DNA from: Rhodococcus jostii NBRC 16295
GTDB taxonomy: Bacteria > Actinomycetota > Actinomycetes > Mycobacteriales > Mycobacteriaceae
Length of the DNA stretch: 64,000 nucleotides
Reading direction: 5' to 3'
Assembly: GCF_001894825.1 (NCBI RefSeq)
Contig: NZ_BCWY01000038.1
Coordinates: forward strand, 1 to 64,000
The position numbers and the translations under genes are program-made. Below the pieces are notes generated by a model that worked only from the letters and a program-made list of their open reading frames with translations, did not search any database and was not told the origin of the DNA. Each line of letters opens with the position of its first letter. Positions within the stretch are counted from its first letter, which is position 1. Positions 1 to 64,000 of this stretch are shown here, one piece after another.

Positions 1-1179
1 CGCCCCGACCACGGCGGCGAGTACCTGAGCGAAGCGCTGCGCGTCACCCGGACCCTGCACGTCGATCGCCCACGTGCCGTCTCGCTCGTCCACGGCGACC
101 GATACTGTGCCACCAAAAGCGTCGTCACCGAGGGCGGCGTCACCGTGGGCGTCCCACTGCTCCACCACGGCGACGGCACCCTCGCCGAGGCGCTCGACGC
201 CGAGCGGTTCCCGGATCCCGCCCGCCACCGACCACAGGTCCGCCGGACCGCTGTCGGACGCGGCGAGGAAGCGGTGTCTCCGGGACCGCCGAAGCTGCAG
301 TCCGACCTGCCGTGTCAGTGCGTCGAACGTGAGTTGCGTTGTGAGGGAACACCTGACGGGCGTGGTCGCCCCATGCTCCCGGTGTCCGAGTACCAACTCG
401 TCGACATCGGTGAGGCTCTGCCAGTACACCGCGACCGCGGCGAGCAGGACCGCGGCCGCGCCGCCGCCGCTGCGGCGCGCGAGCCGCAGGAGTCGGCCGT
501 CGGCGGGAACGGTCACCCGGCGCGGGTTCTCCCCCGCGGCGACCGGACCGGCCGGTGCCTGCCGGTCCGGAGCCCCGGCGAGCAGGTGTTCCCAATAACG
601 CCGGTCTTCGGGCCACGCATCGCTTTCGCGGTAGCGTGCGTCGGACGTCAGTGGGACGGTGGGCGTCACGAACGGCCAGGACGCCGGCGGCGCGCCGGTG
701 TCCCCCGACTCGTAGGTCTCGGCGGTACGACGGACGATCGCCGTCATGCCCGGCTCGTCGTTGACCAGGCGGTGACAACGCTGGAACCAGCCGTAGCGGC
801 CGTGCGGCAGGCGGAACAGCACGTGCACGGAGAGCGGCCCGGTGGTCACGTCCATCGGACGCACCAGTTCGTCGTCGATCCACGCCCGTACGAAGTGCTG
901 GGGATCTTCGGTCTCCATGGCGTCGACGATGTCGGGGCCGGCCGGCGCGGCCCCGGCGATCTGTCCGGGTTCCGGGCCGTCGAGAACGAAAGTGGTGTGC
1001 AGGCATCCGCATTCGGTCAGTGTCTGCCGCAGTGCCCGGCAGAGCCGGTCTTCGTCGAGCGGTCCGTCGAGTTCGAGATACTGGGAAAGCGTGGCGTCCG
1101 GGCCGGTGCGGAGCGTTGCGAGCTGATCGAAGGTGAGCGGCAGCACCTCACCGCTAGCCGGCACCTCACCGGTAGTCAT
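1..1179 (-). CDS. Condensation-domain protein (NRPS), 3' end outside window
   Basis: The reading frame is open for 393 codons from an ATG at 1179 to the window edge, so the protein continues beyond it. It looks like an NRPS condensation domain: an N-terminal substrate-entry segment (LPLTFDQLATLRTG), a central motif near residues 138-144, and a later stretch typical of the C-terminal lobe. The central motif reads HRLVNDE instead of HHxxxDG, so the second (catalytic) His is Arg and the final Gly is Glu. The domain is therefore probably not a standard condensation catalyst. The start overlaps the end of the upstream FkbK-like gene by 14 nt, which implies translational coupling in the NRPS operon. 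It may be the N-terminus of a larger NRPS; the part outside the window decides. Confidence 0.8.
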   Translation of the reverse strand, partial: MTTGEVPASGEVLPLTFDQLATLRTGPDATLSQYLELDGPLDEDRLCRALRQTLTECGCLHTTFVLDGPEPGQIAGAAPAGPDIVDAMETEDPQHFVRAWIDDELVRPMDVTTGPLSVHVLFRLPHGRYGWFQRCHRLVNDEPGMTAIVRRTAETYESGDTGAPPASWPFVTPTVPLTSDARYRESDAWPEDRRYWEHLLAGAPDRQAPAGPVAAGENPRRVTVPADGRLLRLARRSGGGAAAVLLAAVAVYWQSLTDVDELVLGHREHGATTPVRCSLTTQLTFDALTRQVGLQLRRSRRHRFLAASDSGPADLWSVAGGIREPLGVERLGEGAVAVVEQWDAHGDAALGDDAFGGTVSVAVDERDGTWAIDVQGPGDAQRFAQVLAAVVGA

Positions 1180-2008
1180 GGAAGCCTTGTCCGGTCTTAC
1201 GCCCGAGGTGACCGGCCTCGACCAGAGTGACGAGCGACGTTGGTGGGCGGTAGTGATCGTCGCCGGTCAGTTCGCGCAGCGCGGTCATGGTGTCGTGGAC
1301 GTTGTCCAGACCGATCAGGTCGGCCGTTCGCAGCGGCCCCATCGGATGGCCGAGGCAGCCTTCGAACAGTGCATCGGTGGTCTCCGCGTCGGCCACTCCG
1401 TCGTCGAGAGCGGCCGCTGCCTCGGCGATGCACAGCATGAGGACGCGGTTCAGCACGAAGCCGGGTCCGTCGCCGACGACGATGCCGGTCTTGTTCAGCG
1501 ACGCGAGCAGGGCCAGCGCACGGTCCAGCGTGTGCGGCGACGTCCTGGGCCCTCGCACCACCTCGACCGTGTCCTTGAGCGGCGCGGGGTTCATGAAGTG
1601 CAGCCCGACGACCTGTTCCGGCCGGGTGGTGCTCGCCGCGATCCGGTCGACGGGGATGCCCGACGTGCAGGTCGCGAGAATCGTCTCGGGTCCGCAGAGG
1701 CGGTCGAGTTCGGCGAAGAGCTTCTCCTTGAGATCGATTCGTTCGGGGGCGCATTCGACGACGAACGTGGTGTCGCGCAGATCGGTCATCTCCCCCGTCC
1801 ACCGCACCCGCGCGCTCACTTCGGCGGGTTTCGGACCTCCCGTCCGCCCGAGCAGGATCGCCAGGCGCAGCGAGTCGCGCATCCGCGCGCGGGCCCTGTC
1901 GACCGCCTGCGGGTCGGGATCGACGACGGTCACGTCGTGACCGGCCTGTGCGAGGCATTCGGCCACCCCGGCGCCCATGGTTCCCGCCCCCACCACACCG
2001 ACTCTCAT
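1166..2008 (-). CDS. FkbK-like 3-hydroxyacyl-ACP/CoA dehydrogenase
   Basis: This is a 280-residue NAD-dependent 3-hydroxyacyl-CoA dehydrogenase family protein. It opens with a Rossmann motif (GVVGAGTMGAGVAE, residues 4-17), has the HFMNPAP segment near residue 135, and ends with the family signature GRKTGQGFHDYR. By itself it could belong to beta-oxidation. It lies in one operon with FkbH-, FkbI- and FkbJ-like genes, so the better reading is the FkbK role: oxidising the C3 hydroxyl of glyceryl-ACP to the aldehyde on the way to hydroxymalonyl-ACP. It starts 13 nt after the KS-C protein and overlaps the next gene by 14 nt. The assignment within the extender-unit pathway is inferred from context. 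Confidence 0.82.
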   Translation of the reverse strand: MRVGVVGAGTMGAGVAECLAQAGHDVTVVDPDPQAVDRARARMRDSLRLAILLGRTGGPKPAEVSARVRWTGEMTDLRDTTFVVECAPERIDLKEKLFAELDRLCGPETILATCTSGIPVDRIAASTTRPEQVVGLHFMNPAPLKDTVEVVRGPRTSPHTLDRALALLASLNKTGIVVGDGPGFVLNRVLMLCIAEAAAALDDGVADAETTDALFEGCLGHPMGPLRTADLIGLDNVHDTMTALRELTGDDHYRPPTSLVTLVEAGHLGRKTGQGFHDYR

Positions 2009-2021
2009 CGCATTGCCTCTC

Positions 2022-5000
2022 TCATTGCACGGCCTCCGAGGAGAATCCGGTGTCGTCCTGATGGACGTATTCCGTCGCCACCTCCTGGGCGGGCAGGTCG
2101 GGACGAGCCGCGAGTGCCGTCAGCAACCGGCGGAGATCTGCGAGCATCGCGGCGGCGGTGCCGCGGTCGAAGAGGTCGGTGGCGTAGTCGAGTTCGAGGG
2201 TGAGCGCGGTGGGGCCGCGGGTCCACGACAGCCCGAGTTCGACTGGCGACGGGCCGGCCGGCTCGGCGGTACCGTCGCGTTCCCCGGTGCAGCGCACCGG
2301 GAAGGGCGGTGCTGCCGGGCCGACCGCGGCGGTCTCAGCGGACAGCTCCCGGCGGACGGCCGCCACGAGGTCCGGGAAGGTGGGGTCCTCGGACATGTCC
2401 ACGGCCACGAGCCGTGGCGGCACTCCCAGTGCCGGGACGGTGTCGACCGCCACCTCGTCCTGCGCGGTGTACCAGGCGAGGAGCGTGAGCCAGGCGGCGA
2501 GCAGTTCCGGGAGGCCCGGGGTGCCGTCGAACGGGGCCGTCACCCGCGCCGTCGAGTAGGTCGGTGCCGCGCTTGCCGGAGTGTGTCGGGGCCGGTCGGC
2601 GGGGACGTACGGGGGCGACACGGTGCGGGCCGCCGGGACAGCGGATGCGTCGGTGAGGAACACGCCGATCTGCTGTGTGCGAGGGGAATCCGCTATTCCT
2701 TGGAGGATGTGGACGTACTCGGCGCACAGCGCGGCCGCGGTCTGTTCGGTGAACAGTTCCGCGCTGAACTCGAGGCCCGCGGCCATGTCGTCCTCGCCGC
2801 CCCGTTCGGTGGTGACGAGGGTGAGATCGAATTTGGCCGTGCCGGACGGCACCCCGCCGAACGCGATGGCCGCGGGATCCTCCTGATCGAACAGCGTCTC
2901 GGTGAGTCCCTGCTGCGATTGCAGCGCCGGCAGTTCCTGGTGGACGTGGCAGACGTCGAACAGGGGTGTCCGGCTCAGGTCGCGGTCGCCGGTGAGCGCG
3001 GTGACGACGCGGTCGAACGGGATCTCCTGGTGTTCGAGGGCGCCCAGCACGACATCCCGTACGCGGGCGCACAGTTCGGTGATGCTCGGCTCCCCGGACA
3101 GGTCGGCGCGCAGGGCCACGGTGCTGTTGAAGTACCCGATCATGCCGGCGAGTTCGGACCGGTTGCGTCCGGTCGTCGGTGTCCCGACCACCAGGTCGCG
3201 CTGGTTGCTCCGGCTCGCCATGAGGAGGTAGAACGCGGAGAGCAGCACCACGAACAATGACACCGACTCCCGACGCGCCACCGCCCGCAGGCTCGTCGTC
3301 AGTTCCTCCGAGATCGTGAACGTGTGGAACGCGCCGGTGAAGTTCTTCCGCTCCGGCCGCGGGAAGTCCGTGGGCAGCCGCAGCAGCGGAACGTCGTCCA
3401 GAACCCCGCGCCAGTACTCCAGTTCGGGGGCGAGCACGGCGCTCGCGATCAACTCCCGCTGCCACAGTGCGTAGTCCCAGTACTGGACGGGCAGCGGCGT
3501 GAGGTCTGCGGGACGCCCGGACCGGCGGGCGGCGTACAGGGCGGGCAATTCCTGCTCGAAGATCCGCGGGGAACCCCCGTCGTTGACGGAGTGGTGGGTG
3601 GTGACCTGCAGGACGTGCTCGTCCGGGCCTATCTTGACGAGCAGCGCGCGGACGAGCGGGTCGGTGGCCAGATCGAACGGCGCGATGGCCGCCTCGTGCA
3701 CGAGGGCACGCGCCGCGGTCACCGGATCCGGTTCGCCCGACACGTCGGCGGTCCGGAAGAAGTCGCCGAGGGATTCCCGGATCCGGAGTTCGGGCTCCCC
3801 GTCGACGTCGACGTAGTTGGACAGCAGCACCCGGTGCCGGGCGGCCAGGTCGTCCCACATTCCCCGGACCGCGGACTCGTCGATCGGCCCGTGGAGTTCG
3901 CTGACCATCGGCAGGTTGTAGATGGTCGTCGCCGCGTCGAGTTGGTGGTGGAACCACATGCGTGCCTGCCCGAACGACATCACGTACTGCCCGCGCGGGG
4001 TGATCGGCGGCAGTCCGCCCGTCGCGGATGTGCCGTCGTCGAGGAGGGCGGCGAAATCGGCGACCCTGGGTCGCTCGTAGAGGTCGATCAGCTTGGGCCG
4101 CATCCCGTACTGCTCGGCCACCCGGTCGACGAGTTGCATGGCGATGAGCGAGTTTCCGCCGAGGTCGAAGTAGTCGTCTTCGGCGCCGACGTCGCTCTCC
4201 GTGTGGAGCAACTCCCGCAGGGTCGCCTGCAACCAGTCGAGGCTGTCTTCCGGGGCCACGGCGGTGGATGCCGGGTTCGGCGCGGGCAGGAGCACGTCCG
4301 GGGCGTCGTCCCATTCGGGTTGGTCCGGGAGATCGAACCAGCAGCGCGAGCCGCCCATCGGGTGACCGGGTAGCCGGACCCGCCAGGCGGTGTCGGCGGC
4401 GAGGTCGACGGCCGCCCAGTCGAGGTCGATTCCGCGCTCGTACAGCCCGGCCAGGAGGTGGGTGACGGCCCAGGACGTGTCCGGTGCCCGGACGATCTCG
4501 GCGTCCGGCCGGTCGCCGAGTGCGTCGGCGAGCAGCGTGCCGAGGCGTCCCTGCGGGCTCGGTTCCACGAAGACGACGGGTCCGTCCGACAGCATGCCCT
4601 TCGCGACGGCGACGAGCCGATCCGCGTCGATCGACGGGTCAGCGGCCGCGGCGGCGATGTCGGCGGCACCGACCGCCGAGAGGGTTTCGCGCAGATACCG
4701 GGCCGCGTAGCGGGACACTCCGCCGCTGAGGACGGCGTCGACGGTGACGCCTGCGGCGCGCAGTTCCCGGTGGACGGCGATCTGACCGGCGAGGAGATCT
4801 GCCACGTCGCCGGTGGCGGGGAGCTCCGGCGGGAGGGCGCGGCCACGCAGTCCGGCGGGCATCCGGTCGGGCGACAGCAGGAGAGCCACGGCGGGTGCGC
4901 GCCGGGTCGCGGGAGCGGATTGCCCACCGCGGGTGTCGAGTTCGGCGGCGCGCACGCGGAGTGCGTCCGACAGCTCGGCGATGGTGCGCGCCTGCACCGC

Positions 5001-6455
5001 CACCCGGTGGTCGTGATGCGGGCGGCCGCGGTTGAGGGTGAACGCGACGTCGTCGAGGTCGACCCCGCGCACCGCGGTCGCGAGTTCGGCGCACAGGACG
5101 GCCAGCGCGCCGGCGCTCTTCGCCGACACCCCGACGAGTCGCGGTGCGTCCTCGGCTGCGGATCGGGATACCGGGGCGCGCTTCGGCGGCTGCTCCACCA
5201 CGCAGTGCGCGTTGATTCCGCCGAGACTGAACGAACTCACCCCCGCCCGCCGGGGACCGCTCTCGTCGCTCCACGTCCGGGCCCCGGTGAGCACCTCGAT
5301 CCCGGTGCGGCCGAGGTCGACACCGCCGGTGGGGTGTTCGAAGTGCAGCGACGGGTACAGCTCGCCGTGCTCCACCCCGAGGATCGCTTTCACGAGACCG
5401 GACACTCCGGCGGCGTGGTCGAGGTGACCGATGTTCGTCTTCACCGAGCCGATGGGCAGGGCGCCGGGACGATCCTGGAACGCTGCCGCGATCCCTTCGA
5501 GTTCGACCGCGTCGCCGAGCGGGGTTCCGGATCCGTGGGCCTCGAGGTATCCGGCGGCGCTCGGGGCGAGCCCCGCGTTCCGCCAGGCCCGGGAGATGAC
5601 GGCCACCTGCGCCCGGGCGCTCGGGGAGCTGATGGTTGCGGACGAGTGACCACTGGACACCGTTGCGGTGCCGCGAATCACGGCATGGACGGGGACGCGG
5701 TCGGCGCGTGCCCGGGCCATCGTCGTGAGGAGAAGCACCGCGCCGCCCTCACCGACCGCCGTTCCGTCCGCGCTCGCGTCGAACGCCCGGCAGCGTCCGC
5801 CGGGTGACATCAGTTCGGCGGATCCCCCCGCCATGTCGGCGCGGATTCCGTTCACGCGCAGACTGACACCGCCCGCCAGGGCGAAGTCGGCGTCGCCGGA
5901 CCGCAGTTCCCGGCAGGCGTGGTGCACCGCGATCAGCGACCCGTTGCATCCCGAATCGACGGCATAGCAGGGCCCGGTGAGCCCGAGGTGGTACGCGATC
6001 CGCGCCGGGACGGCGAACGGGACGTTGCCCAGTGTGCTGAGCACACCCGGTTCCGCCCACATCGCCGGATATGTCGAGGTGGCCCCGCTGAACACCACCG
6101 CGGTCGCGCTGTCACGGAAGTCTGCGACGGAGTAGCCGGCGTCCTCGACCGCCTGATGCGCGAGGACGAGGGCGAGGCGCTGCTGCGGGTCGATCAGCGA
6201 CGCTTCGCGTTTCGACAGGGTGAAGTACGAGTAGTCGAATGTGGCGATGTCTTCGACGAATCCCATCGCGTGGTACTGCGACGGTGGGCCCAGCCCGGTC
6301 GCCTTCGCCCGGGACCGCGACAGTGGGCGCACCGAATCCCGGCCGGCGGCGAGGTTGGCGCGGAATTCCGCGAGGTTCGCGGCCTCGGGGTAGCGCGCGG
6401 CGATGCCGATCACGGCGATGGCGTCGTCGTCCGGTGTCGGGTGTCGCACCGTCAC
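2022..6455 (-). CDS. Hybrid PKS/NRPS: KS - inactive AT remnant - CP - C - half C
   Basis: A 1477-residue megasynthase with a GTG start, six bases after AGGAGG. A ketosynthase (about 12-425) has its Cys in an unusual context (VDSGCNGSL, about 169) plus EAHGSGT and KTNIGH. A normal AT of about 300 residues is replaced by a stretch of about 120 (roughly 515-640) in which the segment aligned to GHSxG reads VLSGGVSRYAA, so the serine position is Gly. The AT end (VVFVEPSPQGRL) and the post-AT linker follow. A carrier protein (LGGNSL, about 765) and a C domain with intact HHSVNDG (about 957) come next. The last 170 residues resemble the second half of another C domain. The KS looks catalytic, but the extender must come in trans, plausibly from the co-operonic hydroxymalonyl-ACP genes. 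Confidence 0.9.
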   Translation of the reverse strand: MTVRHPTPDDDAIAVIGIAARYPEAANLAEFRANLAAGRDSVRPLSRSRAKATGLGPPSQYHAMGFVEDIATFDYSYFTLSKREASLIDPQQRLALVLAHQAVEDAGYSVADFRDSATAVVFSGATSTYPAMWAEPGVLSTLGNVPFAVPARIAYHLGLTGPCYAVDSGCNGSLIAVHHACRELRSGDADFALAGGVSLRVNGIRADMAGGSAELMSPGGRCRAFDASADGTAVGEGGAVLLLTTMARARADRVPVHAVIRGTATVSSGHSSATISSPSARAQVAVISRAWRNAGLAPSAAGYLEAHGSGTPLGDAVELEGIAAAFQDRPGALPIGSVKTNIGHLDHAAGVSGLVKAILGVEHGELYPSLHFEHPTGGVDLGRTGIEVLTGARTWSDESGPRRAGVSSFSLGGINAHCVVEQPPKRAPVSRSAAEDAPRLVGVSAKSAGALAVLCAELATAVRGVDLDDVAFTLNRGRPHHDHRVAVQARTIAELSDALRVRAAELDTRGGQSAPATRRAPAVALLLSPDRMPAGLRGRALPPELPATGDVADLLAGQIAVHRELRAAGVTVDAVLSGGVSRYAARYLRETLSAVGAADIAAAAADPSIDADRLVAVAKGMLSDGPVVFVEPSPQGRLGTLLADALGDRPDAEIVRAPDTSWAVTHLLAGLYERGIDLDWAAVDLAADTAWRVRLPGHPMGGSRCWFDLPDQPEWDDAPDVLLPAPNPASTAVAPEDSLDWLQATLRELLHTESDVGAEDDYFDLGGNSLIAMQLVDRVAEQYGMRPKLIDLYERPRVADFAALLDDGTSATGGLPPITPRGQYVMSFGQARMWFHHQLDAATTIYNLPMVSELHGPIDESAVRGMWDDLAARHRVLLSNYVDVDGEPELRIRESLGDFFRTADVSGEPDPVTAARALVHEAAIAPFDLATDPLVRALLVKIGPDEHVLQVTTHHSVNDGGSPRIFEQELPALYAARRSGRPADLTPLPVQYWDYALWQRELIASAVLAPELEYWRGVLDDVPLLRLPTDFPRPERKNFTGAFHTFTISEELTTSLRAVARRESVSLFVVLLSAFYLLMASRSNQRDLVVGTPTTGRNRSELAGMIGYFNSTVALRADLSGEPSITELCARVRDVVLGALEHQEIPFDRVVTALTGDRDLSRTPLFDVCHVHQELPALQSQQGLTETLFDQEDPAAIAFGGVPSGTAKFDLTLVTTERGGEDDMAAGLEFSAELFTEQTAAALCAEYVHILQGIADSPRTQQIGVFLTDASAVPAARTVSPPYVPADRPRHTPASAAPTYSTARVTAPFDGTPGLPELLAAWLTLLAWYTAQDEVAVDTVPALGVPPRLVAVDMSEDPTFPDLVAAVRRELSAETAAVGPAAPPFPVRCTGERDGTAEPAGPSPVELGLSWTRGPTALTLELDYATDLFDRGTAAAMLADLRRLLTALAARPDLPAQEVATEYVHQDDTGFSSEAVQ

Positions 6456-6476
6456 TGTTGCCTCCTCCCTGCTGGG

Positions 6477-9400
6477 TCAGAACTCGTAGGTGGCGGGCGT
6501 GGACGCGTCACCTGTCCGGGTGGGGTTAGAGATCGCCTCTGCCTGCGCTGCCACTGTGACGAGGTCGAACAGCTGGCCGACCCGCAGAGTCCCGGGCCAC
6601 CGCTCCTCTAGGCGTCGCTGCAGTTCCACGACGCGGTGCGAGTTGCCGCCGACGTCGAAGAACCCGTCTTCGGGGCCGAAGTCGTCGTGTCCCAGCACCG
6701 CAGCCCAGGCCTCTGCCACCGACCGCTCCAGCGCGGTCCACCGTTGCCGCGAACCTCCACCCACAGGTTCGGTTCCGGCGACGAGTGCGCGCAGGGCGTC
6801 CTCGTCCACCGCGCCGTCGGCCGATCGCGGGACGGCGCCGAGTGCGACGAACCGTGCGGGCACGAGCCGGGCGTCGAGCCGCTCGGCGCTGAACTCCCGC
6901 AGGTCGTCCGCCATCGGAAGCACCGCCGCGGCGGCCGCTGGGACCCAGAAGGCGGTGACCCCGGCCGTGGTCGTGAGCACGACCGCTTCGCGGACCGCAG
7001 GGTGGCGTGCCACGACTTCCGTGACCGACCGCGTCGGCGTGTCGGGTGCGGTGACGTTCACCAGCTGCCCGGATCGGTTCCACCGGGCGAGGCCGCCGGT
7101 CCGGACCATCCGCGTGCCGGGGGCACCGAACGGGTTCGCGACGAACGTGGTGGCCGCCGCCCGCGCCGAGGTGTGGGGCTCCCGCGTGTCGGCGACGTAC
7201 ACCGCCCCGGTCACGCCCTCGGAGGCCATCCGCAGCCGCGGGTCGAGGACGACAGTATCCGCCGCCGCGCTCCATTCGCGGAGCCGGATCCGCTCGTCCG
7301 GGGCGAGCACGTCGATGTCGCCTACGGCTCCGTGCGGATCGGTGACGACCGCGGCGAGGATCCTGGTGAACCGATCGGCGAGCGCCTGGGCCGTCGCCGC
7401 ATCGAAAAGATCCGTGGAATAGGTGAATCCGGCCGTCATCCCCTCCGGCGTGCCGGACTCGTCGTACCGCTCGCGCACCGTCAACTGCAGGTCGAAGAGG
7501 GATACCTCGACGTCGGGTTCGAGCACTTCGGCGTGCAGGTGCGGGAGGGCAAGATCGGGATGTTCGGTGTTCCGGAATTCGAGCAGCACCTGGAACAGTG
7601 GTGAATACGACTGGGAGCGCGGGGGGTTCAGCGCCTCCACCACCCGTTCGAACGGCACGTCGGCGTGCGCGTAGGCCGCGAGGTCGGTGTCGCGGACCTG
7701 TTCGAGGAGTTCCTCGGCGGTCCCCGACACCCGGGTCCGGAGCACGAGGGTGTTGACGAACATCCCCACCACGTCGTCGAGGACGGCGTCGCCGCGGCCC
7801 GCCACCGGTGACCCGATCACCACGTCGCCGGAACCGCCCGACCGCGACAGCAGCACGGCGAGGGCCGTGTGCACGACCATGAATACGGTGCACCGCCGGG
7901 TCCTCGCCAGCGCCACCACATCCCGGTGCAGGTCGGCCCCGATGGAGAACTCCACGCGGTCGCCGGAGGGGGAACGACGCTGCGGGCGCTCACGGTCCGC
8001 AGGCAACTCGGTCACGGCCGGCGCACCGGCGAGGGTGGAACGCCAGTAGTCGAGTTGCCGCGAGACCAACGATTCGGGGTCGTCCTCCGAGCCGAGAAGT
8101 TCCCGCTGCCACAGCGTGTAGTCGGCGTACTGCACCGGCAGCGGCTCCCAGCCCGGCGCGCGACCCTCGGATCGGGCCGGGTAGGCCGTCATCACGTCCC
8201 GGGCCAATGGAACCATCGAGAACCCGTCCGCCGCGATGTGGTGCACCACGACGACGAGGACGTGCTCCCGCTCGCCGAGTGCGAACAGCCGCGCCCGCAT
8301 CGGGACCTCGGCGGCGACGTCGAATCCCGTCGTCACGAGATCGGAGATCTGGTCGCGAACAGGCGCCTCATCCGTCGACACCGTGAGTTGCGCGACGTGA
8401 CCCGCGCCGACGACGACCTGGGTGGGCTCCGCGTCTCCATACGGGTACCGGGTGCGGAGCGATTCGTGCCGGTCCACCACGTCGCCGAGGGCGGCGGTCA
8501 GCGCGTCGATGTCCAATTCACCCGACAGCCGGACGATCATCGCCACGTTGTAGGCGGGCGAGGACGGATCGAATTGATTGAGGAGCCACATCCGGCGCTG
8601 CGCCCACGACAGGGGAACCGTATCCGGGCGCCGCGACGCGACCGCCGCGGGCCGGGCCTCCCCACCGGCGGTCTCACGCGCGATCCGCGCTGCGAGGGCC
8701 CGCACGGTCGGGGATTCGAAGATCTCGCGGACACCGACGTCCGCGCCGAGAGCGGCCCCCAACCGCGCGACCACCTGCGTCGCGGTCAGGGAGTTGCCGC
8801 CGGACGCGAAGAAGTCGTCGTCGGCACCGACCGCACCGATCCCGAGGACCTCGGAGAACACCTCCGCCACCGCCGATTCGAACGGTGTCTCGGGTGGGCG
8901 GAAGATGCGGGGCGCGAATTCCGGCTCCGGCAGCGCATGCCGGTCGACCTTGCCGTTGGCGCCGAGCGGGAGGTGTTCGAGGACGGTCACGGACGCCGGC
9001 ACCATGAACGGGGCCAGCACCGACGCGGCGAACCCCAGCACCTCGGCGGTGTCGAGGTCCGCACCCTCCTCCGCCGTCACGTATCCGGCGAGAACCGCCT
9101 CGGCGGCAGGTGTCCGGCGGACCACGACCACGGCCTGCGCGACTCCAGGGCAGCCGGTGAGCGCGGCCTCGACCTCCCCCGGCTCCACCCGCTGACCACG
9201 CAGCTTCACCTGGAAATCGTTGCGGCCCAGATACTCCAATCGCCCGTCGCGCGTCCACCGCATGAGATCGCCGGTGCGGTACATGCGGGAACCGGCCTGG
9301 TCGAACGGGTTCGCGACGAACGAGGCGGCGGTCGACCCGGACCGCCGGTGGTAGCCGCGCGCCAGACCCTCGCCCAGCACGTACAGCTCACCCACCACAC

Positions 9401-12400
9401 CGACCGGAACCGGGCGCAGCCACTCGTCGAGGACGAGTTCGCGGACACCCCGCATCGGGTGGCCGATGCGCACGGGGTCGCCGGGTGCCATCGGGTCACC
9501 GACGTTCGACATCACCGTCGTCTCCGTCGGCCCGTACCCGACGAGCAGGGTCCGCCCGGACGCCCAGCGGGCCAGCAACTCCGGCGGGCAGCGTTCGCCA
9601 CCGACGACGAGTGCCCGCAACAGGCGTAAGCCGCGCGGGTCGATCGTGGCCAGGACCGCCGGTGTGACGAATGCGTGCGTGATCCGCTCTGCCGCCAGTA
9701 GTTCCGTCAGTGCGGCACCGCCGTATACCTGTGGCGCCGCGATGACCAGACGCGCACCGGCACCGAAGGCCATGAGGTACTCGAGTATCGTCGCGTCGAA
9801 TCCGGGCGACGCGAGATTCAGGACGCGCGACGCATTCGTCGTGGCATACCGGGTGCGCTGCTCGATCGTGAAGTTCTGCAACCCGGCGTGCGGGATCACG
9901 ACGCCCTTCGGCGTGCCCGTCGACCCGGACGTGTACATCAGGTACGCCGGATGGTCCGGCCGCAGTGGCACCACGCGGTCTGCGTCGGTGATCGCCTTGG
10001 ACTCCCATCTCCGCGTCGGCCCGGGGTAGTCGAGGAGCAGCCACTCCACCCCGTCGGGCATCCGCTCACGCTGTTCGGCGACGGTGAGTCCCGCCGCCGC
10101 CCCGGAGTCGGCGAGGATGTCGGCGATCCTTCCGGGCGGGAGGCTGGGGTCCACCGGCACGAACGACGCACCCGACTTCGCCACCGCCCACACCGACACC
10201 ACCAGTTCCACGGATCGGAAGAGTCCGATCGCCACGTGGTCTTCGGGTCCGATTCCGCGGCGGATCAGCACCCAGGCCAGGCGGTTCGACCAGTCGTCGA
10301 GTTCGCGATACGACATCACCGCGTTGCCGTAGGACAGGGCGACGGCGTGCGGATCCCGCGAAGCCGCGGCCGAGAGGATCTCGGGGAGCAGCCGTGTCGT
10401 GCCGCCGGGCCGGCCGCGCACCGGGACGAGTGCGTCGCGTTCCGCGGCGCCCAGGAGATCGATGCGCGCGAGCGGCACCTGAGGGTCGGCGACCACCGTC
10501 TCGAGGAGCCGCAGGAACCGTTCGGCGAAGGTCCGGACGGTGGCGGCGTCGAAGATGTCGGTGGCATAGGTGAATCCGGCTCCGATCCCGGCCGGTCCGC
10601 CGTCCGCCGCGAATCGTTCGGCCAGTGTCAGCTGCAGGTCGAAGGTGGAGACGGACACACCGAGGTCGATCTCCTCCACCCCCACTTCCGGCAGGCTCGG
10701 GGTCGGCCTCGTCACGTCCTGGAACTCGAACAGCACCTGGAACAGCGGCGCGTGCGCGGTGGTACGGGGGAGGTCCAGGGCCTCGACCACCCGCTCGAAC
10801 GGCACCTCCGCGTGTGCGAATGCCTCCAGATCGCGGTCCCGCACTGCGGTGAGGACGGTGGCGAAGGAGTCGGCGCCGTGCACCGGCGTGCGCAGGGCCA
10901 GGGTGTTGACGAACATGCCGACCACGTCGTCGAGTGCGGCCTCCCCGCGCCCCGCCACCGCTGATCCGATCACCACGTCGTTCGTGCTCCCCAGGCGCGA
11001 CACCAGCACCGCGAGCGCCGCGTGCGCGACCATGAACACCGTCGCGTCGTGTTCTCGTGCAAGGGCGACCACGGCCCGGTGCAGACGGTCCCCGATCTCG
11101 AACGACTCCCGCGCCCCGGCGAGCGAGCGGTGTTCGGGGCGGGCGCGATCCATCGGCAGATCCGTCACCACCGGTGCGTCGGCGAGCGCGGACCGCCAGT
11201 ACCCGAGTTGGCGGGACATCAGCGATCCGGGATCGTCCTCCGATCCGAGTAGTGCCCGTTGCCAGTTGCTGTAGTCGGCGTACTGGACCGGCAGCGGCAC
11301 CCAGTCCGGCGCGTGCCCGTGCACCCGGGCGGTGTACGCGGCCGTCACGTCCCGGGCGAGCGGGGCCAGCGACAACGCGTCCGCCGCGATGTGGTGCACC
11401 ACCAGGGCCAGGACGTGTTCACGCGGACCGACCTCGAACAGGTGCGCCCGCAGCGGAACCTCGGTGGTCACCTCGAAGCCCGCCGACAGCGCTCCCGCGA
11501 GCCGGTCGCGGAGGTCGCGCTCCCCCGCCACCGCCACCGCACGGAGGGCAGGCACCGCGTCCGCCGCCGGGATCACCGACTGCACAGGCGTGTCCTCCCG
11601 CATCGGGAAGACCGTCCGCAGCGCCTCGTGCCGGTCCACCACGTCCGTCAACGCGGCGTGCAGCGCTGCGACGTCGAGTGAGCCGTGCAGCCGGAACGCC
11701 GCCGCGATGTTGTAGGCGGGTGACGTCGTGTCGAACTGGTCGAGGAACCACATCCGCGTCTGCGCGAGCGACACCGGGGCGGGTGTGGAGCGATCGGTCG
11801 CCACCAGCGGCGGCCGGCCCGTCGCATCCGCCCGGCCCACCCGGGTCGCCAGCGACCGCACCGTCCGCGCCTCGAAAACGTCGCGCACACCCACACCCGC
11901 GCCGAGCGCCTGGTGGATCCGCGCCACGACCTTCGCCGCGATCAGCGAGTTGCCCCCGAGCGCGAAGAAGTCGTCGTCGACACCGACGGCGGGCACGCCG
12001 AGCAGCGCGGCGAAGATGACCGTGAGCGACTCCTCGACGGCGGTGCCCGGTGCCGCGAATGCGGCACGGGAGTCGGTCAGCGGCGCCGGGAGTGCCGCGC
12101 GGTCCAGCTTCCCGTTGACGGTGAGCGGCAGCCGGTCGAGAACGGTCAGCGAGTTCGGAATCATGTACGACGGCAGTGCCGTTCGCGCGTACTCCAGAAC
12201 CCTGTCCGTCACAGCGATCGCACCCGCGTCGGGAACGACGTACGCGGCCAGTGCCGGACCGGTCACGGGATCGTCGCGCATCGTCACGACCACCTGAGCG
12301 ACCCCGTCGCACCGGCCCAGCACCCACTCCACCTCGCCGAGTTCCACCCGGAATCCCCGGATCTCGACCTGGAAGTCTTCGCGCCCGAGGTATTCGAGGC

Positions 12401-15400
12401 TGCCGTCTCGCCGCCACCGCACGATGTCCCCGGTCCGATACATCCGGGTTCCGGCCTCGTCCGCGACGAAGCGTGCTGCCGTGAGCGCGGCGCGGCCGAG
12501 GTAGCCACGCGCCACTTGTGTTCCGGCCACGTACAGTTCGCCCGCCACACCGACCGGCACCGGATGCAGGCGCGGGTCCCGCACCGACACGTGCAGCCCG
12601 GGGATCGCCCGCCCGATCACGCTCGTCCAGGCGGCGACCGCGAGTCCGCGGTCGAGCCGCAGGTGACTCACGTGCACCGTCGTCTCGGTGATGCCGTACA
12701 TGTTCACGAGCACGGGCGCGTCCTCGTCGTGCCGGGAGTACCAGCGTTCAAGCTGCCCGAGGTCGAGCGCCTCGCCGCCGAGCACGACGTAGCGCAGCGG
12801 CAGGGCGTCGGCACCGTCGTCGGTGGAGGTGGCGTCGATCAGCTGGAAGAACGCGGTCGGGGTCTGGCTCAGCACCGTCACCCGTTCGCGGCGCAGCAGT
12901 TCGAGGAACGCGACGGGCGACCGGGTGGTGTCGAAGTCGACGACGACGAGGGTCCCGCCGTGCAGCAGCGCGCCCCACAGTTCCCAGACGGAGAAGTCGA
13001 ACGCCGGGGAGTGGAACATCGTCCACACGTCGGTGTCCCGGAACCGGAACAGGTCCCGGGTGCTGGTGAACAGAGCGACGACGTTGCGGTGCGACACCGC
13101 GACGCCCTTCGGCCGTCCCGTCGACCCCGACGTGTAGACGACGTACGCCAGTGCGCCCGGGTCGATCGGCGCCCGGTCCGCGTCGGTCAGCGGCGTCGCG
13201 GGGAGGTTTCCGAGATCGTCGGTCACCGAATCGAGCAGCAGGACGGGAATGTCCGACGTCGGCAACGACGGCGCGGTGTCCCCGGTGGCCAGGACGCACG
13301 CCGGGCGGGCGTCGTCGAGCACCAGGGCGGAGCGCTCACCGGGGTGGTCGGCGTCGATCGGGACATACGCCGCCCCTGCCTTGACGACGGCGACGAGCGC
13401 GACGACCAGCACCGCCGATCGTGGCAGCGCGACCGCGACCGTCGACTCCGGACCGACGCCCCACGAGAGGAGTTGGCGTGCAAGACGGTTCGACCGGGCG
13501 TCGAGTTCCCCGTAGCTCAGCCGCTCGCCACCCGACACGACGGCGGTGGCGCCGGGGGTCCGCGCCGCCCGGGCCGCGAACAGTGCGCCGAGCGTCGTGT
13601 CCTGGGCGGGGCCCGCGTGCCGGGTCGACCACTCCCGCAGCAGCGCGTGTTCGGCCGGTTCGACCAGGTCGATGTCCCCGATCACGACGGACGGGTCCGT
13701 GGCTGCGGTGTGGGCGGCGCGCACGAAGCGGCGAGTGATTGCCTGGGCGGTGTCGGCGTCGAACAGGTCTGTCGCATAGGTGAATCGGACCGACTCCGCC
13801 GACACCGTCACCTGCAGGTCGAGGTCGCCGAGTTCGTGGGGCCGGTCCGAGAATTCGAGCAGCACCTGGAACAGCGGCGCGTGGGACACCGACCGCGGCG
13901 GGTCCAGCGCATCCACGATCCGCGAGGCGGGTACGCCGCGGTGAGCGAACGCCTCCGCCTCCGCGTCGCGCACCGCGTCGACGAACTCGGTGAATCGGTC
14001 GGCGGCGCGGACGCGGGTCCGCAGCACCACGACGTCCGCGTCCGTCCTCGCCCCGAGGACGATGTCGTCCGTTCGGGCCGAACGAGACAGCACCACCGCG
14101 AGCAGCGCGTGCGTCACGGTGGCGACGTCCGTCCGGTGTTCTGCCGCGAATGCCCCCAGGGTGCGGTGCACTTCCGGATCGAGCACGGCGTCGACGACGG
14201 CGCTGCGGCCGGACGGCCGGGCCGGACGCGGCCGGTCGGTGGGCAGGTCCAGCACCGGGGGCGCGTCGGCGAGTGTGCGCGTCCAGAAGTCGAGCCGGGC
14301 CGTCTCCTCGTGGACGGCGCCGACCGCGTTGTCCGCGTCGGCTGCGAGGAAGTCGCCGAGCAGTTCCACGAACCGCCGGTGGTGCGCGCCGACCTCGTCG
14401 GCGTCGTACCGGTTGGGGTTGGCCAGGAAGTGGACGAAGGTCCGGACCGGGGCGCCGCTCTGGTACACGTTGACGAGCAGGTCCTCGACCGGGCCGGACG
14501 TGACGATGTGGTACTCGCCGACGAGCTGCCCCAGGGCGAGTTCCTGATGGAAGAGCATCACATTGACCATCGGACCCGACAGCGACTCCGCCGCAGCGGC
14601 CCCCGCGTCGCGCCGGATGTCGCCGAGCCCGAGACGCTGGTGCCGCAGCGCACCTAACAGGTCGAGTTGCACCCGCTCGACCAACTCCCCCACCGTGTCC
14701 TCGGGACGGATCTGCACGGGAAGCGGCACGATGCCCGCCACCATGCCCCCGGACCGTCGCAGGGTCGCGGTGGTCCTCGCCGACACCGGAATCTTCACGA
14801 GCACATCCCGGCGCCCGGTCATCCTCGACAGGTAGCAGGCGAACGCGGCGATGATCTCCGCCGTCCCGTGGGTGCCGGCCTCGCCGAGGGCACGTTCCGC
14901 CGCGTCCGGGAGCGGTGCGGCGGCGTCGGTGCTCGTGGCGACCGCGGGACCGGTCCTCCGCGCGAGGCTCGATCCGGGCCCGAGACCGTCGATCCGGTCC
15001 GCCCAGAACTGCCGGTCCGCGGCGAAGCGACTCGACGACCGGTACTGCTGATCGACGTCGTACAGGTGTCGGGGGTCTGCGGCCTCGTTCGCCGGCAGGT
15101 CCCGGCCGAGGACCGCCGCGGTGTACCGGGCCGCGATGCGGTTGAGCATCGTCATCGCGCCGTAGCCGTCGAGGGCGACGTGGTGAATCTTGCTGTACCA
15201 CAGGTAGTGTTGGTCACCGACGCGGAGAATCGAGGATTCGACGAGGCGGTCGCGAGTGAGATCCAGCGGCGTCTCGCAGTCTGCGTGCATCCACCGCCGG
15301 GCCGCGGCCACCGGCTCGGTGTCTCCGCGGAAGTCGACCAGCCCGATCGACCGGTCCGTGGCCGGGTCGACCAACTGGAACGGCTGACCCTCCCGGTCGA

Positions 15401-15641
15401 TCAACCGCAGGAACGGCGAGCCGAATTCGTCCGCGGTGGCCACGGTGGCCTCACGCAGGAGGTCGACGTCCAGGTCGCCGTGCACCTCGACGTACTGGGC
15501 GATGCACAGCGGCACGTCGGGGGCCAGCTGCTGGGCCAGCCACGCCTCGTACTGCGCGGACGACAGCGGGAACGGCAGTTCCTCGTGCTCGGTGGCGGCG
15601 TGGTCGGTGGCGCCGGAACGCTCGTCACTCACCGTCACCAC
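6477..15641 (-). CDS. Non-ribosomal peptide synthetase, three modules, third A domain eroded
   Basis: A 3054-residue NRPS. Order: C1 (HHVALDG, about 152), a second C domain lacking its N-terminal half (about 445-675), A1 (about 680-1180; [22 protein letters not shown]), PCP1 (LGGNSL, about 1229), C2 (HHIAADA, about 1415), A2 (about 1750-2235; [22 protein letters not shown]), PCP2 (SGGNSL), C3 (HHIAADG, about 2465), a truncated A domain (about 2795-2950) and PCP3 (VGGNSH, about 3000). My reading of the A1 specificity residues is D-F-W-S-V-G-M-V-H, close to the Thr pattern; A2 reads D-A-L-F-V-G-G-V-M, which I cannot assign. The third A keeps only the C-terminal subdomain, with YRTGDL changed to VRTGGL and the A10 Lys lost. 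No epimerase or thioesterase is present. It overlaps the upstream A-domain gene by 17 nt. Confidence 0.93.
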
Positions 15642-17202
15642 CTCCGCCCGGGAGCAGCATCCGGCGCAACGCCGCCTCGTCGACCTTGCTGCTCGGTGCC
15701 AGCGGCAACGCGCCCAACGCGAGAAACCGGTCGGGCACTGCCTGCGCGACGAGGCGTTCGGCGCAATGGGCGATCAGGTCGCGCGGTGTGGGCAGCAGGG
15801 TCGCCGCGGCCGCGGGTACCCAGAACGCGGTCAGCGCCGCCTCCCCGTACTCGTTGGCGGTCGCGAGGACCACGGCCTGGTGCACCGCGGGGTGGCTCTC
15901 CAGGGCGGCCTCCACCGCGTGCCTCTCCACCCGGGCGCCGCGCACCTTCACCTGTCCGTCGCACCGTCCACAGAATTCGATGTCGCCGTGCGGATCCACG
16001 CGGGCCAGGTCACCCGTGTGGTACATCCGGGCACCCGTCCCCGCCGCGAACAGGTCGGCGACGAAGCGGGCTGCCGTGGCCGCCGGCCGGGACGCGTACC
16101 CCTCGGAGATCTGGGGACCCCCGACGTACAGGTCACCCACCGTCCCGTCGGGCACCACCCCCAGTTTCGCGTCGAGGACGTAGGCGGTGCTCGCCCCGAG
16201 CGGTCTGCCGATCGGGGCGATCGAGGCGGGCACTTCGCGCACCGGGTGAGCCAGGCAGCTGACGGTCGTCTCCGTCGGACCGTACTCGTTGCTCAGGGGG
16301 ACCCCGGGCAGCACCGCGCGGTGCTGTTCGACGAGTGTGCCCGGAAGCGCTTCGCCCGCAAGGGTCACCAACCGCAGATGCCCGCGCAGCGGGGCGAGGT
16401 GCGGCAGCAGCAGCCGGTAGAAGGAGGGGGTCGCGACCAGGTGGGTGGTCCGCCACTTCCGTGCGAGTGCGGCCACGGCGTCGGCGTCCATCAGTTCGTG
16501 CGCGTCCGGGAGCACACTGGTGCCGCCGGTGCACAGCGCCCACAGGGTCTTCAGCAGGGATCCGTCCCACGTGAGCCGGAACGCGGAGAACGTGACCAGG
16601 TCGTCCTCGTCGTAGTCGTAGTTGCGGCCGTCGACCATGCTCGCGAGGTTGGCCCGGCTCGCGACGACGGCCTTGGGGATGCCGGTCGACCCGGACGTGG
16701 TGATCACGTACGCAGGGGTGGCGGCAGGCACGTCCTCAGGGAGATCGGCGGACGGTTCGGCGTCGGGTGGGTGGCCGGTGGCCCGGTCGTGCAGCGCCGG
16801 AACGTGTTCGCCCGCACTGCGGGCCAGCGTCCGGACCGATTCGGTGGGTGTCTGCGGGTCCGCGGATCCGAAGACGATCGCACCGCAGTCGATGTCGTCG
16901 AGGAGGGTACGAAGCAGAGCCGCCGGATGTCCGGGCTCGATCACACACCACGCCGCGCCCACCCGCAGCGCGGCGATCATCGCCACCACCGTGTCGGCAC
17001 TCTGCCGCTGATGGACAAGCACGACCTGACCGGGCCGCACCCCCTCGGCGCGGAGTTGCCGCGCCAGTGCCGCACTCGCCGAATCGAGTTCGCGGTACGT
17101 CAGCGACCGATCGCCCACCACGATCGCGATCCGGTCGGGAACCCGCAGGCACTGGCGAAGGATCTCGGCTGCCACTCCGCCTCGCGCGACCACGTCCGTC
17201 AT
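15625..17202 (-). CDS. Stand-alone NRPS adenylation protein
   Basis: A 525-residue amino-acid adenylation protein without its own carrier domain. Core motifs are present: TSGSTGIPK (about 165), the A4 Asp in [18 protein letters not shown], and an A10 Lys in the variant SSKVDE. Specificity residues read about D-G-L-V-T-A-E-V-S, which I do not match to a known substrate. Its C-terminal 90 residues are very similar to the truncated A domain in the downstream NRPS (shared AFWVPAAAA and [18 protein letters not shown] stretches). It is therefore a candidate to charge PCP3 in trans, replacing the lost domain. It overlaps the fkbH-like gene by 4 nt upstream and the NRPS by 17 nt downstream. Confidence 0.9.
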
Positions 17203-18248
17203 GGGAGCGCACCCTCTCCGAGAACCCGGACGTGACCGGCGCCGGCCGTCGCCCCTCGGGAATCGTCGAACACCAGCATCGTCCGCTCGGCGGCCGAGTC
17301 GAGCACCTCGAAGCCCGCGAAACGCAGGGTCACCAGCATGACCCGGTTGACATCGGTGGGCACGAACTCGGCGAGGGCCCGTCTACCGTGGGCACGCGCC
17401 CGGTCGACGACGTGCCGGATCAGCGCCGTGCCCACGCCACGGGACATCACCCGGCACGACATCAGCAGCAATTGCAGGACGGAGTTCTCGCCGCGTATCT
17501 CCGACACCGCGAGCCCGATCGTGCCGTACCCGCCGAACCGGTCGCCGAGGGACGCGACGAGCACCTCGTGGTCGTCCGACGCACACAGGCGGCGCAGTTC
17601 GTCGATGTCGAAAGTTCTTCCCGTCGTGTTGAGTTGGTGTGAACGGACGGTCAGCTCGTGGGCACGGTCGAGGTCGTCCTCGGTCGCTCTGCGGACCGTC
17701 ATGACCAGGTCGAGGGAGGCCAGGAACTCGGAGTTCGAACCCGGAAAAACCTGTTCGCTCGCCTGCCGGACCCGCTCGGCGTGATACAGCGACCTGCGCT
17801 GCCGGGCCTCCGCCGTGACGGCGGGCGGCGTCAGCTCGGGAAGGTCCGGGAACGACGCGATCTGCTCGGCCCGGTAGCAACGCACGGGGGGCAGCGCCTC
17901 GGACACCTCGGCACGCTCGACGGGATCGTTGTCGACGAAGGCGATGGTGTCGAGGCCGACGTTCAACATCTCCGAGATGCGGCGCACGGCCTCCGACTTC
18001 GGCCCCCAGCCGACGTCGATCGCGCAGAACAGTTCCTCGAGTCCGTGCAGGCGCAGATGCGCGGCGGCGGGTTCGAACTCCCCGCGGCTCGCCACCGCGT
18101 GCAGGATCCCCCGGCGGTCGAGCACGTCCAGTGCCCGCAGGGCGTCCGCGTTCGGGACGGGGGCATCCTGTTCGAGGACGACACCGTCCCACAGGGTGTC
18201 GTCCAGATCCCAGACCATGCACTTGACCGTCTGCTCCACCGCGATCAC
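17199..18248 (-). CDS. FkbH-like glyceryl-ACP synthase (HAD domain plus GNAT domain)
   Basis: A 349-residue protein starting at a GTG that overlaps the KAS III stop codon (GTGA). The N-terminal half is a HAD-like domain with the phosphatase motif DLDDTLWDG (about residues 13-21) and FVDNDPVERAEV later. The C-terminal half (about 190-340) is a GNAT-like fold. This HAD+GNAT architecture is that of FkbH, which transfers and dephosphorylates a glyceryl group from 1,3-bisphosphoglycerate onto an ACP, the first step to hydroxy- or methoxymalonyl-ACP and also to tetronates. The adjacent FkbI-, FkbJ- and FkbK-like genes favour the malonyl branch over a tetronate. Confidence 0.9.
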   Translation of the reverse strand: MIAVEQTVKCMVWDLDDTLWDGVVLEQDAPVPNADALRALDVLDRRGILHAVASRGEFEPAAAHLRLHGLEELFCAIDVGWGPKSEAVRRISEMLNVGLDTIAFVDNDPVERAEVSEALPPVRCYRAEQIASFPDLPELTPPAVTAEARQRRSLYHAERVRQASEQVFPGSNSEFLASLDLVMTVRRATEDDLDRAHELTVRSHQLNTTGRTFDIDELRRLCASDDHEVLVASLGDRFGGYGTIGLAVSEIRGENSVLQLLLMSCRVMSRGVGTALIRHVVDRARAHGRRALAEFVPTDVNRVMLVTLRFAGFEVLDSAAERTMLVFDDSRGATAGAGHVRVLGEGALP

Positions 18249-19255
18249 GCCCCGTCCCGCGGCGTGTCCGGCAGCCGTCGGAGCAATGCGCTGCTCCACG
18301 CCGCGACCGGGCTGCTGTTCATGATCACGCAGTAGTCGCCGGGCATCTGGGACGGCGCCACGCGCTCCAGGTTCGCCGCGACGTCCACGGATCCGAGGTG
18401 GCCGAACCGCGCGAGGTTGTCGCCGCACACGGGATCGATGGTGACGTCGAGTGCCTCCTGCCAGAACGCGAACGCACCGACCGACAGGTTCTGCATGAGA
18501 AAGACGCCGATCGCGTCCTGCTGCAGTCCGTTCCGGGCCAGCAGTTCGGCGTTGATCTCCGTGAACCGCTTCCGGCTTTCGACCGCGAGGCGAAACGAGT
18601 ACGTCGGCTCGTCGGCGCATACCTCGGCCCACTCGGCCTCGCGGACGTCGCGGTAGTCGATACGGAAGAGGTCGGCGTATTTCCCGTCGCTGCGGATTAT
18701 CTGGTCGACGAGTTCGTACCGGCCGGTCCCCGACGTCGTCAGCAGCAGCGCCGCGGCGCCGTCGCCCAGCAACGTCATCGGCGACCGGTACCGCGACCGG
18801 GTCGGGGTCTTCGCCGCCGCCACGACGAGCACGTTCCGGCACCGGGGGTCGCCACGGAGCAGCGCCGATGCCAGCGTGAACGCCGCCGACACGGACACAC
18901 ACCCCAGATCCCCCACCCCGGTGGTGAACGCCTGGCTCGCACCGAGCCGGTGTTGCAACCGGGTGGACTCGGACGCGAGCAGATACTGCGGAACCCGGCC
19001 CTGGACGAGGAGCAGTGCGTCGAGTTGCGTCGCGTCGAGACCCGACTTCGTCAGCGCATCTTCCGCCGCCGCGTGGGCCAGATCCGCCTCGGCGAGACCG
19101 ATTCCGATCCGCACCGTGTCGATTCCCAGCGACAGTGCGTGCTCGCGCTGCGCGATCGGCAGTTCGTCGAGTTCCGGCAGGCCCGCCACGGTCACCTCGT
19201 CGTCCGGGAACCAGAGCGCGACCGATTCGATCGTGACCGGTCGGTCGGCCGTCAT
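18245..19255 (-). CDS. KAS III (FabH)-like ketosynthase/acyltransferase with altered catalytic residues
   Basis: A 336-residue thiolase-fold protein of the FabH family. The active-site Cys is kept (GDLGCVSVSAAF, about 117). The HQAN segment reads FLMQNLSVG, with no His, and the GNTSAAS segment reads FGHLGSVD, where Asn is His. The Cys-His-Asn triad for decarboxylative condensation is therefore not conserved. FabH-like proteins with changed triads often act as acyltransferases rather than condensing enzymes. Because the PKS in this operon lacks a working AT, this protein is a candidate to move the hydroxymalonyl unit or starter onto the line; that role is inferred. It overlaps its neighbours by 4 nt on both sides. 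Confidence 0.85.
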   Translation of the reverse strand: MTADRPVTIESVALWFPDDEVTVAGLPELDELPIAQREHALSLGIDTVRIGIGLAEADLAHAAAEDALTKSGLDATQLDALLLVQGRVPQYLLASESTRLQHRLGASQAFTTGVGDLGCVSVSAAFTLASALLRGDPRCRNVLVVAAAKTPTRSRYRSPMTLLGDGAAALLLTTSGTGRYELVDQIIRSDGKYADLFRIDYRDVREAEWAEVCADEPTYSFRLAVESRKRFTEINAELLARNGLQQDAIGVFLMQNLSVGAFAFWQEALDVTIDPVCGDNLARFGHLGSVDVAANLERVAPSQMPGDYCVIMNSSPVAAWSSALLRRLPDTPRDGA

Positions 19256-20349
19256 CGCGCACCTCCCCCGAGCACGTAGTCACCGATCTGGAGTTCGGCG
19301 ACCTCCGTCGCGCCCTCGATGATCTCCATGACCTTGGCGTCCCGGAAGAAACGCCCCACCCGGCTACCGGGGGCGCACCCGGCGGCGCCGAGCACCTGAA
19401 CGGCCTGCCGGCTCACCGACCCGGCGACCCGGGCCGCGGCGTACTTCGCGGCGATCGTGGCGAACAGCGCGCTCGGCTCACGCGCGTCGCGTTGTTCGGC
19501 GGCGCGTTCGCACAGGGCGCGGGCGCCGGCGGCATCCACCCAGCTACGACCGAGGATCGCGCGAACCGAGTCGTGCTCGGACAACACGGCGCTCCCCTGC
19601 ACCCGGGTGGACGCGTGCGCGACGGTGTCGGCGAGGCACGCGCGCGTCATCCCGGCACACCCCCACGCGATGGTGTACCGGCCGTGGTCCAGGGCCGTGC
19701 CCACCACGTGGGACAGTCCGAAACCCGGCGGTGCGATCAGGTGATCCGCGGGGACGACCACGTCGTCGAACGCGATGTGCGCGATCCTCGCGCCGCGCAT
19801 GCCCAGCTGTCCGTGGATCGGTTCGACGGAGACTCCGGGTGAGTCGGTCTCGACGAGTGCGGTCGTCAGCCCCGCCGGCGATCGGCCGAGGACGAGCAGC
19901 ACGTCCGCCACCTCACCGAACGTGACCCACAGCTTCCGGCCCGAGATCCGGTGGTCGGAGCCGTGCGGCTCGAAACCGGTACTCACAGACGAGAGGTCGC
20001 TGCCGGCACCGGTTTCGGTGGCGGCGAAACCGGCGAGGAGTTCGCCGGTGGTCAGGGCCGGCAGCCACTGAGCCCGCTGTTCCGCGGTACCCCACCGATC
20101 GACCGTGGCGTTGACCATCCCCTGCACGGTCAGCAGTGACCGCAGCGACGTGCAGACCGCCCCGAGTCTTTCTGCGACCGAGCCGAGTTCGGCCGCGGTC
20201 AGGCCGAGCCCACGGCAGTCCTTCGTCCGGTCGAGGCCGAGGACACCGGCCCGCGCGGCAGCCCCGATGACGTCGACCGGCAGTCCGGTCTCGTCCCAGT
20301 TGGCGGCGTCGGTCTCGGCAGAGGCGACGAGCGTGTCGATCCCGATCAC
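19252..20349 (-). CDS. FkbI-like acyl-ACP dehydrogenase
   Basis: A 365-residue flavin-dependent acyl-CoA dehydrogenase family protein. Visible family features are the FAATETGAGSD segment (about residue 108), the KLWVTFGEVAD stretch, the HGRYTIAWG helix region and the catalytic Glu region MEIIEGATEVAEL near the C-terminus. In fkb-type operons this enzyme acts on an ACP-bound glyceryl derivative, oxidising the C3 aldehyde toward the hydroxymalonyl thioester. Here it lies between the ACP (4-nt overlap) and the KAS III-like gene (4-nt overlap), so expression should be tightly coupled. Taken alone, it could not be told from a fatty-acid acyl-CoA dehydrogenase. Confidence 0.87.
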   Translation of the reverse strand: MIGIDTLVASAETDAANWDETGLPVDVIGAAARAGVLGLDRTKDCRGLGLTAAELGSVAERLGAVCTSLRSLLTVQGMVNATVDRWGTAEQRAQWLPALTTGELLAGFAATETGAGSDLSSVSTGFEPHGSDHRISGRKLWVTFGEVADVLLVLGRSPAGLTTALVETDSPGVSVEPIHGQLGMRGARIAHIAFDDVVVPADHLIAPPGFGLSHVVGTALDHGRYTIAWGCAGMTRACLADTVAHASTRVQGSAVLSEHDSVRAILGRSWVDAAGARALCERAAEQRDAREPSALFATIAAKYAAARVAGSVSRQAVQVLGAAGCAPGSRVGRFFRDAKVMEIIEGATEVAELQIGDYVLGGGAR

Positions 20350-20645
20350 GGCGACGCCCCGTCCGTCGCACGAAGCTGCTCGCCCCGCTTTCTCCGTATG
20401 AACCCCGCCACCCGGGCCGCGGTGCGGAAGTTGTCGAGGTCGAGATCTTCGACCTCGACCACGACGTCGTGGGAGCCCTCGATGTACGTGACGATCTCCA
20501 GGGCCCGCAACGAACTCACCAATCCCAGGGTGAAGTAGTCGTCGTCGGGTCCGAGTTCCGTCGACGTGATCGAGCTCAGGTACTGCCGTAGCTGCTCGAC
20601 CAGCTCGTCACGGGACTCGGGCACAGGGGCATTTGCTGTGTCCAT
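20346..20645 (-). CDS. Acyl carrier protein, FkbJ-like
   Basis: A 99-residue acyl carrier protein. The phosphopantetheine site is in FTLGLVSSLRALEIV (Ser about residue 40), and the helix pattern and length fit a discrete ACP. I chose the ATG at 20645 because it leads directly into a normal ACP N-terminus; an ATG 33 nt upstream is possible. It should carry the glyceryl and then the hydroxymalonyl group made by the FkbH/K/I homologues of the operon. It is the most upstream gene of the NRPS/PKS run and lies 44 nt after the last sulfur-operon gene. No terminator is evident there, so read-through from the sulfur operon cannot be excluded. Confidence 0.88.
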   Translation of the reverse strand: MDTANAPVPESRDELVEQLRQYLSSITSTELGPDDDYFTLGLVSSLRALEIVTYIEGSHDVVVEVEDLDLDNFRTAARVAGFIRRKRGEQLRATDGASP

Positions 20646-20689
20646 GAGCCTGGGATTCCCAATTGGACCAGCGTTCAATCATCTCGATC

Positions 20690-21832
20690 TCAGGCGGCGA
20701 GCAGACGTGGCAGTCCCCACTCCGCGGCCAGCAACTCGTACGAGCGCAACCGGTCGCCGTGATCGTGGGTGACGCTGGTGATCACCAGTTCGTCGGCGTC
20801 GGTGAGCGTTCGCAGACTGTCGAGTCGGTGCGCGACCGTGGAGGGCGCCCCCACGAACTGGGTGATCAGCCGATCCTCGACCGCGGCGCGTTCCGTCTCA
20901 CCGAGCGGCGCGGTGTGCGCCGGGTCGGGGTACGGGATGGCACCGTGCCCGCTGCGGATGCTGTGCGTCCAGTGCCCGAACGTCGACGCCAGTTCCTGCG
21001 CGGTCGCATCGTCCTCCGCCACGACAGTGTCGGCGGAGACGACGACGTACGGCCTCTGCAGCGTCGCCGACGGGCGGAACGCGGCACGGTAGGCCTCGAC
21101 CGCTTCGATCGTCGTCGACGGGCTGACGTGGTAGTTCGCACCGAAGGGCAGCCCCAACCGGCCGGCGAGTTCGGCGCTCGGCCCCGCACTGCTGCCGAAC
21201 ACCCACACCTCGACGTCCGCGCCCTCCCCGGGGCTCGCGTGGAGTTCGATCCCGTCCGGAGTGCGGTAGGTGCCGCCGAGCAGGGCCAGGATGTCGTCGA
21301 CCTGCCCGTCGAACGCGGGTGACAACGCACCCGGCTGCTGCAGGACCGACTGCGCCGCGGTGAGCCGCGGAGACAGCAGGAGACCGGACGGGTCGAACGG
21401 CGCCGGGATCACGACACCCTCCCGGATCTCGGTCTCCCGGCGGGGCGCGACCGGCTGGTTGTTGCGATCCGCAACCGCTTTCAACGCCTCGGCCCGCCGC
21501 TGACCCGACCGTCCGAGCCCGAGGTCCAGCCGACCCGGATACAGCGCGTCGACCGTGCCGAACGCCTCGACCACGGCCGCAGCGGTGGTATGCCCCAGCT
21601 GCACCGCGGCGGCGCCGATCCGGAGCCTGCTCGTCGCCGCGGCCAGGATCCCGACGAGCACGGCCGGTGAGGAGCTGGCGACGCCCACGAAGTGGTGCTC
21701 GGCAACCCAGTACCGCTTGTATCCCCACGATTCGGCGTGCTGGGCGAGGTCGACGGTGTTCCGCAGCGCCGTGCGCGCGGTGGCGCCTTCACTGACGGGC
21801 GACAGATCGAGGACGGACAGCGGAGTGGTCAT
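20690..21832 (-). CDS. LLM class flavin-dependent oxidoreductase
   Basis: A 380-residue bacterial luciferase-like monooxygenase of the short-chain subtype (PLSVLDLSPVSEG at the N-terminus, YWVAEHHF near residue 43, GRLDLGLGRSG near 105). This subtype is often annotated as MsnO8-family LLM. The ATG at 21832 overlaps the stop codon of the preceding LLM gene (ATGA). It is the last gene of the riboswitch-controlled sulfur operon that begins at 31263. Such enzymes need reduced flavin from a separate reductase, which I do not see in the window. The likely role is oxidative release of sulfur from an organosulfur compound; the substrate is unknown. Confidence 0.87.
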   Translation of the reverse strand: MTTPLSVLDLSPVSEGATARTALRNTVDLAQHAESWGYKRYWVAEHHFVGVASSSPAVLVGILAAATSRLRIGAAAVQLGHTTAAAVVEAFGTVDALYPGRLDLGLGRSGQRRAEALKAVADRNNQPVAPRRETEIREGVVIPAPFDPSGLLLSPRLTAAQSVLQQPGALSPAFDGQVDDILALLGGTYRTPDGIELHASPGEGADVEVWVFGSSAGPSAELAGRLGLPFGANYHVSPSTTIEAVEAYRAAFRPSATLQRPYVVVSADTVVAEDDATAQELASTFGHWTHSIRSGHGAIPYPDPAHTAPLGETERAAVEDRLITQFVGAPSTVAHRLDSLRTLTDADELVITSVTHDHGDRLRSYELLAAEWGLPRLLAA

Positions 21833-22764
21833 GAGGGCACCTTCTGGAGAGAGCGGGGATTGACAGCGCGGTGGCTGCGGGGTGCACCGAGTCCGAGGTG
21901 CTGCCGCAGCGTGGGGGTGGTGTAGTCGATGCGCAGAACGCCACGGTCCTGGAGCAGCGGCACCACCGTGTCGACGAACTCGTCGAGCCCGGCCGGGGTG
22001 GCGTCGGAGGAGAGGACGAACCCGTCCACCGCCTCCCCGTGGACCCACCGGACGATCCGGTCCGCGACGGACGCGGCAGTACCGGCCGTCGTGTCGAGGA
22101 GAATCTGCATCGATGCGGCGGCGAGGACCTTCACCGCGCCGGCGGGCCGGCCGGCATCGACCGTCCGGCGCTCGAGGTCGGCGTGGAACGCGCGGGCGTC
22201 CTCGAACGTGGCGAGCGGAGCGATGATGACGTCGCCGTGGCGGGCGGCGAGATCCCGGTCGGCCGGGCGCTCACCCGAGACGATCACCACCGGCTGCGCC
22301 TGCGGGCTGCGCGGCACGGTGAACCGTCCGCCGATGCCGAAGTGCCTGCCCCGGTGATAGAACGCGCCGGCGGTGGGATCCGAGACGAACCTTCCCGCGC
22401 CGCGGTCGACGGTCACGACGCCCTCGGCCCAGGAATCCCACAGGGTGCGGGCGGTGTCGACTAACTCCGTCGCCCGCTCGTCCGCGGCCGTCACGACGTT
22501 CCATGCCGCCCTGCCACCGGACAGGTGATCGAGCGAGGCCAACCGCCGCGCCACGTCGTACGGTTCGGCGGAGGTTGTGCCCAGAGTCGCCGCGAGCCCC
22601 ACCGTGTCGGTGAACCCGGCGAGCGCGTTCGCCGCGGTGACGCTGTCGGCGAGGAAGAAGTCGAATCTCCCCCGCTCCGCGGTGCGGGCGGCATCCGCCA
22701 GGACGGCGAAGTCCGTCCGGCCCGCGGGCGCCGCCGCCCCGAGCACGACCTGCTTCTCGGCCAT
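21829..22764 (-). CDS. Compact NtaA/DszA-type LLM flavin-dependent monooxygenase
   Basis: A 311-residue member of the NtaA/SnaA/DszA monooxygenase family, clearly shorter than its 454-residue paralogue at 23561. It keeps the core landmarks (TAERGRFDFFLAD, EPYDVARRLASLDHLSGGRAAWNVVT, FTVPRSPQAQPVV) and the C-terminal PTLRQHLGLG motif. It lacks the insertions around the paralogue's LREHRGRIHDLDVVGRP, ENFRRGGYLDW and VWGRDLSAYDPDG segments. The compact form may change lid loops and substrate range. It starts 2 nt after the DUF1684 stop codon and overlaps the next LLM gene by 4 nt. Confidence 0.85.
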   Translation of the reverse strand: MAEKQVVLGAAAPAGRTDFAVLADAARTAERGRFDFFLADSVTAANALAGFTDTVGLAATLGTTSAEPYDVARRLASLDHLSGGRAAWNVVTAADERATELVDTARTLWDSWAEGVVTVDRGAGRFVSDPTAGAFYHRGRHFGIGGRFTVPRSPQAQPVVIVSGERPADRDLAARHGDVIIAPLATFEDARAFHADLERRTVDAGRPAGAVKVLAAASMQILLDTTAGTAASVADRIVRWVHGEAVDGFVLSSDATPAGLDEFVDTVVPLLQDRGVLRIDYTTPTLRQHLGLGAPRSHRAVNPRSLQKVPS

Positions 22765-22766
22765 GC

Positions 22767-23564
22767 CTACCGCGGGTTCTTCTCGCCGGCCTCGACCGCG
22801 AGCGTCAACCGGTTCTCGGCGGGCGCGACCGGGCAGGTGGCGTAGTCGGTAAACGCGCACGGCAGGTTGGCCGCCCGGTTGAAATCGAGGATCACCCGGC
22901 CGTCGGCGGCGGGCACGTCCACAGCCAGGGACCGCGCCGCGGGGTACGTGCTGACGCCGCTGGTGGCATCGGTGAACAGTACGTGCAGGCCCCCGTTCTT
23001 GCCTGCGAACGCGACGAGTTCGTGTGCGGCGCCGTCGTACTCGAATGCGAGTGAGCCCAGCGCTGTGTGGTGGTGCTCGAGTCCCTCGACGACCGCACCC
23101 GTCGTCACGACGCGGGACTGCGGGAACGGGGTGAACGTTGCCGGCACGGCCCACTGCCGCGCGGGCAGGAACGTCGGGATGCCGGTGAACGCGGCGAGGG
23201 TGCCTGCCTCGGGATCATGGATCCGCAGGGCGACGTCACCGGTCCTCCGGATCACCTCGATGTTGCGGCTCCCGTGCCGCACGAGCAGACCGGGTGCACC
23301 CTCCAGATGTGCGAGGGTCGCCGTGCCGTCGACCGCGTCGCCGTCGATCTCGAGACCGGCGTCGGCGGTGGCCGTGATCACCACCCCGTCCGCGTCGGCC
23401 CGCCACTTCCCGGGCAGGTCGGGGAACGTGGTGTCGGTCTCGACGAGCCAGTGCAGGGCAGTGAGGCTCAGCCAGCCCAGCGGGTCGCGGAAAACTTCCT
23501 CGCGTGCCGAATGCCAGTCCTGCCAGTCCTGCTCGAATGTCGCGGTGTCGGTGGCTGCGGTCAT
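22767..23564 (-). CDS. DUF1684 domain-containing protein
   Basis: A 265-residue soluble protein matching the DUF1684 pattern: an N-terminal WQDWHSAREEVFRDPLGWLSLTALHWL helix region and a conserved C-terminal stretch with DFNRAANLPCAFTDYATCPVAP. Its biochemical function is not established. The start ATG at 23564 overlaps the stop of the preceding LLM gene (ATGA). In actinobacteria, DUF1684 genes recur next to LLM monooxygenases and sulfur-compound transporters, so a role in handling the organosulfur substrate or the oxidised product is plausible but unproven. The C-terminal PC(A)FTDYATCP cysteine pair is the most distinctive feature. Confidence 0.85.
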   Translation of the reverse strand: MTAATDTATFEQDWQDWHSAREEVFRDPLGWLSLTALHWLVETDTTFPDLPGKWRADADGVVITATADAGLEIDGDAVDGTATLAHLEGAPGLLVRHGSRNIEVIRRTGDVALRIHDPEAGTLAAFTGIPTFLPARQWAVPATFTPFPQSRVVTTGAVVEGLEHHHTALGSLAFEYDGAAHELVAFAGKNGGLHVLFTDATSGVSTYPAARSLAVDVPAADGRVILDFNRAANLPCAFTDYATCPVAPAENRLTLAVEAGEKNPR

Positions 23565-24925
23565 GATGCCCGAACTCCTTCTGTCTGGTGGTGCGGATGG
23601 CGCAGTCCGAGATGGCTGCGCAGGGTCGTCCCCGAGTACTCGATGCGGAAGCTGCCGCGGTTCTGCAACTCCGGGACCACCTTCTCGACGAATTCGTCGA
23701 GTCCTGCCGGGGTGAGGTGCGGCACCAGGATGAATCCGTCGCACGCGTCAGCCTGCACGTAACGGTCGATCTCCTCGGCCACCTGGGTGGCGGTGCCGAC
23801 GAACTGCTGGCGGGTGGTGACGGCGATGATCAGTTCGCGGATGCTGAGTTTCTCGGCCTCCGCCTTGGCCCGCCACTGACCGGCGATCTCACGCGGGTCC
23901 TTCGCGTGCCGGACCCGGCCGCGGGTGATGTTCGAGTCCTCGGCCGGTTCGACGTCCGGCAACGGGCCGTCCGGGTCGTACGCGGACAGGTCCCGTCCCC
24001 ACACCTGTTCGAGGAACGCGATCGCGGTCTGGGGACCCACCTGCTGGTGCCGGATGTGGTCGGCGCGTTCGGCCGCGTCTGCCGCGGAATCCCCCAGCAC
24101 GAAGGTCGCGGCGGGCAGCACCTTGAGATCGTCGTGGCCGCGTCCGTACTTCGCGAGCCTGCCCTTGACGTCCGAGTAGAACTTCTGGCCGTCCTCGAGG
24201 GATCCGTGGATGGTGAAGATCGCGTCTGCCTGCGCCGCACCGAATTCGCGGCCCTCGTCGGAATCGCCGGCCTGCAGCAGGACCGGATGCCCCTGCGGGC
24301 TCCGGGGAATCGTAAATCGTCCCCGGATGTCGAATTGCGAACCGGAATGGGTGACTTCGCGGATCGACGCATCCGGGGCGAACACGCCCCGTGCGCGGTC
24401 GATCTGCAGCGCAGTCGGATCCCAGCTGTCCCAGAACTTGCGGGCGCCGTCGATCAGTTCGCCCGCGCGGACGTATCGGTCGTTCCAGTCGAGGTAGCCG
24501 CCGCGCCGAAAGTTCTCCCCCGTGAACGCGTCCGAGGACGTCACCATGTTCCAGGCGGCCCGGCCGTCCGACAGGTGATCGAGTGAGGCGAATTGCCGTG
24601 CCAGCTCGTACGGTTCGTTGAACGTCGTGTTGATGGTCCCGGCGAGGCCCAGGTGTGTGGTCACTCCGGCGAGCGCACCGAGCACCGTCAGCGTGTCGGG
24701 GCGGCCGACGACGTCGAGATCGTGGATGCGGCCCCGGTGCTCACGCAGGCGCAGACCCTCGGCCAGGAAGAAGAAGTCGAACAATCCGCGTTCCGCGGTC
24801 TCGGCGAGATGCACGAACGAATCGAAGTCGATCTGGCTCTTCGAGGCGGGGTCGCTCCACACGGTGGTGTTGTTGACTCCGGGAAAGTGCGCGGCGAGGT
24901 GAATCTGCTTGCGCTGGTTGCTCAT
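23561..24925 (-). CDS. NtaA/SnaA/DszA family FMNH2-dependent monooxygenase
   Basis: A 454-residue full-length LLM monooxygenase. It has the family features HFPGVNNTTVWSDP (N-terminus), TAERGLFDFFFLAEGLRLRE, GRAAWNMVTSSD, ENFRRGGYLDWNDRY, FTIPRSPQGHPVLLQAGDS and VWGRDLSAYDPDGPLPD, and a C-terminal TTLRSHLGLRHP. The family includes nitrilotriacetate and dibenzothiophene-sulfone monooxygenases and the CmoJ-type enzymes that open C-S bonds. It lies within the SAM-riboswitch operon, so organosulfur oxidation is the most likely job. The gene starts 4 nt after the stop of the next LLM upstream and overlaps the DUF1684 gene by 4 nt. Confidence 0.9.
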   Translation of the reverse strand: MSNQRKQIHLAAHFPGVNNTTVWSDPASKSQIDFDSFVHLAETAERGLFDFFFLAEGLRLREHRGRIHDLDVVGRPDTLTVLGALAGVTTHLGLAGTINTTFNEPYELARQFASLDHLSDGRAAWNMVTSSDAFTGENFRRGGYLDWNDRYVRAGELIDGARKFWDSWDPTALQIDRARGVFAPDASIREVTHSGSQFDIRGRFTIPRSPQGHPVLLQAGDSDEGREFGAAQADAIFTIHGSLEDGQKFYSDVKGRLAKYGRGHDDLKVLPAATFVLGDSAADAAERADHIRHQQVGPQTAIAFLEQVWGRDLSAYDPDGPLPDVEPAEDSNITRGRVRHAKDPREIAGQWRAKAEAEKLSIRELIIAVTTRQQFVGTATQVAEEIDRYVQADACDGFILVPHLTPAGLDEFVEKVVPELQNRGSFRIEYSGTTLRSHLGLRHPHHQTEGVRAS

Positions 24926-24929
24926 GACG

Positions 24930-26063
24930 TCAGTCCTGTCCGGCGAAGTGGTGGGCGGGACGGCCGAGGCCGAGCCGGTCCCGGAGTAGCCCGCTGCCCT
25001 GTTTCGGGTCGCCGGACCGCAGCAGGGGCAGGACGTGCTCGGTGATCGCGTCCAGTCCGGACGGCACCGTGAGCGGGCGGAGCGTGACGCCGTCGACGTC
25101 CCCGGCCGTCACGTCGGTGATCAGCCGGGCCAGCCCCGGCGCGGCGCCGCGGTAGAGGACCGACTCCGGCTCGTACCGGCTGCCGGACCAGTTCTCCAGC
25201 TGCGCGAGGTCGTGTTCGGCGGCGTCGGCGGACTCGGCGATCACCACCTCGACGTCGAGAAGGATGCGAATCGAACCGGGGTCACGGCCCGCCTCCTCGG
25301 CAGCTGTGCGCACCTGCGCAGCCCGCTGACGTGCGACGTCCACGCCGGATGCACCGATGCGGATCACGTCGGCGTGCGCGGCGGCGATCCGGGTGGAGTG
25401 CTCGTCCCGGGCACCGATCACGACGAGGGACTGCCCCTGCGGCGACCGGGGCGTGATCGAAGGTCCCTTCACGGTGAAGTGGGTTCCCTCGAAATCGATG
25501 TAGTGCAGCTTGTCCCGGTCGACGAAGCGTCCGGTGGCCGCGTCGCGGATTTCGGCGTCGTCCTCCCAACTGTCCCACAGCAGGCTCACGACCTCGATCG
25601 CGTCGGCCGCCTCCGCCCACAGACTCTCCGCATCCTGGGCATCCTTGCGCCCGAACAGATTCGCCTGGGTCTGACCGGCCGACACGTCCACCTGCCACCC
25701 CGCGCGACCGAGCGACGCGTGGTCGAGGCTCGCGATCGCCTTGGAGACGTGGAACGGTTCGGTGTGGGTGACGGTCACCGTGGGAACCAGGCCGATGCGG
25801 TCGGTGGCGGCGACGGCGCGTGCCGCGATCGCCACGGCGTCCAGGTGCCCGCGTTGATCGGCGTGCCCCGTCGTGGCGATCGCGAAGGAATCACCGAGAA
25901 ACGCGAGGTCCACTCCGGCCGAGTCGGCCTGTCCGAGCAGTCCGGTCCAGTAACCGGCGGTGAAGAGGTCCTCGGCGCGCGAGTCCGGTCGACGCCAGGA
26001 CTGCGGATGAATTCCCGTGCCGTACAGATCGACGGCGACGAGTGGGAAGCGTGGCTCAGGCAT
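24930..26063 (-). CDS. LLM class flavin-dependent monooxygenase
   Basis: A 377-residue LLM monooxygenase of a subtype distinct from the NtaA paralogues ([17 protein letters not shown] near the start; [60 protein letters not shown]). It shares the C-terminal [10 protein letters not shown] signature with the other LLM proteins in the window. It pairs with the paralogue at 33045-34103 in the other sulfur operon; both carry [14 protein letters not shown]-like and KGP-I-PR-PQGQ stretches. It overlaps the upstream ABC ATPase gene by 8 nt. The substrate is unknown; organosulfur oxidation is inferred from the operon and its riboswitch. Confidence 0.87.
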
Positions 26064-27714
26064 GAATCGATTCCTTCGGCTGTGCGGAACGTGGGCGTAC
26101 GACGGATCGTCCCGGGATCGCGTCGAGCAGCTGCCGGGTGTAGTCGTGGCGGGGATTGTCGAAAATTTCTGCCGCGGTCCCGAATTCGACGATCCGCCCG
26201 GAACGCATCACGGCGACCGTGTCGCTGATCTGCCGGACCACGGCGAGGTCGTGCGAGATGAACAGATAGCTCAGGCCGAGTTCCTGCTGCAGGTCCTCGA
26301 GCAGACCGAGGATCTGCGACTGTACCGAGACGTCGAGGGCCGACACCGGTTCGTCGAGCACCACGAGTTCGGGGTGCAGGGCCAGTGCGCGTGCGATGGC
26401 GACCCGCTGACGTTGCCCGCCGGACAGTTCGGCGGGTCTGCGGTCCAGGAAGGTGCGGGGCAACGCCACCTGTTCGAGCAGTTCAGCTACCCGCGCCGCG
26501 CGTTCCGTCCTGCTTCCGACACCGAACGCACCGAGTGGTTCCGCCACGATGTCGGCGACGGCGAGTTTCGGGTCGAGGGAGGCGTACGGGTTCTGGTACA
26601 CGATCTGCACCCGCCGGCGCAGGGCACGCAGGGCGCCGCCGCGCAGGGTGGTGATGTCCCGGCCGTCGAACTCGACGCGTCCCCCGGTAGGCGTCTCGAG
26701 CCGGATGGCGATCCGCGCCACCGTGGACTTCCCCGACCCGGACTCTCCGACCAGCGACAGCGTGCGTCCACGCGGGACCTCGAACGAGACGTCCTGGACG
26801 GCATCGAGGGTCGTGCGCCGATCGATCCGGAACGTCCGGGACACGCCGGACACGCGCAGAAGGGCGTCGGGGACGACTCCCGCGTCATCCTCGTCGCGGT
26901 CACGTCTCCGCTCCACCGAGAGGCTCGGTGCGGCGGCCAGCAGGGAGCGGGTGTACTCGTGCTGCGGGTTCTCGAGGATCTCGCGGGCAGGTCCCGACTC
27001 GACCACCTCGCCCTGGCTCATCACCACGATCCGGTCGGCCCGGTCGGCGGCAACGCCCAGGTCGTGCGTGATCAGCAGGACCGCGGTGCCGGTTTCGGCG
27101 ATCCGCGCGTCGAGATGATCCAGAATCCGGCGCTGGACGGTGACGTCGAGCGCGCTGGTCGGTTCGTCGGCGATCACGAGTTCCGGGCTGCACGCCAGTG
27201 CGATCCCGATCAGGACACGTTGCCGTTGCCCGCCCGACAGGTCCTGCGGGTACTGCCGCGCGCGCACTTCGGGGCTGTCGATCCCGGCCTCGGCGAGGAT
27301 GCGCACCGCCTCGAGATGGGCGGTCCGCCGGTCGGCGAGGCCGTGGATCCGCAGGACCTCCGCCACCTGTGCACCGACCCGCTGGACGGGGTTGAGCGAC
27401 GTCGTCGGGTCCTGGGGAACGAGGCCGATCCGGGCGCCGCGGATCCGGCCCAGCGCGCGCTCCGACTTGGTGTCGAGGCGTTCCCCGTCGAACGTGACGG
27501 TGCCGCCGACGGCGCGTCCGTTCCCGGCGAGCAGTCCGAGGATCGCGTGCGCCGTGGTGGATTTTCCGGAGCCGGACTCGCCGACCACGGCCACCACCTC
27601 TCCTCGCCCGACCGTCAGGTCGACGCCCTTCACGGCCACGACGGGATCGTTCAGGCTCCCGTATGCCACCCGCAGTCCGGAGACCTGCAGCAGCGGGGTG
27701 TCGTTCGCGCTCAT
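26056..27714 (-). CDS. Oligopeptide-type ABC transporter ATP-binding protein, two fused ATPase domains
   Basis: A 552-residue fusion of DppD- and DppF-like ATPases. The first half has Walker [10 protein letters not shown] (about 45), signature LSGGQRQR (about 170) and Walker B LVIADEP. The second half repeats these with GESGSGKST (about 340), LSGGQRQR (about 455) and LVVLDEP. Both carry the Opp/Dpp oligopeptide-type C-terminal extension (HEYTRSLL and HDYTRQLL). The start at 27714 overlaps the permease stop by 4 nt. With the two permeases and the lipoprotein just upstream it forms a complete importer. Given the SAM riboswitch, the cargo is probably an organosulfur compound or a sulfur-containing peptide rather than bulk peptides. 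Confidence 0.92.
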
Positions 27715-28631
27715 CGCACTTCCCTCCGTTCGAGTGCATGCCCGAGGCGGTGCGCCGACAGCACGACGGCCACGATCACCAGCCCGGGCAGGGTCGTCAT
27801 CCACCACGCGGTGGCGAGGTAGTTGCGGCCCTCCGAGATCAGCGAGCCCCATTCCGGGGTGGGCGGCACCGCGCCGAACCCGAGGAAGCTCAGCGACGAC
27901 ACGGCGAGCACCGCCATGCCGAATTCGACCGCCGCCAGGGCGACGACAGGTGCGTACGAGTTCCGCAGGATGTGGCGACGCAGCACCGTGTGCCAGCGGA
28001 CGCCCGACGCGAACGCCGCCTCGACGTACAGCGACCGGCGGACGCGCAGCACCTCCGACCGCATCACCCGGGCGAAGTTCGCGATCAGCGACACTCCCAC
28101 GGCGATGGCCACGTTGACCGTGCCGAACCCCAGTGCGGTCACCAGCGCGAGCGACAGCAGCAGCGCGGGTATCGACAGGAGGACGTCGACGATCCGCATC
28201 AGGACGGCGTCCAGGGCCCCTCCGGCCGCACCCGACAGCAGACCGATCAGCGAACCCACGACCAGTGCGATGCCGACGGCCAGCAGCGTCGCGGTCAGCG
28301 ACAGTCCGGCCCCGTGGACGACGCGGGTGTACACGTCACGTCCGATGTTGTCGGTCCCGAACCAGTGTGCGGCGCTGGGCGCCTGCAGTTTCTGGGCGGG
28401 CACGCCGACCAGCGGGTCACCGCTCGCGAACACCGACGGCGCCACCGCGAACCCGACCGCCACGAGGAGCACGGCGGCCGAGGCCACGAGTACGAGATTG
28501 CGGCGCAGCCACTCCGTCACGCCGTGTCCGCGGCGGTGCGGCCGGGGCGTGATCGAGGGCCGCGGTTCGTTCGGCGCGCCGTCGAAACCCTCGACCTCGT
28601 CGATCAGTTCCCTGGTCAGGATGTCAGACAT
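27711..28631 (-). CDS. ABC transporter permease, DppC/OppC type
   Basis: A 306-residue inner-membrane permease with an N-terminal cytoplasmic tail of about 45 residues, one membrane segment, and the DppC motif [21 protein letters not shown], then five more hydrophobic segments. The EAA loop reads [22 protein letters not shown] chose the ATG at 28631 because a strong GGAGGAGAAGG lies just upstream; an ATG 18 nt earlier is less well placed. It overlaps the partner permease by 8 nt and the ATPase by 4 nt. It forms the membrane channel of the importer together with the gene at 28624-29613. Confidence 0.91.
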
Positions 28632-29613
28632 GAACCTTCTCCTCCACATCCGCGGTGGCGCTGGTGTCAGAACTGCGTCTGCCCTCGACGATCCTGGGGT
28701 CGATCAGCGGGTAGAGCAGATCGACCGCGAGATTGACGAGCACGTAGACGAGCGAGCTCAGCACCACGATTCCCTGGACCACCGGAATGTCCTGCGCCAT
28801 CACGGAAGTCTGCGTGAGCCGCCCGACACCGGCCCGCGAGAACACCGTCTCCACGACGACCGATCCGGCCAGTAGATTGCCCACGAGCACACCGGCGATG
28901 GTGAACGCGGGAATGCTCGACAACCGCAGAGCGTGCCGCGTCTGGATCTGCCAGCGGGACGCGCCCTTCGCCCGTGCCGCCTCGATGAACGGTTGCCGCC
29001 ACGTGGTCTGCAGACTCGCCGCGAGCACCTGGGCGATCACCGCGCCGGTCGGCAACGCGAGCGTCACCGCGGGGAGCACCAGTGTGGCGACCCCCTGGTC
29101 ACCGAACGCCGGGAATGCCTTCAGCCGGAACGAGAACACCTGCAGCAGAATCAGACCCACCCAGAACGTCGGCACCGCGACACCGAGGGGCGGCAGCGAG
29201 AACAGCAGGTTTCGCAGCCACCGGACCCCGGTGTAGGTGGCGAGGAACGCGACCGATGTCCCGAACACTACGGCGAGGACCAGCGCCGCGCACGCCAGCG
29301 CAAGGGTGCTGGGCAGCGCGTTGCCGATCGCCTCGGTCACCGATTGCCCGGTGGCGATCGAGTACCCGAAGTCGCCGCGCACGGCGTGGCTCAGCGAATT
29401 CCAGTACTGCACCCACACCGGCTGGTCCAGCCCGTACCGCGCCTGCAGTTCCGCGACGGCGGCCGCGTCGACCGTCGTTCCGGCGGTCGCCGAGTCGACG
29501 GCGATGCTCACCGGGTCGGACGGCAGCAGGAAGAGCACGGCGAACGACACGGTGAACGTCGCCCACAGGACGGCGACCGCCTGCAGAACCCGTAGTCCGA
29601 GGTAGCGAATCAT
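28624..29613 (-). CDS. ABC transporter permease, DppB/OppB type
   Basis: A 329-residue permease with a typical DppB layout: an N-terminal membrane segment (VLWATFTVSFAVLFLLPSDP), a periplasmic loop ending in YGLDQPVWVQYWNSLSHAVRGDFGYS, then five hydrophobic segments and the EAA loop EAARAKGASRWQIQTRHALR. It is the first of the two channel subunits and starts 3 nt after the stop of the substrate-binding lipoprotein gene. It overlaps the DppC-type permease by 8 nt. Cargo specificity cannot be read from this subunit; the riboswitch upstream suggests a sulfur source. Confidence 0.92.
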   Translation of the reverse strand: MIRYLGLRVLQAVAVLWATFTVSFAVLFLLPSDPVSIAVDSATAGTTVDAAAVAELQARYGLDQPVWVQYWNSLSHAVRGDFGYSIATGQSVTEAIGNALPSTLALACAALVLAVVFGTSVAFLATYTGVRWLRNLLFSLPPLGVAVPTFWVGLILLQVFSFRLKAFPAFGDQGVATLVLPAVTLALPTGAVIAQVLAASLQTTWRQPFIEAARAKGASRWQIQTRHALRLSSIPAFTIAGVLVGNLLAGSVVVETVFSRAGVGRLTQTSVMAQDIPVVQGIVVLSSLVYVLVNLAVDLLYPLIDPRIVEGRRSSDTSATADVEEKVHV

Positions 29614-29616
29614 GGG

Positions 29617-31263
29617 TCAGCGTCCGCTGATCCAGGTGTCGAAGAACTGGAGCCGGGCCGAGGCCTCGAACTTCAGATCCTGCACGTTCGGACCGGCTCC
29701 GATCGCCTGCGACAGCTCCACCGTGGGGATCCACAGGCCGTTGTCGAGCACCTGCTGCTGAGCGTCGGCGACCAGCGCGCTCCGCTCGGCGGTGTCGGTG
29801 GTGGCGAGCTGCTTCGCGAGCACGTCGTCGAGCGCGGGAATCGGTCCGCGGTTGTTCAGGTTGCGGCCCTCGAGGCCGAACTGGGTGCGGAGGATGTCAC
29901 CGTCGGCGCGGGTGCTGTTGTAGTAGGTGGCGTCGAAGTCCTTGGAATTCTGGCGGGCGGTGGCCTCCGGGGTGGACACGAGATTCAGCTGCAGATCCAC
30001 TCCCACCTCTTTGAGCTGCTGCTGCACCAGCTCGAGGATGGCCTGGTTGCCGGCGAACACGGAGCTGAACAGCACGGGGAAGCTCAGCCTCTGACCACCC
30101 TTCTCCCGGATGCCGTCGGCACCGGGAACCCAGCCCGCCTGATCGAGGATCGACTTCGCCTTCTCCGGGTCGTACGTGACGTCCGGCAGCGCCACGTAGC
30201 CGGGGGTGCGGCTGGCCAGCGTGCTGGTGGCGGGCCTGAAGTTGGGCCCGAGCACGGTGTCGACCAGTTCCTGCCGGTTGATCGCCGGGACCAGCGCGCT
30301 GCGCACGACGGGATCCACGAGCGGTCCGCGAGTCACGTTGGGCTGGAAGCCGAACGGCGTCCCGGGGTTCGACGTGGTGAGCACCTGCCCGCCCGCGCCT
30401 TCGATCTGCGGGGCGTCCTGCGGCAACGCGTCGCTGATCGCGTCCAGCTGTCCCGAAGACAGGCTGCCCGTGCGGACACCGGATTCGGGGACGACACTGA
30501 ACTCGATGGTGTCGAGGTAGGCCTCGCCGTCGTGGCCGAACACGTCCGAGCCCCAGTTGTATCCGGCGCGCTTGGCGAGGGTCACCGACTTGTCCTGCTG
30601 GTAGTCGGCGTACGTGAACGGCCCGGTGCCCGAGATGGTGCCGGTGCACCGCTCTTCGGCGGACTTCGCGACGGACGCATCCGACAGGATGCCGAGCTGC
30701 GGGGTGGACGACGCCTGCAGGAACTGCGCGTTGGGTGCGGCGAAGTCGACCTGCGCGGTCAGCGGGTCGATCACGGTGGTTCCGGTGTAGCCGGTGAGGT
30801 AGCTGGCACCGAGCGCGGCCTTGGCTCCGGTCAGGGTGTTCACGATGGCGTCGAGGTTCTTCTTCACCGACTCCGCGGTGAAAGGTGTTCCGTCACTGAA
30901 TGTCACCCCGTCCTTCAGGCGGAACGTGAAGGAGGACGCGTCGGCGTCCGTTTCCCAGCTCTCGGCCAGCCACGGCTTCAGTTCGCCCGTTGCCGGGTCC
31001 TGGTCGGTGAGCGAGTCCACCACCTGACGAGCCACGTAGATCGTCTGGTTCGTGCCCGACTGTGCGGGGTCGGCGCACGTGGGTGCCTGGGAGAGGCCGT
31101 AGCGGAGCGTGCCGCCCGGCTGCGCGGGGCCCGCATCCGCGGAGGAACTGCTGGAACCGCCACCGCAGGCGGTGAGCGCCGTGGCCAGCACGGCGGCGGC
31201 GCCGATACCCGCTGCGATGCGGAAACCACCGCGGTGGGGCGAGGACAAAAGCACTGATGGCAC
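29617..31263 (-). CDS. Extracellular solute-binding lipoprotein, family 5 (peptide/organosulfur)
   Basis: A lipoprotein of 548 residues from the chosen GTG at 31263, with signal peptide RIAAGIGAAAVLATALTAC; the lipobox Cys is followed by GGGSSSSS. The mature part is a family 5 binding protein (LRYGLSQAPTCADP, FTFRLKDGVTFSDGTPF, AINRQELVDTVLG). I prefer GTG 31263 because GGAG lies 8 nt upstream and the signal peptide is then of normal length; a GTG at 31299 adds 12 residues. It is the first structural gene of the operon, about 140 nt after a leader-peptide stop. That gap holds three hairpins, the last (GCACTGCC/GGGCAGTGC) just before the upstream GTG. Confidence 0.9.
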   Translation of the reverse strand: MPSVLLSSPHRGGFRIAAGIGAAAVLATALTACGGGSSSSSADAGPAQPGGTLRYGLSQAPTCADPAQSGTNQTIYVARQVVDSLTDQDPATGELKPWLAESWETDADASSFTFRLKDGVTFSDGTPFTAESVKKNLDAIVNTLTGAKAALGASYLTGYTGTTVIDPLTAQVDFAAPNAQFLQASSTPQLGILSDASVAKSAEERCTGTISGTGPFTYADYQQDKSVTLAKRAGYNWGSDVFGHDGEAYLDTIEFSVVPESGVRTGSLSSGQLDAISDALPQDAPQIEGAGGQVLTTSNPGTPFGFQPNVTRGPLVDPVVRSALVPAINRQELVDTVLGPNFRPATSTLASRTPGYVALPDVTYDPEKAKSILDQAGWVPGADGIREKGGQRLSFPVLFSSVFAGNQAILELVQQQLKEVGVDLQLNLVSTPEATARQNSKDFDATYYNSTRADGDILRTQFGLEGRNLNNRGPIPALDDVLAKQLATTDTAERSALVADAQQQVLDNGLWIPTVELSQAIGAGPNVQDLKFEASARLQFFDTWISGR

Positions 31264-31405
31264 CGAGAACTCCGTGATCTCGAAGAGTGCCGTGTGCACT
31301 GCCCGTCGAATCGGCAGTGCTCACGCGCACAGGAAGGTGAGGGACACCGGATCCGACGCGGATGCGGTGTGAAGAGCCGGAACCCCGAGGTGACGGGGTG
31401 TCAGG

Positions 31406-31489
31406 TCAGCTGTGACAGATCGAGGTGGACAGCCGGCAGAGATCGACGTGGAGACGCCCCCAGGCGCTCACGAAACCTTCGGTCAACAT
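31406..31489 (-). CDS. Cys-containing leader peptide, 27 aa
   Basis: A 27-codon reading frame starts at ATG 31489, with GGAGG five bases upstream, directly after the SAM riboswitch. It ends in RLHVDLCRLSTSICHS. This R-x-H-V-D-L-(C/G)-R-x-x-S-x-x-C pattern is that of the small 'putative leader peptide' family found before sulfur-assimilation genes in Streptomyces and relatives. A second copy with the same core lies at 38633-38707 in the other sulfur operon. Cys codons sit at positions 18 and 25, so ribosome stalling at low charged Cys-tRNA could control the downstream leader hairpins; that mechanism is inferred. Confidence 0.8.
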   Translation of the reverse strand: MLTEGFVSAWGRLHVDLCRLSTSICHS

Positions 31490-31496
31490 CGTTCCT

Positions 31497-31586
31497 CCAT
31501 CGATCCCGGCGGTAGCACCCGCACCCGCAGGGCGGGGGGTTGCTGCGACGTCAACGAGCCAGGTCTCTCGGTCGCTCTGGATGGTC
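31497..31586 (-). ncRNA. SAM riboswitch (S-box, SAM-I type), left sulfur operon
   Basis: On the minus strand the sequence follows the S-box core in order: a P1 5' arm CCATC (31580-31584), CAGAGCGACCGAGAGACC, TGGCTC, the GTTGACGTCGCAGCAACC core, a variable hairpin, GGTGCTACCGCC, and GATCGATGG, whose GATGG (31497-31501) pairs with the 5' arm. The aptamer is almost identical to the one at 38718-38810; only the variable hairpin differs. The Shine-Dalgarno GGAGG of the leader peptide (31494-31498) overlaps the P1 3' arm by 2 nt, so SAM binding could limit its translation. It lies upstream of the 31263-20690 operon. Confidence 0.88.
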
Positions 31587-31593
31587 GTTACCG

Positions 31594-31599
31594 AGTGTA
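31594..31599 (-). promoter_or_regulatory. Probable -10 element of the left sulfur operon
   Basis: TACACT on the minus strand lies about 10 nt upstream of the riboswitch P1 arm, at the expected place for transcription to start at the aptamer. No convincing -35 is seen at 17 nt. It is next to the 3' end of the preceding LLM gene (stop at 31635), so read-through from the right operon may also contribute. Confidence 0.4.
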
Positions 31600-31634
31600 A
31601 GAGATCGCCGGTCGCCGCGCCACACGGACCCCCG

Positions 31635-33029
31635 TCACCCCACGGCCTGCCGGGGCGGGAGTTCCCGTCGCGACAGGGCGGGCCGGAGACCGAGATGCTC
31701 GCGCAGGGTGGAGCCTTCGTATTCCGTTCGGTACGAGCCTCGCTCCTGCAGTTCGGGCACCAGCAGGTCGACGATCTCGTCGAGACCGGTGGGCACCAGG
31801 TACGGCGAGATGTTGAATCCGTCCGTCGCTCCGCTGCGAACCCACCGGGTGAGTTCGTCGGCGACCTGACCGGGCGTGCCGGCGAAGCCGGACCGCTGGG
31901 TGGTCGCGATCGCGACCTGCCGCAGCGACAGGTTCTGCGCCTCCGCCAGTGCCCGCCATTCCCGGGCGATGGCGAGCGGATCCTTCCCGTCGCGCGCAGC
32001 CCCGCGAGTGACGGAGATCGGCGCGGGCACCGGATCGAATTCGGGCAGTGGCCCGTCCGGGTCGCGATCGGACAGATCACGGCCCCACACCTGCCCCACC
32101 AGAGACAACGCCGTCTGCCCGGTGTACTGGCCTTCGAGGACCCAACGGACCTTCTCCTCGACCTCGGACTCGTTCTCCGCGAGCACGATCTGCGTGCCCG
32201 GCAGAATCTTGACGTCGTCCTCGGGGCGCCCGGCACGACGCAGTCTGGCCCGGATGTCGTCGGCGAACGCGAGTGCCTCGTCGAAATGGGTTCCGTGCCG
32301 CGAGAAGATCACATCGGCGTGAGTGGCCGCGAAGTCGCGGCCCGCCGGTGAGTCCCCGGCCTGGAAGATGACGGGATGCCCCTGGGCGCTGCGCGGGAGG
32401 GTCGGGGTGATCGTGACGTCGAACTGCGACGTCCGCCGGGACACCTCCTGCACACCGTCCGGGGTCGACCACGACGGCGCGTCGGTGCTCGTCGCCACCG
32501 CGTCGTCCGCCCACGCATCCCAGATCGCGCGGGCGGTGTCGAGGAACTGTCCAGCCCGCTCGTACCTGTCCGCGTGGTCGAGAAAGCCGCCGCGCCGGAA
32601 GTTCTCCCCGGTCCACGCGTTGTCCGTGGTGACAGCGTTCCACCCGGCCCGGCCACCGGAAAGCAGGTCCAGCCCGGACAGCCGCCGGGCGAGGTCGGCC
32701 GGCTCGTTGTAGGTCGTGTTCTGGGTGGCCACCAACCCGATGTGCCGGGTGATGCCGGCGAGCGCGGAGAGTTGGGTGATCGCGTCCGGCCTGCCCACGA
32801 TGTCGAGATCGAGGATCTTGCCTTCCTGTTCCCGCAGGCGCAGGCCCTCGCCGAGGAAGAAGGCGTCGAACAGGCCACGCTCGGCGGTCAGTACCACCCG
32901 CCGGAACGTTTCGAAGTCGATCTGCGACCCGCTCGACGGATCCGACCAGATCGTCGTGTGGTTGACGCCCTGGAAGAAGACACCGAAGTGCACCTGGGCG
33001 CCGGGCCTGGCGTACGAGTTGTCGGTCAT
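31635..33029 (-). CDS. NtaA/SnaA/DszA family FMNH2-dependent monooxygenase
   Basis: A full-length LLM monooxygenase of 464 residues from ATG 33029. A GTG nine bases earlier is possible, but its Shine-Dalgarno spacing is poor. It has the family blocks HFGVFFQGVNHTTIWSDP, TAERGLFDAFFLGEGLRLRE, GRAGWNAVTTDNAWTGENFRRGGFLDHADRY, GHPVIFQAGDSPAGRDF and VWGRDLSDRDPDGPLPEF, and a C-terminal STLREHLGLRP. It is a close paralogue of the 23561-24925 protein in the other operon. It is the last gene of the right sulfur operon. CmoJ-like oxidation of an N-acetylated S-modified cysteine is a reasonable but unproven role. Confidence 0.9.
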   Translation of the reverse strand: MTDNSYARPGAQVHFGVFFQGVNHTTIWSDPSSGSQIDFETFRRVVLTAERGLFDAFFLGEGLRLREQEGKILDLDIVGRPDAITQLSALAGITRHIGLVATQNTTYNEPADLARRLSGLDLLSGGRAGWNAVTTDNAWTGENFRRGGFLDHADRYERAGQFLDTARAIWDAWADDAVATSTDAPSWSTPDGVQEVSRRTSQFDVTITPTLPRSAQGHPVIFQAGDSPAGRDFAATHADVIFSRHGTHFDEALAFADDIRARLRRAGRPEDDVKILPGTQIVLAENESEVEEKVRWVLEGQYTGQTALSLVGQVWGRDLSDRDPDGPLPEFDPVPAPISVTRGAARDGKDPLAIAREWRALAEAQNLSLRQVAIATTQRSGFAGTPGQVADELTRWVRSGATDGFNISPYLVPTGLDEIVDLLVPELQERGSYRTEYEGSTLREHLGLRPALSRRELPPRQAVG

Positions 33030-33044
33030 GGTCTCCACAACCTT

Positions 33045-34103
33045 TCAGCGAGAAGAGTCTTCGAGGCGCTCGGCCTGGAATCGGGTGACAGGACGGTCCA
33101 GGCCCAGCGTGCTGCGCAGGGTCGAACCGGGGACGGGACGGTGAGCGATGCCGGCGCGCAGGAGGGCCGGGACGACGTGCCGCGCCAGCACCGGAAGGTC
33201 CTCGTCGACGACGGCGGGATGCAGTCGCACGCCGTCGGCGTGCGAGTCCAGGGCGCGCAGTAGTTCCACCAGCCCGGGGGCATCGCCGGTGAACGACAGC
33301 CGTCCGCCGGGCGGGGCAGGCGTGGACGAGCCGAGTGCCACATCGAGTTCGGCGAACACGAGCGTCGCCCCGCCGGCCTTCGCGCGCCCGGCGGCCTCGA
33401 CGGTGTCCTCGAGGGTCGGCCCGGACACCAGCACCACGTCGACCAGCGACGGATCGGTATCGCCTTCGCGGCCGAACACCACCAGTTGCCCCTGTGGCGG
33501 CCGCGGCACGATGGCGGGCCCCTTCACCGAATACGTCTCGCCCTGGAAGTCGATGTAGTGCAATCGGTCGCGGTCGACGAAACGTCCGGTCGCGTAGTCG
33601 CGGATCACCGCGTCGTCCTCCCAGGAGTCCCACAGGTCCCGGACCACGGTGAGCGCGTCCCGTTCCTCCCGCGCGAAGTCGGCGGGGGCCGTGACCTCGG
33701 TCCGTCCCAATGCGCGCGCAACCCGGGGGTCGGTGTCGCGGGTTGCGATCCAGCCGCCGCGTCCGCGCGAAGCGTAGTCGAGCGTCGCGAGCTGGGAGGA
33801 CGTGTGGAACGGCTCGGCGTACGTGGTGCCGACCACCGGGACCAGGCCAATCGTGCTGGTGGTCGCGGCGACGAACGCGGCGCGGTTCACCGCGTCGATC
33901 CGGCCGGCCGGTCCCCCGTCGGCGCCGGGAGGCAGCAGCGAGTCGTCGAACGAGGCAAACGTGAAACCGGCGTTCTCCGCCGCCGCGACACGGTCCGCCA
34001 CCGTGCGCCCGGTCAGCAACCGGTCGGGCGCGTGAGCGGCTCGCCGCCACGCGTCGGGACGGGCACCCTCACCGTCGAGTTCGATGCCCAGAAAGAGGCT
34101 CAT
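33045..34103 (-). CDS. LLM class flavin-dependent monooxygenase
   Basis: A 352-residue LLM protein. It shares its layout with the 24930-26063 protein (LFLGIELDGEGARPDAWRR at the N-terminus, GRFVDRDRLHYIDFQGETYSVKGPAIVPRPPQGQ in the middle, STLRSTLGLDRPVTRF at the C-terminus). The segment normally giving the phosphate-binding strand reads QLVVFGREGDTDPSLVDVVLVSG and is compact. The start overlaps the previous LLM stop by 4 nt (ATGA). It lies between two other LLM genes in the riboswitch operon and is probably part of the same oxidative desulfuration set. The substrate is not known. Confidence 0.86.
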   Translation of the reverse strand: MSLFLGIELDGEGARPDAWRRAAHAPDRLLTGRTVADRVAAAENAGFTFASFDDSLLPPGADGGPAGRIDAVNRAAFVAATTSTIGLVPVVGTTYAEPFHTSSQLATLDYASRGRGGWIATRDTDPRVARALGRTEVTAPADFAREERDALTVVRDLWDSWEDDAVIRDYATGRFVDRDRLHYIDFQGETYSVKGPAIVPRPPQGQLVVFGREGDTDPSLVDVVLVSGPTLEDTVEAAGRAKAGGATLVFAELDVALGSSTPAPPGGRLSFTGDAPGLVELLRALDSHADGVRLHPAVVDEDLPVLARHVVPALLRAGIAHRPVPGSTLRSTLGLDRPVTRFQAERLEDSSR

Positions 34104-35161
34104 GCGTGTCCCTCCACAGTGTCCGCCGCGAGAGGGCGGCTCGGAATGGTTGCGCGCAGCGCCGGCGCCACCTCGGCCTGGAACAGCTCGAGGCTTTCGC
34201 GGTGTTGCTTGTCGGTGCCGACACGGTCGGCGCTGAGGTGGATCACCTCGTGGCCGAACTGCTCGTGATAACGCTGCACCTTGTCGATCACCTGCTGCGG
34301 GCTGCCGATCAGGGCGGAACTGCGGTCGACGAAGTCCTCGACGGTCTCGAACACCACCGGAAGGCCGGCCCTGCGCGCGAAGTCGAGGCGGGCGGCATGG
34401 ATCGGCCGCCACACGTCCAGCGCATCCTGCGAGTTCGGCGTCACGTAGAACCCGGCGGTGCCCGCACCGACGAGGGCGTCGGCGGGGTCGTGACCGTAAT
34501 GGGCCCACCGTTCGCGGTAGTGCCGGACGAGTTCCGCGTACGAATCGATGGGGTAAGTGACGTTGGCCGAGAAGATCGGATCCCCGTAGCGGGCAGCGAG
34601 ATCCACCGATTCCCTACTGGTCGCGCTGCCGTGCCAGATCCGGATCCGCGGCTGCAGGGGCCGGGGCAGGGCGACGGCGTGCTCGAGTGACGGCCGGAAC
34701 GTGCCCTCCCACGTCACGTCCTCGCTCTCCCACAACTGCCGGAACAGTTCGTAGCCTTCGCGGTTGCGGTCCCACTGGTCGTCCGGGGTGACGTGGAACA
34801 GTGCCGCCTGCGCCGAGCCGTTCCCCTTGCCGATGATGAGTTGCAGCCGGCCGCCCGACAGGTTGTCCAGCGTCGAGTAGTCCTCGAACGCCCGGACCGG
34901 GTCGAGCAGGCTCAGCGTCGTCACCGCGGTCCACAACTGGAGCGTGCTGGTGCGAGCCGCGATGGCGCTGAGCACCACGGGCGGAGACGAGGACAGGAAC
35001 GGATGTTCGTGGCGCTCCCCCACCGCGAACCCGTGGTATCCCAGTTGTTCGGCGAGCACTGCGGAATCCACGACCTCCTGCAGCCGGGTCGCGGTGCCGA
35101 TCTTCTCCCCCGTCACCGGATCCGGTTGATGCGTGATGAGGCTCATCAGCAGAAACTTCAT
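34100..35161 (-). CDS. LLM class flavin-dependent oxidoreductase
   Basis: A 353-residue LLM protein of the alkanal/limonene-type subgroup (MKFLLMSLITHQPDP, GYHGFAVGERHEHPFLSSSPPVVLSAIAARTS, LDPVRAFEDYSTLDNLSGGRLQLIIGKGNG). It differs in subtype from the other two LLM proteins of the operon. The ATG at 35161 overlaps the GNAT gene stop by 4 nt. In the Bacillus ytmI operon two different LLM enzymes (CmoO and CmoJ) accompany an acetyltransferase and a cystine-type transporter; the gene order here has the same logic, and this protein would be the CmoO-like member. Confidence 0.86.
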   Translation of the reverse strand: MKFLLMSLITHQPDPVTGEKIGTATRLQEVVDSAVLAEQLGYHGFAVGERHEHPFLSSSPPVVLSAIAARTSTLQLWTAVTTLSLLDPVRAFEDYSTLDNLSGGRLQLIIGKGNGSAQAALFHVTPDDQWDRNREGYELFRQLWESEDVTWEGTFRPSLEHAVALPRPLQPRIRIWHGSATSRESVDLAARYGDPIFSANVTYPIDSYAELVRHYRERWAHYGHDPADALVGAGTAGFYVTPNSQDALDVWRPIHAARLDFARRAGLPVVFETVEDFVDRSSALIGSPQQVIDKVQRYHEQFGHEVIHLSADRVGTDKQHRESLELFQAEVAPALRATIPSRPLAADTVEGHA

Positions 35162-35700
35162 ACGGACTCGTACTCCTTTGCGGCCCATCCGGAGGGCAGA
35201 GTGGTGGCGGTGGGCAGGGCCTTCTCGAATCCGTGAATTCCGACGTCCTGCGGTGGGAGGGAGCGGTCGAACAGCGGGGTGTAGCCGGCGGCCAGGTAGA
35301 GGGCCACCGCCTCGGGCTGCCGCGGTCCCGTGGTCAGGAAGATGCGTGAGTAGCCGGCCCGGAGGATTTCGGCCTCGAGGTCGCGCAGCACGATTCGGCC
35401 GAGTCCGCGGCGGCGGTGTGACGCCGAGGTCCAGATCCGCTTGAGTTCGGCAGTGTCCTCGTCGTATCGGCGGAACGCCCCGCCCGCCACCGACGTCCCG
35501 TTCTCGACGACGACGAGCAGCGCGCCTCCCGGGGCGGCGAACTCCTCGGCCGGATAGGTGGTGAGGTCTTCGTAGATCTCGTCGCGGGTGCGGCCGTACC
35601 GGGTGCTGTATTCGATCGCCAGTTCCTCGAGCAGCGGTGCGGCCAGTGGATCGGTCTGGTCGACGAACACGGTGTGCACGGAGTCGGTCCTCTCGGTCAC
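35158..35700 (-). CDS. GNAT family N-acetyltransferase (SnaA-like role)
   Basis: A 180-residue GNAT acetyltransferase. The acetyl-CoA binding motif A is ASHRRRGLGRIVLRDLEAE (about residues 93-111), followed by the beta-strand IFLTTGPRQPEAVALYLAAGY. It starts at a GTG with AGGAGG just upstream. Between a polar amino-acid importer and three LLM monooxygenases, it may N-acetylate an imported S-modified cysteine before oxidation, as SnaA/YtmI does in Bacillus; that substrate is inferred. It overlaps the LLM gene downstream by 4 nt. No matching deacetylase (SndA-like) is visible in the window. Confidence 0.87.
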   Translation of the reverse strand: MTERTDSVHTVFVDQTDPLAAPLLEELAIEYSTRYGRTRDEIYEDLTTYPAEEFAAPGGALLVVVENGTSVAGGAFRRYDEDTAELKRIWTSASHRRRGLGRIVLRDLEAEILRAGYSRIFLTTGPRQPEAVALYLAAGYTPLFDRSLPPQDVGIHGFEKALPTATTLPSGWAAKEYESV

Positions 35701-35711
35701 GGTTCCTCCTG

Positions 35712-36683
35712 TCAGCTGGTCTTGGGAAGCCCGGGCGGGTTGACGATCGACGTGTCGACGGCCTCGCTCGCGATGTTCCAGCGGTCGAGAACCTGTGCGT
35801 ACGTTCCGTTCTCGATGATGTGGTTGACGGCCTCGTTGACGGCGGTCACGAGCCCGTTGTCCTTCTTGGTGAGGACGGCGATCTCACCCTGGAGTGCATC
35901 GCCCGCCCCCGAGAACGTTCCGGCGATCTCGCTCTCCCCCGCCTGCGCGACGTGGAACGACGAGGACGGGTTGGGACCGAAGTAGGCGTCGATCCGGCCC
36001 GAGGCGAGCGGCAGGTAGTAGTCGGTGGCGTTCTGGTAGTAGGTGATGTCGGTGGGTTCGAGTCCCGCAGCGACGTTCTGCTCGCTCCACTTCACCAGTA
36101 GCGCTTCCTGATTGGTGCCGGAGGAGACCGCAATCTTCAGGCCCGCGACGTCCTTGGGCTCCTTGATCTGGATTCCGCTGTCCTTCTTCGTCTCGAACGC
36201 GACCGTGTCGAGGCGGTACGTCGAGAAGTCGTACTTCTCCTTCCGCTCCTCGGTGACGGTGACGTTGGAGATGAAGGCGTCGGCCTCACCGGAATCGATC
36301 CGGACGAAGTTCTGCGCCCAGTCGGCGGTCTGGAGATCGACCTTCAGCCCGAGAACGTCGCCGATCAGGTACGCGAAGTCCGTCTCCGAGCCGATGAGCG
36401 TCTTGTCGTCGTCGGCGTAGAAACGCAGGGGCGGAGCGGACCCGGCGCTTCCGGTGACGACGAGCGTGCCGCGGTCGCGGATCTGCTGGGGCACCTTCGC
36501 GGCGATCGCGTCGACCTCGTCGGTGGTGATGCGATTCTGGTCGGCGGTGAGGTTGTAGCCGGCGGCCGAGGTGGGTCCCGACCCCTCGTCCTCGACGTCG
36601 CCGCCACCGCACGCGGTGGCGAGGAACGCGACGGTGATGAGGGCCGAGGCCAGGATCTTCGTACGGAACCGTGCGCTGGACAT
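35712..36683 (-). CDS. Polar amino-acid type ABC transporter substrate-binding lipoprotein
   Basis: A 323-residue lipoprotein from ATG 36683 (GAAAGG seven bases upstream). The signal peptide SALITVAFLATAC ends in a lipobox Cys followed by GGGD. The mature part is a family 3 binding protein (LRFYADDDKTLIGSETDFAYLIGDVLGLKVDL; DAFISNVTVTEERKEKYDFSTY). This family binds polar amino acids, including cystine and S-substituted cysteines in TcyJ/TcyK-type systems. It follows the ATPase gene at 38 nt and precedes the GNAT gene at 11 nt. The riboswitch context favours a sulfur amino acid as ligand. Confidence 0.9.
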   Translation of the reverse strand: MSSARFRTKILASALITVAFLATACGGGDVEDEGSGPTSAAGYNLTADQNRITTDEVDAIAAKVPQQIRDRGTLVVTGSAGSAPPLRFYADDDKTLIGSETDFAYLIGDVLGLKVDLQTADWAQNFVRIDSGEADAFISNVTVTEERKEKYDFSTYRLDTVAFETKKDSGIQIKEPKDVAGLKIAVSSGTNQEALLVKWSEQNVAAGLEPTDITYYQNATDYYLPLASGRIDAYFGPNPSSSFHVAQAGESEIAGTFSGAGDALQGEIAVLTKKDNGLVTAVNEAVNHIIENGTYAQVLDRWNIASEAVDTSIVNPPGLPKTS

Positions 36684-36721
36684 GTCTGCCTTTCGGGGAT
36701 CCACACCGGGGTGCGGAAGGT

Positions 36722-37504
36722 TCAGAGAACTCGGGAGAGAAATGCTGTGGTGCGCTCGTGCCGGGGGTTGTCGATGACCTGCGAAGGCGGCCCCTGTTCG
36801 ACCACGACGCCGGCGTCCATGAATACGGCGGTGTCGGCGACCTCGCGGGCGAAACCCACCTCGTGGGTGACGATCACGAGGGTGGCGCCGTCGCGTGCCA
36901 GTTGTTTGATGACGGCGAGGACCTCACCGACCAGTTCGGGGTCGAGCGCCGAGGTGGGCTCGTCGAACAGGATCACCGCCGGACGCAATGCGAGTGCCCG
37001 CGCGATCGCGACTCGCTGCTGCTGGCCTCCGGACAGTTGTCGCGGGTATTCGTGGGCCTTGTCGCCCACGCCGACGCGTTCCAGGAGTGCTGTCGCCTCC
37101 GTTTCGACCTCGGTGCGGTCGCGGCCCTGCGCCGACACCGGCGCCTCGATCACGTTCTCCAGCACCGTGAGATGCGGGAACAGATTGAAGTTCTGGAACA
37201 CGAATCCGATCCGGGAGCGCTGCTTCAGGATGTCGCGTTCACGCAGTTCGTGGAGTTTGTCGCCCTTGCGCCGGTATCCGATGAGGTCGCCGTCGATGCG
37301 GATGGTGCCCCGGTCGACCTTCTCCAGGTGGTTGAGAGTGCGCAGCAAGGTGGACTTGCCGGAACCCGACGGACCCAGGATCACCGTCACCTCGCCCTTG
37401 CGGACCAGCAGGTCCACACCCTGGAGCACGTCGAGGGTGCCGAAGGATTTGTGGACTCCGCGCACTTCCACCGCGAACTCCGTCGTGGAGGCGTCGGTTG
37501 TCAT
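36722..37504 (-). CDS. Polar amino-acid type ABC transporter ATP-binding protein
   Basis: A 260-residue ATPase starting at ATG 37504, which overlaps the permease stop (ATGA). Walker A is GPSGSGKST (about 48), the Q-loop [18 protein letters not shown], the signature LSGGQQQR (about 158), and Walker [15 protein letters not shown]. The GlnQ/TcyN-type features ([20 protein letters not shown]) identify the polar amino-acid uptake class. It forms an importer with the genes at 37501-38487 and 35712-36683. Only one permease gene is present, so the channel is probably a homodimer. Confidence 0.92.
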
Positions 37505-38487
37505 TTCGTGGCACCTCTCGGTACGGAGACACCGGCGTCGCGGATCTCGGCGAACTTCCGGGTGAGCTTCTGCCACGGAGTCGGCGGCAGCGCTCGGGCC
37601 GATCCGCGTGCGTAGTGCCGCTCGACGTAGTACTGGCCGATCGACAACAGCGTGGTCAGGATGATGTACCAGATCGTGGCAACCATCAGCAGCGGCACGA
37701 CGCGACCGTTGCGGCCGAAGATCACCTGCACCTGGTAGAACAGCTCGGCGATCGCCATCGTCGACACGATCGAGGTGCCCTTGAACAGGCTGATCACCTC
37801 GTTCGCGGCGTTCGGCAGGATGCCGCGCATCGCCTGCGGCAGAACGATCTTGAAGAACTGGCGGCGGCGCGGAATGCCCAGCGACTGCGCCGCCTCGATC
37901 TGCCCGTGGTCCACGGAGATGATGCCGGAGCGGATGATCTCGGCCGAATACGCGGCCTGATGCAGGGCCAATCCGATGACGGCGGCGGTGAAGCCGCTGA
38001 TGACGCCGTTGACCTCGAACGTGAAGAAGCCCGGACCGAACGGAATACCAAGCGACAGAGTCTGATACAGGTACGTGATGTTGAACCAGAACAGCAACTG
38101 CACGATCAGCGGGATCGATCGGAACGCCCAGATGTACACCCAGGCGATGACCTGCAGCACCGGATTGTGTGACAGGCGGCTGACGGCCAGCACGACGCCG
38201 AGCGCGAATCCGAGGACCGTTCCCCACAGCGTCAGCTTCACCGTCATCCACAGCGCCTGCAGAACGGACCCGGCGGTGAAGTACTTAGCGAACGTCGCCC
38301 AGTCCCATCCGGGATTGGTCGCGAGGCCGTGGACGAACTGAGCGAGCAGTACCAGGACGACGGCGCTGATCGCCCACCGCCACGGATGCCACTTCCTCGC
38401 CACTTCCAGCGCGGCGTCCTCCGGCCGGTCACCGGCGGTACCTGAATTCTGAGGCGCGGTCGAACGCGCCCGGACGGGTGCGCTCAC
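37501..38487 (-). CDS. Polar amino-acid type ABC transporter permease
   Basis: A 328-residue permease of the HisMQ/TcyL class with a GTG start. A cytoplasmic N-tail is followed by membrane segments [61 protein letters not shown] and others. The EAA loop reads [29 protein letters not shown]. It is the first structural gene after the leader peptide at 38633, from which it is separated by 145 nt containing two hairpins (CTCACC/GGTGAG and GCGCGC/GCGCGC). Expression should follow the SAM riboswitch and leader peptide upstream. Confidence 0.92.
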
Positions 38488-38632
38488 GCTCCCTCACCAC
38501 TTATGACGGACATCACCGATGCGGCCTTTCACCTGGAACGAGACGAGTGGAGGCGCGCGACAACCGCGGAATGCGGGCGCGCGTCAGACACTCACCGGGC
38601 GTAATGCCTGGTGAGCGTGTTGCGACGCCTCG

Positions 38633-38707
38633 TCAACAGTGGCAGGAGGTGGTCCGGCACAGGTCGATGTGCCGTCTGCGCCATGCTGGGCGCGCAAGGT
38701 AGTTCAT
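38633..38707 (-). CDS. Cys-containing leader peptide, 24 aa
   Basis: A 24-codon frame starts at ATG 38707, with GGAAGG at good distance upstream, immediately after the SAM riboswitch. It ends in RRHIDLCRTTSCHC, with Cys at 17, 22 and 24. The core R-H-I-D-L-C-R matches the 31406-31489 peptide, although the N-terminal halves differ, so selection acts on the C-terminal end. This is the pattern of the actinobacterial sulfur 'putative leader peptide' family. It probably senses Cys or Cys-tRNA availability by stalling near its end, with effects on hairpins in the 145 nt before the permease gene. Confidence 0.8.
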   Translation of the reverse strand: MNYLARPAWRRRHIDLCRTTSCHC

Positions 38708-38717
38708 GTGCTGCCTT

Positions 38718-38810
38718 CCATCGATCCCGGCGGTAGCACCCGCACCCGAAGGATTCGGAAGGGTTGCTGCGACGTCAACGAGCCAGGTCTCTCGGTCGCT
38801 CTGGATGGTT
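38718..38810 (-). ncRNA. SAM riboswitch (S-box, SAM-I type), right sulfur operon
   Basis: The minus strand shows the S-box consensus: CCATC (P1 5' arm, 38804-38808), CAGAGCGACCGAGAGACC, TGGCTC, GTTGACGTCGCAGCAACC, a variable hairpin, GGTGCTACCGCC and GATCGATGG (P1 3' arm, 38718-38722). Outside the variable hairpin it is the same as the element at 31497-31586. The leader-peptide Shine-Dalgarno GGAAGG (38714-38719) overlaps the P1 3' arm by 2 nt, which fits translational masking of the leader when SAM is bound. A promoter ends just upstream, so the transcript starts at the aptamer. Confidence 0.88.
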
Positions 38811-38817
38811 GAAGCGA

Positions 38818-38846
38818 ACACTAGCCGCGTTCTCACACCTCGTCAA
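38818..38846 (-). promoter_or_regulatory. Promoter of the right sulfur operon
   Basis: On the minus strand TTGACG (38841-38846) and TAGTGT (38818-38823) are separated by exactly 17 nt. This is a good sigma-70-type promoter whose start point would fall about 10 nt before the riboswitch P1 arm. Confidence 0.65.
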
Positions 38847-38855
38847 CACGGGGTA

Positions 38856-38876
38856 TTCCCCTGCAACACAGGGGAA
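38856..38876. promoter_or_regulatory. Inverted repeat, candidate operator upstream of the -35
   Basis: TTCCCCTG-CAACA-CAGGGGAA is a perfect 8-bp inverted repeat with a 5-nt spacer, placed 9 nt upstream of the -35 hexamer. It sits between the riboswitch operon and the divergent TauE/SafE gene, so a regulator bound here could act on both. No equivalent repeat was seen before the other riboswitch. Confidence 0.5.
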
Positions 38877-39023
38877 ATGGTGTCGAATCCGTGCAAGAAT
38901 CACGGTGCGCGGAAGTGCTGACACACGAGCATCGATGCGGTTGGATGGAGCGGGCAGCCCCTGTCCACGGCGGTCGACCGACCCGGCTGCCGGGCCTCGC
39001 GAGGCCCTTGTAACGTCGCCTCG

Positions 39024-39791
39024 GTGACACCACTCGAAGTCATCGCGATCCTGGTCGCCGGCGTAGGCGCCGGCGCGATCAACGCCATCGTCGGCAGCGG
39101 CACGCTCATCACCTTCCCCACTCTGGTGGCCTTCGGGTTCCCTCCGGTGACCGCCACGATGTCGAATGCGATCGGCCTGGTCGCCGGCGGTGTGTCCGGC
39201 ACGTGGGGGTACCGGCGGGAGCTGGCCGGCCAGGGCTCGCGGCTGCGGTGGCAGATCCCGGCGTCGCTGTGTGGCGCGGTTCTCGGCTCGTGGCTACTGC
39301 TGCACCTGCCCGAAACTGTGTTCGAACTGGTCGTCCCGGTACTGCTGATCCTCGCGCTGATCCTGGTGGTGTTGCAGCCGAAGATCCAGGCCTGGGCCAA
39401 GCAGCGCGGTAGCCACGAGGCCGGTCTGAGCCCGACGCGCCTCGCCCTGCTGACGGTGGGCACGTTCGCCGTCGGCGTGTACGGCGGATACTTCACCGCC
39501 GCGCAGGGCATCCTCCTGATGGGAGTGATGGGGGCGATCCTGCCCGAGAGTCTTCAGCGGATGAACGGCGCGAAGAATCTGCTCTCGCTGATCGTCAACG
39601 TCGTGGCCGCGACCGCCTACACCCTCGTGGCCTTCGACCGGATCAGCTGGGCAGCCGCCGGCCTGATCGCGGTGGGCTCGCTGCTCGGCGGCGTCCTCGG
39701 CGCCCGCTACGGTCGCCGCCTGTCGCCGACCGCGCTGCGCGGAACCATCGTCGTCGTCGGCCTCATCGGACTGTTCCGGCTGCTCGCATAG
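39024..39791 (+). CDS. TauE/SafE family sulfite/organosulfur exporter
   Basis: A 255-residue membrane protein with eight hydrophobic segments and the TauE/SafE features GAGAINAIVGSGTLITFPTLVAFGFPP at the N-terminus and GVYGGYFTAAQGILLMGVMGAILPESLQRMNGAKN in the middle. It starts at a GTG with little Shine-Dalgarno sequence. The family moves sulfite, sulfoacetate or other sulfur anions across the membrane. It is divergent from the riboswitch operon and shares its control region. A TauE-like protein (YtnM) also belongs to the Bacillus ytmI operon, which supports a link to the LLM and transporter genes. Export of sulfite released by oxidation is one possible job. Confidence 0.88.
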   Translation: MTPLEVIAILVAGVGAGAINAIVGSGTLITFPTLVAFGFPPVTATMSNAIGLVAGGVSGTWGYRRELAGQGSRLRWQIPASLCGAVLGSWLLLHLPETVFELVVPVLLILALILVVLQPKIQAWAKQRGSHEAGLSPTRLALLTVGTFAVGVYGGYFTAAQGILLMGVMGAILPESLQRMNGAKNLLSLIVNVVAATAYTLVAFDRISWAAAGLIAVGSLLGGVLGARYGRRLSPTALRGTIVVVGLIGLFRLLA

Positions 39792-39828
39792 TCGCGCACG
39801 CCCACTCCTGCTCCCTCATACTGGGTCG

Positions 39829-40653
39829 GTGAGCAACGACGTAGAGCACCCGGGCTGGACCTACCTGATGGACATGGACGGCGTCCTCGTCCACGAAGAG
39901 CACCTGGTCCCCGGGGCCGATCTGTTCCTGGCCGAACTCCGGGAGTCCGGCACCCCGTTCATCGTCCTGACCAACAATTCGATCCGGACTCCACGCGATC
40001 TCCGCGCCCGATTGCTCCGCACCGGCCTGGACATTCCCGAGGAATCGATCTGGACGTCCGCCCTGGCCACCGCAACGTTCCTCGCGAACCAACGGCCGGG
40101 TGGCAGCGCCTACGTCGTCGGCGAGTCGGGGCTCACCACCGCACTGCACGACATCGGGTACGTCCTCACCGAGAACGATCCCGACTACGTGGTCCTCGGC
40201 GAGACCCGCACCTACTCCTTCGAGGCCATCACCACCGCAATTCGCTTGGTGGAGAGGGGCGCTCGCTTCATCGCCACCAACCCCGACCCCACCGGCCCCT
40301 CGCGGGAGGGTTCGCTCCCCGCCACGGGATCCGTTGCGGCACTGATCAGCAGGGCCACCGGCCGCGACCCGTACTACGTGGGCAAGCCCAATGCGCTGAT
40401 GATGCGCTCGGCACTGCGGGCCATCGGTGCGCACTCCGCGAACACGTTGATGATCGGCGACCGCATGGACACCGACATCGTCTGCGGCCTCGAGGCCGGA
40501 CTGCAGACCATCCTCGTCCTCACCGGCATCTCGACGCGCGATTCAGTGGAACTGTTCCCCTATCGCCCCACCGCGGTGCTCAAATCGGTCGCCGATCTCG
40601 TCGGCCGCACGTCGGACCCGTTTGCGGCTCCGCCGCCCGTGAGTACTTCTTAA
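39829..40653 (+). CDS. HAD-IIA family hydrolase (NagD-like phosphatase)
   Basis: A 274-residue HAD superfamily IIA protein with a GTG start. Motif I is LMDMDGVLVHEE (about 13-24), motif II FIVLTNNS, and motifs III/IV YYVGKPN and MIGDRMDTDIVCG. The C2B-type cap lies between motifs II and III. Members dephosphorylate small metabolites such as nucleotide or sugar phosphates; the substrate cannot be read here. It follows the TauE gene by 37 nt on the same strand and may share its transcript. Its last codons and stop lie inside a long hairpin shared with the convergent lipoprotein gene. Confidence 0.9.
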   Translation: MSNDVEHPGWTYLMDMDGVLVHEEHLVPGADLFLAELRESGTPFIVLTNNSIRTPRDLRARLLRTGLDIPEESIWTSALATATFLANQRPGGSAYVVGESGLTTALHDIGYVLTENDPDYVVLGETRTYSFEAITTAIRLVERGARFIATNPDPTGPSREGSLPATGSVAALISRATGRDPYYVGKPNALMMRSALRAIGAHSANTLMIGDRMDTDIVCGLEAGLQTILVLTGISTRDSVELFPYRPTAVLKSVADLVGRTSDPFAAPPPVSTS

Positions 40654-40684
40654 CCGCGGGAGGTTGACAAGTACTCACGGGTGG
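40633..40684. terminator. Bidirectional hairpin terminator between convergent genes
   Basis: Arms CCGCCCGTGAGTACTT (40633-40648) and AAGTACTCACGGGTGG (40669-40684) pair over 16 bp with one G-U. The loop contains an inner AACC/GGTT helix. Both flanking stop codons (40651-40653 plus, 40675-40677 minus) lie inside it. The layout, a long stem with an inner GGTT/AACC-type helix, resembles the elements at 43285 and 58485. Confidence 0.75.
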
Positions 40685-41214
40685 CGGCAGCCGGTAATGC
40701 CCCTGATGGTCGCTGCCCTGTAGGTCGCGAACGTGATCCGGTTCCCGTCCTCGCTGGACAGCGTGACGTCGTGGTGCCCGGGCCGGTCGACGTGAACGTC
40801 GACTCGGCTCATTCCGGCGTCGGTGGCGATCTCCCGGGCCGCCGCCAGTACGGCCGGCCACTCGGCGTCGCCGATGGGGGTGTCGGACAGCAGCGCCTGC
40901 GTGGTGACGGAGAGCCCGTCCGTGTACGCATACGGTCCGGGGCATCCTCCGCCCTGGCTGCGTTCACGGTGCCACCGCCACTGCGTATCCGGGGCAATCG
41001 TCCCGGCGGCTTCGCTGATCCGCACGACCGCGTGGGTGACTTGGCGCTCGGCGTCCGCGAGAGAGGGCCGTCCGCGGAGGTCTGCTGCGGCCGCCGCGAT
41101 CTCCTCGTCGCCGAAGTTGTACGGGTTGTCGGTCATGCCACCACATCCGCTCGTCAGGATTGCCACGCCGATCACGGCGACTGCCTTCGTCGTCCATTCG
41201 CCCCGGACCGTCAC
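40675..41214 (-). CDS. LppA-like lipoprotein
   Basis: A 179-residue lipoprotein: signal peptide TKAVAVIGVAILTSGC with lipobox Cys followed by GGM. The mature part contains a GGGCPGPYAYTDGLSV stretch typical of the mycobacterial LppA/LppB-type family, for which no biochemical function is established. The GTG start at 41214 overlaps, by the GTGA arrangement, a TGA that closes the alternate reading frame of the upstream DUF1023 gene. This indicates that the two genes were translationally coupled. It is probably surface-exposed and may work with the DUF1023 and WXG100 proteins next to it; that link rests on position only. Confidence 0.82.
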   Translation of the reverse strand: MTVRGEWTTKAVAVIGVAILTSGCGGMTDNPYNFGDEEIAAAAADLRGRPSLADAERQVTHAVVRISEAAGTIAPDTQWRWHRERSQGGGCPGPYAYTDGLSVTTQALLSDTPIGDAEWPAVLAAAREIATDAGMSRVDVHVDRPGHHDVTLSSEDGNRITFATYRAATIRGITGCRHP

Positions 41215-41245
41215 CGGACTGCCAGATCCGGCAGGCCCGCCACGA

Positions 41246-42877
41246 TCACGGCCATGTTGTAGCCGGACGTCCGCAATTCGCCGGTGCCGCTGGGCCGTGG
41301 GTACTCGCTGTGCCCGTCGGCGTCTTCCCGCCGCACGCCGTCGGGGTCGTCGCCTCCCGCACCGACAGTTGTTCGAGGTCGGTCTGCACCGGGTCGGGTC
41401 CGAGCGTGTCGAACCCGTCGACCACGGCGATCGGGTCGTCGTGCGCGCGCATCACGAATCCGTGGCCGGGCGCCAACCCGAGGTCCGATTCGTCGTTCGC
41501 GTGGAACCCGGGCGAGCCGTAGAACACGGCGTCGTCGACGGGCTGTCCCGGTCCCGGATCCTGCAACGCCAGGCCCTGGGTGAACGAACCGTACGAATGC
41601 CCGAGGGCGGTGATGTGCGGGTCGGGCTTCTGCGAGGCGACGTCGAGACCGTCGTAGAACGACGCGAGTTTCGGGGCGCCCGCCGTCGCGCGGTCGGACT
41701 GCCAGGAGTCGAGGAGCCATCCGCGGCCGAGATTCTGGTCGAGGAACGGCACGTCGTAGTTGCCGGGACCGGTGGTGGTCGGCGGCTGATACCCCAGCCA
41801 CGCGATGGTCGACACCGTCTCACCGGTGCGGCCGGCGATGTCCAGCTGCCGTTCGGTCTCCGACTTCAGCGCCTTCGCCTCCTCGGTCATGCCGCCGAGC
41901 GACGCGACGGTGGTGTCGATGCCCGGTGTGGTGACGGAGATGTGGTCGGCGGTGTCCGGGTCGCCGAGCGCGAACGCGGCCATGGTCCGCTCCCCCGACT
42001 GCAGGTCGAGCAGTATCAGTCGGCCGTCCGGGTTATCGCGCACGAGTTTCTCCAGATCGCCCAGGTCCCGCAGCTTCTGCTCGGCATACCACAGCGCCGC
42101 ATCGTCGTCGGTGAATGCTCCACCGAATCCGTTGTGGTCCAGACTTTCCCGGAGCCGGTCGCGCTCCGCCTCCCACCGCGACCGCTCGTCGTCGAACCGG
42201 CCGACGTTCGCCTCGTGGCGCACGGCCGACGGGATGCCGTCACGATTGCCGATCCAGTCGGGGTGCCGTTCGATCACCTCGCGCCGCTGCGCGTCCGGCA
42301 GGGCGTCCCAGTATTCGCGATTGTCGAGCGGGGAGCCATTCGACGGCGGCGCCGGGGCGGACAGTCCGCTTCCCGCATGCTCGACCTCACCGGGTTCGAG
42401 CTCGCCGTCCGCTGCCCGCGTCAGGACCGCTGCCGCGTCAGCGACGAGGTCCTCCGCCTGGAGGATCAACGCACGCGCTGCGGCTCGGAGTTCATCACGC
42501 CGCGCTGCCGCCGAGGCGTCGACGGCCGGTCCGGGCACATCGGCGACGTCCCCGTTGTCCGACAAGGCCATACCGTGGGCGACAGCCGCTTCGCGGAGGC
42601 CGTCGAGCTCGGTTTGCAGGTGCGTGACCGCATCGACCATCTCACGGGTCAACCGCTCTACGACGGCGATCGCGGCGGCCTCGCCGGTCAGATCATCCGC
42701 GGCGATCCGAAACCGTCGACGTGCGGCGTCGGCGGCGTCGGCGTGCCACGTCGGCAACCGGCCGATGTCGGCGAGACGGTCCTGCACGAAACCGATCGTG
42801 GCCAGTCGCGCAGACAGCGACCGTTGCACGGCCTGCAGCGCACCGGTGTCCCACCGGGCGATATCCCTCAGATTCAC
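41246..42877 (-). CDS. DUF1023 alpha/beta hydrolase, apparent frameshift near the 3' end
   Basis: A 543-residue frame from GTG 42877, preceded by a GGGGGG run. The first 200 residues are helical and coiled-coil-like, as in ESX-associated proteins. The hydrolase domain has nucleophile GHSYGS (about 415-420) and the DUF1023 pattern FYGSPGFHANDESDLGL. The last 40 residues after LEQLSVRE look out of frame (Ala/Thr/Pro-rich, stop at 41246). The neighbouring frame encodes GVRREDADGHSEYPRP and YNMAVIVAGLP, the expected DUF1023 end, and stops at 41211 with a 4-nt overlap with the lipoprotein gene. A one-base shift near 41340-41370 would join them, so either the gene is broken or the sequence has an error. 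Confidence 0.75.
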   Translation of the reverse strand: MNLRDIARWDTGALQAVQRSLSARLATIGFVQDRLADIGRLPTWHADAADAARRRFRIAADDLTGEAAAIAVVERLTREMVDAVTHLQTELDGLREAAVAHGMALSDNGDVADVPGPAVDASAAARRDELRAAARALILQAEDLVADAAAVLTRAADGELEPGEVEHAGSGLSAPAPPSNGSPLDNREYWDALPDAQRREVIERHPDWIGNRDGIPSAVRHEANVGRFDDERSRWEAERDRLRESLDHNGFGGAFTDDDAALWYAEQKLRDLGDLEKLVRDNPDGRLILLDLQSGERTMAAFALGDPDTADHISVTTPGIDTTVASLGGMTEEAKALKSETERQLDIAGRTGETVSTIAWLGYQPPTTTGPGNYDVPFLDQNLGRGWLLDSWQSDRATAGAPKLASFYDGLDVASQKPDPHITALGHSYGSFTQGLALQDPGPGQPVDDAVFYGSPGFHANDESDLGLAPGHGFVMRAHDDPIAVVDGFDTLGPDPVQTDLEQLSVREATTPTACGGKTPTGTASTHGPAAPANCGRPATTWP

Positions 42878-42970
42878 GATCCCCCCCAGGATGCATAATG
42901 CCCGTACCCTAACGGATCGATCGCGTCCGCGGGAGTCCGATCTCGTCTCGACCGACTCAAAGGATCGAAA

Positions 42971-43291
42971 ATGAGCGAATCCACCCACGTCGACACAGCG
43001 GCCCTCCGCGCAGCGGCCGGTCAGCTCGACAGCCTGTTCGACGAGGCGTCCTCACAGCTGAACACCACCGACGCGGCCCTCACCGATTCGGGCGCGGCGT
43101 GGCCGGATGCGACCGGTGCCGCGTTCGGCCGGTTCGCGTGCTACCTGGACGGTCGTCGGGAGTCGTTGCAGCGCACCCTGGCCGAGGTGTCGACGACCCT
43201 CGTCGAGTGCGCGCACCGCTACCACGAGCAGGACGAGGCCACGTCGGCGCGCCTCGATGCGGTCGCGCCGACCACGAGCCTCAACCTGTAG
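42971..43291 (+). CDS. WXG100-like ESX secretion-associated protein
   Basis: A 106-residue, mostly helical acidic protein with two helices around SGAAWPDATGAAFGRF (about 41-56), which resembles the W-x-G turn of WXG100/ESAT-6-like proteins, although the Gly is four residues after the Trp. It starts at ATG 42971 with AAAGGA upstream. It is divergent from the DUF1023 hydrolase gene, 93 nt apart. Small WXG100-type partners beside large hydrolase or toxin genes are common in type VII secretion loci, so it may help secrete the DUF1023 protein. No ESX secretion machinery is visible in the window. Confidence 0.7.
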   Translation: MSESTHVDTAALRAAAGQLDSLFDEASSQLNTTDAALTDSGAAWPDATGAAFGRFACYLDGRRESLQRTLAEVSTTLVECAHRYHEQDEATSARLDAVAPTTSLNL

Positions 43292-43362
43292 GCGCTTCGC
43301 GCCCGTGCGCCTTTGTGGTTGCGGGAACAACCAGAAAGGCGCACGAGCGGCGGAGCCGCCTA
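43285..43362. repeat. 65-bp hairpin repeat, bidirectional terminator, copy 1
   Basis: Positions 43285-43349 match 58485-58549 in 64 of 65 bases (C at 43303, T in the other copy). The core hairpin is CGTGCGCCTTTGTGGTTG facing CAACCAGAAAGGCGCACG with a CGGGA(A) loop, extended by GC-rich outer arms. It supplies TAG stop codons to the WXG100 gene (43289-43291, plus) and to the convergent hydrolase (43360-43362, minus). Confidence 0.85.
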
Positions 43363-44367
43363 TCCGGCCGGTCGGAGCTCCGCCTCGGCGGCGGCCCAGA
43401 AGGCTACGATCTCCGCGGCCATCTCTTCGGGGCACTCCTCGGGAAGATGGTGTCCGATTCCCTCGAATACGCGGTCGCGGACGTCGGTACTGAACTGACG
43501 CATCGTATGGAACAGGTTGTCGGCGTCAGCGTACGAACCGCCGAGAGTCAGGATGGGCATGGTGAGCTGCTTCTGTCTGCGAGCTTCGCCGGCGGCTCGG
43601 CCTCGCGGGCTGAATACCTCGCGGTAATAGTTCAGACCCGCCCGAACCGCCCCGGGCTTGGAGAACACACGGAGGTACTCTTCGAATGCCTCCGAATCGA
43701 TAACCCATGTGCGCGCAAGCTTCGACGGGCCGAAGAACCAGCTGAGGAACTCACGTTCCCGGCCGTGAATGAGAGCCTCCGACAGTCCTTCGACTCGGTT
43801 GAAGTAGAAGTGCCACTGACGCGCATTCAGACTGTCGTCGGGATAGCCGCGCTCGGGCAGAGGCGACACCCAGGGGATGTGAGCGTCCGACAGGACCAGA
43901 GTGCGTACATCCTGCGGATAGGCCGCGGCGTGCGCATGTGCGATCCAGCTCCCCGTGTCGTGGCTGACGATGTCGAGACCGTCCGGACCCGCGAGTCCGA
44001 GTTGCTCGATCAAGACGTGTATGTCCTCGGCGACGTTGTCCAAACCATATCCCTCACTGGGCATATCGCTGTCGCCGAATCCGCGGGGGTCGATGGCATA
44101 GACGCGACGCCCTGCCTCGACGAGAAGGGGAATGATGAAGCGCCACGCATACCAGCTCTGCGGCCAACCCGGTATCAGCAGGACCGGATCGCCCTCACCC
44201 GCAACGACGTAGTGCAGTCGTACTCCCTCGGCGACAGGGACGAGGCCGTGCTTCAGGTCATGCATCTGGACGCTCATGTGGCCCTGCTTCGGCACTGGAT
44301 ACGGTGGGGTTGCGGTTCCGAACCGTGACGAAGCCGACGGGGTCGATGTAGTGGCTCTGTCAGTCAT
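43360..44367 (-). CDS. Alpha/beta hydrolase, epoxide hydrolase/haloalkane dehalogenase-like
   Basis: A 335-residue alpha/beta hydrolase. The oxyanion motif is GWPQSWYAW (about 68-76), the nucleophile elbow SHDTGSW has Asp as nucleophile, and the catalytic His lies in GIGHHLPEE. An Asp nucleophile with the HGWPQ-type motif is typical of epoxide hydrolases and dehalogenases. ATG 44367 is used; an internal ATG (MSVQMHDL, residue 31) would give a more normal N-terminus and is possible. It ends in a repeat-type terminator and follows the sugar-type ABC permease by 70 nt, so it is probably the last gene of that operon. The substrate is unknown. Confidence 0.85.
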   Translation of the reverse strand: MTDRATTSTPSASSRFGTATPPYPVPKQGHMSVQMHDLKHGLVPVAEGVRLHYVVAGEGDPVLLIPGWPQSWYAWRFIIPLLVEAGRRVYAIDPRGFGDSDMPSEGYGLDNVAEDIHVLIEQLGLAGPDGLDIVSHDTGSWIAHAHAAAYPQDVRTLVLSDAHIPWVSPLPERGYPDDSLNARQWHFYFNRVEGLSEALIHGREREFLSWFFGPSKLARTWVIDSEAFEEYLRVFSKPGAVRAGLNYYREVFSPRGRAAGEARRQKQLTMPILTLGGSYADADNLFHTMRQFSTDVRDRVFEGIGHHLPEECPEEMAAEIVAFWAAAEAELRPAG

Positions 44368-44437
44368 GACAGCGTGTTACCTCCGCTTTGAGTGTGTATG
44401 GGTTGCCGAGTCGTATGTTCGCGAACGCGTCGCACGG

Positions 44438-45421
44438 CTATTTGATGAAGCTGTATCGGCTTCTGTCGATCGTCAGTGCGACCGACGCCACCACTACGAG
44501 GCCTTTCACGATCTCCTGGGTGAAGTTGTTCACGCCGGTGAGGTCCATACCGTTCGACAACAGTGCGATGACGATGACGCCCAGAACCGTCCGATGCGCT
44601 CCTCCCAGTCCACCCGACAGGGCTGTCCCGCCCATGACGACCGCTGCAATGGAGTCCAGCAGCAGCGCATCGCCGGCGCTGGGCGAGCCGGCTTGAACCT
44701 GACCGGTGAGAATGACGCCACCCAAACCACACAATGCTCCGCCGAGAACGAAGGCGAGAATCTTGTACCTGCGCAGATTGATTCCGGACAGTACGGCGAC
44801 CGGCTCACCGCCTCCGATCGCATACAGGTACCGCCCGAACTTGGTTCGGAACGACACGGCGGTCAGAAGAGCCGCTACGGCCAGCACGATGAAAATCACA
44901 TTGGGTATCCCCAGGAGCGATTTCGAATTCACGAAATCGGGAAGCGCTGTGCTCGAGTACACGATCGCACTACCGCCGGACACATGTCCGGCAACACCGG
45001 CACATACCGACATGGTTCCCAGCGTGACGAGAAACGAGGGCACCTTCAGTCCCGTGTAGATGGCGCCGTTGGTGAAACCGATTGCCGCACCGGCCAGCAC
45101 GCCGGCGACGATGGCGCCCAGAAGCCCGATCCGATCAACCGCTGCTGCGGTGACCAGCCCCGACAGGGTGACGTTTGCACCGACCGAGAGGTCGATCGAT
45201 CCGATCAGAATGACGATCGTCCCAGCCAATGCGACGAGAAGGAGTACCGCAGCTTGCCTTCCGATATTCGTCGCGTTGTCGAATGTCAGGAACTGTGGGC
45301 TGGTGATCGTGAAGTACGCGATGATCGCAAACACCGAAACGAACGGGTACACGAGAGTACTGTTCTTCCGCAGCGTTTCCGAAATGTCGAGTGTGGTTCG
45401 TTCGAGAGTCGCACTTGTCAT
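44438..45421 (-). CDS. Sugar-type ABC transporter permease (RbsC family)
   Basis: A 327-residue permease with about ten hydrophobic segments and the RbsC-family features LIGSIDLSVGANVTLSGL, TLGTMSVCAGVAG and the conserved ALLLDSIAAVVMGGTALSGGLGG near the C-terminus. It starts 2 nt after the ATPase stop. With the ATPase and the TAT/lipoprotein-type binding protein it makes up a three-gene carbohydrate uptake class 2 (CUT2) importer. The glycoside hydrolase first in the operon suggests the cargo is a sugar, polyol or glycosylated aromatic. Confidence 0.91.
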   Translation of the reverse strand: MTSATLERTTLDISETLRKNSTLVYPFVSVFAIIAYFTITSPQFLTFDNATNIGRQAAVLLLVALAGTIVILIGSIDLSVGANVTLSGLVTAAAVDRIGLLGAIVAGVLAGAAIGFTNGAIYTGLKVPSFLVTLGTMSVCAGVAGHVSGGSAIVYSSTALPDFVNSKSLLGIPNVIFIVLAVAALLTAVSFRTKFGRYLYAIGGGEPVAVLSGINLRRYKILAFVLGGALCGLGGVILTGQVQAGSPSAGDALLLDSIAAVVMGGTALSGGLGGAHRTVLGVIVIALLSNGMDLTGVNNFTQEIVKGLVVVASVALTIDRSRYSFIK

Positions 45422-45423
45422 GA

Positions 45424-47001
45424 TCAGACCATCTCCTTGACGATATCTCGCTCATCGGGCTTCGCGCTCGACGGGCTCTTCAGCGACGCAGTGATTGCAC
45501 CCGATCGCATTACCAGAATCTTGTTGGACAGCCCGATGATCTCCGGAAGGTTGTCCGACACGAGGATCACGCTTCCGCCTGATTCCGTGAACGAGCGGAC
45601 CAGTTCGTACAGTTCTTCTTTGGCACCGACGTCCAGGCCGCGACACGGATCGTCGAGTACCAGAATCGTGGGCTCCCGTTCGAGGCACCGGCCGAAGACC
45701 ACCTTTTGCTGGTTGCCCCCAGACAGTCGTCCGATCAGCGCGTCCGGGCCTGGCGCCTTGATTCGCAGCCTGGCGATCCAGCGCTCTGTCACGGCGCGAC
45801 TTCTCCGCAGGTTCAGGACTGCGGTGCCGCGGTATCTGAGCTTGTCGAGCACCGTGAGCGTCAGGTTCTTCTCGACGCTGTGCGACAGGATGACGCCTTC
45901 GGTGGTCCGCTCCGCGGGAACATACTGGATTCCCTGGCTGATCGCGTGGGAGATAGAGCCATTCCGTAGGGGCACGCCCGCGATCTCGATGGCTCCCCGG
46001 TCCGACTTCTGGATACCCGCCACGGCACGTGCGAGATCGGATTTCCCGGAGCCGAGCACGCCGGCCAGTCCAATGATCTCTCCCTGGCGAAGTTGGAATT
46101 CCACATCCCGGAATCGTCCCGCGCTCGCGAGACCGGAGACGTCGAGAACCACCGGACCGAGGGTGTCCCGTTGGGCAGCCTCTTTGTAGTACTCGATATC
46201 CCGCTTGCGGCCGACCATCAACTCGTGCAACTGATCGTCCGTGGTCTCGGAGATCGGCAACTGTGCGATCAGGGAGCCGTCTCGGAGTACCGCAACGTCG
46301 TCGCAGAGCGCCTGAAGATCCGATAGTCGATGCGAAACGAGCACGAAGGTGGCGCGATCTCGCCACCTTCGCACGTTGTCGAAGAGGAGATCCGTTTCCA
46401 CGGCCGACAGAGCGCTGGTCGGCTCGTCCAGGAGGATGATCGGATGTGCATCGTGCGCAGCCGTGGTCGCGAAGGCTTTGCCGATCTCCACCAGCTGCCT
46501 CTGCCCGAAGGAAAGGTTCTGGGTTGCCACGGTGGGATCGACTTCCACACCGAGATCGTGAAGCACCTTCGCAGACTCGTCGATCATCCGGCGGCGACGC
46601 AGAATCCCGTGGTGGATGAATCGCTTCTCCCGCCCGAGGAACATGTTTTCGTATACCGGTAGCGAGGGGATGAGCCCTTGTTCCTGAAAGACAGTCGCAA
46701 CGCCGTGCTCGGCGGCCTCGAGCGGATGCCCATAGCCCACGACCGAGCCGGCGATTTCGAGAGTGCCGCTGTCAGGTCGGTTCGTTCCGTTGATAATCGA
46801 CAGAATCGTCGACTTTCCGGCTCCATTCTCGCCGACGAGTCCCAGAACTGTGTTGCGACGTACGCTGAGGTCGACGTTGTCGACTGCTGTGAACGATCCA
46901 TACCTCTTGGTAATTCCGGACATCCGGAGAGCAAGAGTCCCAGGAGCGTCGTGCGTCGAATCGAGCGAGTCGGAAAGGGTCCGACTGAGTGGTGATTCCA
47001 C
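45424..47001 (-). CDS. Sugar-type ABC transporter ATP-binding protein (RbsA/MglA family)
   Basis: A 525-residue protein with two ATPase domains. The first has Walker A GENGAGKST (about 56), a Q-loop TVFQEQGLIPSLPVYENMFLGRE, signature LSFGQRQLVE and Walker B IILLDEPTSAL. The second half has a modified Walker A (GVLGSGKSDLARAV), RLSGGNQQK and ILVLDDPCRGLDVG, as is usual for CUT2 ATPases, in which the second site is degenerate. GTG at 47001 is used as start, preceded by AAGGAGG. It lies 10 nt after the binding-protein gene and 2 nt before the permease. Confidence 0.92.
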   Translation of the reverse strand: MESPLSRTLSDSLDSTHDAPGTLALRMSGITKRYGSFTAVDNVDLSVRRNTVLGLVGENGAGKSTILSIINGTNRPDSGTLEIAGSVVGYGHPLEAAEHGVATVFQEQGLIPSLPVYENMFLGREKRFIHHGILRRRRMIDESAKVLHDLGVEVDPTVATQNLSFGQRQLVEIGKAFATTAAHDAHPIILLDEPTSALSAVETDLLFDNVRRWRDRATFVLVSHRLSDLQALCDDVAVLRDGSLIAQLPISETTDDQLHELMVGRKRDIEYYKEAAQRDTLGPVVLDVSGLASAGRFRDVEFQLRQGEIIGLAGVLGSGKSDLARAVAGIQKSDRGAIEIAGVPLRNGSISHAISQGIQYVPAERTTEGVILSHSVEKNLTLTVLDKLRYRGTAVLNLRRSRAVTERWIARLRIKAPGPDALIGRLSGGNQQKVVFGRCLEREPTILVLDDPCRGLDVGAKEELYELVRSFTESGGSVILVSDNLPEIIGLSNKILVMRSGAITASLKSPSSAKPDERDIVKEMV

Positions 47002-47011
47002 GGTTCCTCCT

Positions 47012-48319
47012 TCAGGACTTGAAAGGGCCGGATTTGTAACGATCCGCGTATTCTGCTGCTACTCGGTCGAACTCGGCCTCAGCACCCGGCTCCGAGTACG
47101 CGCCGTTGAGGGAACGACCGGCCTTGTCGATACCCCGCCAGTGCAGTTCCGGATCGATAGGAATCATCAGGTTCTGGGGATCCCAGTCTCTCGGATTCAG
47201 TGTGCGACTCATCTTCGCGACGTCATAGGGAAGTCGGCCTCGGTAGACCTTGTCGTATGCAGCTTCCGCGTTCTCATGGGTGATCAGGGTCGATTCCTGG
47301 TACATCATCCGCTCCGGCAGTGCGGGTTTCCACCCGTTGAGCGCATCGAAAACCGCCACCGCCGAGTAGGCCGCCAGGTGCGGCGGAACGGACATGTGGG
47401 TGACCGCCATATTGGGGCCGGTCATGATCTTCTGCAGGTTCTCCTTGTTGCCGTCGATACCGGAGACCTTGACGTGCCGCATGTTCCGCTCCTCGAGCAC
47501 ACTGAGGACACCGTTGGCTTGTGCGTCACTCTGAGCGAACACCGCAACCATGTCCGGATACGCAGTGACCATGTTCAGCATCACGGATCGCGACTTCTCG
47601 CGATCCCACTCTCCGTACAGTCCGCCGACAAGTTCGATTCCGGGGTTTTCGGCAACGGCGCGAGCCAGCCCCGCACTCCGGTAGAGATCGGGTGTCGAGC
47701 CCCTCAGACCGGCGATATGCACGACCTTTCCCGCGTTACCGATCTGCCGGAAGAGTTCGGTCGCCACCTCGTACGCGATCTTCTCCGAGGGCGGCGTGAC
47801 GTGGGTGACCAAGAAGTCCCCCACGTCGCTCGGAGTCAGCCACGGCTGGATTTCCCACGAAGGCACCCAGTAGGTCTGATTTTCTTGGATGGTCCGGGCC
47901 ATCGCTGGAACGATCCCGGCGGTCGCGGGTGCCCCGATCAGCATCCGGCTACCGGTCGCCTTCACGGTCTGCAGTTGTCCGACCTGCTTTGCAGGATCGT
48001 TGTCGTGGTAGAACTGGCGGGCGTTGCACTGCAACGCCTCCGTGGCTGCCTCGTATCCAGCGTTCCAGCTGTTCCAGTAGTCGTTGGTGAGACCGTAGAT
48101 CTGTTGCGAGATTCGCCCGGTCTGAAGATCGACGCCGGTCGCCGACTGGATCGTACCGCTCGTGGCGGCCGACTCCCGAGTACAGGCGGCGAGAAGGGGA
48201 GCAGCCGCAATGCCCGCGCCTGCCAAGGTCGCGAGCTTCAGAAATGACCGTCGGGCAAGAGGATCCCTGAGACCCGATGCCGCGTTGACGAGCTTCTGCT
48301 CGTCGGAGACCCTACGCAT
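47012..48319 (-). CDS. Sugar-type substrate-binding protein, Tat-type lipoprotein
   Basis: A 435-residue periplasmic binding protein of the LacI/RbsB-like fold (type 1). The N-terminus has a twin-arginine signal (RRSFLKLATLAG) and a lipobox (APLLAAC, Cys about 46), so it is exported folded and then lipidated. The binding domain contains IGAPATAGIVPAMARTIQEN, VVHIAGLRGSTPDLYRSAGLARAV and FAQSDAQANGVLSVLEE. The start overlaps the glycoside hydrolase stop by 8 nt. The mature chain is longer than typical RbsB proteins, which fits a larger or unusual ligand. Confidence 0.89.
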   Translation of the reverse strand: MRRVSDEQKLVNAASGLRDPLARRSFLKLATLAGAGIAAAPLLAACTRESAATSGTIQSATGVDLQTGRISQQIYGLTNDYWNSWNAGYEAATEALQCNARQFYHDNDPAKQVGQLQTVKATGSRMLIGAPATAGIVPAMARTIQENQTYWVPSWEIQPWLTPSDVGDFLVTHVTPPSEKIAYEVATELFRQIGNAGKVVHIAGLRGSTPDLYRSAGLARAVAENPGIELVGGLYGEWDREKSRSVMLNMVTAYPDMVAVFAQSDAQANGVLSVLEERNMRHVKVSGIDGNKENLQKIMTGPNMAVTHMSVPPHLAAYSAVAVFDALNGWKPALPERMMYQESTLITHENAEAAYDKVYRGRLPYDVAKMSRTLNPRDWDPQNLMIPIDPELHWRGIDKAGRSLNGAYSEPGAEAEFDRVAAEYADRYKSGPFKS

Positions 48320-49484
48320 CGGACATCCTTACCGCCGCGTCGTAGATGGTCCCATTGAACGCGCGGACCCGGTTGACGAGATCGCCGTAAGGCTCGTCCT
48401 CATGGTCTTTCAGTCCCCAGCCACGGGCGTCGTTCTCGATATATCCGCACCAGTGCCAGCCAACCAGCCACGGCTCGCCGAGCACGCGGCCGAGACTCTG
48501 GACATAGTCGTCACCACGTGCCGCATGATCGGGGAATGCGGTGCGATCCGGGTTCAGCACAGTGGGGGCACAGTTCCCGATGTCCGCGATGAGGACGGGC
48601 TTGTCGATGCCGGCGGACCACCTCGCGAGGTCGTTGCGCATGACATCGTGGTTCTGGCGCTCATCCGTGAAGTACTGAATCGACAGGACGTCGATGAACG
48701 GCCGCGCGGCGTCGAGGACCGGCTGCGGAATACCTTTGTTTCCGTTATATCTGTCGCCCAGAATCAGGTGATTCGGGTCGTGCGCTTTGATGTGACGGGT
48801 CACCGTCTCGTAGTACTTGTGCGCGACCTGATACAGCCGTTCGTCGCGCTCCCGGGGACCGAGGCCCTGCAACGACGGGAAATCACTTCCGGACGCATGG
48901 GGTAGCCAAGCCGGGATGTCCACCATGAAGTATCCGAGCAACTTCTCGTTGTCGGCCTGGTCGAAGCACACCCGGCGTGCCTGGTACTCGACGAAGTCTT
49001 CCCATTCGGACGAGAAGACGTCCGGATGGATCGGGTTGCCGTTCCAGTCCTCGATCTGCGCCACCCGCAAGTTCTGCACGAAGGGCATCCCCGCGGTCTC
49101 GTGGTCCGCCGCGCTGAATCCCTGTGAGTGCTGCAAGTCGAAGGTTTTGTTCCAGTCGGTGATCAGCTCCCCACCACCGCTGACCCACTGTTGTGTCCAT
49201 CCGAGAGTGTTGAAGCCCCACTCCCTCAGATCGTGTACAACGCCTTCTCGGATCCAGGTCTCGCGGTCGCCGTACTTCTCCCGCCAGATGTGTGCGTTGT
49301 AATGGTGCTTGAGGTCTGTGTCCTCCGCGTGATTGACACCTGCCGAGAGGAATCCCTTCCCCGCCGGGTCGATGAACCACCATCGACCGTTGATCCTCTC
49401 GACTCGGAAGAATCCTGTGGCCCTCGAGGAGACCTCGGTGGTACCGCCCCACCGATTGAGACGCCTAGGCGCACGTGCACTCAT
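48312..49484 (-). CDS. Glycoside hydrolase, TIM-barrel type
   Basis: A 390-residue protein, from ATG 49484 with AAGGA upstream, that resembles agarase-like and family 2/5-like glycoside hydrolases (RINGRWWFIDPAGKGFLSAGVNHAE, LREWGFNTLGWTQQWV, KYYETVTRHIKAHDPNHLILGDRYNG, VLIADIGN, LVGWHWCGYIENDARGWG). There is no signal peptide, so it acts in the cytoplasm on an imported glycoside. It is the first gene of the sugar-importer operon, and control should come from the 447-nt low-GC region upstream. The exact family and substrate cannot be fixed from sequence alone. Confidence 0.8.
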   Translation of the reverse strand: MSARAPRRLNRWGGTTEVSSRATGFFRVERINGRWWFIDPAGKGFLSAGVNHAEDTDLKHHYNAHIWREKYGDRETWIREGVVHDLREWGFNTLGWTQQWVSGGGELITDWNKTFDLQHSQGFSAADHETAGMPFVQNLRVAQIEDWNGNPIHPDVFSSEWEDFVEYQARRVCFDQADNEKLLGYFMVDIPAWLPHASGSDFPSLQGLGPRERDERLYQVAHKYYETVTRHIKAHDPNHLILGDRYNGNKGIPQPVLDAARPFIDVLSIQYFTDERQNHDVMRNDLARWSAGIDKPVLIADIGNCAPTVLNPDRTAFPDHAARGDDYVQSLGRVLGEPWLVGWHWCGYIENDARGWGLKDHEDEPYGDLVNRVRAFNGTIYDAAVRMSDA

Positions 49485-49931
49485 GTTGTTCCTTTTCTGG
49501 TGATCCAATTTGCCGGACCTCGACGAAGCGCAGAATTACTCGAGACGTTTACTCTCGGCGAGGTCCGTTCTGGGAGAATTGGGTAATCCCCAACATTGCG
49601 ATGCGTGCAAGAGTGCTACGTCACAGGTGAATTGTCAACGGCCAATCGAGAATGGACGCGAAAGTGTCCGATACACGGGAATCGTAGGCATTAATTGGGC
49701 ACCTCACCTGCATAGATACCGCAACTGGCCGATCAGAAGAGATATTCAGAATACCCATTCAGATGCACTAATCAGAATCACCGTTCAGGGCGTGAACCAA
49801 ATTCCGAAAAAGGAACTTCTCCATTTCCTCTTCAGCCGCACACACCATTTGACATCAGGGAAATCCGCCAAGGAAACTGAGACTGGTCGCCGATGAAGAG
49901 GATCCTGTCCGAGCCGATCCGGATTACGCGT
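49485..49931. other. Intergenic region, lower GC, no gene recognised
   Basis: About 450 nt between the glycoside hydrolase start and the TetR stop, clearly poorer in GC than its surroundings. A good -35 (TTGACA, minus strand, about 49638-49643) may serve the sugar operon, but no strong -10 follows. A 128-codon plus-strand frame (49510-49896) has no ribosome site, atypical codon use and no recognisable domain, so I do not call it a gene. The low GC may mark transferred DNA or an extended regulatory region. Confidence 0.55.
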
Positions 49932-50507
49932 TCACCACGACGACAGGATCGAATCGACAAGGTCACGTAGCTCGTGCCTGCTCGTGCCAAGTTTCGCCTG
50001 AACGGCCATCCCCTGGACCACGGTCGATACGTAGAAGGCAGCCCTCGCCGGCGTCATGCTCGGAGGCAGCGGCCCCTGGCGCATCGTCTCGGCGAACCGC
50101 ACTTCGAGCGAAGACATGGTCCGATCGCGGCTTCGAATCAGTTCCAGCCGAACATCGTTCGACTCCGGCGAGCACGACTGTGCGGAATTGGTTTCGAGAC
50201 ACCCTGGAGGTGTGCTGAGATCTGTGTGCAGATCGGCCAACCCATAGAGCAGCTTCTCGACAATTCTCCGCGGTGTGGGTTCGGCCAACGCATCGTCGCG
50301 GAAGGCAAGATACTTCTGCTGGTAGCGTTCGACCGCGCGCGTGAACAGATCTTCTTTGCTGTCGAACACGCGATAGAAACTGGCGCGGTTCAATCCAGTC
50401 GCACAGAGGAGTTCGGCGAGAGAAGCGCCTTCGTATCCACGGAGCCAGAACAAGCGCAGAGCCCCGTCGAGTGCACGGTCCTCGTCAAATCCCCGCGGCG
50501 CGCCCAT
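49932..50507 (-). CDS. TetR family transcriptional regulator
   Basis: A 191-residue TetR protein. The N-terminal helix-turn-helix is ALRLFWLRGYEGASLAELLCATGLNRASFYRVFDSKEDLF (about 14-54). The C-terminal ligand domain is short of known signatures, although a TPPGCLETNSAQ stretch resembles the subgroup that controls reductases and hydrolases. ATG 50507 is used; longer starts exist but no clear Shine-Dalgarno favours them. A perfect palindrome about 90 nt upstream is a likely autoregulatory operator. It lies downstream of the hydroxyquinol operon and next to the sugar operon and may control either. Confidence 0.85.
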   Translation of the reverse strand: MGAPRGFDEDRALDGALRLFWLRGYEGASLAELLCATGLNRASFYRVFDSKEDLFTRAVERYQQKYLAFRDDALAEPTPRRIVEKLLYGLADLHTDLSTPPGCLETNSAQSCSPESNDVRLELIRSRDRTMSSLEVRFAETMRQGPLPPSMTPARAAFYVSTVVQGMAVQAKLGTSRHELRDLVDSILSSW

Positions 50508-50593
50508 CAGAAGACCCACATGGTTGCTGCGACACACGCGGTTCGACTGACCAGCAGGGACATCGGTATCTCCAGAGAAGGACGCCACAACAC

Positions 50594-50611
50594 GACTAGT
50601 ACGTTCTAGTC
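50594..50611. promoter_or_regulatory. Palindromic operator candidate for the TetR gene
   Basis: GACTAG-TACGTT-CTAGTC is a perfect 6+6 inverted repeat; a third GACTAG half-site lies at 50617-50622. It is 87 nt upstream of the TetR start codon, in the expected promoter zone. Confidence 0.6.
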
Positions 50612-50677
50612 CAGAAGACTAGATGTTTGGACGGGGCTCGGTCAAGGTCGCCGGAACGCCGATGTCGAACCGGCGAA

Positions 50678-50730
50678 CCGACTTCGGCGGCAGATCACCG
50701 ATCAGCCGGTTGATCCGCCGCCGAAGCGGG
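50678..50730. terminator. Hairpin terminator after the hydroxyquinol operon
   Basis: A 19-nt arm (50678-50696, around CTTCGGCGGCAGATC) faces GATCCGCCGCCGAAGCGGG (50712-50730) with two mismatches and a 15-nt loop. It lies 45 nt past the last SDR stop codon, between that operon and the TetR promoter. Confidence 0.6.
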
Positions 50731-50774
50731 CTACTCCTCCAACATCGACACAGCCAGAGCGCGACGCGACGCCG

Positions 50775-51572
50775 TCACACGCTGCGCATCGTTCCACCGT
50801 CGATTGCGTACTCGGCTCCGATGATGGAGGGGCACCGATCAGACACCAGAAAGCCGACGAGCTCCGCCACTTCAGTGGTCTTGGCCACGTCTCCCAGCGG
50901 AACTCCGCCGAAGAGGCCCATCAGTTCCGCTTTCCCGTCATCCAGAGAGTCTGCGAAGTTTTGTGACATCTCCGTCTCGACGATCCCCGGCGCGATGCTG
51001 TTGACCCGGACTCCGTACGGTGCCACCTCGACTGCGAGCGCCTTACTGTATGCGGTCAGCGCCGCCTTGCTCGTCGCGTACGGCACGGAGGCGCCGAGGG
51101 CGAATCTCCTTTGGATGGAACTGATGTGGACAACTGCACCAGAGCCCTGGCTCTTCATGGCGGGAATGAGCTCTCGGTCCACCCGGACCGCCGCCATCAG
51201 GTTCGTTTCCAACGCAACGCCCCAGTCGTGTTCCCCCATGGACAGAACTCCCTCGTCCGACAAGGTCGCCGCACCGGCCGAGTGGACGACGATGTCGATA
51301 CCACCCAGCCGGTCCAGCACTGCGTGTGACACGCGCTCGGCTTCGGCGGGTTGCGTGAGGTCACCGATGACGAGGTCCGGAAGCGATGGGTTCTGCGGGG
51401 GCTGAGAGCGGGCCACCGTCGCCACTCGTGCGCCGCGTTCACGCAGATAGTGCGAGATCGCGGCCCCGATACCCCGTGAACCTCCGGTGACGAGGACACG
51501 CTTTCCGTCGAACTCGCCGTCAGGCACCGACTCGGGTGCGATGCCCCGGGCCCCGTTGTCCGATGAGGACAT
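50775..51572 (-). CDS. SDR family oxidoreductase
   Basis: A 265-residue short-chain dehydrogenase from ATG 51572 (AAGGAG upstream). The cofactor motif is TGGSRGIG (about 29-36), NAG is replaced by HSAGAA, and the catalytic Ser-Tyr-Lys is seen as HISSIQ and YATSKAA. The VNSIAPGIVETEM segment is typical of classical SDRs. It is the last gene of the ring-cleavage operon (terminator just after). It may oxidise an alcohol side chain of the aromatic or glycoside substrate before ring cleavage. A cofactor preference is not clear from the sequence. Confidence 0.88.
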   Translation of the reverse strand: MSSSDNGARGIAPESVPDGEFDGKRVLVTGGSRGIGAAISHYLRERGARVATVARSQPPQNPSLPDLVIGDLTQPAEAERVSHAVLDRLGGIDIVVHSAGAATLSDEGVLSMGEHDWGVALETNLMAAVRVDRELIPAMKSQGSGAVVHISSIQRRFALGASVPYATSKAALTAYSKALAVEVAPYGVRVNSIAPGIVETEMSQNFADSLDDGKAELMGLFGGVPLGDVAKTTEVAELVGFLVSDRCPSIIGAEYAIDGGTMRSV

Positions 51573-51634
51573 GAATACTCCTTTTCCACGTGCGCCCGAG
51601 GGTGCGCGATCAGACGCACCACTGGCCGTACTAC

Positions 51635-52519
51635 TTACGCCGGTACCTCTTTGAGGAACAGCTGGACGGACTCGAGGAACTCGGCAGGTCGCTCCTCCGG
51701 GAGCCAGTGACCGCACTTCGGCACCACTACGCCGTGCACGTTCTCGGCCACTGCCTCCATGGAGCTGACACACAGATCCCGAATGCTGTTCTCGCCGCCG
51801 AGTGCGAGGACCGGGATGGTCAGCTTGGTCTTCGACAGCTCGGCATTGTCGATACCGTCCTGGTAGAAGGCCCTGTAGAGCTCGAGCCGCAGACCGCCCG
51901 GGCCCGAGTAGCTACGAGCATAGACGTCGATGTCCTCGTCGGTGATGCCGTCGAGGTTGTACATCTGCATGCGGTAGAACCACCGGAGGTACTCGCGTTC
52001 TTTGCCACTGATCAGCATTTCGGCCACGTGGCTGGCTGCGTGGAACGACAAGTGCCACAGTCGAAGCTCGTCGCGCTGATCCATGAAGTACTCGATGCCC
52101 TTGTCCCCTGCGACGCCCTTGAGCGCCATCTCGCAGAAGACGAGGCTGCGGACCTCGTCGCGGTGAGTCGCCGCGTATGCGTAGGCAACGGCGGCGCCGT
52201 GGTCATGGCCTGCGACGTGGACGGGGCCCAACTCGAGCTTCTCCACGAGTTGGTGGATGTCCTGAGCCACAGTCTTCTTGTCGTACCCCGACAGCGGCTT
52301 TTCGGGGACGCCGGAGTCGCCCAGACCCCGCAGATCGGGAACGATGACCGTGTAGTGATCGGCCAGCTGAGACATGACCTTGCGCCACATGTACCACGTC
52401 GAACCCCAACCGTGCAGGAGCACCAGCGGCGGTCCGTCGCCTCCGCGAACGTAGTGCAACCGGACCTCGTCGAGGTCGATCATGTGGTGTGCGAATCGTG
52501 GGTCCAGTTCGTATGGCAT
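51635..52519 (-). CDS. Alpha/beta hydrolase, epoxide hydrolase-like
   Basis: A 294-residue alpha/beta hydrolase from ATG 52519 (AAAGGA upstream). HGWGSTWYMW gives the oxyanion motif, AGHDHGAAVA the nucleophile elbow with Asp (about 103), and CGHWLPEE the catalytic His. The cap has LRWFYRMQMYN. It is a paralogue of the 43360-44367 protein (similar QDIHQLVEKL/EDIHVLIEQL, GGENSIRDL/GGSYADADN and GHWLPEE/GHHLPEE stretches). The Asp nucleophile suggests epoxide hydrolysis or dehalogenation. It lies between two SDR genes in the hydroxyquinol operon, so it should act upstream of ring cleavage. Confidence 0.87.
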   Translation of the reverse strand: MPYELDPRFAHHMIDLDEVRLHYVRGGDGPPLVLLHGWGSTWYMWRKVMSQLADHYTVIVPDLRGLGDSGVPEKPLSGYDKKTVAQDIHQLVEKLELGPVHVAGHDHGAAVAYAYAATHRDEVRSLVFCEMALKGVAGDKGIEYFMDQRDELRLWHLSFHAASHVAEMLISGKEREYLRWFYRMQMYNLDGITDEDIDVYARSYSGPGGLRLELYRAFYQDGIDNAELSKTKLTIPVLALGGENSIRDLCVSSMEAVAENVHGVVVPKCGHWLPEERPAEFLESVQLFLKEVPA

Positions 52520-52545
52520 GGTGATTCCTTTGAGGAGAGTGTGTT

Positions 52546-53373
52546 TCAGCGGAACAACACGCCACCGTTGACGTCGATGGACGCCCCGGTGACATAACGT
52601 GCTTCGTCGGATGTGAGGAACAGAACGGCGTTGGCGATGTCGACGGGATCGGCCGAACGCCCCAGCGGGATGTGGGCGTACTCCTGATCGCGGAACTCTT
52701 CGAAAGTGATCGATCTCTTGGCGGCCTCCTCGGCCAGCGCCTGTCGGTGCAGATCGGTGTTTGTCATACCCGGCGCGACGGTGTTGACGGTGATGCCGTC
52801 TCCCGCGACCTCGGCGGCAAGGGATTGCGCCAGGACGATAATTGCTGCCTTCGAGGCGCAGTAGGCCGAGAACAGTGCCTGGCCGACGCGTCCCCAGAAG
52901 GAGGCGATCAACACGATTCGTCCGTGGCCCTGCCCCTTGAGCACCGGCAACGCGGCCTTGGCGAACAGGAATGGTCCTGTGACATTGATGGCGAAGACCC
53001 GGTTCCATTCGGCCTCGGACAGCGTCACGACGTCTGCGGGGTTGTTCACGACGCCGGCAGCGATGACGACGCTGTCGAACGCGCCGAACTGTGCGGTTGT
53101 CTCGGATACGACACGTTCGCAGTCTGCGAGCGAGGTGATGTCGGCGACGGTGCCGACCACGGTGACGGAGGGGTACTCGGCCGCCAGAGTGGCCGCCGTT
53201 TCGGTGACGCCCGGGTCGATGTCGGCGATGACGACGTTCGATCCCTCCTGAGCGAGGCGCTCCGCGGTGGACTTCCCGATCCCTTTCGATCCCCCGACGA
53301 CGATGGAAGTGTGACCGTTGAAGCGGGCCGTGGCGGACGGCTTCAACTCGTGTGCGGCCGCATCAAGCGACAT
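52546..53373 (-). CDS. SDR family oxidoreductase
   Basis: A 275-residue classical SDR. The cofactor motif is VGGSKGIGKS (about 26-35) with an acidic residue later in VVIADIDPG, which favours NAD. NAG is replaced by AAGVVNN, and the catalytic residues lie in LIASFW and YCASKAA. VNTVAPGMTNTDL follows, and the C-terminus is DVNGGVLFR. It precedes the epoxide-hydrolase-like gene by 26 nt. It is one of three SDRs in the operon, so a series of oxidations on one substrate is likely. Confidence 0.89.
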   Translation of the reverse strand: MSLDAAAHELKPSATARFNGHTSIVVGGSKGIGKSTAERLAQEGSNVVIADIDPGVTETAATLAAEYPSVTVVGTVADITSLADCERVVSETTAQFGAFDSVVIAAGVVNNPADVVTLSEAEWNRVFAINVTGPFLFAKAALPVLKGQGHGRIVLIASFWGRVGQALFSAYCASKAAIIVLAQSLAAEVAGDGITVNTVAPGMTNTDLHRQALAEEAAKRSITFEEFRDQEYAHIPLGRSADPVDIANAVLFLTSDEARYVTGASIDVNGGVLFR

Positions 53374-53433
53374 TGTCGAACTCCTCTGGTGTGAATTGCA
53401 TATTCGAAATTTGGTCCTCGGCGCGGCTCTGTA

Positions 53434-54231
53434 TCACAGGATGCTGCCGATCGAGCCACCGTCGACGCCGTACACACTCGACGTGACATAGGAAGCCAAG
53501 TCCGAGGCGAGGAACACCACGACGTTGGCTACCTCGGCGGGCGTGCCGATCCTCGCCAACGGGAGATGCCGTGACTTCATCTCGGCCTCGATGGATTCTG
53601 TTCGGTCGACGCCGTGCACTGCCGCGAACGTGTCTGCGAGTCCGCCTTCGCGCTCCCACATCGGTGACATGATCGCGCCGGGTGCCACCGCGTTGACCCG
53701 GATGTCGGGTCCTTCAGCCTTCGCCAACGAGGTCGTGAGAGACAGGATCGCTGCTTTCGATGCTGCATAGTCGGGACCGCCGATGATGGGCTGCCGACCG
53801 AGGTCGGAGGCATTGTTGACGATTACCCCGCTCCCGGCGGCACGCATGAGTGGAAGTACATATGAGATCGCACGAACCTGGCTCATGAAGTTCAGTTCCA
53901 TGGTGTTGATCCAGTCGGCGTCGGAGAGCGTGTCGAAGACACCGAGACTGCCGGCTCCCACGTTGTTGAACAGCACATCGACCTGGTTTCCGAACGGTTG
54001 CAATACCTCGTCGAATCCGCTCTTCACGCCGCTCGTACTCGCGAGGTCCGCGACGGCGTGGTGCACCTCGGTCCGGTCGAGTTCGTCTGACAGTGCCTTC
54101 AATCCGGTTTCGTCGCGGTCGACCAATGCCAGGCGCGCTCCCTCGGCGGCAAAGGATCTCGCGGCTGCGGCTCCGATACCTGATGCGGCGCCGGTGATCA
54201 GAACGATCTTGCCGCTGAGCCCAGTATCCAT
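53434..54231 (-). CDS. SDR family oxidoreductase
   Basis: A 265-residue classical SDR with TGAASGIG (about 14-21), an acidic LVDRDE for NAD binding, NNVGAG in place of NNAG, VNNASDLG as the Ser segment and YAASKAA as the Tyr-Lys segment. VNAVAPGAIMSPM and the C-terminal YGVDGGSIG are typical. It follows the NTF2-like gene by 3 nt. It is likely to work with the NTF2-like protein and the other SDRs on an aromatic or cyclic intermediate that feeds the hydroxyquinol dioxygenase. Confidence 0.89.
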   Translation of the reverse strand: MDTGLSGKIVLITGAASGIGAAAARSFAAEGARLALVDRDETGLKALSDELDRTEVHHAVADLASTSGVKSGFDEVLQPFGNQVDVLFNNVGAGSLGVFDTLSDADWINTMELNFMSQVRAISYVLPLMRAAGSGVIVNNASDLGRQPIIGGPDYAASKAAILSLTTSLAKAEGPDIRVNAVAPGAIMSPMWEREGGLADTFAAVHGVDRTESIEAEMKSRHLPLARIGTPAEVANVVVFLASDLASYVTSSVYGVDGGSIGSIL

Positions 54232-54234
54232 TTC

Positions 54235-54675
54235 CTATCGCCTCTCTTGGTTCTTGCTTGGTGGGGGCCACCCCGTGTCGGCGGCGTCCGCACTACTTCC
54301 ACGGAGCGGAGTCGGCTGATACGCGAGCAGTTGCCATCCCGAGTTCGAGTACTTCCACACGGCGAGGCAGCGGTTTCGCAGCGTCTTCGGTCTGCCGCCA
54401 GCCGTGATTCGGGCGTTCATTTCTCCGACGACGAGTGCTACATCGCCGATGACTCGGACGAAGTCGATGGGGTGCTCGATTTCGTGGTAGATGTAGAAGC
54501 CGCTGCGGATCTTCTCGAGATAGGTTTCGAGGGTGTCCGTGTCGCCGGACGAGTGCGAGTAGGCGAGATCGGGATGACACAGTCCTTCGAATGTGTCGTA
54601 ATCCTGGCTGATCACCGCGTCGTATCGTGCGTCTTCCAGCTCGCGGATCGTGAGTGTGTCTGTGGCGGTTGCCAT
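54235..54675 (-). CDS. NTF2/SnoaL-like protein (DUF4440 type)
   Basis: A 146-residue protein with the NTF2-like fold, from ATG 54675 with AGGAG upstream. It has the DUF4440 pattern: RELEDARYDAVISQDYDTFEGLCHPDLAYSHSSG, then LEKIRSGFYIYHEIEH, NRCLAVWKYSNSGWQLLAYQPTPL. The fold is used for hydratases, isomerases and cyclases as well as for binding only. The catalytic role here is unknown. It sits 26 nt after the maleylacetate reductase gene and 3 nt before an SDR, so it is a member of the same catabolic operon. Confidence 0.85.
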   Translation of the reverse strand: MATATDTLTIRELEDARYDAVISQDYDTFEGLCHPDLAYSHSSGDTDTLETYLEKIRSGFYIYHEIEHPIDFVRVIGDVALVVGEMNARITAGGRPKTLRNRCLAVWKYSNSGWQLLAYQPTPLRGSSADAADTGWPPPSKNQERR

Positions 54676-54701
54676 GTACAGCTCCTGGCTTGACGGCACA
54701 A

Positions 54702-55802
54702 CTAACGTGCCGATTCGGTTCGACGGTCGGAAACAGTGGGCCGGCGGCCGGCCAGCGCATCCTGCAGAAGGCTCCGAAGGCCTTCCTCGGTCACCTCACG
54801 CGGATTCGCGTAGGGATTCTTCAGCGCCTGCTCGACGACGATGTCGATATCGCTGCCGGCCATGCCGATCTGCTCGAGAGCGTGCGGGATGGGGAGTTTC
54901 TGTGCGAGTTCCCACAGCGCTACCGCTGCCGAGGTGTCGACGTGCAGGGCGTGCTGCACTGCGGCCTTCGCCGCTGGAGCGCTCGACTCGTTGTACGCCA
55001 GCGAATAGGGCAGGACAATCGCGTGTGTTTGCGCGTGGGGCAAGTTCAGGGATCCGCCGAGCGCGTGGCAGAGCTTGTGGTGCAGCGACATGGTGGTGGC
55101 ACCGAGGCTCGCGCCGCACAACCACGCGCCATAGAGAGCTCGAGTGCGGTGGTCGATGTTCTGTGGATCCGCGACCACTCGTGGAAGTGCCTCGGCGAAC
55201 GCACGAATTCCCTCCTCGGCCATCAGCGAGATGATGGGCGACGCGTCCGGTGCGTAGAGGGCTTCGACCGCGTGAGCCATTGCATTCATCCCACTTGCCG
55301 CTGACAGGCCGACAGGAAGTGTGGTGGTGAGGCCCGGGTCGTACAGGACGAGCGCGGGGAGCACGGACGGGCTTGTGCCAGTCTGCTTGTGCCCGTCGCG
55401 AGTCAGGCCCCATACCGGTGTCATCTCCGAGCCCGCGTACGTTGTCGGGATCGCGATGATGGGCATCTGATGTTTGAGCGCAATCGCCTTGCCCAGACCG
55501 ACCGATGAGCCACCGCCGACCACGACGCACCCGTCCGCGCCTCGGTCGAGTGCGAACTGCAGGGCAGCGTCGGCCACTTCGACCGGGACGTGCATCTCGG
55601 CCCTGTCGAAGATTCCGGCGCCGCGGTCGCCGAGATGCGCGAGGATCGACTCCGCCAGTGTTCGTTGCTCGGGCGTGCAGACGACGATCGCTCGCTGCAT
55701 ACCCAGCTCTGCGATATGCGAGTGAAGTTGGCCGAGCACATCGATACCGAAGCGAACTCGCATCGGAAGGGCGGTGTATCCGAATTCGGACGAGTAGCTC
55801 AT
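54702..55802 (-). CDS. Maleylacetate reductase (iron-type alcohol dehydrogenase family)
   Basis: A 366-residue protein starting at ATG 55802, which overlaps the dioxygenase stop by 4 nt. It has GGGSSVGLGKAIAL (cofactor binding, about 92-105), IPTTYAGSEMTPVWG, NAMAHAVEALYAP and LHHKLCHALGG, which are typical of maleylacetate reductases. It would reduce maleylacetate to 3-oxoadipate with NAD(P)H, after the dioxygenase opens hydroxyquinol. The pairing with the hydroxyquinol 1,2-dioxygenase gene is the standard layout for resorcinol/hydroxyquinol pathways. Confidence 0.92.
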   Translation of the reverse strand: MSYSSEFGYTALPMRVRFGIDVLGQLHSHIAELGMQRAIVVCTPEQRTLAESILAHLGDRGAGIFDRAEMHVPVEVADAALQFALDRGADGCVVVGGGSSVGLGKAIALKHQMPIIAIPTTYAGSEMTPVWGLTRDGHKQTGTSPSVLPALVLYDPGLTTTLPVGLSAASGMNAMAHAVEALYAPDASPIISLMAEEGIRAFAEALPRVVADPQNIDHRTRALYGAWLCGASLGATTMSLHHKLCHALGGSLNLPHAQTHAIVLPYSLAYNESSAPAAKAAVQHALHVDTSAAVALWELAQKLPIPHALEQIGMAGSDIDIVVEQALKNPYANPREVTEEGLRSLLQDALAGRRPTVSDRRTESAR

Positions 55803-56695
55803 GACGAAGCCACCGTCCGGTCGCTGTCCTGACCGAGCGTCACATCGAAATGCACTGCACGGAACGGGTTGTCGAACCCCAATTCCTTCGCCCGATCCGG
55901 AGCGTCTATTGCGACGAACTGGCGGATGAGGCTCTCCTTCACACCGAACACGACGTCGGAGTCGATGTAGGGACTCTCGTCGACGAAAAGATGAGTGGTC
56001 ACGGGCTGGTGCCCCTCGGCGGCGACGATGAAATGCATGTGCGCAGGCCTGTTCGGATGACGGCCGGTGTGCTCGAGGAGCGTACCCACTGGTCCGTCGT
56101 CCGGAATCGGATAGAAGCGTGGGACGATCGTCCGGAACCAGAATCGACCGTCCGCGTCGGTGCGGAACAGTCCCCTGAGGTTGCGATGCGGTTGAATGTC
56201 CGGTTGCTGGACATCGTAGAAGCCATCCGCATTGGCCTGCCACACGTCGACGGTCGCGCCGGCGACGGGCTTGCCGTCCTGCCCCGTCACCCGTCCTGTC
56301 ACGAGACATTGTTCGCCGCCGCCATCGAGCGCGATGTTCGCGCCGAGTGCGCGATCTGGGGACTCCACCATATGAAACGGTCCCAGCACGGTCTGCTCTG
56401 TCGCGTCGTCGAGAGCCCGGTGGTTGATGGTCTCCACCAGCATCGACACACCCAGCACATCTGACAACAGGATGAATTCCTGCCTCACGTCGTTGCAGCT
56501 CTGACCGGTGGCGGTCAAGAAGTCGACGCCAGTTCTCCACTCCTCGTCGGTGAGCTGAACCTCCTTCACGAAAGCATGGAGATGAGTCACCAGCGAACTC
56601 AGGATTTCGTGCAGCCGCGGATCAGTGTCGGTGCCGAAGCTGTCCACGACTACCTCGGCGGAGCGATCCTCACTGAACAATCCTCTACGGCTCAT
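55799..56695 (-). CDS. Hydroxyquinol 1,2-dioxygenase (intradiol ring cleavage)
   Basis: A 298-residue intradiol dioxygenase. The iron ligands can be placed as Tyr in DVWQANADGFYDVQ, Tyr in PRFYPIPDDGP, and two His in RPAHMHFIVAAEGHQP. The N-terminal helical dimerisation domain and the GPFHMVESP segment fit the hydroxyquinol/catechol 1,2-dioxygenase group. The adjacent maleylacetate reductase favours hydroxyquinol (1,2,4-benzenetriol) as substrate, giving maleylacetate. It is the first gene of the operon, whose promoter lies in the 540-nt divergent region that carries palindromic operator candidates. Confidence 0.91.
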   Translation of the reverse strand: MSRRGLFSEDRSAEVVVDSFGTDTDPRLHEILSSLVTHLHAFVKEVQLTDEEWRTGVDFLTATGQSCNDVRQEFILLSDVLGVSMLVETINHRALDDATEQTVLGPFHMVESPDRALGANIALDGGGEQCLVTGRVTGQDGKPVAGATVDVWQANADGFYDVQQPDIQPHRNLRGLFRTDADGRFWFRTIVPRFYPIPDDGPVGTLLEHTGRHPNRPAHMHFIVAAEGHQPVTTHLFVDESPYIDSDVVFGVKESLIRQFVAIDAPDRAKELGFDNPFRAVHFDVTLGQDSDRTVASS

Positions 56696-56824
56696 GATGG
56701 CCGTCCTTCCGTCAACGTTCTCGATACTTCAACCGGCTCCACGCCGTTCAGTGCGGTCGATTCCTCGGGGGCGCCGCCCTCCGTCCGTTGCGTTCGGCGA
56801 GAACGGACCCGAGCTCAATTTCAC

Positions 56825-56842
56825 TCACACTGAATATTGTGA
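56825..56842. promoter_or_regulatory. Operator-like palindrome before the dioxygenase operon
   Basis: TCACACTGAATATTGTGA contains the inverted repeat TCACA-N8-TGTGA. Its left half TCACACTGA is repeated in the palindrome at 57688 before the XRE-cupin gene, which suggests the same regulator binds both. Confidence 0.45.
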
Positions 56843-57133
56843 CATGGAGCATGCCGATTTGGGAAGTGTTTGTCAACCTCGCTGAAATTTGCGGGGTCCG
56901 ACTCCCCCGCGAACGGCCTATCCAGGGCGCGCTTGCGTCGGACGCTGCGGTCCGTTCGGTCTGGTTCCGTTGCCCGGAGCCTGCAGCCCCCGCGACGTCG
57001 GTTCGAGCATTGATCGCGGAAACGGTGCAGTTCAACGGGCTAGCGGCGTTGCACGTGAAGCGAGTCCACGCCGGTCCTGCGGCGCAGCACACTGGTGATT
57101 GACAACCTCGCCGTTCTGCGTGCATGATCGGAT

Positions 57134-57149
57134 TCACAGCATTAAGTGA
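57134..57149. promoter_or_regulatory. Operator-like palindrome before the cupin gene
   Basis: TCACAGCATTAAGTGA has the form TCAC-N8-GTGA, the same arm and spacing as the palindrome at 57688-57703. It is 87 nt before the cupin start codon. Confidence 0.42.
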
Positions 57150-57235
57150 CAGTGAATTCGGTGTCCGCTGACTGAACTGGCGTCACAAGACTCGAACAGC
57201 CGTCGCTTCACAATCACCCGCCAAACAGGAGAATC

Positions 57236-57661
57236 ATGTTCATCAAGCGTGCCGACCAGCTGGAGCCGGAGATCGTCCACGACACCGGGGCTGTCTACTG
57301 GATCGTCCCCGAAGGGTCCATGCGCGACGAGACCGAAGGGGCATCCTTCTTCGACTTCGTCTCCGAATTCACCGTGCAGCCCGGTGCCCAACTCCAGCCG
57401 CACTACCACGACACTTTCGAGTTCTACTACATCCTCTCCGGTCGGGCGATCATGCAGATCGAAGACGAGGCCAACCATGTCACGCGGGGTGACCTCGTCA
57501 AGATCCCGCGAAATGCTCGGCACACCATCTGGCCGACCGGCGACGAGGAGATCCGCGCACTCTGCTTCTCGACGTCCTTCCAGGCCTCGGGCGAGCGATT
57601 CGTCCCCTGCGATCTGCCGCGGGTCGAACCCGAGCAGAGCCCCGAACCCGTTCGGCCCTGA
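57236..57661 (+). CDS. Small cupin-domain protein
   Basis: A 141-residue single-domain cupin starting at ATG 57236 with AGGAGA upstream. The metal-binding motifs are HYHDTFEFYYILSGRAIM (first cupin motif, His-x-His and Glu) and GDLVKIPRNARHTIWPTGDEE (second motif, His). It could bind a small aromatic or sugar, or catalyse an isomerisation. It is divergent from the hydroxyquinol operon and 104 nt upstream of an XRE-cupin regulator on the same strand. A role in the same pathway is inferred from position. Confidence 0.86.
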   Translation: MFIKRADQLEPEIVHDTGAVYWIVPEGSMRDETEGASFFDFVSEFTVQPGAQLQPHYHDTFEFYYILSGRAIMQIEDEANHVTRGDLVKIPRNARHTIWPTGDEEIRALCFSTSFQASGERFVPCDLPRVEPEQSPEPVRP

Positions 57662-57685
57662 TGAATTCATCTACACTGAATTATC

Positions 57686-57705
57686 AATCACACTGATGTG
57701 TGATT
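57686..57705. promoter_or_regulatory. Perfect palindrome before the XRE-cupin regulator gene
   Basis: AATCACAC-TGAT-GTGTGATT is a perfect 8+8 inverted repeat with a 4-nt centre, 60 nt before the regulator start codon. Shared half-sites at 56825 and 57134 fit an autoregulated operon-specific regulator; it could also form a weak terminator for the cupin gene. Confidence 0.55.
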
Positions 57706-57765
57706 CATGCAGTCTCATTGACGAGACTCTGCTTCAGCAGGCTCGCCTCGCGAGAGCATGAAGTG

Positions 57766-58491
57766 ATGGTGGACAGTGCGTCAGCGAGAACGGGGCCGGG
57801 AGTGGACGAAGCAATTGGTGTTGCCTTCAAGCAGGCGCGTCTGCAGAAGAAGATGTCCCTGCGCCAGGTAGCGGAGCAGCTCGGAATTTCGACCAGTTTG
57901 CTCTCGCAGGTCGAGAATCAGAAGACTCAACCCTCCGTCAAGACGCTGTTCGGACTGGCCGCGGTGCTCGGAGTGTCACTCGACGAGATCGCAACTGGTG
58001 GTATCGGATTGGACGGCGCAGAGGTCAGACTCGCGCAGAACCAGGACGCGGCCGCCGGTATCCAGCGCGCAACCGACAACCCCGTTCTGGAGATGGAGAA
58101 GGGGGTCCGTTGGGAGCGCCTGGCGACAGCCGGACGCACCGACATCGAACCCCTCTTCGTCACGTACGAACCGGGCGCTTCGAGTTCTGTGGACGGCAAG
58201 CTGATGCGGCATGCAGGGGTGGAGTTCGCTTACGTCCTCGAGGGCACTCTGCGGCTCAAACTGGATTTCGACGAGCACGAACTCCGAGCTGGAGATTCGT
58301 TCTGTTTCAATTCGTGCCGGCCACATCTCTTCTACAACGCCGGCGATGTTGCTGCACGCGGTGTCTGGTTCGTCTTCGACAGTGCGAGTCAATCGAGTGA
58401 TGTGAACGCGCTGAACGGCGCGTTGCGGCCCACCGGCACCGATGCCACCCGAAGCACGTCGCCCCACGCACCGCTTTTCGGCGGCCTGTAG
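57766..58491 (+). CDS. XRE family regulator with C-terminal cupin domain
   Basis: A 241-residue regulator from ATG 57766. The N-terminal helix-turn-helix (about 14-70) is KQARLQKKMSLRQVAEQLGISTSLLSQVENQKTQPSVKTLFGLAAVLGVSLDEI. The C-terminal cupin (about 125-215) has HAGVEFAYVLEGTLRLKLD and GDSFCFNSCRPHLFYN; the second motif keeps a His. Proteins of this class sense small ligands through the cupin and repress or activate nearby catabolic genes. It is the likely regulator of the hydroxyquinol operon, and the palindromes at 56825, 57134 and 57686 are candidate sites. The stop codon lies inside the hairpin repeat at 58485. Confidence 0.88.
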   Translation: MVDSASARTGPGVDEAIGVAFKQARLQKKMSLRQVAEQLGISTSLLSQVENQKTQPSVKTLFGLAAVLGVSLDEIATGGIGLDGAEVRLAQNQDAAAGIQRATDNPVLEMEKGVRWERLATAGRTDIEPLFVTYEPGASSSVDGKLMRHAGVEFAYVLEGTLRLKLDFDEHELRAGDSFCFNSCRPHLFYNAGDVAARGVWFVFDSASQSSDVNALNGALRPTGTDATRSTSPHAPLFGGL

Positions 58492-58562
58492 GCGCTTCGC
58501 GCTCGTGCGCCTTTGTGGTTGCGGGAACAACCAGAAAGGCGCACGAGCGCCGAAGGCGCCTA
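58485..58562. repeat. 65-bp hairpin repeat, bidirectional terminator, copy 2
   Basis: Positions 58485-58549 match 43285-43349 in 64 of 65 bases. Here the outer arms also pair well (TAGGCGC at the left, GCGCCTA at the right), giving arms of about 33 nt around a CGGGAA loop. The TAG at the left ends the XRE-cupin gene, and the CTA at 58560-58562 is the stop of metZ on the other strand. Confidence 0.85.
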
Positions 58563-59783
58563 CGCCAGTGCCTGCTCCAGGTCGGTCAGCAGGTCGGCGG
58601 TGTCCTCGAGCCCCACGGACAGTCGGACGACACCGTCGGTGATGCCCACTGCCGCACGACCTTCCGGGCCCATCGCCCGGTGGGTGGTGGTGGCCGGATG
58701 GGTGATCAGCGACTTGGAGTCGCCGAGGTTGTTGGAGATGTTGACCAGGTTCAGACCGTCGAGCAGTTCGAAGGCCCGCTTCTTCGCTTCGCCCTCGGAG
58801 GCGTTGAGAGCGAACGTGACGACGGTGCCGCCGCCGCTCATCTGCCGCGTGGCGAGGTCGTGCTGGGGGTGCGATTCGAGGAACGGGTACTTCACCCAGT
58901 CGACGGCGGAGTGGCCTTCGAGGAACTGGGCGATCTCGAGTGCGGAGCCGACGGAGTGCCGCACCCGGATCGGCATCGTCTCGAGTCCCTTGAGGAGCGT
59001 CCACGCGTTGAACGGGCTCAGCGCCGGCCCGGTGTGGCGCATGAGGTTCTGGACGGGACCCTCGATGTAGTCCTTCGGCCCGAGGATCGCCCCGCCGAGC
59101 ACCCGGCCCTGGCCGTCGATGTGCTTGGTTCCGGAGTACACGACGATGTCGGCACCCAGCTCCAGGCTGTGCTGCAGCAGGGGGGTCGCGAACACGTTGT
59201 CCAGCACGACCTTTGCGCCGGCGGCGTGCGCGAGTTCCGCCACCCGGGGAACGTCGACGAGCGTCTGCATCGGGTTCGACGGCGTCTCGAAGAACACCAC
59301 GGTGGTGGGCTCGGACAGAGCCTTCTCCCACTGGTCGAGGTCTTCACCGTCGACGAACACGGTCTCCACACCCCAGCGGGGCAGGATCTCGTTGCACACC
59401 ACGAAGCAGGAGCCGAACAGGCTGCGCGCGGCGACCAGACGGTCACCCGCCTTCAGCAGTGCGCCGAGCGCGGTGAACACCGCGGACATTCCGCTGGCGG
59501 TGCCGAAGCATGCCTCCGCGCCTTCGATCAGGCGGAGCCGCTCCTCGAACATCTTCACGGTGGGGTTGCCGTACCGCGAGTAGACGAAGTGGTCGATGTC
59601 GCCGGTGAACGACGCCTCGGCCGCTCCCGCGCTCTCGAACACGAAGCCGGAGTTCAGGAAGATCGCTTCGGACGTCTCCTCGAAGCCGGAACGCAGGGTT
59701 CCTCCGCGCACACTGATCGTGCCCTGGCCGATGTCGTCCGGCAGCGCCTTCTGAAACGCGCCACCTTGAGGGATTGCACTCAC
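58560..59783 (-). CDS. metZ: O-succinylhomoserine sulfhydrylase MetZ
   Basis: A 407-residue PLP enzyme of the Cys/Met metabolism family, starting at a GTG that overlaps the rhodanese stop (GTGA). Key segments are YSRYGNPTVKMFEERL, FGTASGMSAVFTAL, FFETPSNPMQTLVD, VLDNVFATPLLQ, and the PLP Lys in DIVVYSGTKHIDGQGRVLGG. The sequence and pairing with a rhodanese gene match Mycobacterium Rv0391 (metZ) and Rv0390. It condenses an activated homoserine with sulfide to give homocysteine for methionine, so it links to the sulfur operons in the same window, although it has no SAM riboswitch here. Confidence 0.93.
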   Translation of the reverse strand: MSAIPQGGAFQKALPDDIGQGTISVRGGTLRSGFEETSEAIFLNSGFVFESAGAAEASFTGDIDHFVYSRYGNPTVKMFEERLRLIEGAEACFGTASGMSAVFTALGALLKAGDRLVAARSLFGSCFVVCNEILPRWGVETVFVDGEDLDQWEKALSEPTTVVFFETPSNPMQTLVDVPRVAELAHAAGAKVVLDNVFATPLLQHSLELGADIVVYSGTKHIDGQGRVLGGAILGPKDYIEGPVQNLMRHTGPALSPFNAWTLLKGLETMPIRVRHSVGSALEIAQFLEGHSAVDWVKYPFLESHPQHDLATRQMSGGGTVVTFALNASEGEAKKRAFELLDGLNLVNISNNLGDSKSLITHPATTTHRAMGPEGRAAVGITDGVVRLSVGLEDTADLLTDLEQALA

Positions 59784-60202
59784 CACTGCCTCCACGGCAG
59801 GCCCAGCGCCCGCCAGCCGACCGCCCCACGATGTCCTTCGGCGTCCAAGGCGCCTTCGAAACCGTCGAGCACGTTGTACGACGGGCCGATGCCCGCCGCT
59901 GTCGCGGCTTCCGCCGCACCGATGGACCGCTGTCCGGAGCGACACAGGAAGATCACCGGGGCGTCCTCGCCACCCGCGATCCCGGCCTCCTTCAGCTGGT
60001 CCACGAAGTTGTCGTTACGAGTGCCCGCCGGGTAGCTGACCCATTCGATCAGCACGGTCTTCCGCCCGAGCGAGGAGGTGTCGGGGACTCCGACGTACTT
60101 CCACTCGGCGTCCGTCCGCACGTCGACCAGCACCGCGTCGGGATTCTCGCGGAGCAGCTCCCAGGCATGCTCCGGCGTTATGTCGCCTGCGTAACTCACC
60201 AT
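59780..60202 (-). CDS. Rhodanese-like domain protein
   Basis: A 140-residue single-domain rhodanese. The active-site loop is VIFLCRSGQRS (Cys about 87), and the N-terminal ADAVLVDVRTDAEWKYVG-type segment is typical. It overlaps metZ by 4 nt, the same arrangement as Rv0390/Rv0391. It may carry persulfide sulfur or deliver it to MetZ; the coupling suggests this but does not prove it. The ATG at 60202 starts 45 nt after the membrane protein stop codon. Confidence 0.9.
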   Translation of the reverse strand: MVSYAGDITPEHAWELLRENPDAVLVDVRTDAEWKYVGVPDTSSLGRKTVLIEWVSYPAGTRNDNFVDQLKEAGIAGGEDAPVIFLCRSGQRSIGAAEAATAAGIGPSYNVLDGFEGALDAEGHRGAVGWRALGLPWRQW

Positions 60203-60247
60203 GTCAGCTTTTCACAACCCCGTTCGGTGTGCCCTCCCGGGCAACGG

Positions 60248-60700
60248 TCAGTCGCAGACGACCCATGTCTCGCCGTCCCGCGTCAATTGCCAGGTGTCCG
60301 TCGTCTCGCCCTTGCCGTCGTCGGCGCTGACCCGGACCTCCGCCCGGGCCCGGTCACCGTTGACCTCGGACGACTCGACCCCCTTCAGCGTGACCTCGCC
60401 TTGCCGGTCCCGGAGCACCGACCGATCGTCGGACCAGGTCGAACAGACGAGAGCCTTCTGCAGATCGGCGTCGTCGTGGTTGTGGGCCTGGATGAAGTCG
60501 GCGACCGAACGGTTGATGCGGTCGGCTTCCGTGACGTTCTCGTCGGCGGGCGAGAGCAGGCTGGACACGACGATGGCGACCAGGATGACGACGATGACGG
60601 TGACGGCGGCGATGAACGGCACCGCCGTGGTGCGCCGGGGATCCACCGGATCTTCTGCGCCTCCCGCGTCGCGCTGAGGCGATTCGCTCGAACCGGACAT
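60248..60700 (-). CDS. Single-pass membrane protein with DUF4878/NTF2-like extracellular part
   Basis: A 150-residue protein: acidic N-tail of about 28 residues, one membrane helix (VPFIAAVTVIVVILVAIVVSSLL), then an extracellular NTF2-like domain with VADFIQAHNHDDADLQKALVCSTW, RARAEVRVSADDGKGETTDTWQLTRDGETWVVCD. The last residues TWVVCD and the CSTW cysteine may form a disulfide. Proteins of this kind are common in Rhodococcus and Mycobacterium, without known function. It is upstream of the rhodanese gene by 45 nt and may share its transcript. Confidence 0.8.
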   Translation of the reverse strand: MSGSSESPQRDAGGAEDPVDPRRTTAVPFIAAVTVIVVILVAIVVSSLLSPADENVTEADRINRSVADFIQAHNHDDADLQKALVCSTWSDDRSVLRDRQGEVTLKGVESSEVNGDRARAEVRVSADDGKGETTDTWQLTRDGETWVVCD

Positions 60701-60850
60701 GACTTCCCTTCGATCTCGGCGTGGCCACGAGTGTATAGAGCAGCCCCTACAAATCGTGTTTGTGACCCCCCAACGTGAAGGCGACTACCCTCTACAGGCG
60801 TGCGTCCCGAGAATGGGCTCTGCCCTGTCTGCCGCACCTCGGCCACCCGA

Positions 60851-60869
60851 TTAGGCTGGGCTTAATTTA
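60851..60869. promoter_or_regulatory. IdeR/DtxR box-like site upstream of fprA
   Basis: TTAGGCTGGGCTTAATTTA matches 13 of 19 positions of the IdeR consensus TTAGGTTAGSCTAACCTAA, and overlaps a perfect GCTTAA-T-TTAAGC palindrome (60860-60872). It is 46 nt upstream of the fprA start. The match is moderate. Confidence 0.35.
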
Positions 60870-60914
60870 AGCTGAGGTTTCGTTGTCCGCCCATCAGAAG
60901 GTAGTTCGCTCCAG

Positions 60915-62306
60915 ATGACTGATCAGACACGTCCGTTGCGCGTTGCGATCGTGGGTGCCGGCCCCGCCGGTATCTACGCAGCCGACGCTCTCATGAAATC
61001 CGATGCCGCGTCTGACGGCGGGATCAGCATCGACCTCTTCGAGCGGATGCCGGCCCCCTTCGGTCTGATCCGGTACGGCGTCGCCCCGGACCACCCGCGC
61101 ATCAAGGGCATCATCACCGCCCTGCACAAGGTGCTCGACAAGCCGTCGGTCCGCCTGCTGGGCAACATCGACTACGGCAGCGACATCACCCTCGAAGACC
61201 TGCACAACTTCTACGACGCGGTGATCTTCTCCACCGGCGCCAACGCCGACCGCGCCCTCAACATCCCGGGCATCGAACTCGACGGCAGCTACGGCGCCGC
61301 CGACTTCGTGTCCTGGTACGACGGCCACCCCGACGTGCCGCGCACCTGGCCGCTCGAGGCCGAGAAGGTCGCCGTCCTCGGCGTCGGCAACGTCGCCCTC
61401 GACATCGCGCGCGTCCTCGCCAAGACCGGCGACGAACTGCTGCCGACGGAGATCCCCGCCAACGTCTACGAGGGACTCAAGGGCAACAAGGCCGTCGAGG
61501 TCCACGTGTTCGGTCGCCGCGGTCCCGCGCAGGCCAAGTTCACCCCCCTCGAGCTGCGTGAACTCGACCACTCGCCGACCATCGAGGTCATCGTCGATCC
61601 CGAGGACATCGATTACGACGAGGGCTCCGAGCAGGCGCGCCGCAACTCCAAGCAGGTCGACATGGTCGCCAACACCCTGCAGGACTGGGCCATCCGCGAC
61701 GTGGGCAACCGCCCGCACAAGCTGTTCCTGCACTTCTTCGAGTCGCCCACCGAGGTGCTCGGCGAAGACGGCAAGGTCGTCGGTCTGCGCACCGAGCGCA
61801 CTCAGCTCGACGGCACCGGCAACGTCAAGGGCACCGGCAAGTTCAACGACTGGGACGTGCAGGCCGTGTACCGCGCCGTGGGGTACCTGTCGCAGAACAT
61901 CGCCAAACTCCCGTTCGACGAGCAGGCCGGCACCGTCCCGAACGAGGCCGGGCGCGTCATCTCCGACGACACCGCCGAGGGCAACGACCGGTTCATGCCG
62001 GCCACCTACGTCACCGGCTGGATCAAGCGTGGCCCCGTCGGCCTGATCGGCCACACCAAGGGCGACGCCAACGAGACCGTCGCGAACCTGCTCGAGGACC
62101 GGGCCGGTTTCCCCGAGCCCGCCAACCCGGGTGAGGACGCGATCATCGACTTCCTCGAGGGCAAGCAGGTCCCCTACACCACCTGGCAGGGCTGGTATCG
62201 CCTGGACGCGCACGAGCGCAGCCTGGGCGAGCCCGAGGGCCGTGAGCGGATCAAGGTCGTCGAGCGCGAGGACATGCTCAAGGCCAGCGAGCCCGACAAG
62301 GCCTGA
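60915..62306 (+). CDS. fprA: FprA-type NADPH-ferredoxin reductase
   Basis: A 463-residue adrenodoxin-reductase-like flavoprotein. The FAD motif is VAIVGAGPAGIYAADAL (about 10-26), followed by FERMPAPFGLIRYGVAPDHPRIKGI; the NADP motif is VAVLGVGNVALDIARVL (about 152-168), and the C-terminal TGWIKRGPVGLIGHTKGDA block is diagnostic. It matches the Mycobacterium FprA group (Rv3106). It passes electrons from NADPH to ferredoxins, for example for P450s. It is probably monocistronic: an iron-box-like site lies upstream and a strong hairpin follows at 62323. Confidence 0.94.
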   Translation: MTDQTRPLRVAIVGAGPAGIYAADALMKSDAASDGGISIDLFERMPAPFGLIRYGVAPDHPRIKGIITALHKVLDKPSVRLLGNIDYGSDITLEDLHNFYDAVIFSTGANADRALNIPGIELDGSYGAADFVSWYDGHPDVPRTWPLEAEKVAVLGVGNVALDIARVLAKTGDELLPTEIPANVYEGLKGNKAVEVHVFGRRGPAQAKFTPLELRELDHSPTIEVIVDPEDIDYDEGSEQARRNSKQVDMVANTLQDWAIRDVGNRPHKLFLHFFESPTEVLGEDGKVVGLRTERTQLDGTGNVKGTGKFNDWDVQAVYRAVGYLSQNIAKLPFDEQAGTVPNEAGRVISDDTAEGNDRFMPATYVTGWIKRGPVGLIGHTKGDANETVANLLEDRAGFPEPANPGEDAIIDFLEGKQVPYTTWQGWYRLDAHERSLGEPEGRERIKVVEREDMLKASEPDKA

Positions 62307-62322
62307 TCTTCCGAATCGGCGC

Positions 62323-62353
62323 GAAGGGAACCTCCTGCGGGGAGGTTCCCTTC
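62323..62353. terminator. Hairpin terminator after fprA
   Basis: GAAGGGAACCTCC (62323-62335) and GGAGGTTCCCTTC (62341-62353) form a perfect 13-bp stem with a 5-nt TGCGG loop, 16 nt after the fprA stop. It lies between convergent genes and may serve both. Confidence 0.85.
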
Positions 62354-62356
62354 CGT

Positions 62357-62392
62357 CGTCTCAGACCAGGTGCGCGTCTCAGACCAGGTGCG
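62357..62392. repeat. Perfect 18-bp tandem duplication at the 3' end of the TetR gene
   Basis: CGTCTCAGACCAGGTGCG occurs at 62357-62374 and again at 62375-62392. The second copy contains the TetR stop codon; the first duplicates the last codons and stop beyond the gene end. Confidence 0.8.
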
Positions 62393-62948
62393 CCGACAGC
62401 GCACGCAACGCCGTGAGCAGTTCCTCGGCCGACATCGCGTTGTCAGGGTCCACCAGCCACTGCTCGGCGACCCCGAGCAACAACGCCTGATACAGCGCGC
62501 CCAGCGTGTGCGCCCGGCCGGGCGCGATCCCCGCGTCGCCGAACAGTTCGACCAGGCCGTCGCGGGCATCGGCGGTGGACGCCACCAGGTTCTTTCTCAA
62601 TTCCGGCAGGGAGTCCAGGTGCCCGAGCAGCTCGAACTGCAGCATCCACAAGCGACGATGGGCGGTGAACGACTCGATGACACCGCTCCAGATGGCCTCG
62701 AACCGTTCCGCCGGACTCATGCCGGGTTCGATCTTCTTCGCCGCGGCGGCCGCGAGGTCGTCGCCCCAGCGTGCCATCTCCCGGTACAGGACGGCATGCA
62801 GCAGCGCGTCCTTGGTGCCGAAGTGGTAGCCGATTGCCGCGAGGCTCACCCCGGACGCCGATGCGATGTCCCGGGCCGTCGTGCGCGAGTACCCCTTCTC
62901 GTACAGGCTGCGCGTGGCGCCGTCGATCAGGTCCTCGCGATTTCCCAT
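62379..62948 (-). CDS. TetR family transcriptional regulator
   Basis: A 189-residue TetR protein from ATG 62948. The helix-turn-helix is ATRSLYEKGYSRTTARDIASASGVSLAAIGYHFGTKDALL (about 11-50). The C-terminal domain (LLHAVLYREMARWGDDLAAAAA; FTAHRRLWMLQFELLGHLDSLPELR) resembles the AcrR-type/TetR_C groups with unknown ligand. It is divergent from the amidohydrolase at 63055 with 106 nt between the start codons, so that gene is the obvious target. The gene end carries a perfect 18-bp tandem duplication. Confidence 0.88.
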   Translation of the reverse strand: MGNREDLIDGATRSLYEKGYSRTTARDIASASGVSLAAIGYHFGTKDALLHAVLYREMARWGDDLAAAAAKKIEPGMSPAERFEAIWSGVIESFTAHRRLWMLQFELLGHLDSLPELRKNLVASTADARDGLVELFGDAGIAPGRAHTLGALYQALLLGVAEQWLVDPDNAMSAEELLTALRALSAHLV

Positions 62949-63054
62949 GACGCCAGCCTAGAGAGTGCCGGACGGGCGTGTACGACGCTCGTACCAGCAC
63001 TCGTGGACGGCTCCGGCACGCGGCCGGTGCCCCGGACAAGGCAGGATATAAGTC

Positions 63055-63810
63055 GTGTTTGACGCCCACGTTCACATCATCGATCCCCGGTTCCCGGTGG
63101 TCGAGAACCACGGCTACCTCCCGGAACCCTTCACGATCACCGACTACCGGTCGCGCACGGAAGGCTTCGGGGTGGACGGCGGCGCCGTCGTCACCGCGTC
63201 GTATCAGGGCACCGATCAGAACTATCTGAAGGCGGCGCTCGAGGAGCTCGGCCCCAGCTGGGTCGGTGTGACGCAGATGGAGCCCGACGCCACCGACGAG
63301 AGCATCCTCGAACTCGACCGCGCCGGGGTCCGGGCGGTCCGGTTCAACCTCCGGCGCAGTGCGACCGACGTCAAGCTCCTCACCAAGCAGGCTCTGCGGG
63401 CGTACGAGCTGGCCGGCTGGCACGCCGAGTTCTACGTGGACGCCACCCTGCTGCTGTCGCTCGAGCCGGTGTTCGCCAAGCTCCCCGCCGTGTGCATCGA
63501 CCACCTCGGAATGTCGACGCGGGGTCTGCCGTACCTACTCGATCTCGTCGATCGAGGTGTGCGGGTCAAGGCCACCGGGTTCGGGCGGACCACCATCGAG
63601 AACGTCGGCGACGTGCTCCGCAAGATTCACGCCGTCAACCCGGAGGCGCTGATGTTCGGCACCGACCTGCCGGGCAGCCGGTCCCGAAGAGTGTTCCAGG
63701 ACAGCGACATCGACATCGTCGCGCAGGCGGTGGGCGACGACTTCGACACAGTCATGGGCGGCAACGCGCGCGCCTGGTACCGCTGCGACACACCCGCAGG
63801 AACCTGTTAG
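63055..63810 (+). CDS. Amidohydrolase (TIM-barrel, amidohydrolase 2 family)
   Basis: A 251-residue metal-dependent hydrolase with a GTG start. The N-terminal metal motif is DAHVHIIDP (residues 3-11), followed by GVRAVRFNLRR, a His in VCIDHLGMS, and the late Asp in LMFGTDLPGSR. This family includes lactonases and decarboxylases of the 2-pyrone-4,6-dicarboxylate hydrolase type, acting on lactones or carboxylated aromatics. The stop codon overlaps by 4 nt the end of a convergent gene. The divergent TetR gene is the probable regulator. Confidence 0.87.
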   Translation: MFDAHVHIIDPRFPVVENHGYLPEPFTITDYRSRTEGFGVDGGAVVTASYQGTDQNYLKAALEELGPSWVGVTQMEPDATDESILELDRAGVRAVRFNLRRSATDVKLLTKQALRAYELAGWHAEFYVDATLLLSLEPVFAKLPAVCIDHLGMSTRGLPYLLDLVDRGVRVKATGFGRTTIENVGDVLRKIHAVNPEALMFGTDLPGSRSRRVFQDSDIDIVAQAVGDDFDTVMGGNARAWYRCDTPAGTC

Positions 63811-64000
63811 CAGCCGTCCATCTGCACGCTGTTCATCGACGCCATCTCGACCACCGGCGGCGTCTGCGGCTGCGACACCAGCCACATGTTGTAGTTCTGC
63901 ATCTCGTCGCAGTCCAACTGTTCGCGGCGTTCCTGCCGCCGCTCACGCTGCCGATCGTCCATCTGGTCTTCATTCCGGTCGACGGCGATGGCCCCGGTGG
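63807..64000 (-). CDS. Unknown protein, C-terminal end only
   Basis: An open minus-strand frame enters from the right edge and stops with TAA at 63807-63809. The visible 64 residues contain a charged stretch (DDRQRERRQERREQ) followed by MQNYNMWLVSQPQTPP and end in MNSVQMDGC. Almost all third codon positions are G or C, as expected for a real gene here. I do not recognise the family. It is convergent with the amidohydrolase, sharing 4 nt at the stop codons. Confidence 0.65.
   Translation of the reverse strand, partial: TGAIAVDRNEDQMDDRQRERRQERREQLDCDEMQNYNMWLVSQPQTPPVVEMASMNSVQMDGC

Follow-up and report, generated by a model that had tools for sequence, protein, structure and literature searches.

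Introduction

The hydroxymalonyl-ACP pathway of zwittermicin A (PMC4207774, in part) comprises the four activities of FkbH, FkbI, FkbJ and FkbK, and it uses an AT domain, ZmaA-AT. Homologs of KAS III that move acyl groups have been described for chlorothricin and cervimycin: ChlB3 moves 6-methylsalicyl and has the triad Cys113-His296-Asp301, and CerJ, with the same His-Asp pair, puts malonyl on a sugar (excerpt of PMC9573744). SfaN, an acyltransferase in the PKS-NRPS hybrid of sanglifehrin A, stores and shuttles thioesters according to the accessible text of PMC12186527, in which a title is cited that concerns (2S)-2-ethylmalonamyl starter loading. For a hybrid cluster of Nocardia, related clusters are reported from both R. 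opacus B4 and R. jostii RHA1, which might be the one described here (PMC4035055, in part). No named product for this cluster was found in the literature; among open-licence papers, none was found that pairs Rhodococcus with hydroxymalonyl, and KASIII was absent from those matched on both hydroxymalonyl and FkbH.

The locus studied here lies in Rhodococcus jostii NBRC 16295, in a stretch of 64,000 nucleotides (hereafter the window) that begins at a contig edge. By family, its genes cover the same four activities as in zwittermicin A, but here the AT no longer works and the set includes an additional KAS III-like gene. The KAS III-like protein shares with ChlB3 and CerJ the KAS III homology, the Cys nucleophile and a His-Asp pair five residues apart, whereas its gene sits within an Fkb gene set and its proposed task is to load an AT-less PKS module with an extender unit. 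This also sets it apart from SfaN, known to us through the citing paper, for which the unit is a starter. As in trans-AT PKSs, KS and carrier occur here without a working cis AT, and an AT remnant is retained; unlike in those systems, the KAS III-like loci that were read show no AT-type match and the enzyme proposed as loader descends from KAS III. Polyketide engineering hinges on the enzyme that loads the extender unit, and we consider it probable, judging from sequence, that the KAS III-like protein transfers hydroxymalonyl in trans from FkbJ to the module without a working AT.

Results

Organization of the operon

All operon genes lie where an earlier note on this DNA had put them, on the minus strand, in the order FkbJ, FkbI, KAS III-like, FkbH, stand-alone A, NRPS, KS protein, FkbK, NRPS3. 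The FkbJ-like stand-alone acyl carrier protein (20346..20678; PF00550, 26.7 bits) probably starts at an ATG inside this frame at 20645, which is the end coordinate used in that note, and is 79-97% identical in five relatives (G195, G230, G259, G238, G110). Next come the FkbI-like acyl-CoA/ACP dehydrogenase (19252..20349; PF00441, PF02770, PF02771), which is conserved in relatives, the KAS III-like protein (18245..19255; PF08545, 33.8 bits), the FkbH-like HAD/glyceryl-ACP enzyme (17199..18248; TIGR01686, 245 bits, cut-off 146.65) and a stand-alone adenylation enzyme (15625..17202; PF00501 and PF13193). With the FkbK-like 3-hydroxyacyl dehydrogenase (1166..2008; PF02737 and PF00725), all four genes of a hydroxymalonyl-ACP pathway are present.

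By domain profiles and motif search, the NRPS (6477..15641) reads C1-halfC-A1-T1-C2-A2-T2-C3-A0-T3. C1 (14307..15581) keeps an intact HHVALDG, and the half C domain beside it (13626..14306; PF00668, 95 bits) covers profile positions 195-455 and is without HHxxxDG. In module 3 the A domain is reduced to a C-terminal remnant, A0 (6747..7289), which scores 22.9 bits with PF13193, below the cut-off of 24.5. The PKS-NRPS protein (2022..6455; PF00109, PF02801, PF16197, PF00550, PF00668) reads KS-AT0-T4-C4-halfC, and the half C domain at its C-terminus (2046..2660) covers PF00668 profile positions 401-445 with a score below cut-off (23.5 bits, E 2.7e-5). The start of NRPS3 (1..1179), a gene cut by the contig edge, encodes a C-like domain, C0, in which profiles and motif search find HRLVNDE in place of HHxxxDG. 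The earlier note had described this gene set as one operon, a third NRPS module without a working A domain and scattered half C domains, and all of this was borne out.

Family scans of the operon genes found no O-methyltransferase such as FkbG, in agreement with that note. No KR domain was found in the line. MbtH, which the note had not seen, has a single match in the genome, on contig C2. Upstream luciferase-like genes were tentatively rejected as cluster members; the nearest one stands beside the operon in G195, G230, G259 and L023, and no match above 120 bits was obtained in G238 or G110.

The A0 remnant is 41-43% identical to seven Rhodococcus copies of the stand-alone A enzyme and 32-35% identical to four further A domains from this assembly line, and we propose that the stand-alone enzyme loads T3 in trans. 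Specificity codes of the A domains were read from an alignment at the positions of the GrsA code, and no product was predicted from them.

Completion of NRPS3 and conservation of the line

In relatives, NRPS3 reads C0-A-T-E-C-A-T-C-A-T-TE, in which the E domain is our reading from sequence at a place where Pfam calls a condensation domain. Pieces matching NRPS3 occur in the R. jostii NBRC 16295 genome on contigs C201 and C161, the TE-end piece being on C161. The thioesterase is missing from the window because the contig edge cuts NRPS3; the earlier statement that there is none holds for the window and fails for the cluster, and the idea of an absent release domain was discarded on the same evidence.

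The operon is conserved in other Rhodococcus. Among the seven relatives read (G195, G230, G259, G238, G110, G284, G266), the first NRPS is open in six and NRPS3 in five, with broken NRPS frames in G238 and G259, and the other operon genes are open in all seven wherever they were fetched whole; the stretches from G266 and G284 miss some 5' genes, and the one from G258 lacks FkbJ and all of FkbI but its end. FkbH, FkbI, FkbJ and FkbK are under purifying selection (dN/dS 0.12-0.22). The half C domains (0.34-0.43), C0 (0.32-0.40), AT0 (0.21-0.32) and A0 (0.26-0.30) stand against 0.08-0.11 for KS. The dead domains evolve about 1.5-4 times faster than most working ones, with A1 and T1 as fast as dead ones, and they look like relaxed remnants. 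Taken by its reading frames and selection, the cluster presents itself as an intact, conserved hybrid NRPS-PKS line of Rhodococcus.

The KS module and its AT remnant

Within the operon, a KS module was seen only in the KS-AT0-T4 protein. Its KS domain (5166..6440) has the triad Cys170-His307-His344, which is kept in 17/17 aligned homologous modules. AT0 (4266..5135) is a shrunken, dead AT by alignment and by hhalign against working ATs, with the Ser of GHSxG changed to Gly. The catalytic Ser is gone from all of the same 17 modules, from several genera (Gly in 16, Pro in the poorly aligned 17th), and the loss is common to modules from families f1, f3 and f21 and from Streptomyces aurantiacus. 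Read from these alignments, the death of the AT is evidently ancient and common to several genera. The protein has no AT recognized by Pfam, and none of the eight PF00698 matches of the genome falls on its contig, which upholds the earlier remark that the PKS is without a working AT.

A stand-alone AT-type frame of 306 aa does occur elsewhere in the genome, on contig C123. At E 1e-8, no discrete FabD-like AT or other AT match was obtained from KAS III-like loci, for which 20 sequences were searched, 17 of them with a KS and some not spanning the whole cluster; the AT searches of these loci and of the control loci below rest on three valid AT queries.

Active site of the KAS III-like protein

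Homology to KAS III is indicated by the PF08545 match together with whole-length profile matches, which are best for FabH 2EBD (5.9e-25), followed by ChlB3 (5.9e-20) and CerJ (8.2e-7). Over its whole sequence the protein is thus not nearer to ChlB3 or CerJ than to FabH, and we do not file it in their clade. Its residues Cys119, His286 and Asp291 form a Cys-His-Asp triad, with His and Asp five residues apart, and are invariant in 24/24 distinct homologues (29 rows minus duplicates; alignment A2 holds 14 rows of those 24). The FabH triad Cys-His-Asn is not present: the FabH His site is Gln in 22/24 and His in 2/24, and the FabH Asn site is His in 24/24. The FabH positions were taken from the profile alignments. 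The GHLGxxD motif aligns with GHLGASD of ChlB3 (chain 7EQI), and all four FabH chains shown in the same alignments have GNTSAAS or GNTSAAT.

With its altered triad, the protein was rejected as a normal ketosynthase, and by its active site it should work as an acyltransferase. An AlphaFold model built from six input sequences had a mean pLDDT of 42.6, too poor for a fold search. The earlier note had named the KAS III-like gene without linking it to the missing AT.

Distribution and co-occurrence

The KAS III-like gene was found in 18/301 genomes of the family searched, namely 14 of the 28 same-genus genomes listed (R. jostii NBRC 16295 included) and four of a second genus; culture-collection R. 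opacus, R. wratislaviensis and R. koreensis are among the carriers. In most loci read, it adjoins FkbI, FkbJ or FkbH. No FkbH was found in the 28 kb read around the gene in G531, and no KS on the contig that carries it in G555.

As a control, 60 other FkbH loci of the class were taken from 75 FkbH matches, after exclusion of four that were our own or already fetched (G000, G534, G556, G555:C21), six very long fused frames and five partial or below cut-off. FkbI was also present in 9/60 of these loci; the KAS III-like gene occurred in 0/9 and AT matches within the stretch in 8/9, but the stretches are 3.5-20 kb long and their AT matches may lie in a module other than the one using the unit. The KAS III-like loci were collected by searching with that gene, so they are sampled differently from the control, and related genomes are not independent. 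Because the loci were found in this way, the pairing of a dead AT with the KAS III-like gene is no independent count, and the only informative direction is that of KAS III-like loci without AT against other FkbH and FkbI loci with AT.

In Streptomyces aurantiacus, the 53-kb contig C98 carries the KAS III-like gene and an A-T-KS-AT0 arrangement together with the last 40 residues of FkbI, whereas FkbH, FkbK and a stand-alone FkbJ found no match on it. This seemingly ties the KAS III-like protein to the module and not to precursor making; since FkbH to FkbK do not adjoin it there, its substrate in that species may differ. An FkbH on contig C277 matches in two pieces, and its frame may be broken.

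Discussion

Considering the genes, domains, active-site residues, conservation and co-occurrence observed above, we infer which unit the KAS III-like protein transfers and to which acceptor, the trans action of the stand-alone A enzyme, the order of the chain and the product. Hydroxymalonyl would be formed on the carrier FkbJ through the action of FkbH, FkbK and FkbI. The KAS III-like protein would replace the AT, its Cys taking hydroxymalonyl from FkbJ and handing it to T4; decarboxylation would not accompany this transfer because the ketosynthase His is mostly replaced among homologues and a His-Asp pair of the ChlB3/CerJ type is present. The storing and shuttling of thioesters by SfaN is a precedent. 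The stand-alone A enzyme would charge T3 in place of A0, and KS would couple the T3-bound peptidyl chain with hydroxymalonyl; as no KR domain was found, the outcome would be an alpha-hydroxy-beta-keto unit. C4 would then hand the chain to NRPS3, where three residues would be added, the first with the domain read as E, before release by the TE. The earlier note had spoken of a trans-loaded line; the kinship of the stand-alone A enzyme with the module-3 remnant, and an acyltransferase triad where the AT is dead, agree with this and also suit its view that the cluster is no standard siderophore cluster.

Other readings of the KAS III-like protein have to be weighed against the loading of hydroxymalonyl. 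It may be an acyltransferase or shuttle with another job, moving a peptidyl or starter chain between carriers or to another acceptor, as AfcL does in AFC-BC11, while the PKS carrier is loaded otherwise. AfcL, likewise a KAS III-like enzyme with Cys, His and Asp, has a peptidyl chain as its cargo within an NRPS pathway (PMC12186527, in part), and S. aurantiacus C98 has the gene without FkbH and FkbK; yet the gene adjoins members of the Fkb set in most loci and was not found beside an AT match, and chain transfer is already covered by T3, KS, T4 and C4, so we regard such a job as unlikely. The 306-aa frame would suit loading of plain malonyl by a housekeeping FabD, with hydroxymalonyl used elsewhere or not at all, which we hold to be distinctly improbable given the purifying selection on FkbH, FkbI, FkbJ and FkbK beside the operon's only KS module seen. 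That the protein is a true ketosynthase making or priming an acyl chain, as proposed for MypJ of mycoplanecin (PMC10817943, in excerpt), would be in keeping with its KAS III homology but is very improbable against the replaced FabH His (22/24) and Asn (24/24) and a GHxxxxD pair of acyltransferase type in 24/24.

The whole cluster could also be a decaying, silent remnant, to which the faster evolution of half C domains, C0, AT0 and A0 relative to KS and the broken NRPS frames in G238 and G259 would point. Against this, every dN/dS is below 0.54, the relatives read have open frames for most genes, and loss of the AT is common to the f1, f3 and f21 families and S. aurantiacus with the KS triad intact; we consider decay scarcely credible, and the word "eroded" in the earlier note does not fit genes that are mostly open and under purifying selection around an AT whose death is old and common to several genera.

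If the KAS III-like protein does load hydroxymalonyl, engineers would gain, in addition to AT domains and FabD-like trans-ATs, a new tool in the form of a discrete, ACP-specific loader, and genome mining could use as a marker any FkbH/I/J/K set that encloses a KAS III-like gene with GHLGxxD. Since three species in culture collections carry the gene, as listed above, the idea is directly testable. There is about an even chance that the KAS III-like gene with FkbH/I/J/K marks out a group of AT-less modules found across several actinobacterial families, whose AT has given way to a KAS III-descended loader of an ACP-bound polyketide extender. On this view, the switch would have been a single event that preceded the divergence of, or cassette exchange among, Rhodococcus, its sister genus and the remaining lineages.

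A further feature lies just outside the window. The contig stops where a near-identical A-domain repeat of about 1.5 kb starts in relatives, with copies 98.4-99.9% identical (seven genomes) and a GC skew of 0.54-0.67 (six genomes); in G230, codon counts give 380 T and 101 A, a TA skew of about 0.58. GRINS are repeats of about 1 kb, often more than 90% identical, in which GC skew and TA skew both exceed 25% (PMC10394414, in part). The repeat agrees with them in size, identity and both skews, and differs in its place, the adenylation domains of NRPS3. A stand-alone A enzyme whose presumed target module keeps an A remnant, next to an A-domain repeat under gene conversion, may illustrate how such lines are rebuilt.

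Operon layout and the dead acyltransferase

The window is the leading 64 kb of contig C38, in a genome of 9.7 Mb and 286 contigs. Running leftwards, the operon encodes the FkbJ carrier protein, FkbI, a KAS III-like protein (18245-19255, minus strand), FkbH, a stand-alone A protein, a first NRPS of 3054 aa, a KS protein of 1477 aa, FkbK and the start of NRPS3, the gene that leaves the contig at position 1. The first NRPS reads C1-halfC-A1-T1-C2-A2-T2-C3-A0-T3, where A0 is a C-terminal A remnant, and the KS protein reads KS-AT0-T4-C4-halfC, where AT0 is a dead AT. Family scans and a motif search bore out the earlier note's account of the genes and domains in the window; HHxxxDG is retained in C1, C3 and C4, and C2 carries HHIAADA.

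The stretch between KS and T4 retains the KS-AT linker and a short AT tail, the latter recovered by hhalign against working ATs (65 columns, probability 78.5, E 1.7e-5). In 17 aligned modules from Rhodococcus, the genera g23, g52 and g33, and Streptomyces aurantiacus, the KS Cys-His-His is always present and the GHSxG serine always absent, with Gly in its place in 16 and the 17th (from genome G645) poorly aligned. By these alignments, the loss of the AT is old.

Association of the KAS III-like gene with AT absence

No AT match was found in the 20 sequences from KAS III-like loci, 17 of which have a KS. As a control, 60 further FkbH loci from the class were compared. Nine of them also contain FkbI; none of these nine has the KAS III-like gene, and eight have AT matches within the fetched stretch. 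The KAS III-like gene goes with AT absence, which is an association and not proof, because the two sets were sampled differently and related genomes are not independent. In S. aurantiacus, contig C98 (53 kb) holds the KAS III-like gene, A-T and KS-AT0; FkbH, FkbK and a stand-alone FkbJ gave no match there, and FkbI is represented by its last 40 residues alone. This gene content links the KAS III-like protein with the module and not with precursor making, although its substrate on C98 may be a different one. One end of contig C513 carries a second KAS III-like gene with FkbJ, and one end of C277 carries FkbI, FkbH (in two pieces), FkbK and an AT-less KS; the two ends may be neighbours.

Active site and proposed mechanism

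Against the KAS III family profile the KAS III-like protein scores 33.8 bits, and its Cys119, His286 and Asp291 are invariant in all 24 distinct homologues. His and Asn serve in the catalytic triad of FabH. In profile alignments, the site of the FabH His is occupied by Gln in 22 of the 24 homologues and by His in two, and the Asn site by His286. The GHLGxxD motif aligns with GHLGASD of the ChlB3 chain, and the four aligned FabH chains carry GNTSAAS or GNTSAAT at this site. ChlB3, which the protein resembles in both triad and motif, is described as a KAS III-like acyltransferase with Cys113-His296-Asp301, and CerJ, which has the same His-Asp pair, as transferring malonyl (PMC9573744). AfcL, a similar Cys/His/Asp enzyme from Burkholderia, is described as conveying a peptide chain, and SfaN as storing and shuttling thioesters in sanglifehrin biosynthesis (PMC12186527). 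We propose that the KAS III-like protein works like acyltransferases of the ChlB3/CerJ type; clade membership is not asserted, because its best whole-sequence profile match is a FabH.

Most likely, FkbH, FkbK and FkbI would build hydroxymalonyl on FkbJ, for which gene set there is precedent (PMC4207774), and the KAS III-like protein would pass it to T4. T3 would be charged in trans by the stand-alone A, the KS would form an alpha-hydroxy-beta-keto unit, C4 would pass the chain to NRPS3, and the thioesterase of NRPS3 would free the product. KAS III-like acyltransferases, AT-less modules and GRINS are each already known; in the open-licence literature searched, we found no case of a KAS III-like enzyme that loads an AT-less module with an ACP-bound extender unit.

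Conservation and spread

The KAS III-like gene is present in 18 of 301 family genomes, namely 14 of the 28 listed genomes of the same genus (own included) and four of g23. Elsewhere it is rare: 7 of 394 genomes, counting the own one, gave a match at E 1e-30 in a class-wide sample. Named matches at 91-98% identity occur in a Rhodococcus MAG, R. wratislaviensis, R. koreensis and R. opacus. In seven other Rhodococcus genomes, every copy of FkbJ, FkbI, the KAS III-like gene, FkbH, A, the KS protein and FkbK that was fetched whole is an open frame. Broken frames occur in the first NRPS of one genome (G238) and in the NRPS3 of two (G238, G259). Against three relatives, dN/dS was 0.08-0.11 for KS, 0.09-0.13 for C4, 0.12-0.13 for the KAS III-like gene, 0.16-0.18 for FkbH and 0.18-0.19 for the stand-alone A. 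Values in the dead parts were raised yet below 1 (half-C, 0.34-0.43; C0, the C-like domain with a broken motif at the NRPS3 start, 0.32-0.40; AT0, 0.21-0.32; A0, 0.26-0.30), and the contrast with working parts is unclean, since A1 (0.24-0.31) and T1 (0.26-0.53), which are not dead, reach equally high values.

Judged by gene content, the cassette travels beyond Rhodococcus. The KAS III-like gene, FkbJ, FkbI, FkbH, A-T, KS-AT0-T-C and FkbK also occur in four g23 genomes (the stretch from one, G258, starts within FkbI) and in G556, G534 and G625. More loosely matching sets are found in G645, in G531 (no FkbH or FkbK match in 28 kb) and in G555, whose 17.8-kb contig shows no KS.

Three g23 genomes (G109, G283, G144; stretches L040, L043, L055) encode FkbH and A in a single open frame of 1098-1228 aa; a carrier domain comes next after this frame. 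A0 is 40.6-43.4% identical to seven Rhodococcus stand-alone A copies, 35.6% to that of G278, and 32-35% to A1, A2, A4 and A6 of the line. Since A0 is nearer to the stand-alone copies and the Rhodococcus NRPS sits between the stand-alone A and T3, the arrangement suggests that an inserted NRPS split an A-T pair, leaving the A to act in trans.

NRPS3 and its A-domain repeat

The NRPS3 product is 3,821-3,851 aa in G230, G195 and G110. Pfam scans in G230 and G110 gave three A domains, three T domains, a thioesterase at the C-terminus and four condensation-type domains, one of which we interpret as E. Pieces in the own genome lie on C201 (85% identical to G230) and C161 (88%). In relatives, the first two A domains form a repeat of 1.52-1.55 kb, with a within-genome identity of 98.4-99.9% in seven Rhodococcus genomes; its place is immediately to the left of window position 1 (within L045 979-12519 in G230; also L046 and L047). 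Position 1 corresponds to NRPS3 residue 393 and the repeat starts near residue 387 in G230, which would explain why C38 ends there. Between species (six genomes), the repeat is just 79-96% identical, and in a tree the two copies of each species form a pair; the copies therefore evolve in concert, as under gene conversion. On the coding strand the GC skew is 0.54-0.67, and third codon positions in G230 comprise 411 G, 83 T, 10 C and 2 A. This matches the description of GRINS in PMC10394414 and fits GRINS-like concerted evolution within an NRPS. Because these two A domains are kept nearly identical, they are expected to incorporate one and the same amino acid at two positions, with the first residue epimerised. 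Among 83 sequences scanned, the sole other stretch with GC skew >=0.45 was L109 18001-19500 (G396:C1; -0.52 to -0.57), which adjoins a KS-AT module.

Neighbouring genes

Five or more genes for luciferase-like monooxygenases lie at window positions 20690-38251, alongside a dipeptide-type ABC transporter, two binding proteins and a second ABC gene; the group looks like a separate nutrient-use locus. Its closest luciferase-like gene, of the MsnO8 family, stops about 45 bases upstream of the FkbJ ATG, and the open frame of a DUF1684 protein (22767-23744) overlaps luciferase-like frames on both sides. At the assembly-line end in G238, a convergent gene encodes a PF00756 putative esterase (L036 9085-10044), and similar 319-aa frames adjoin the line in G195 and G230.
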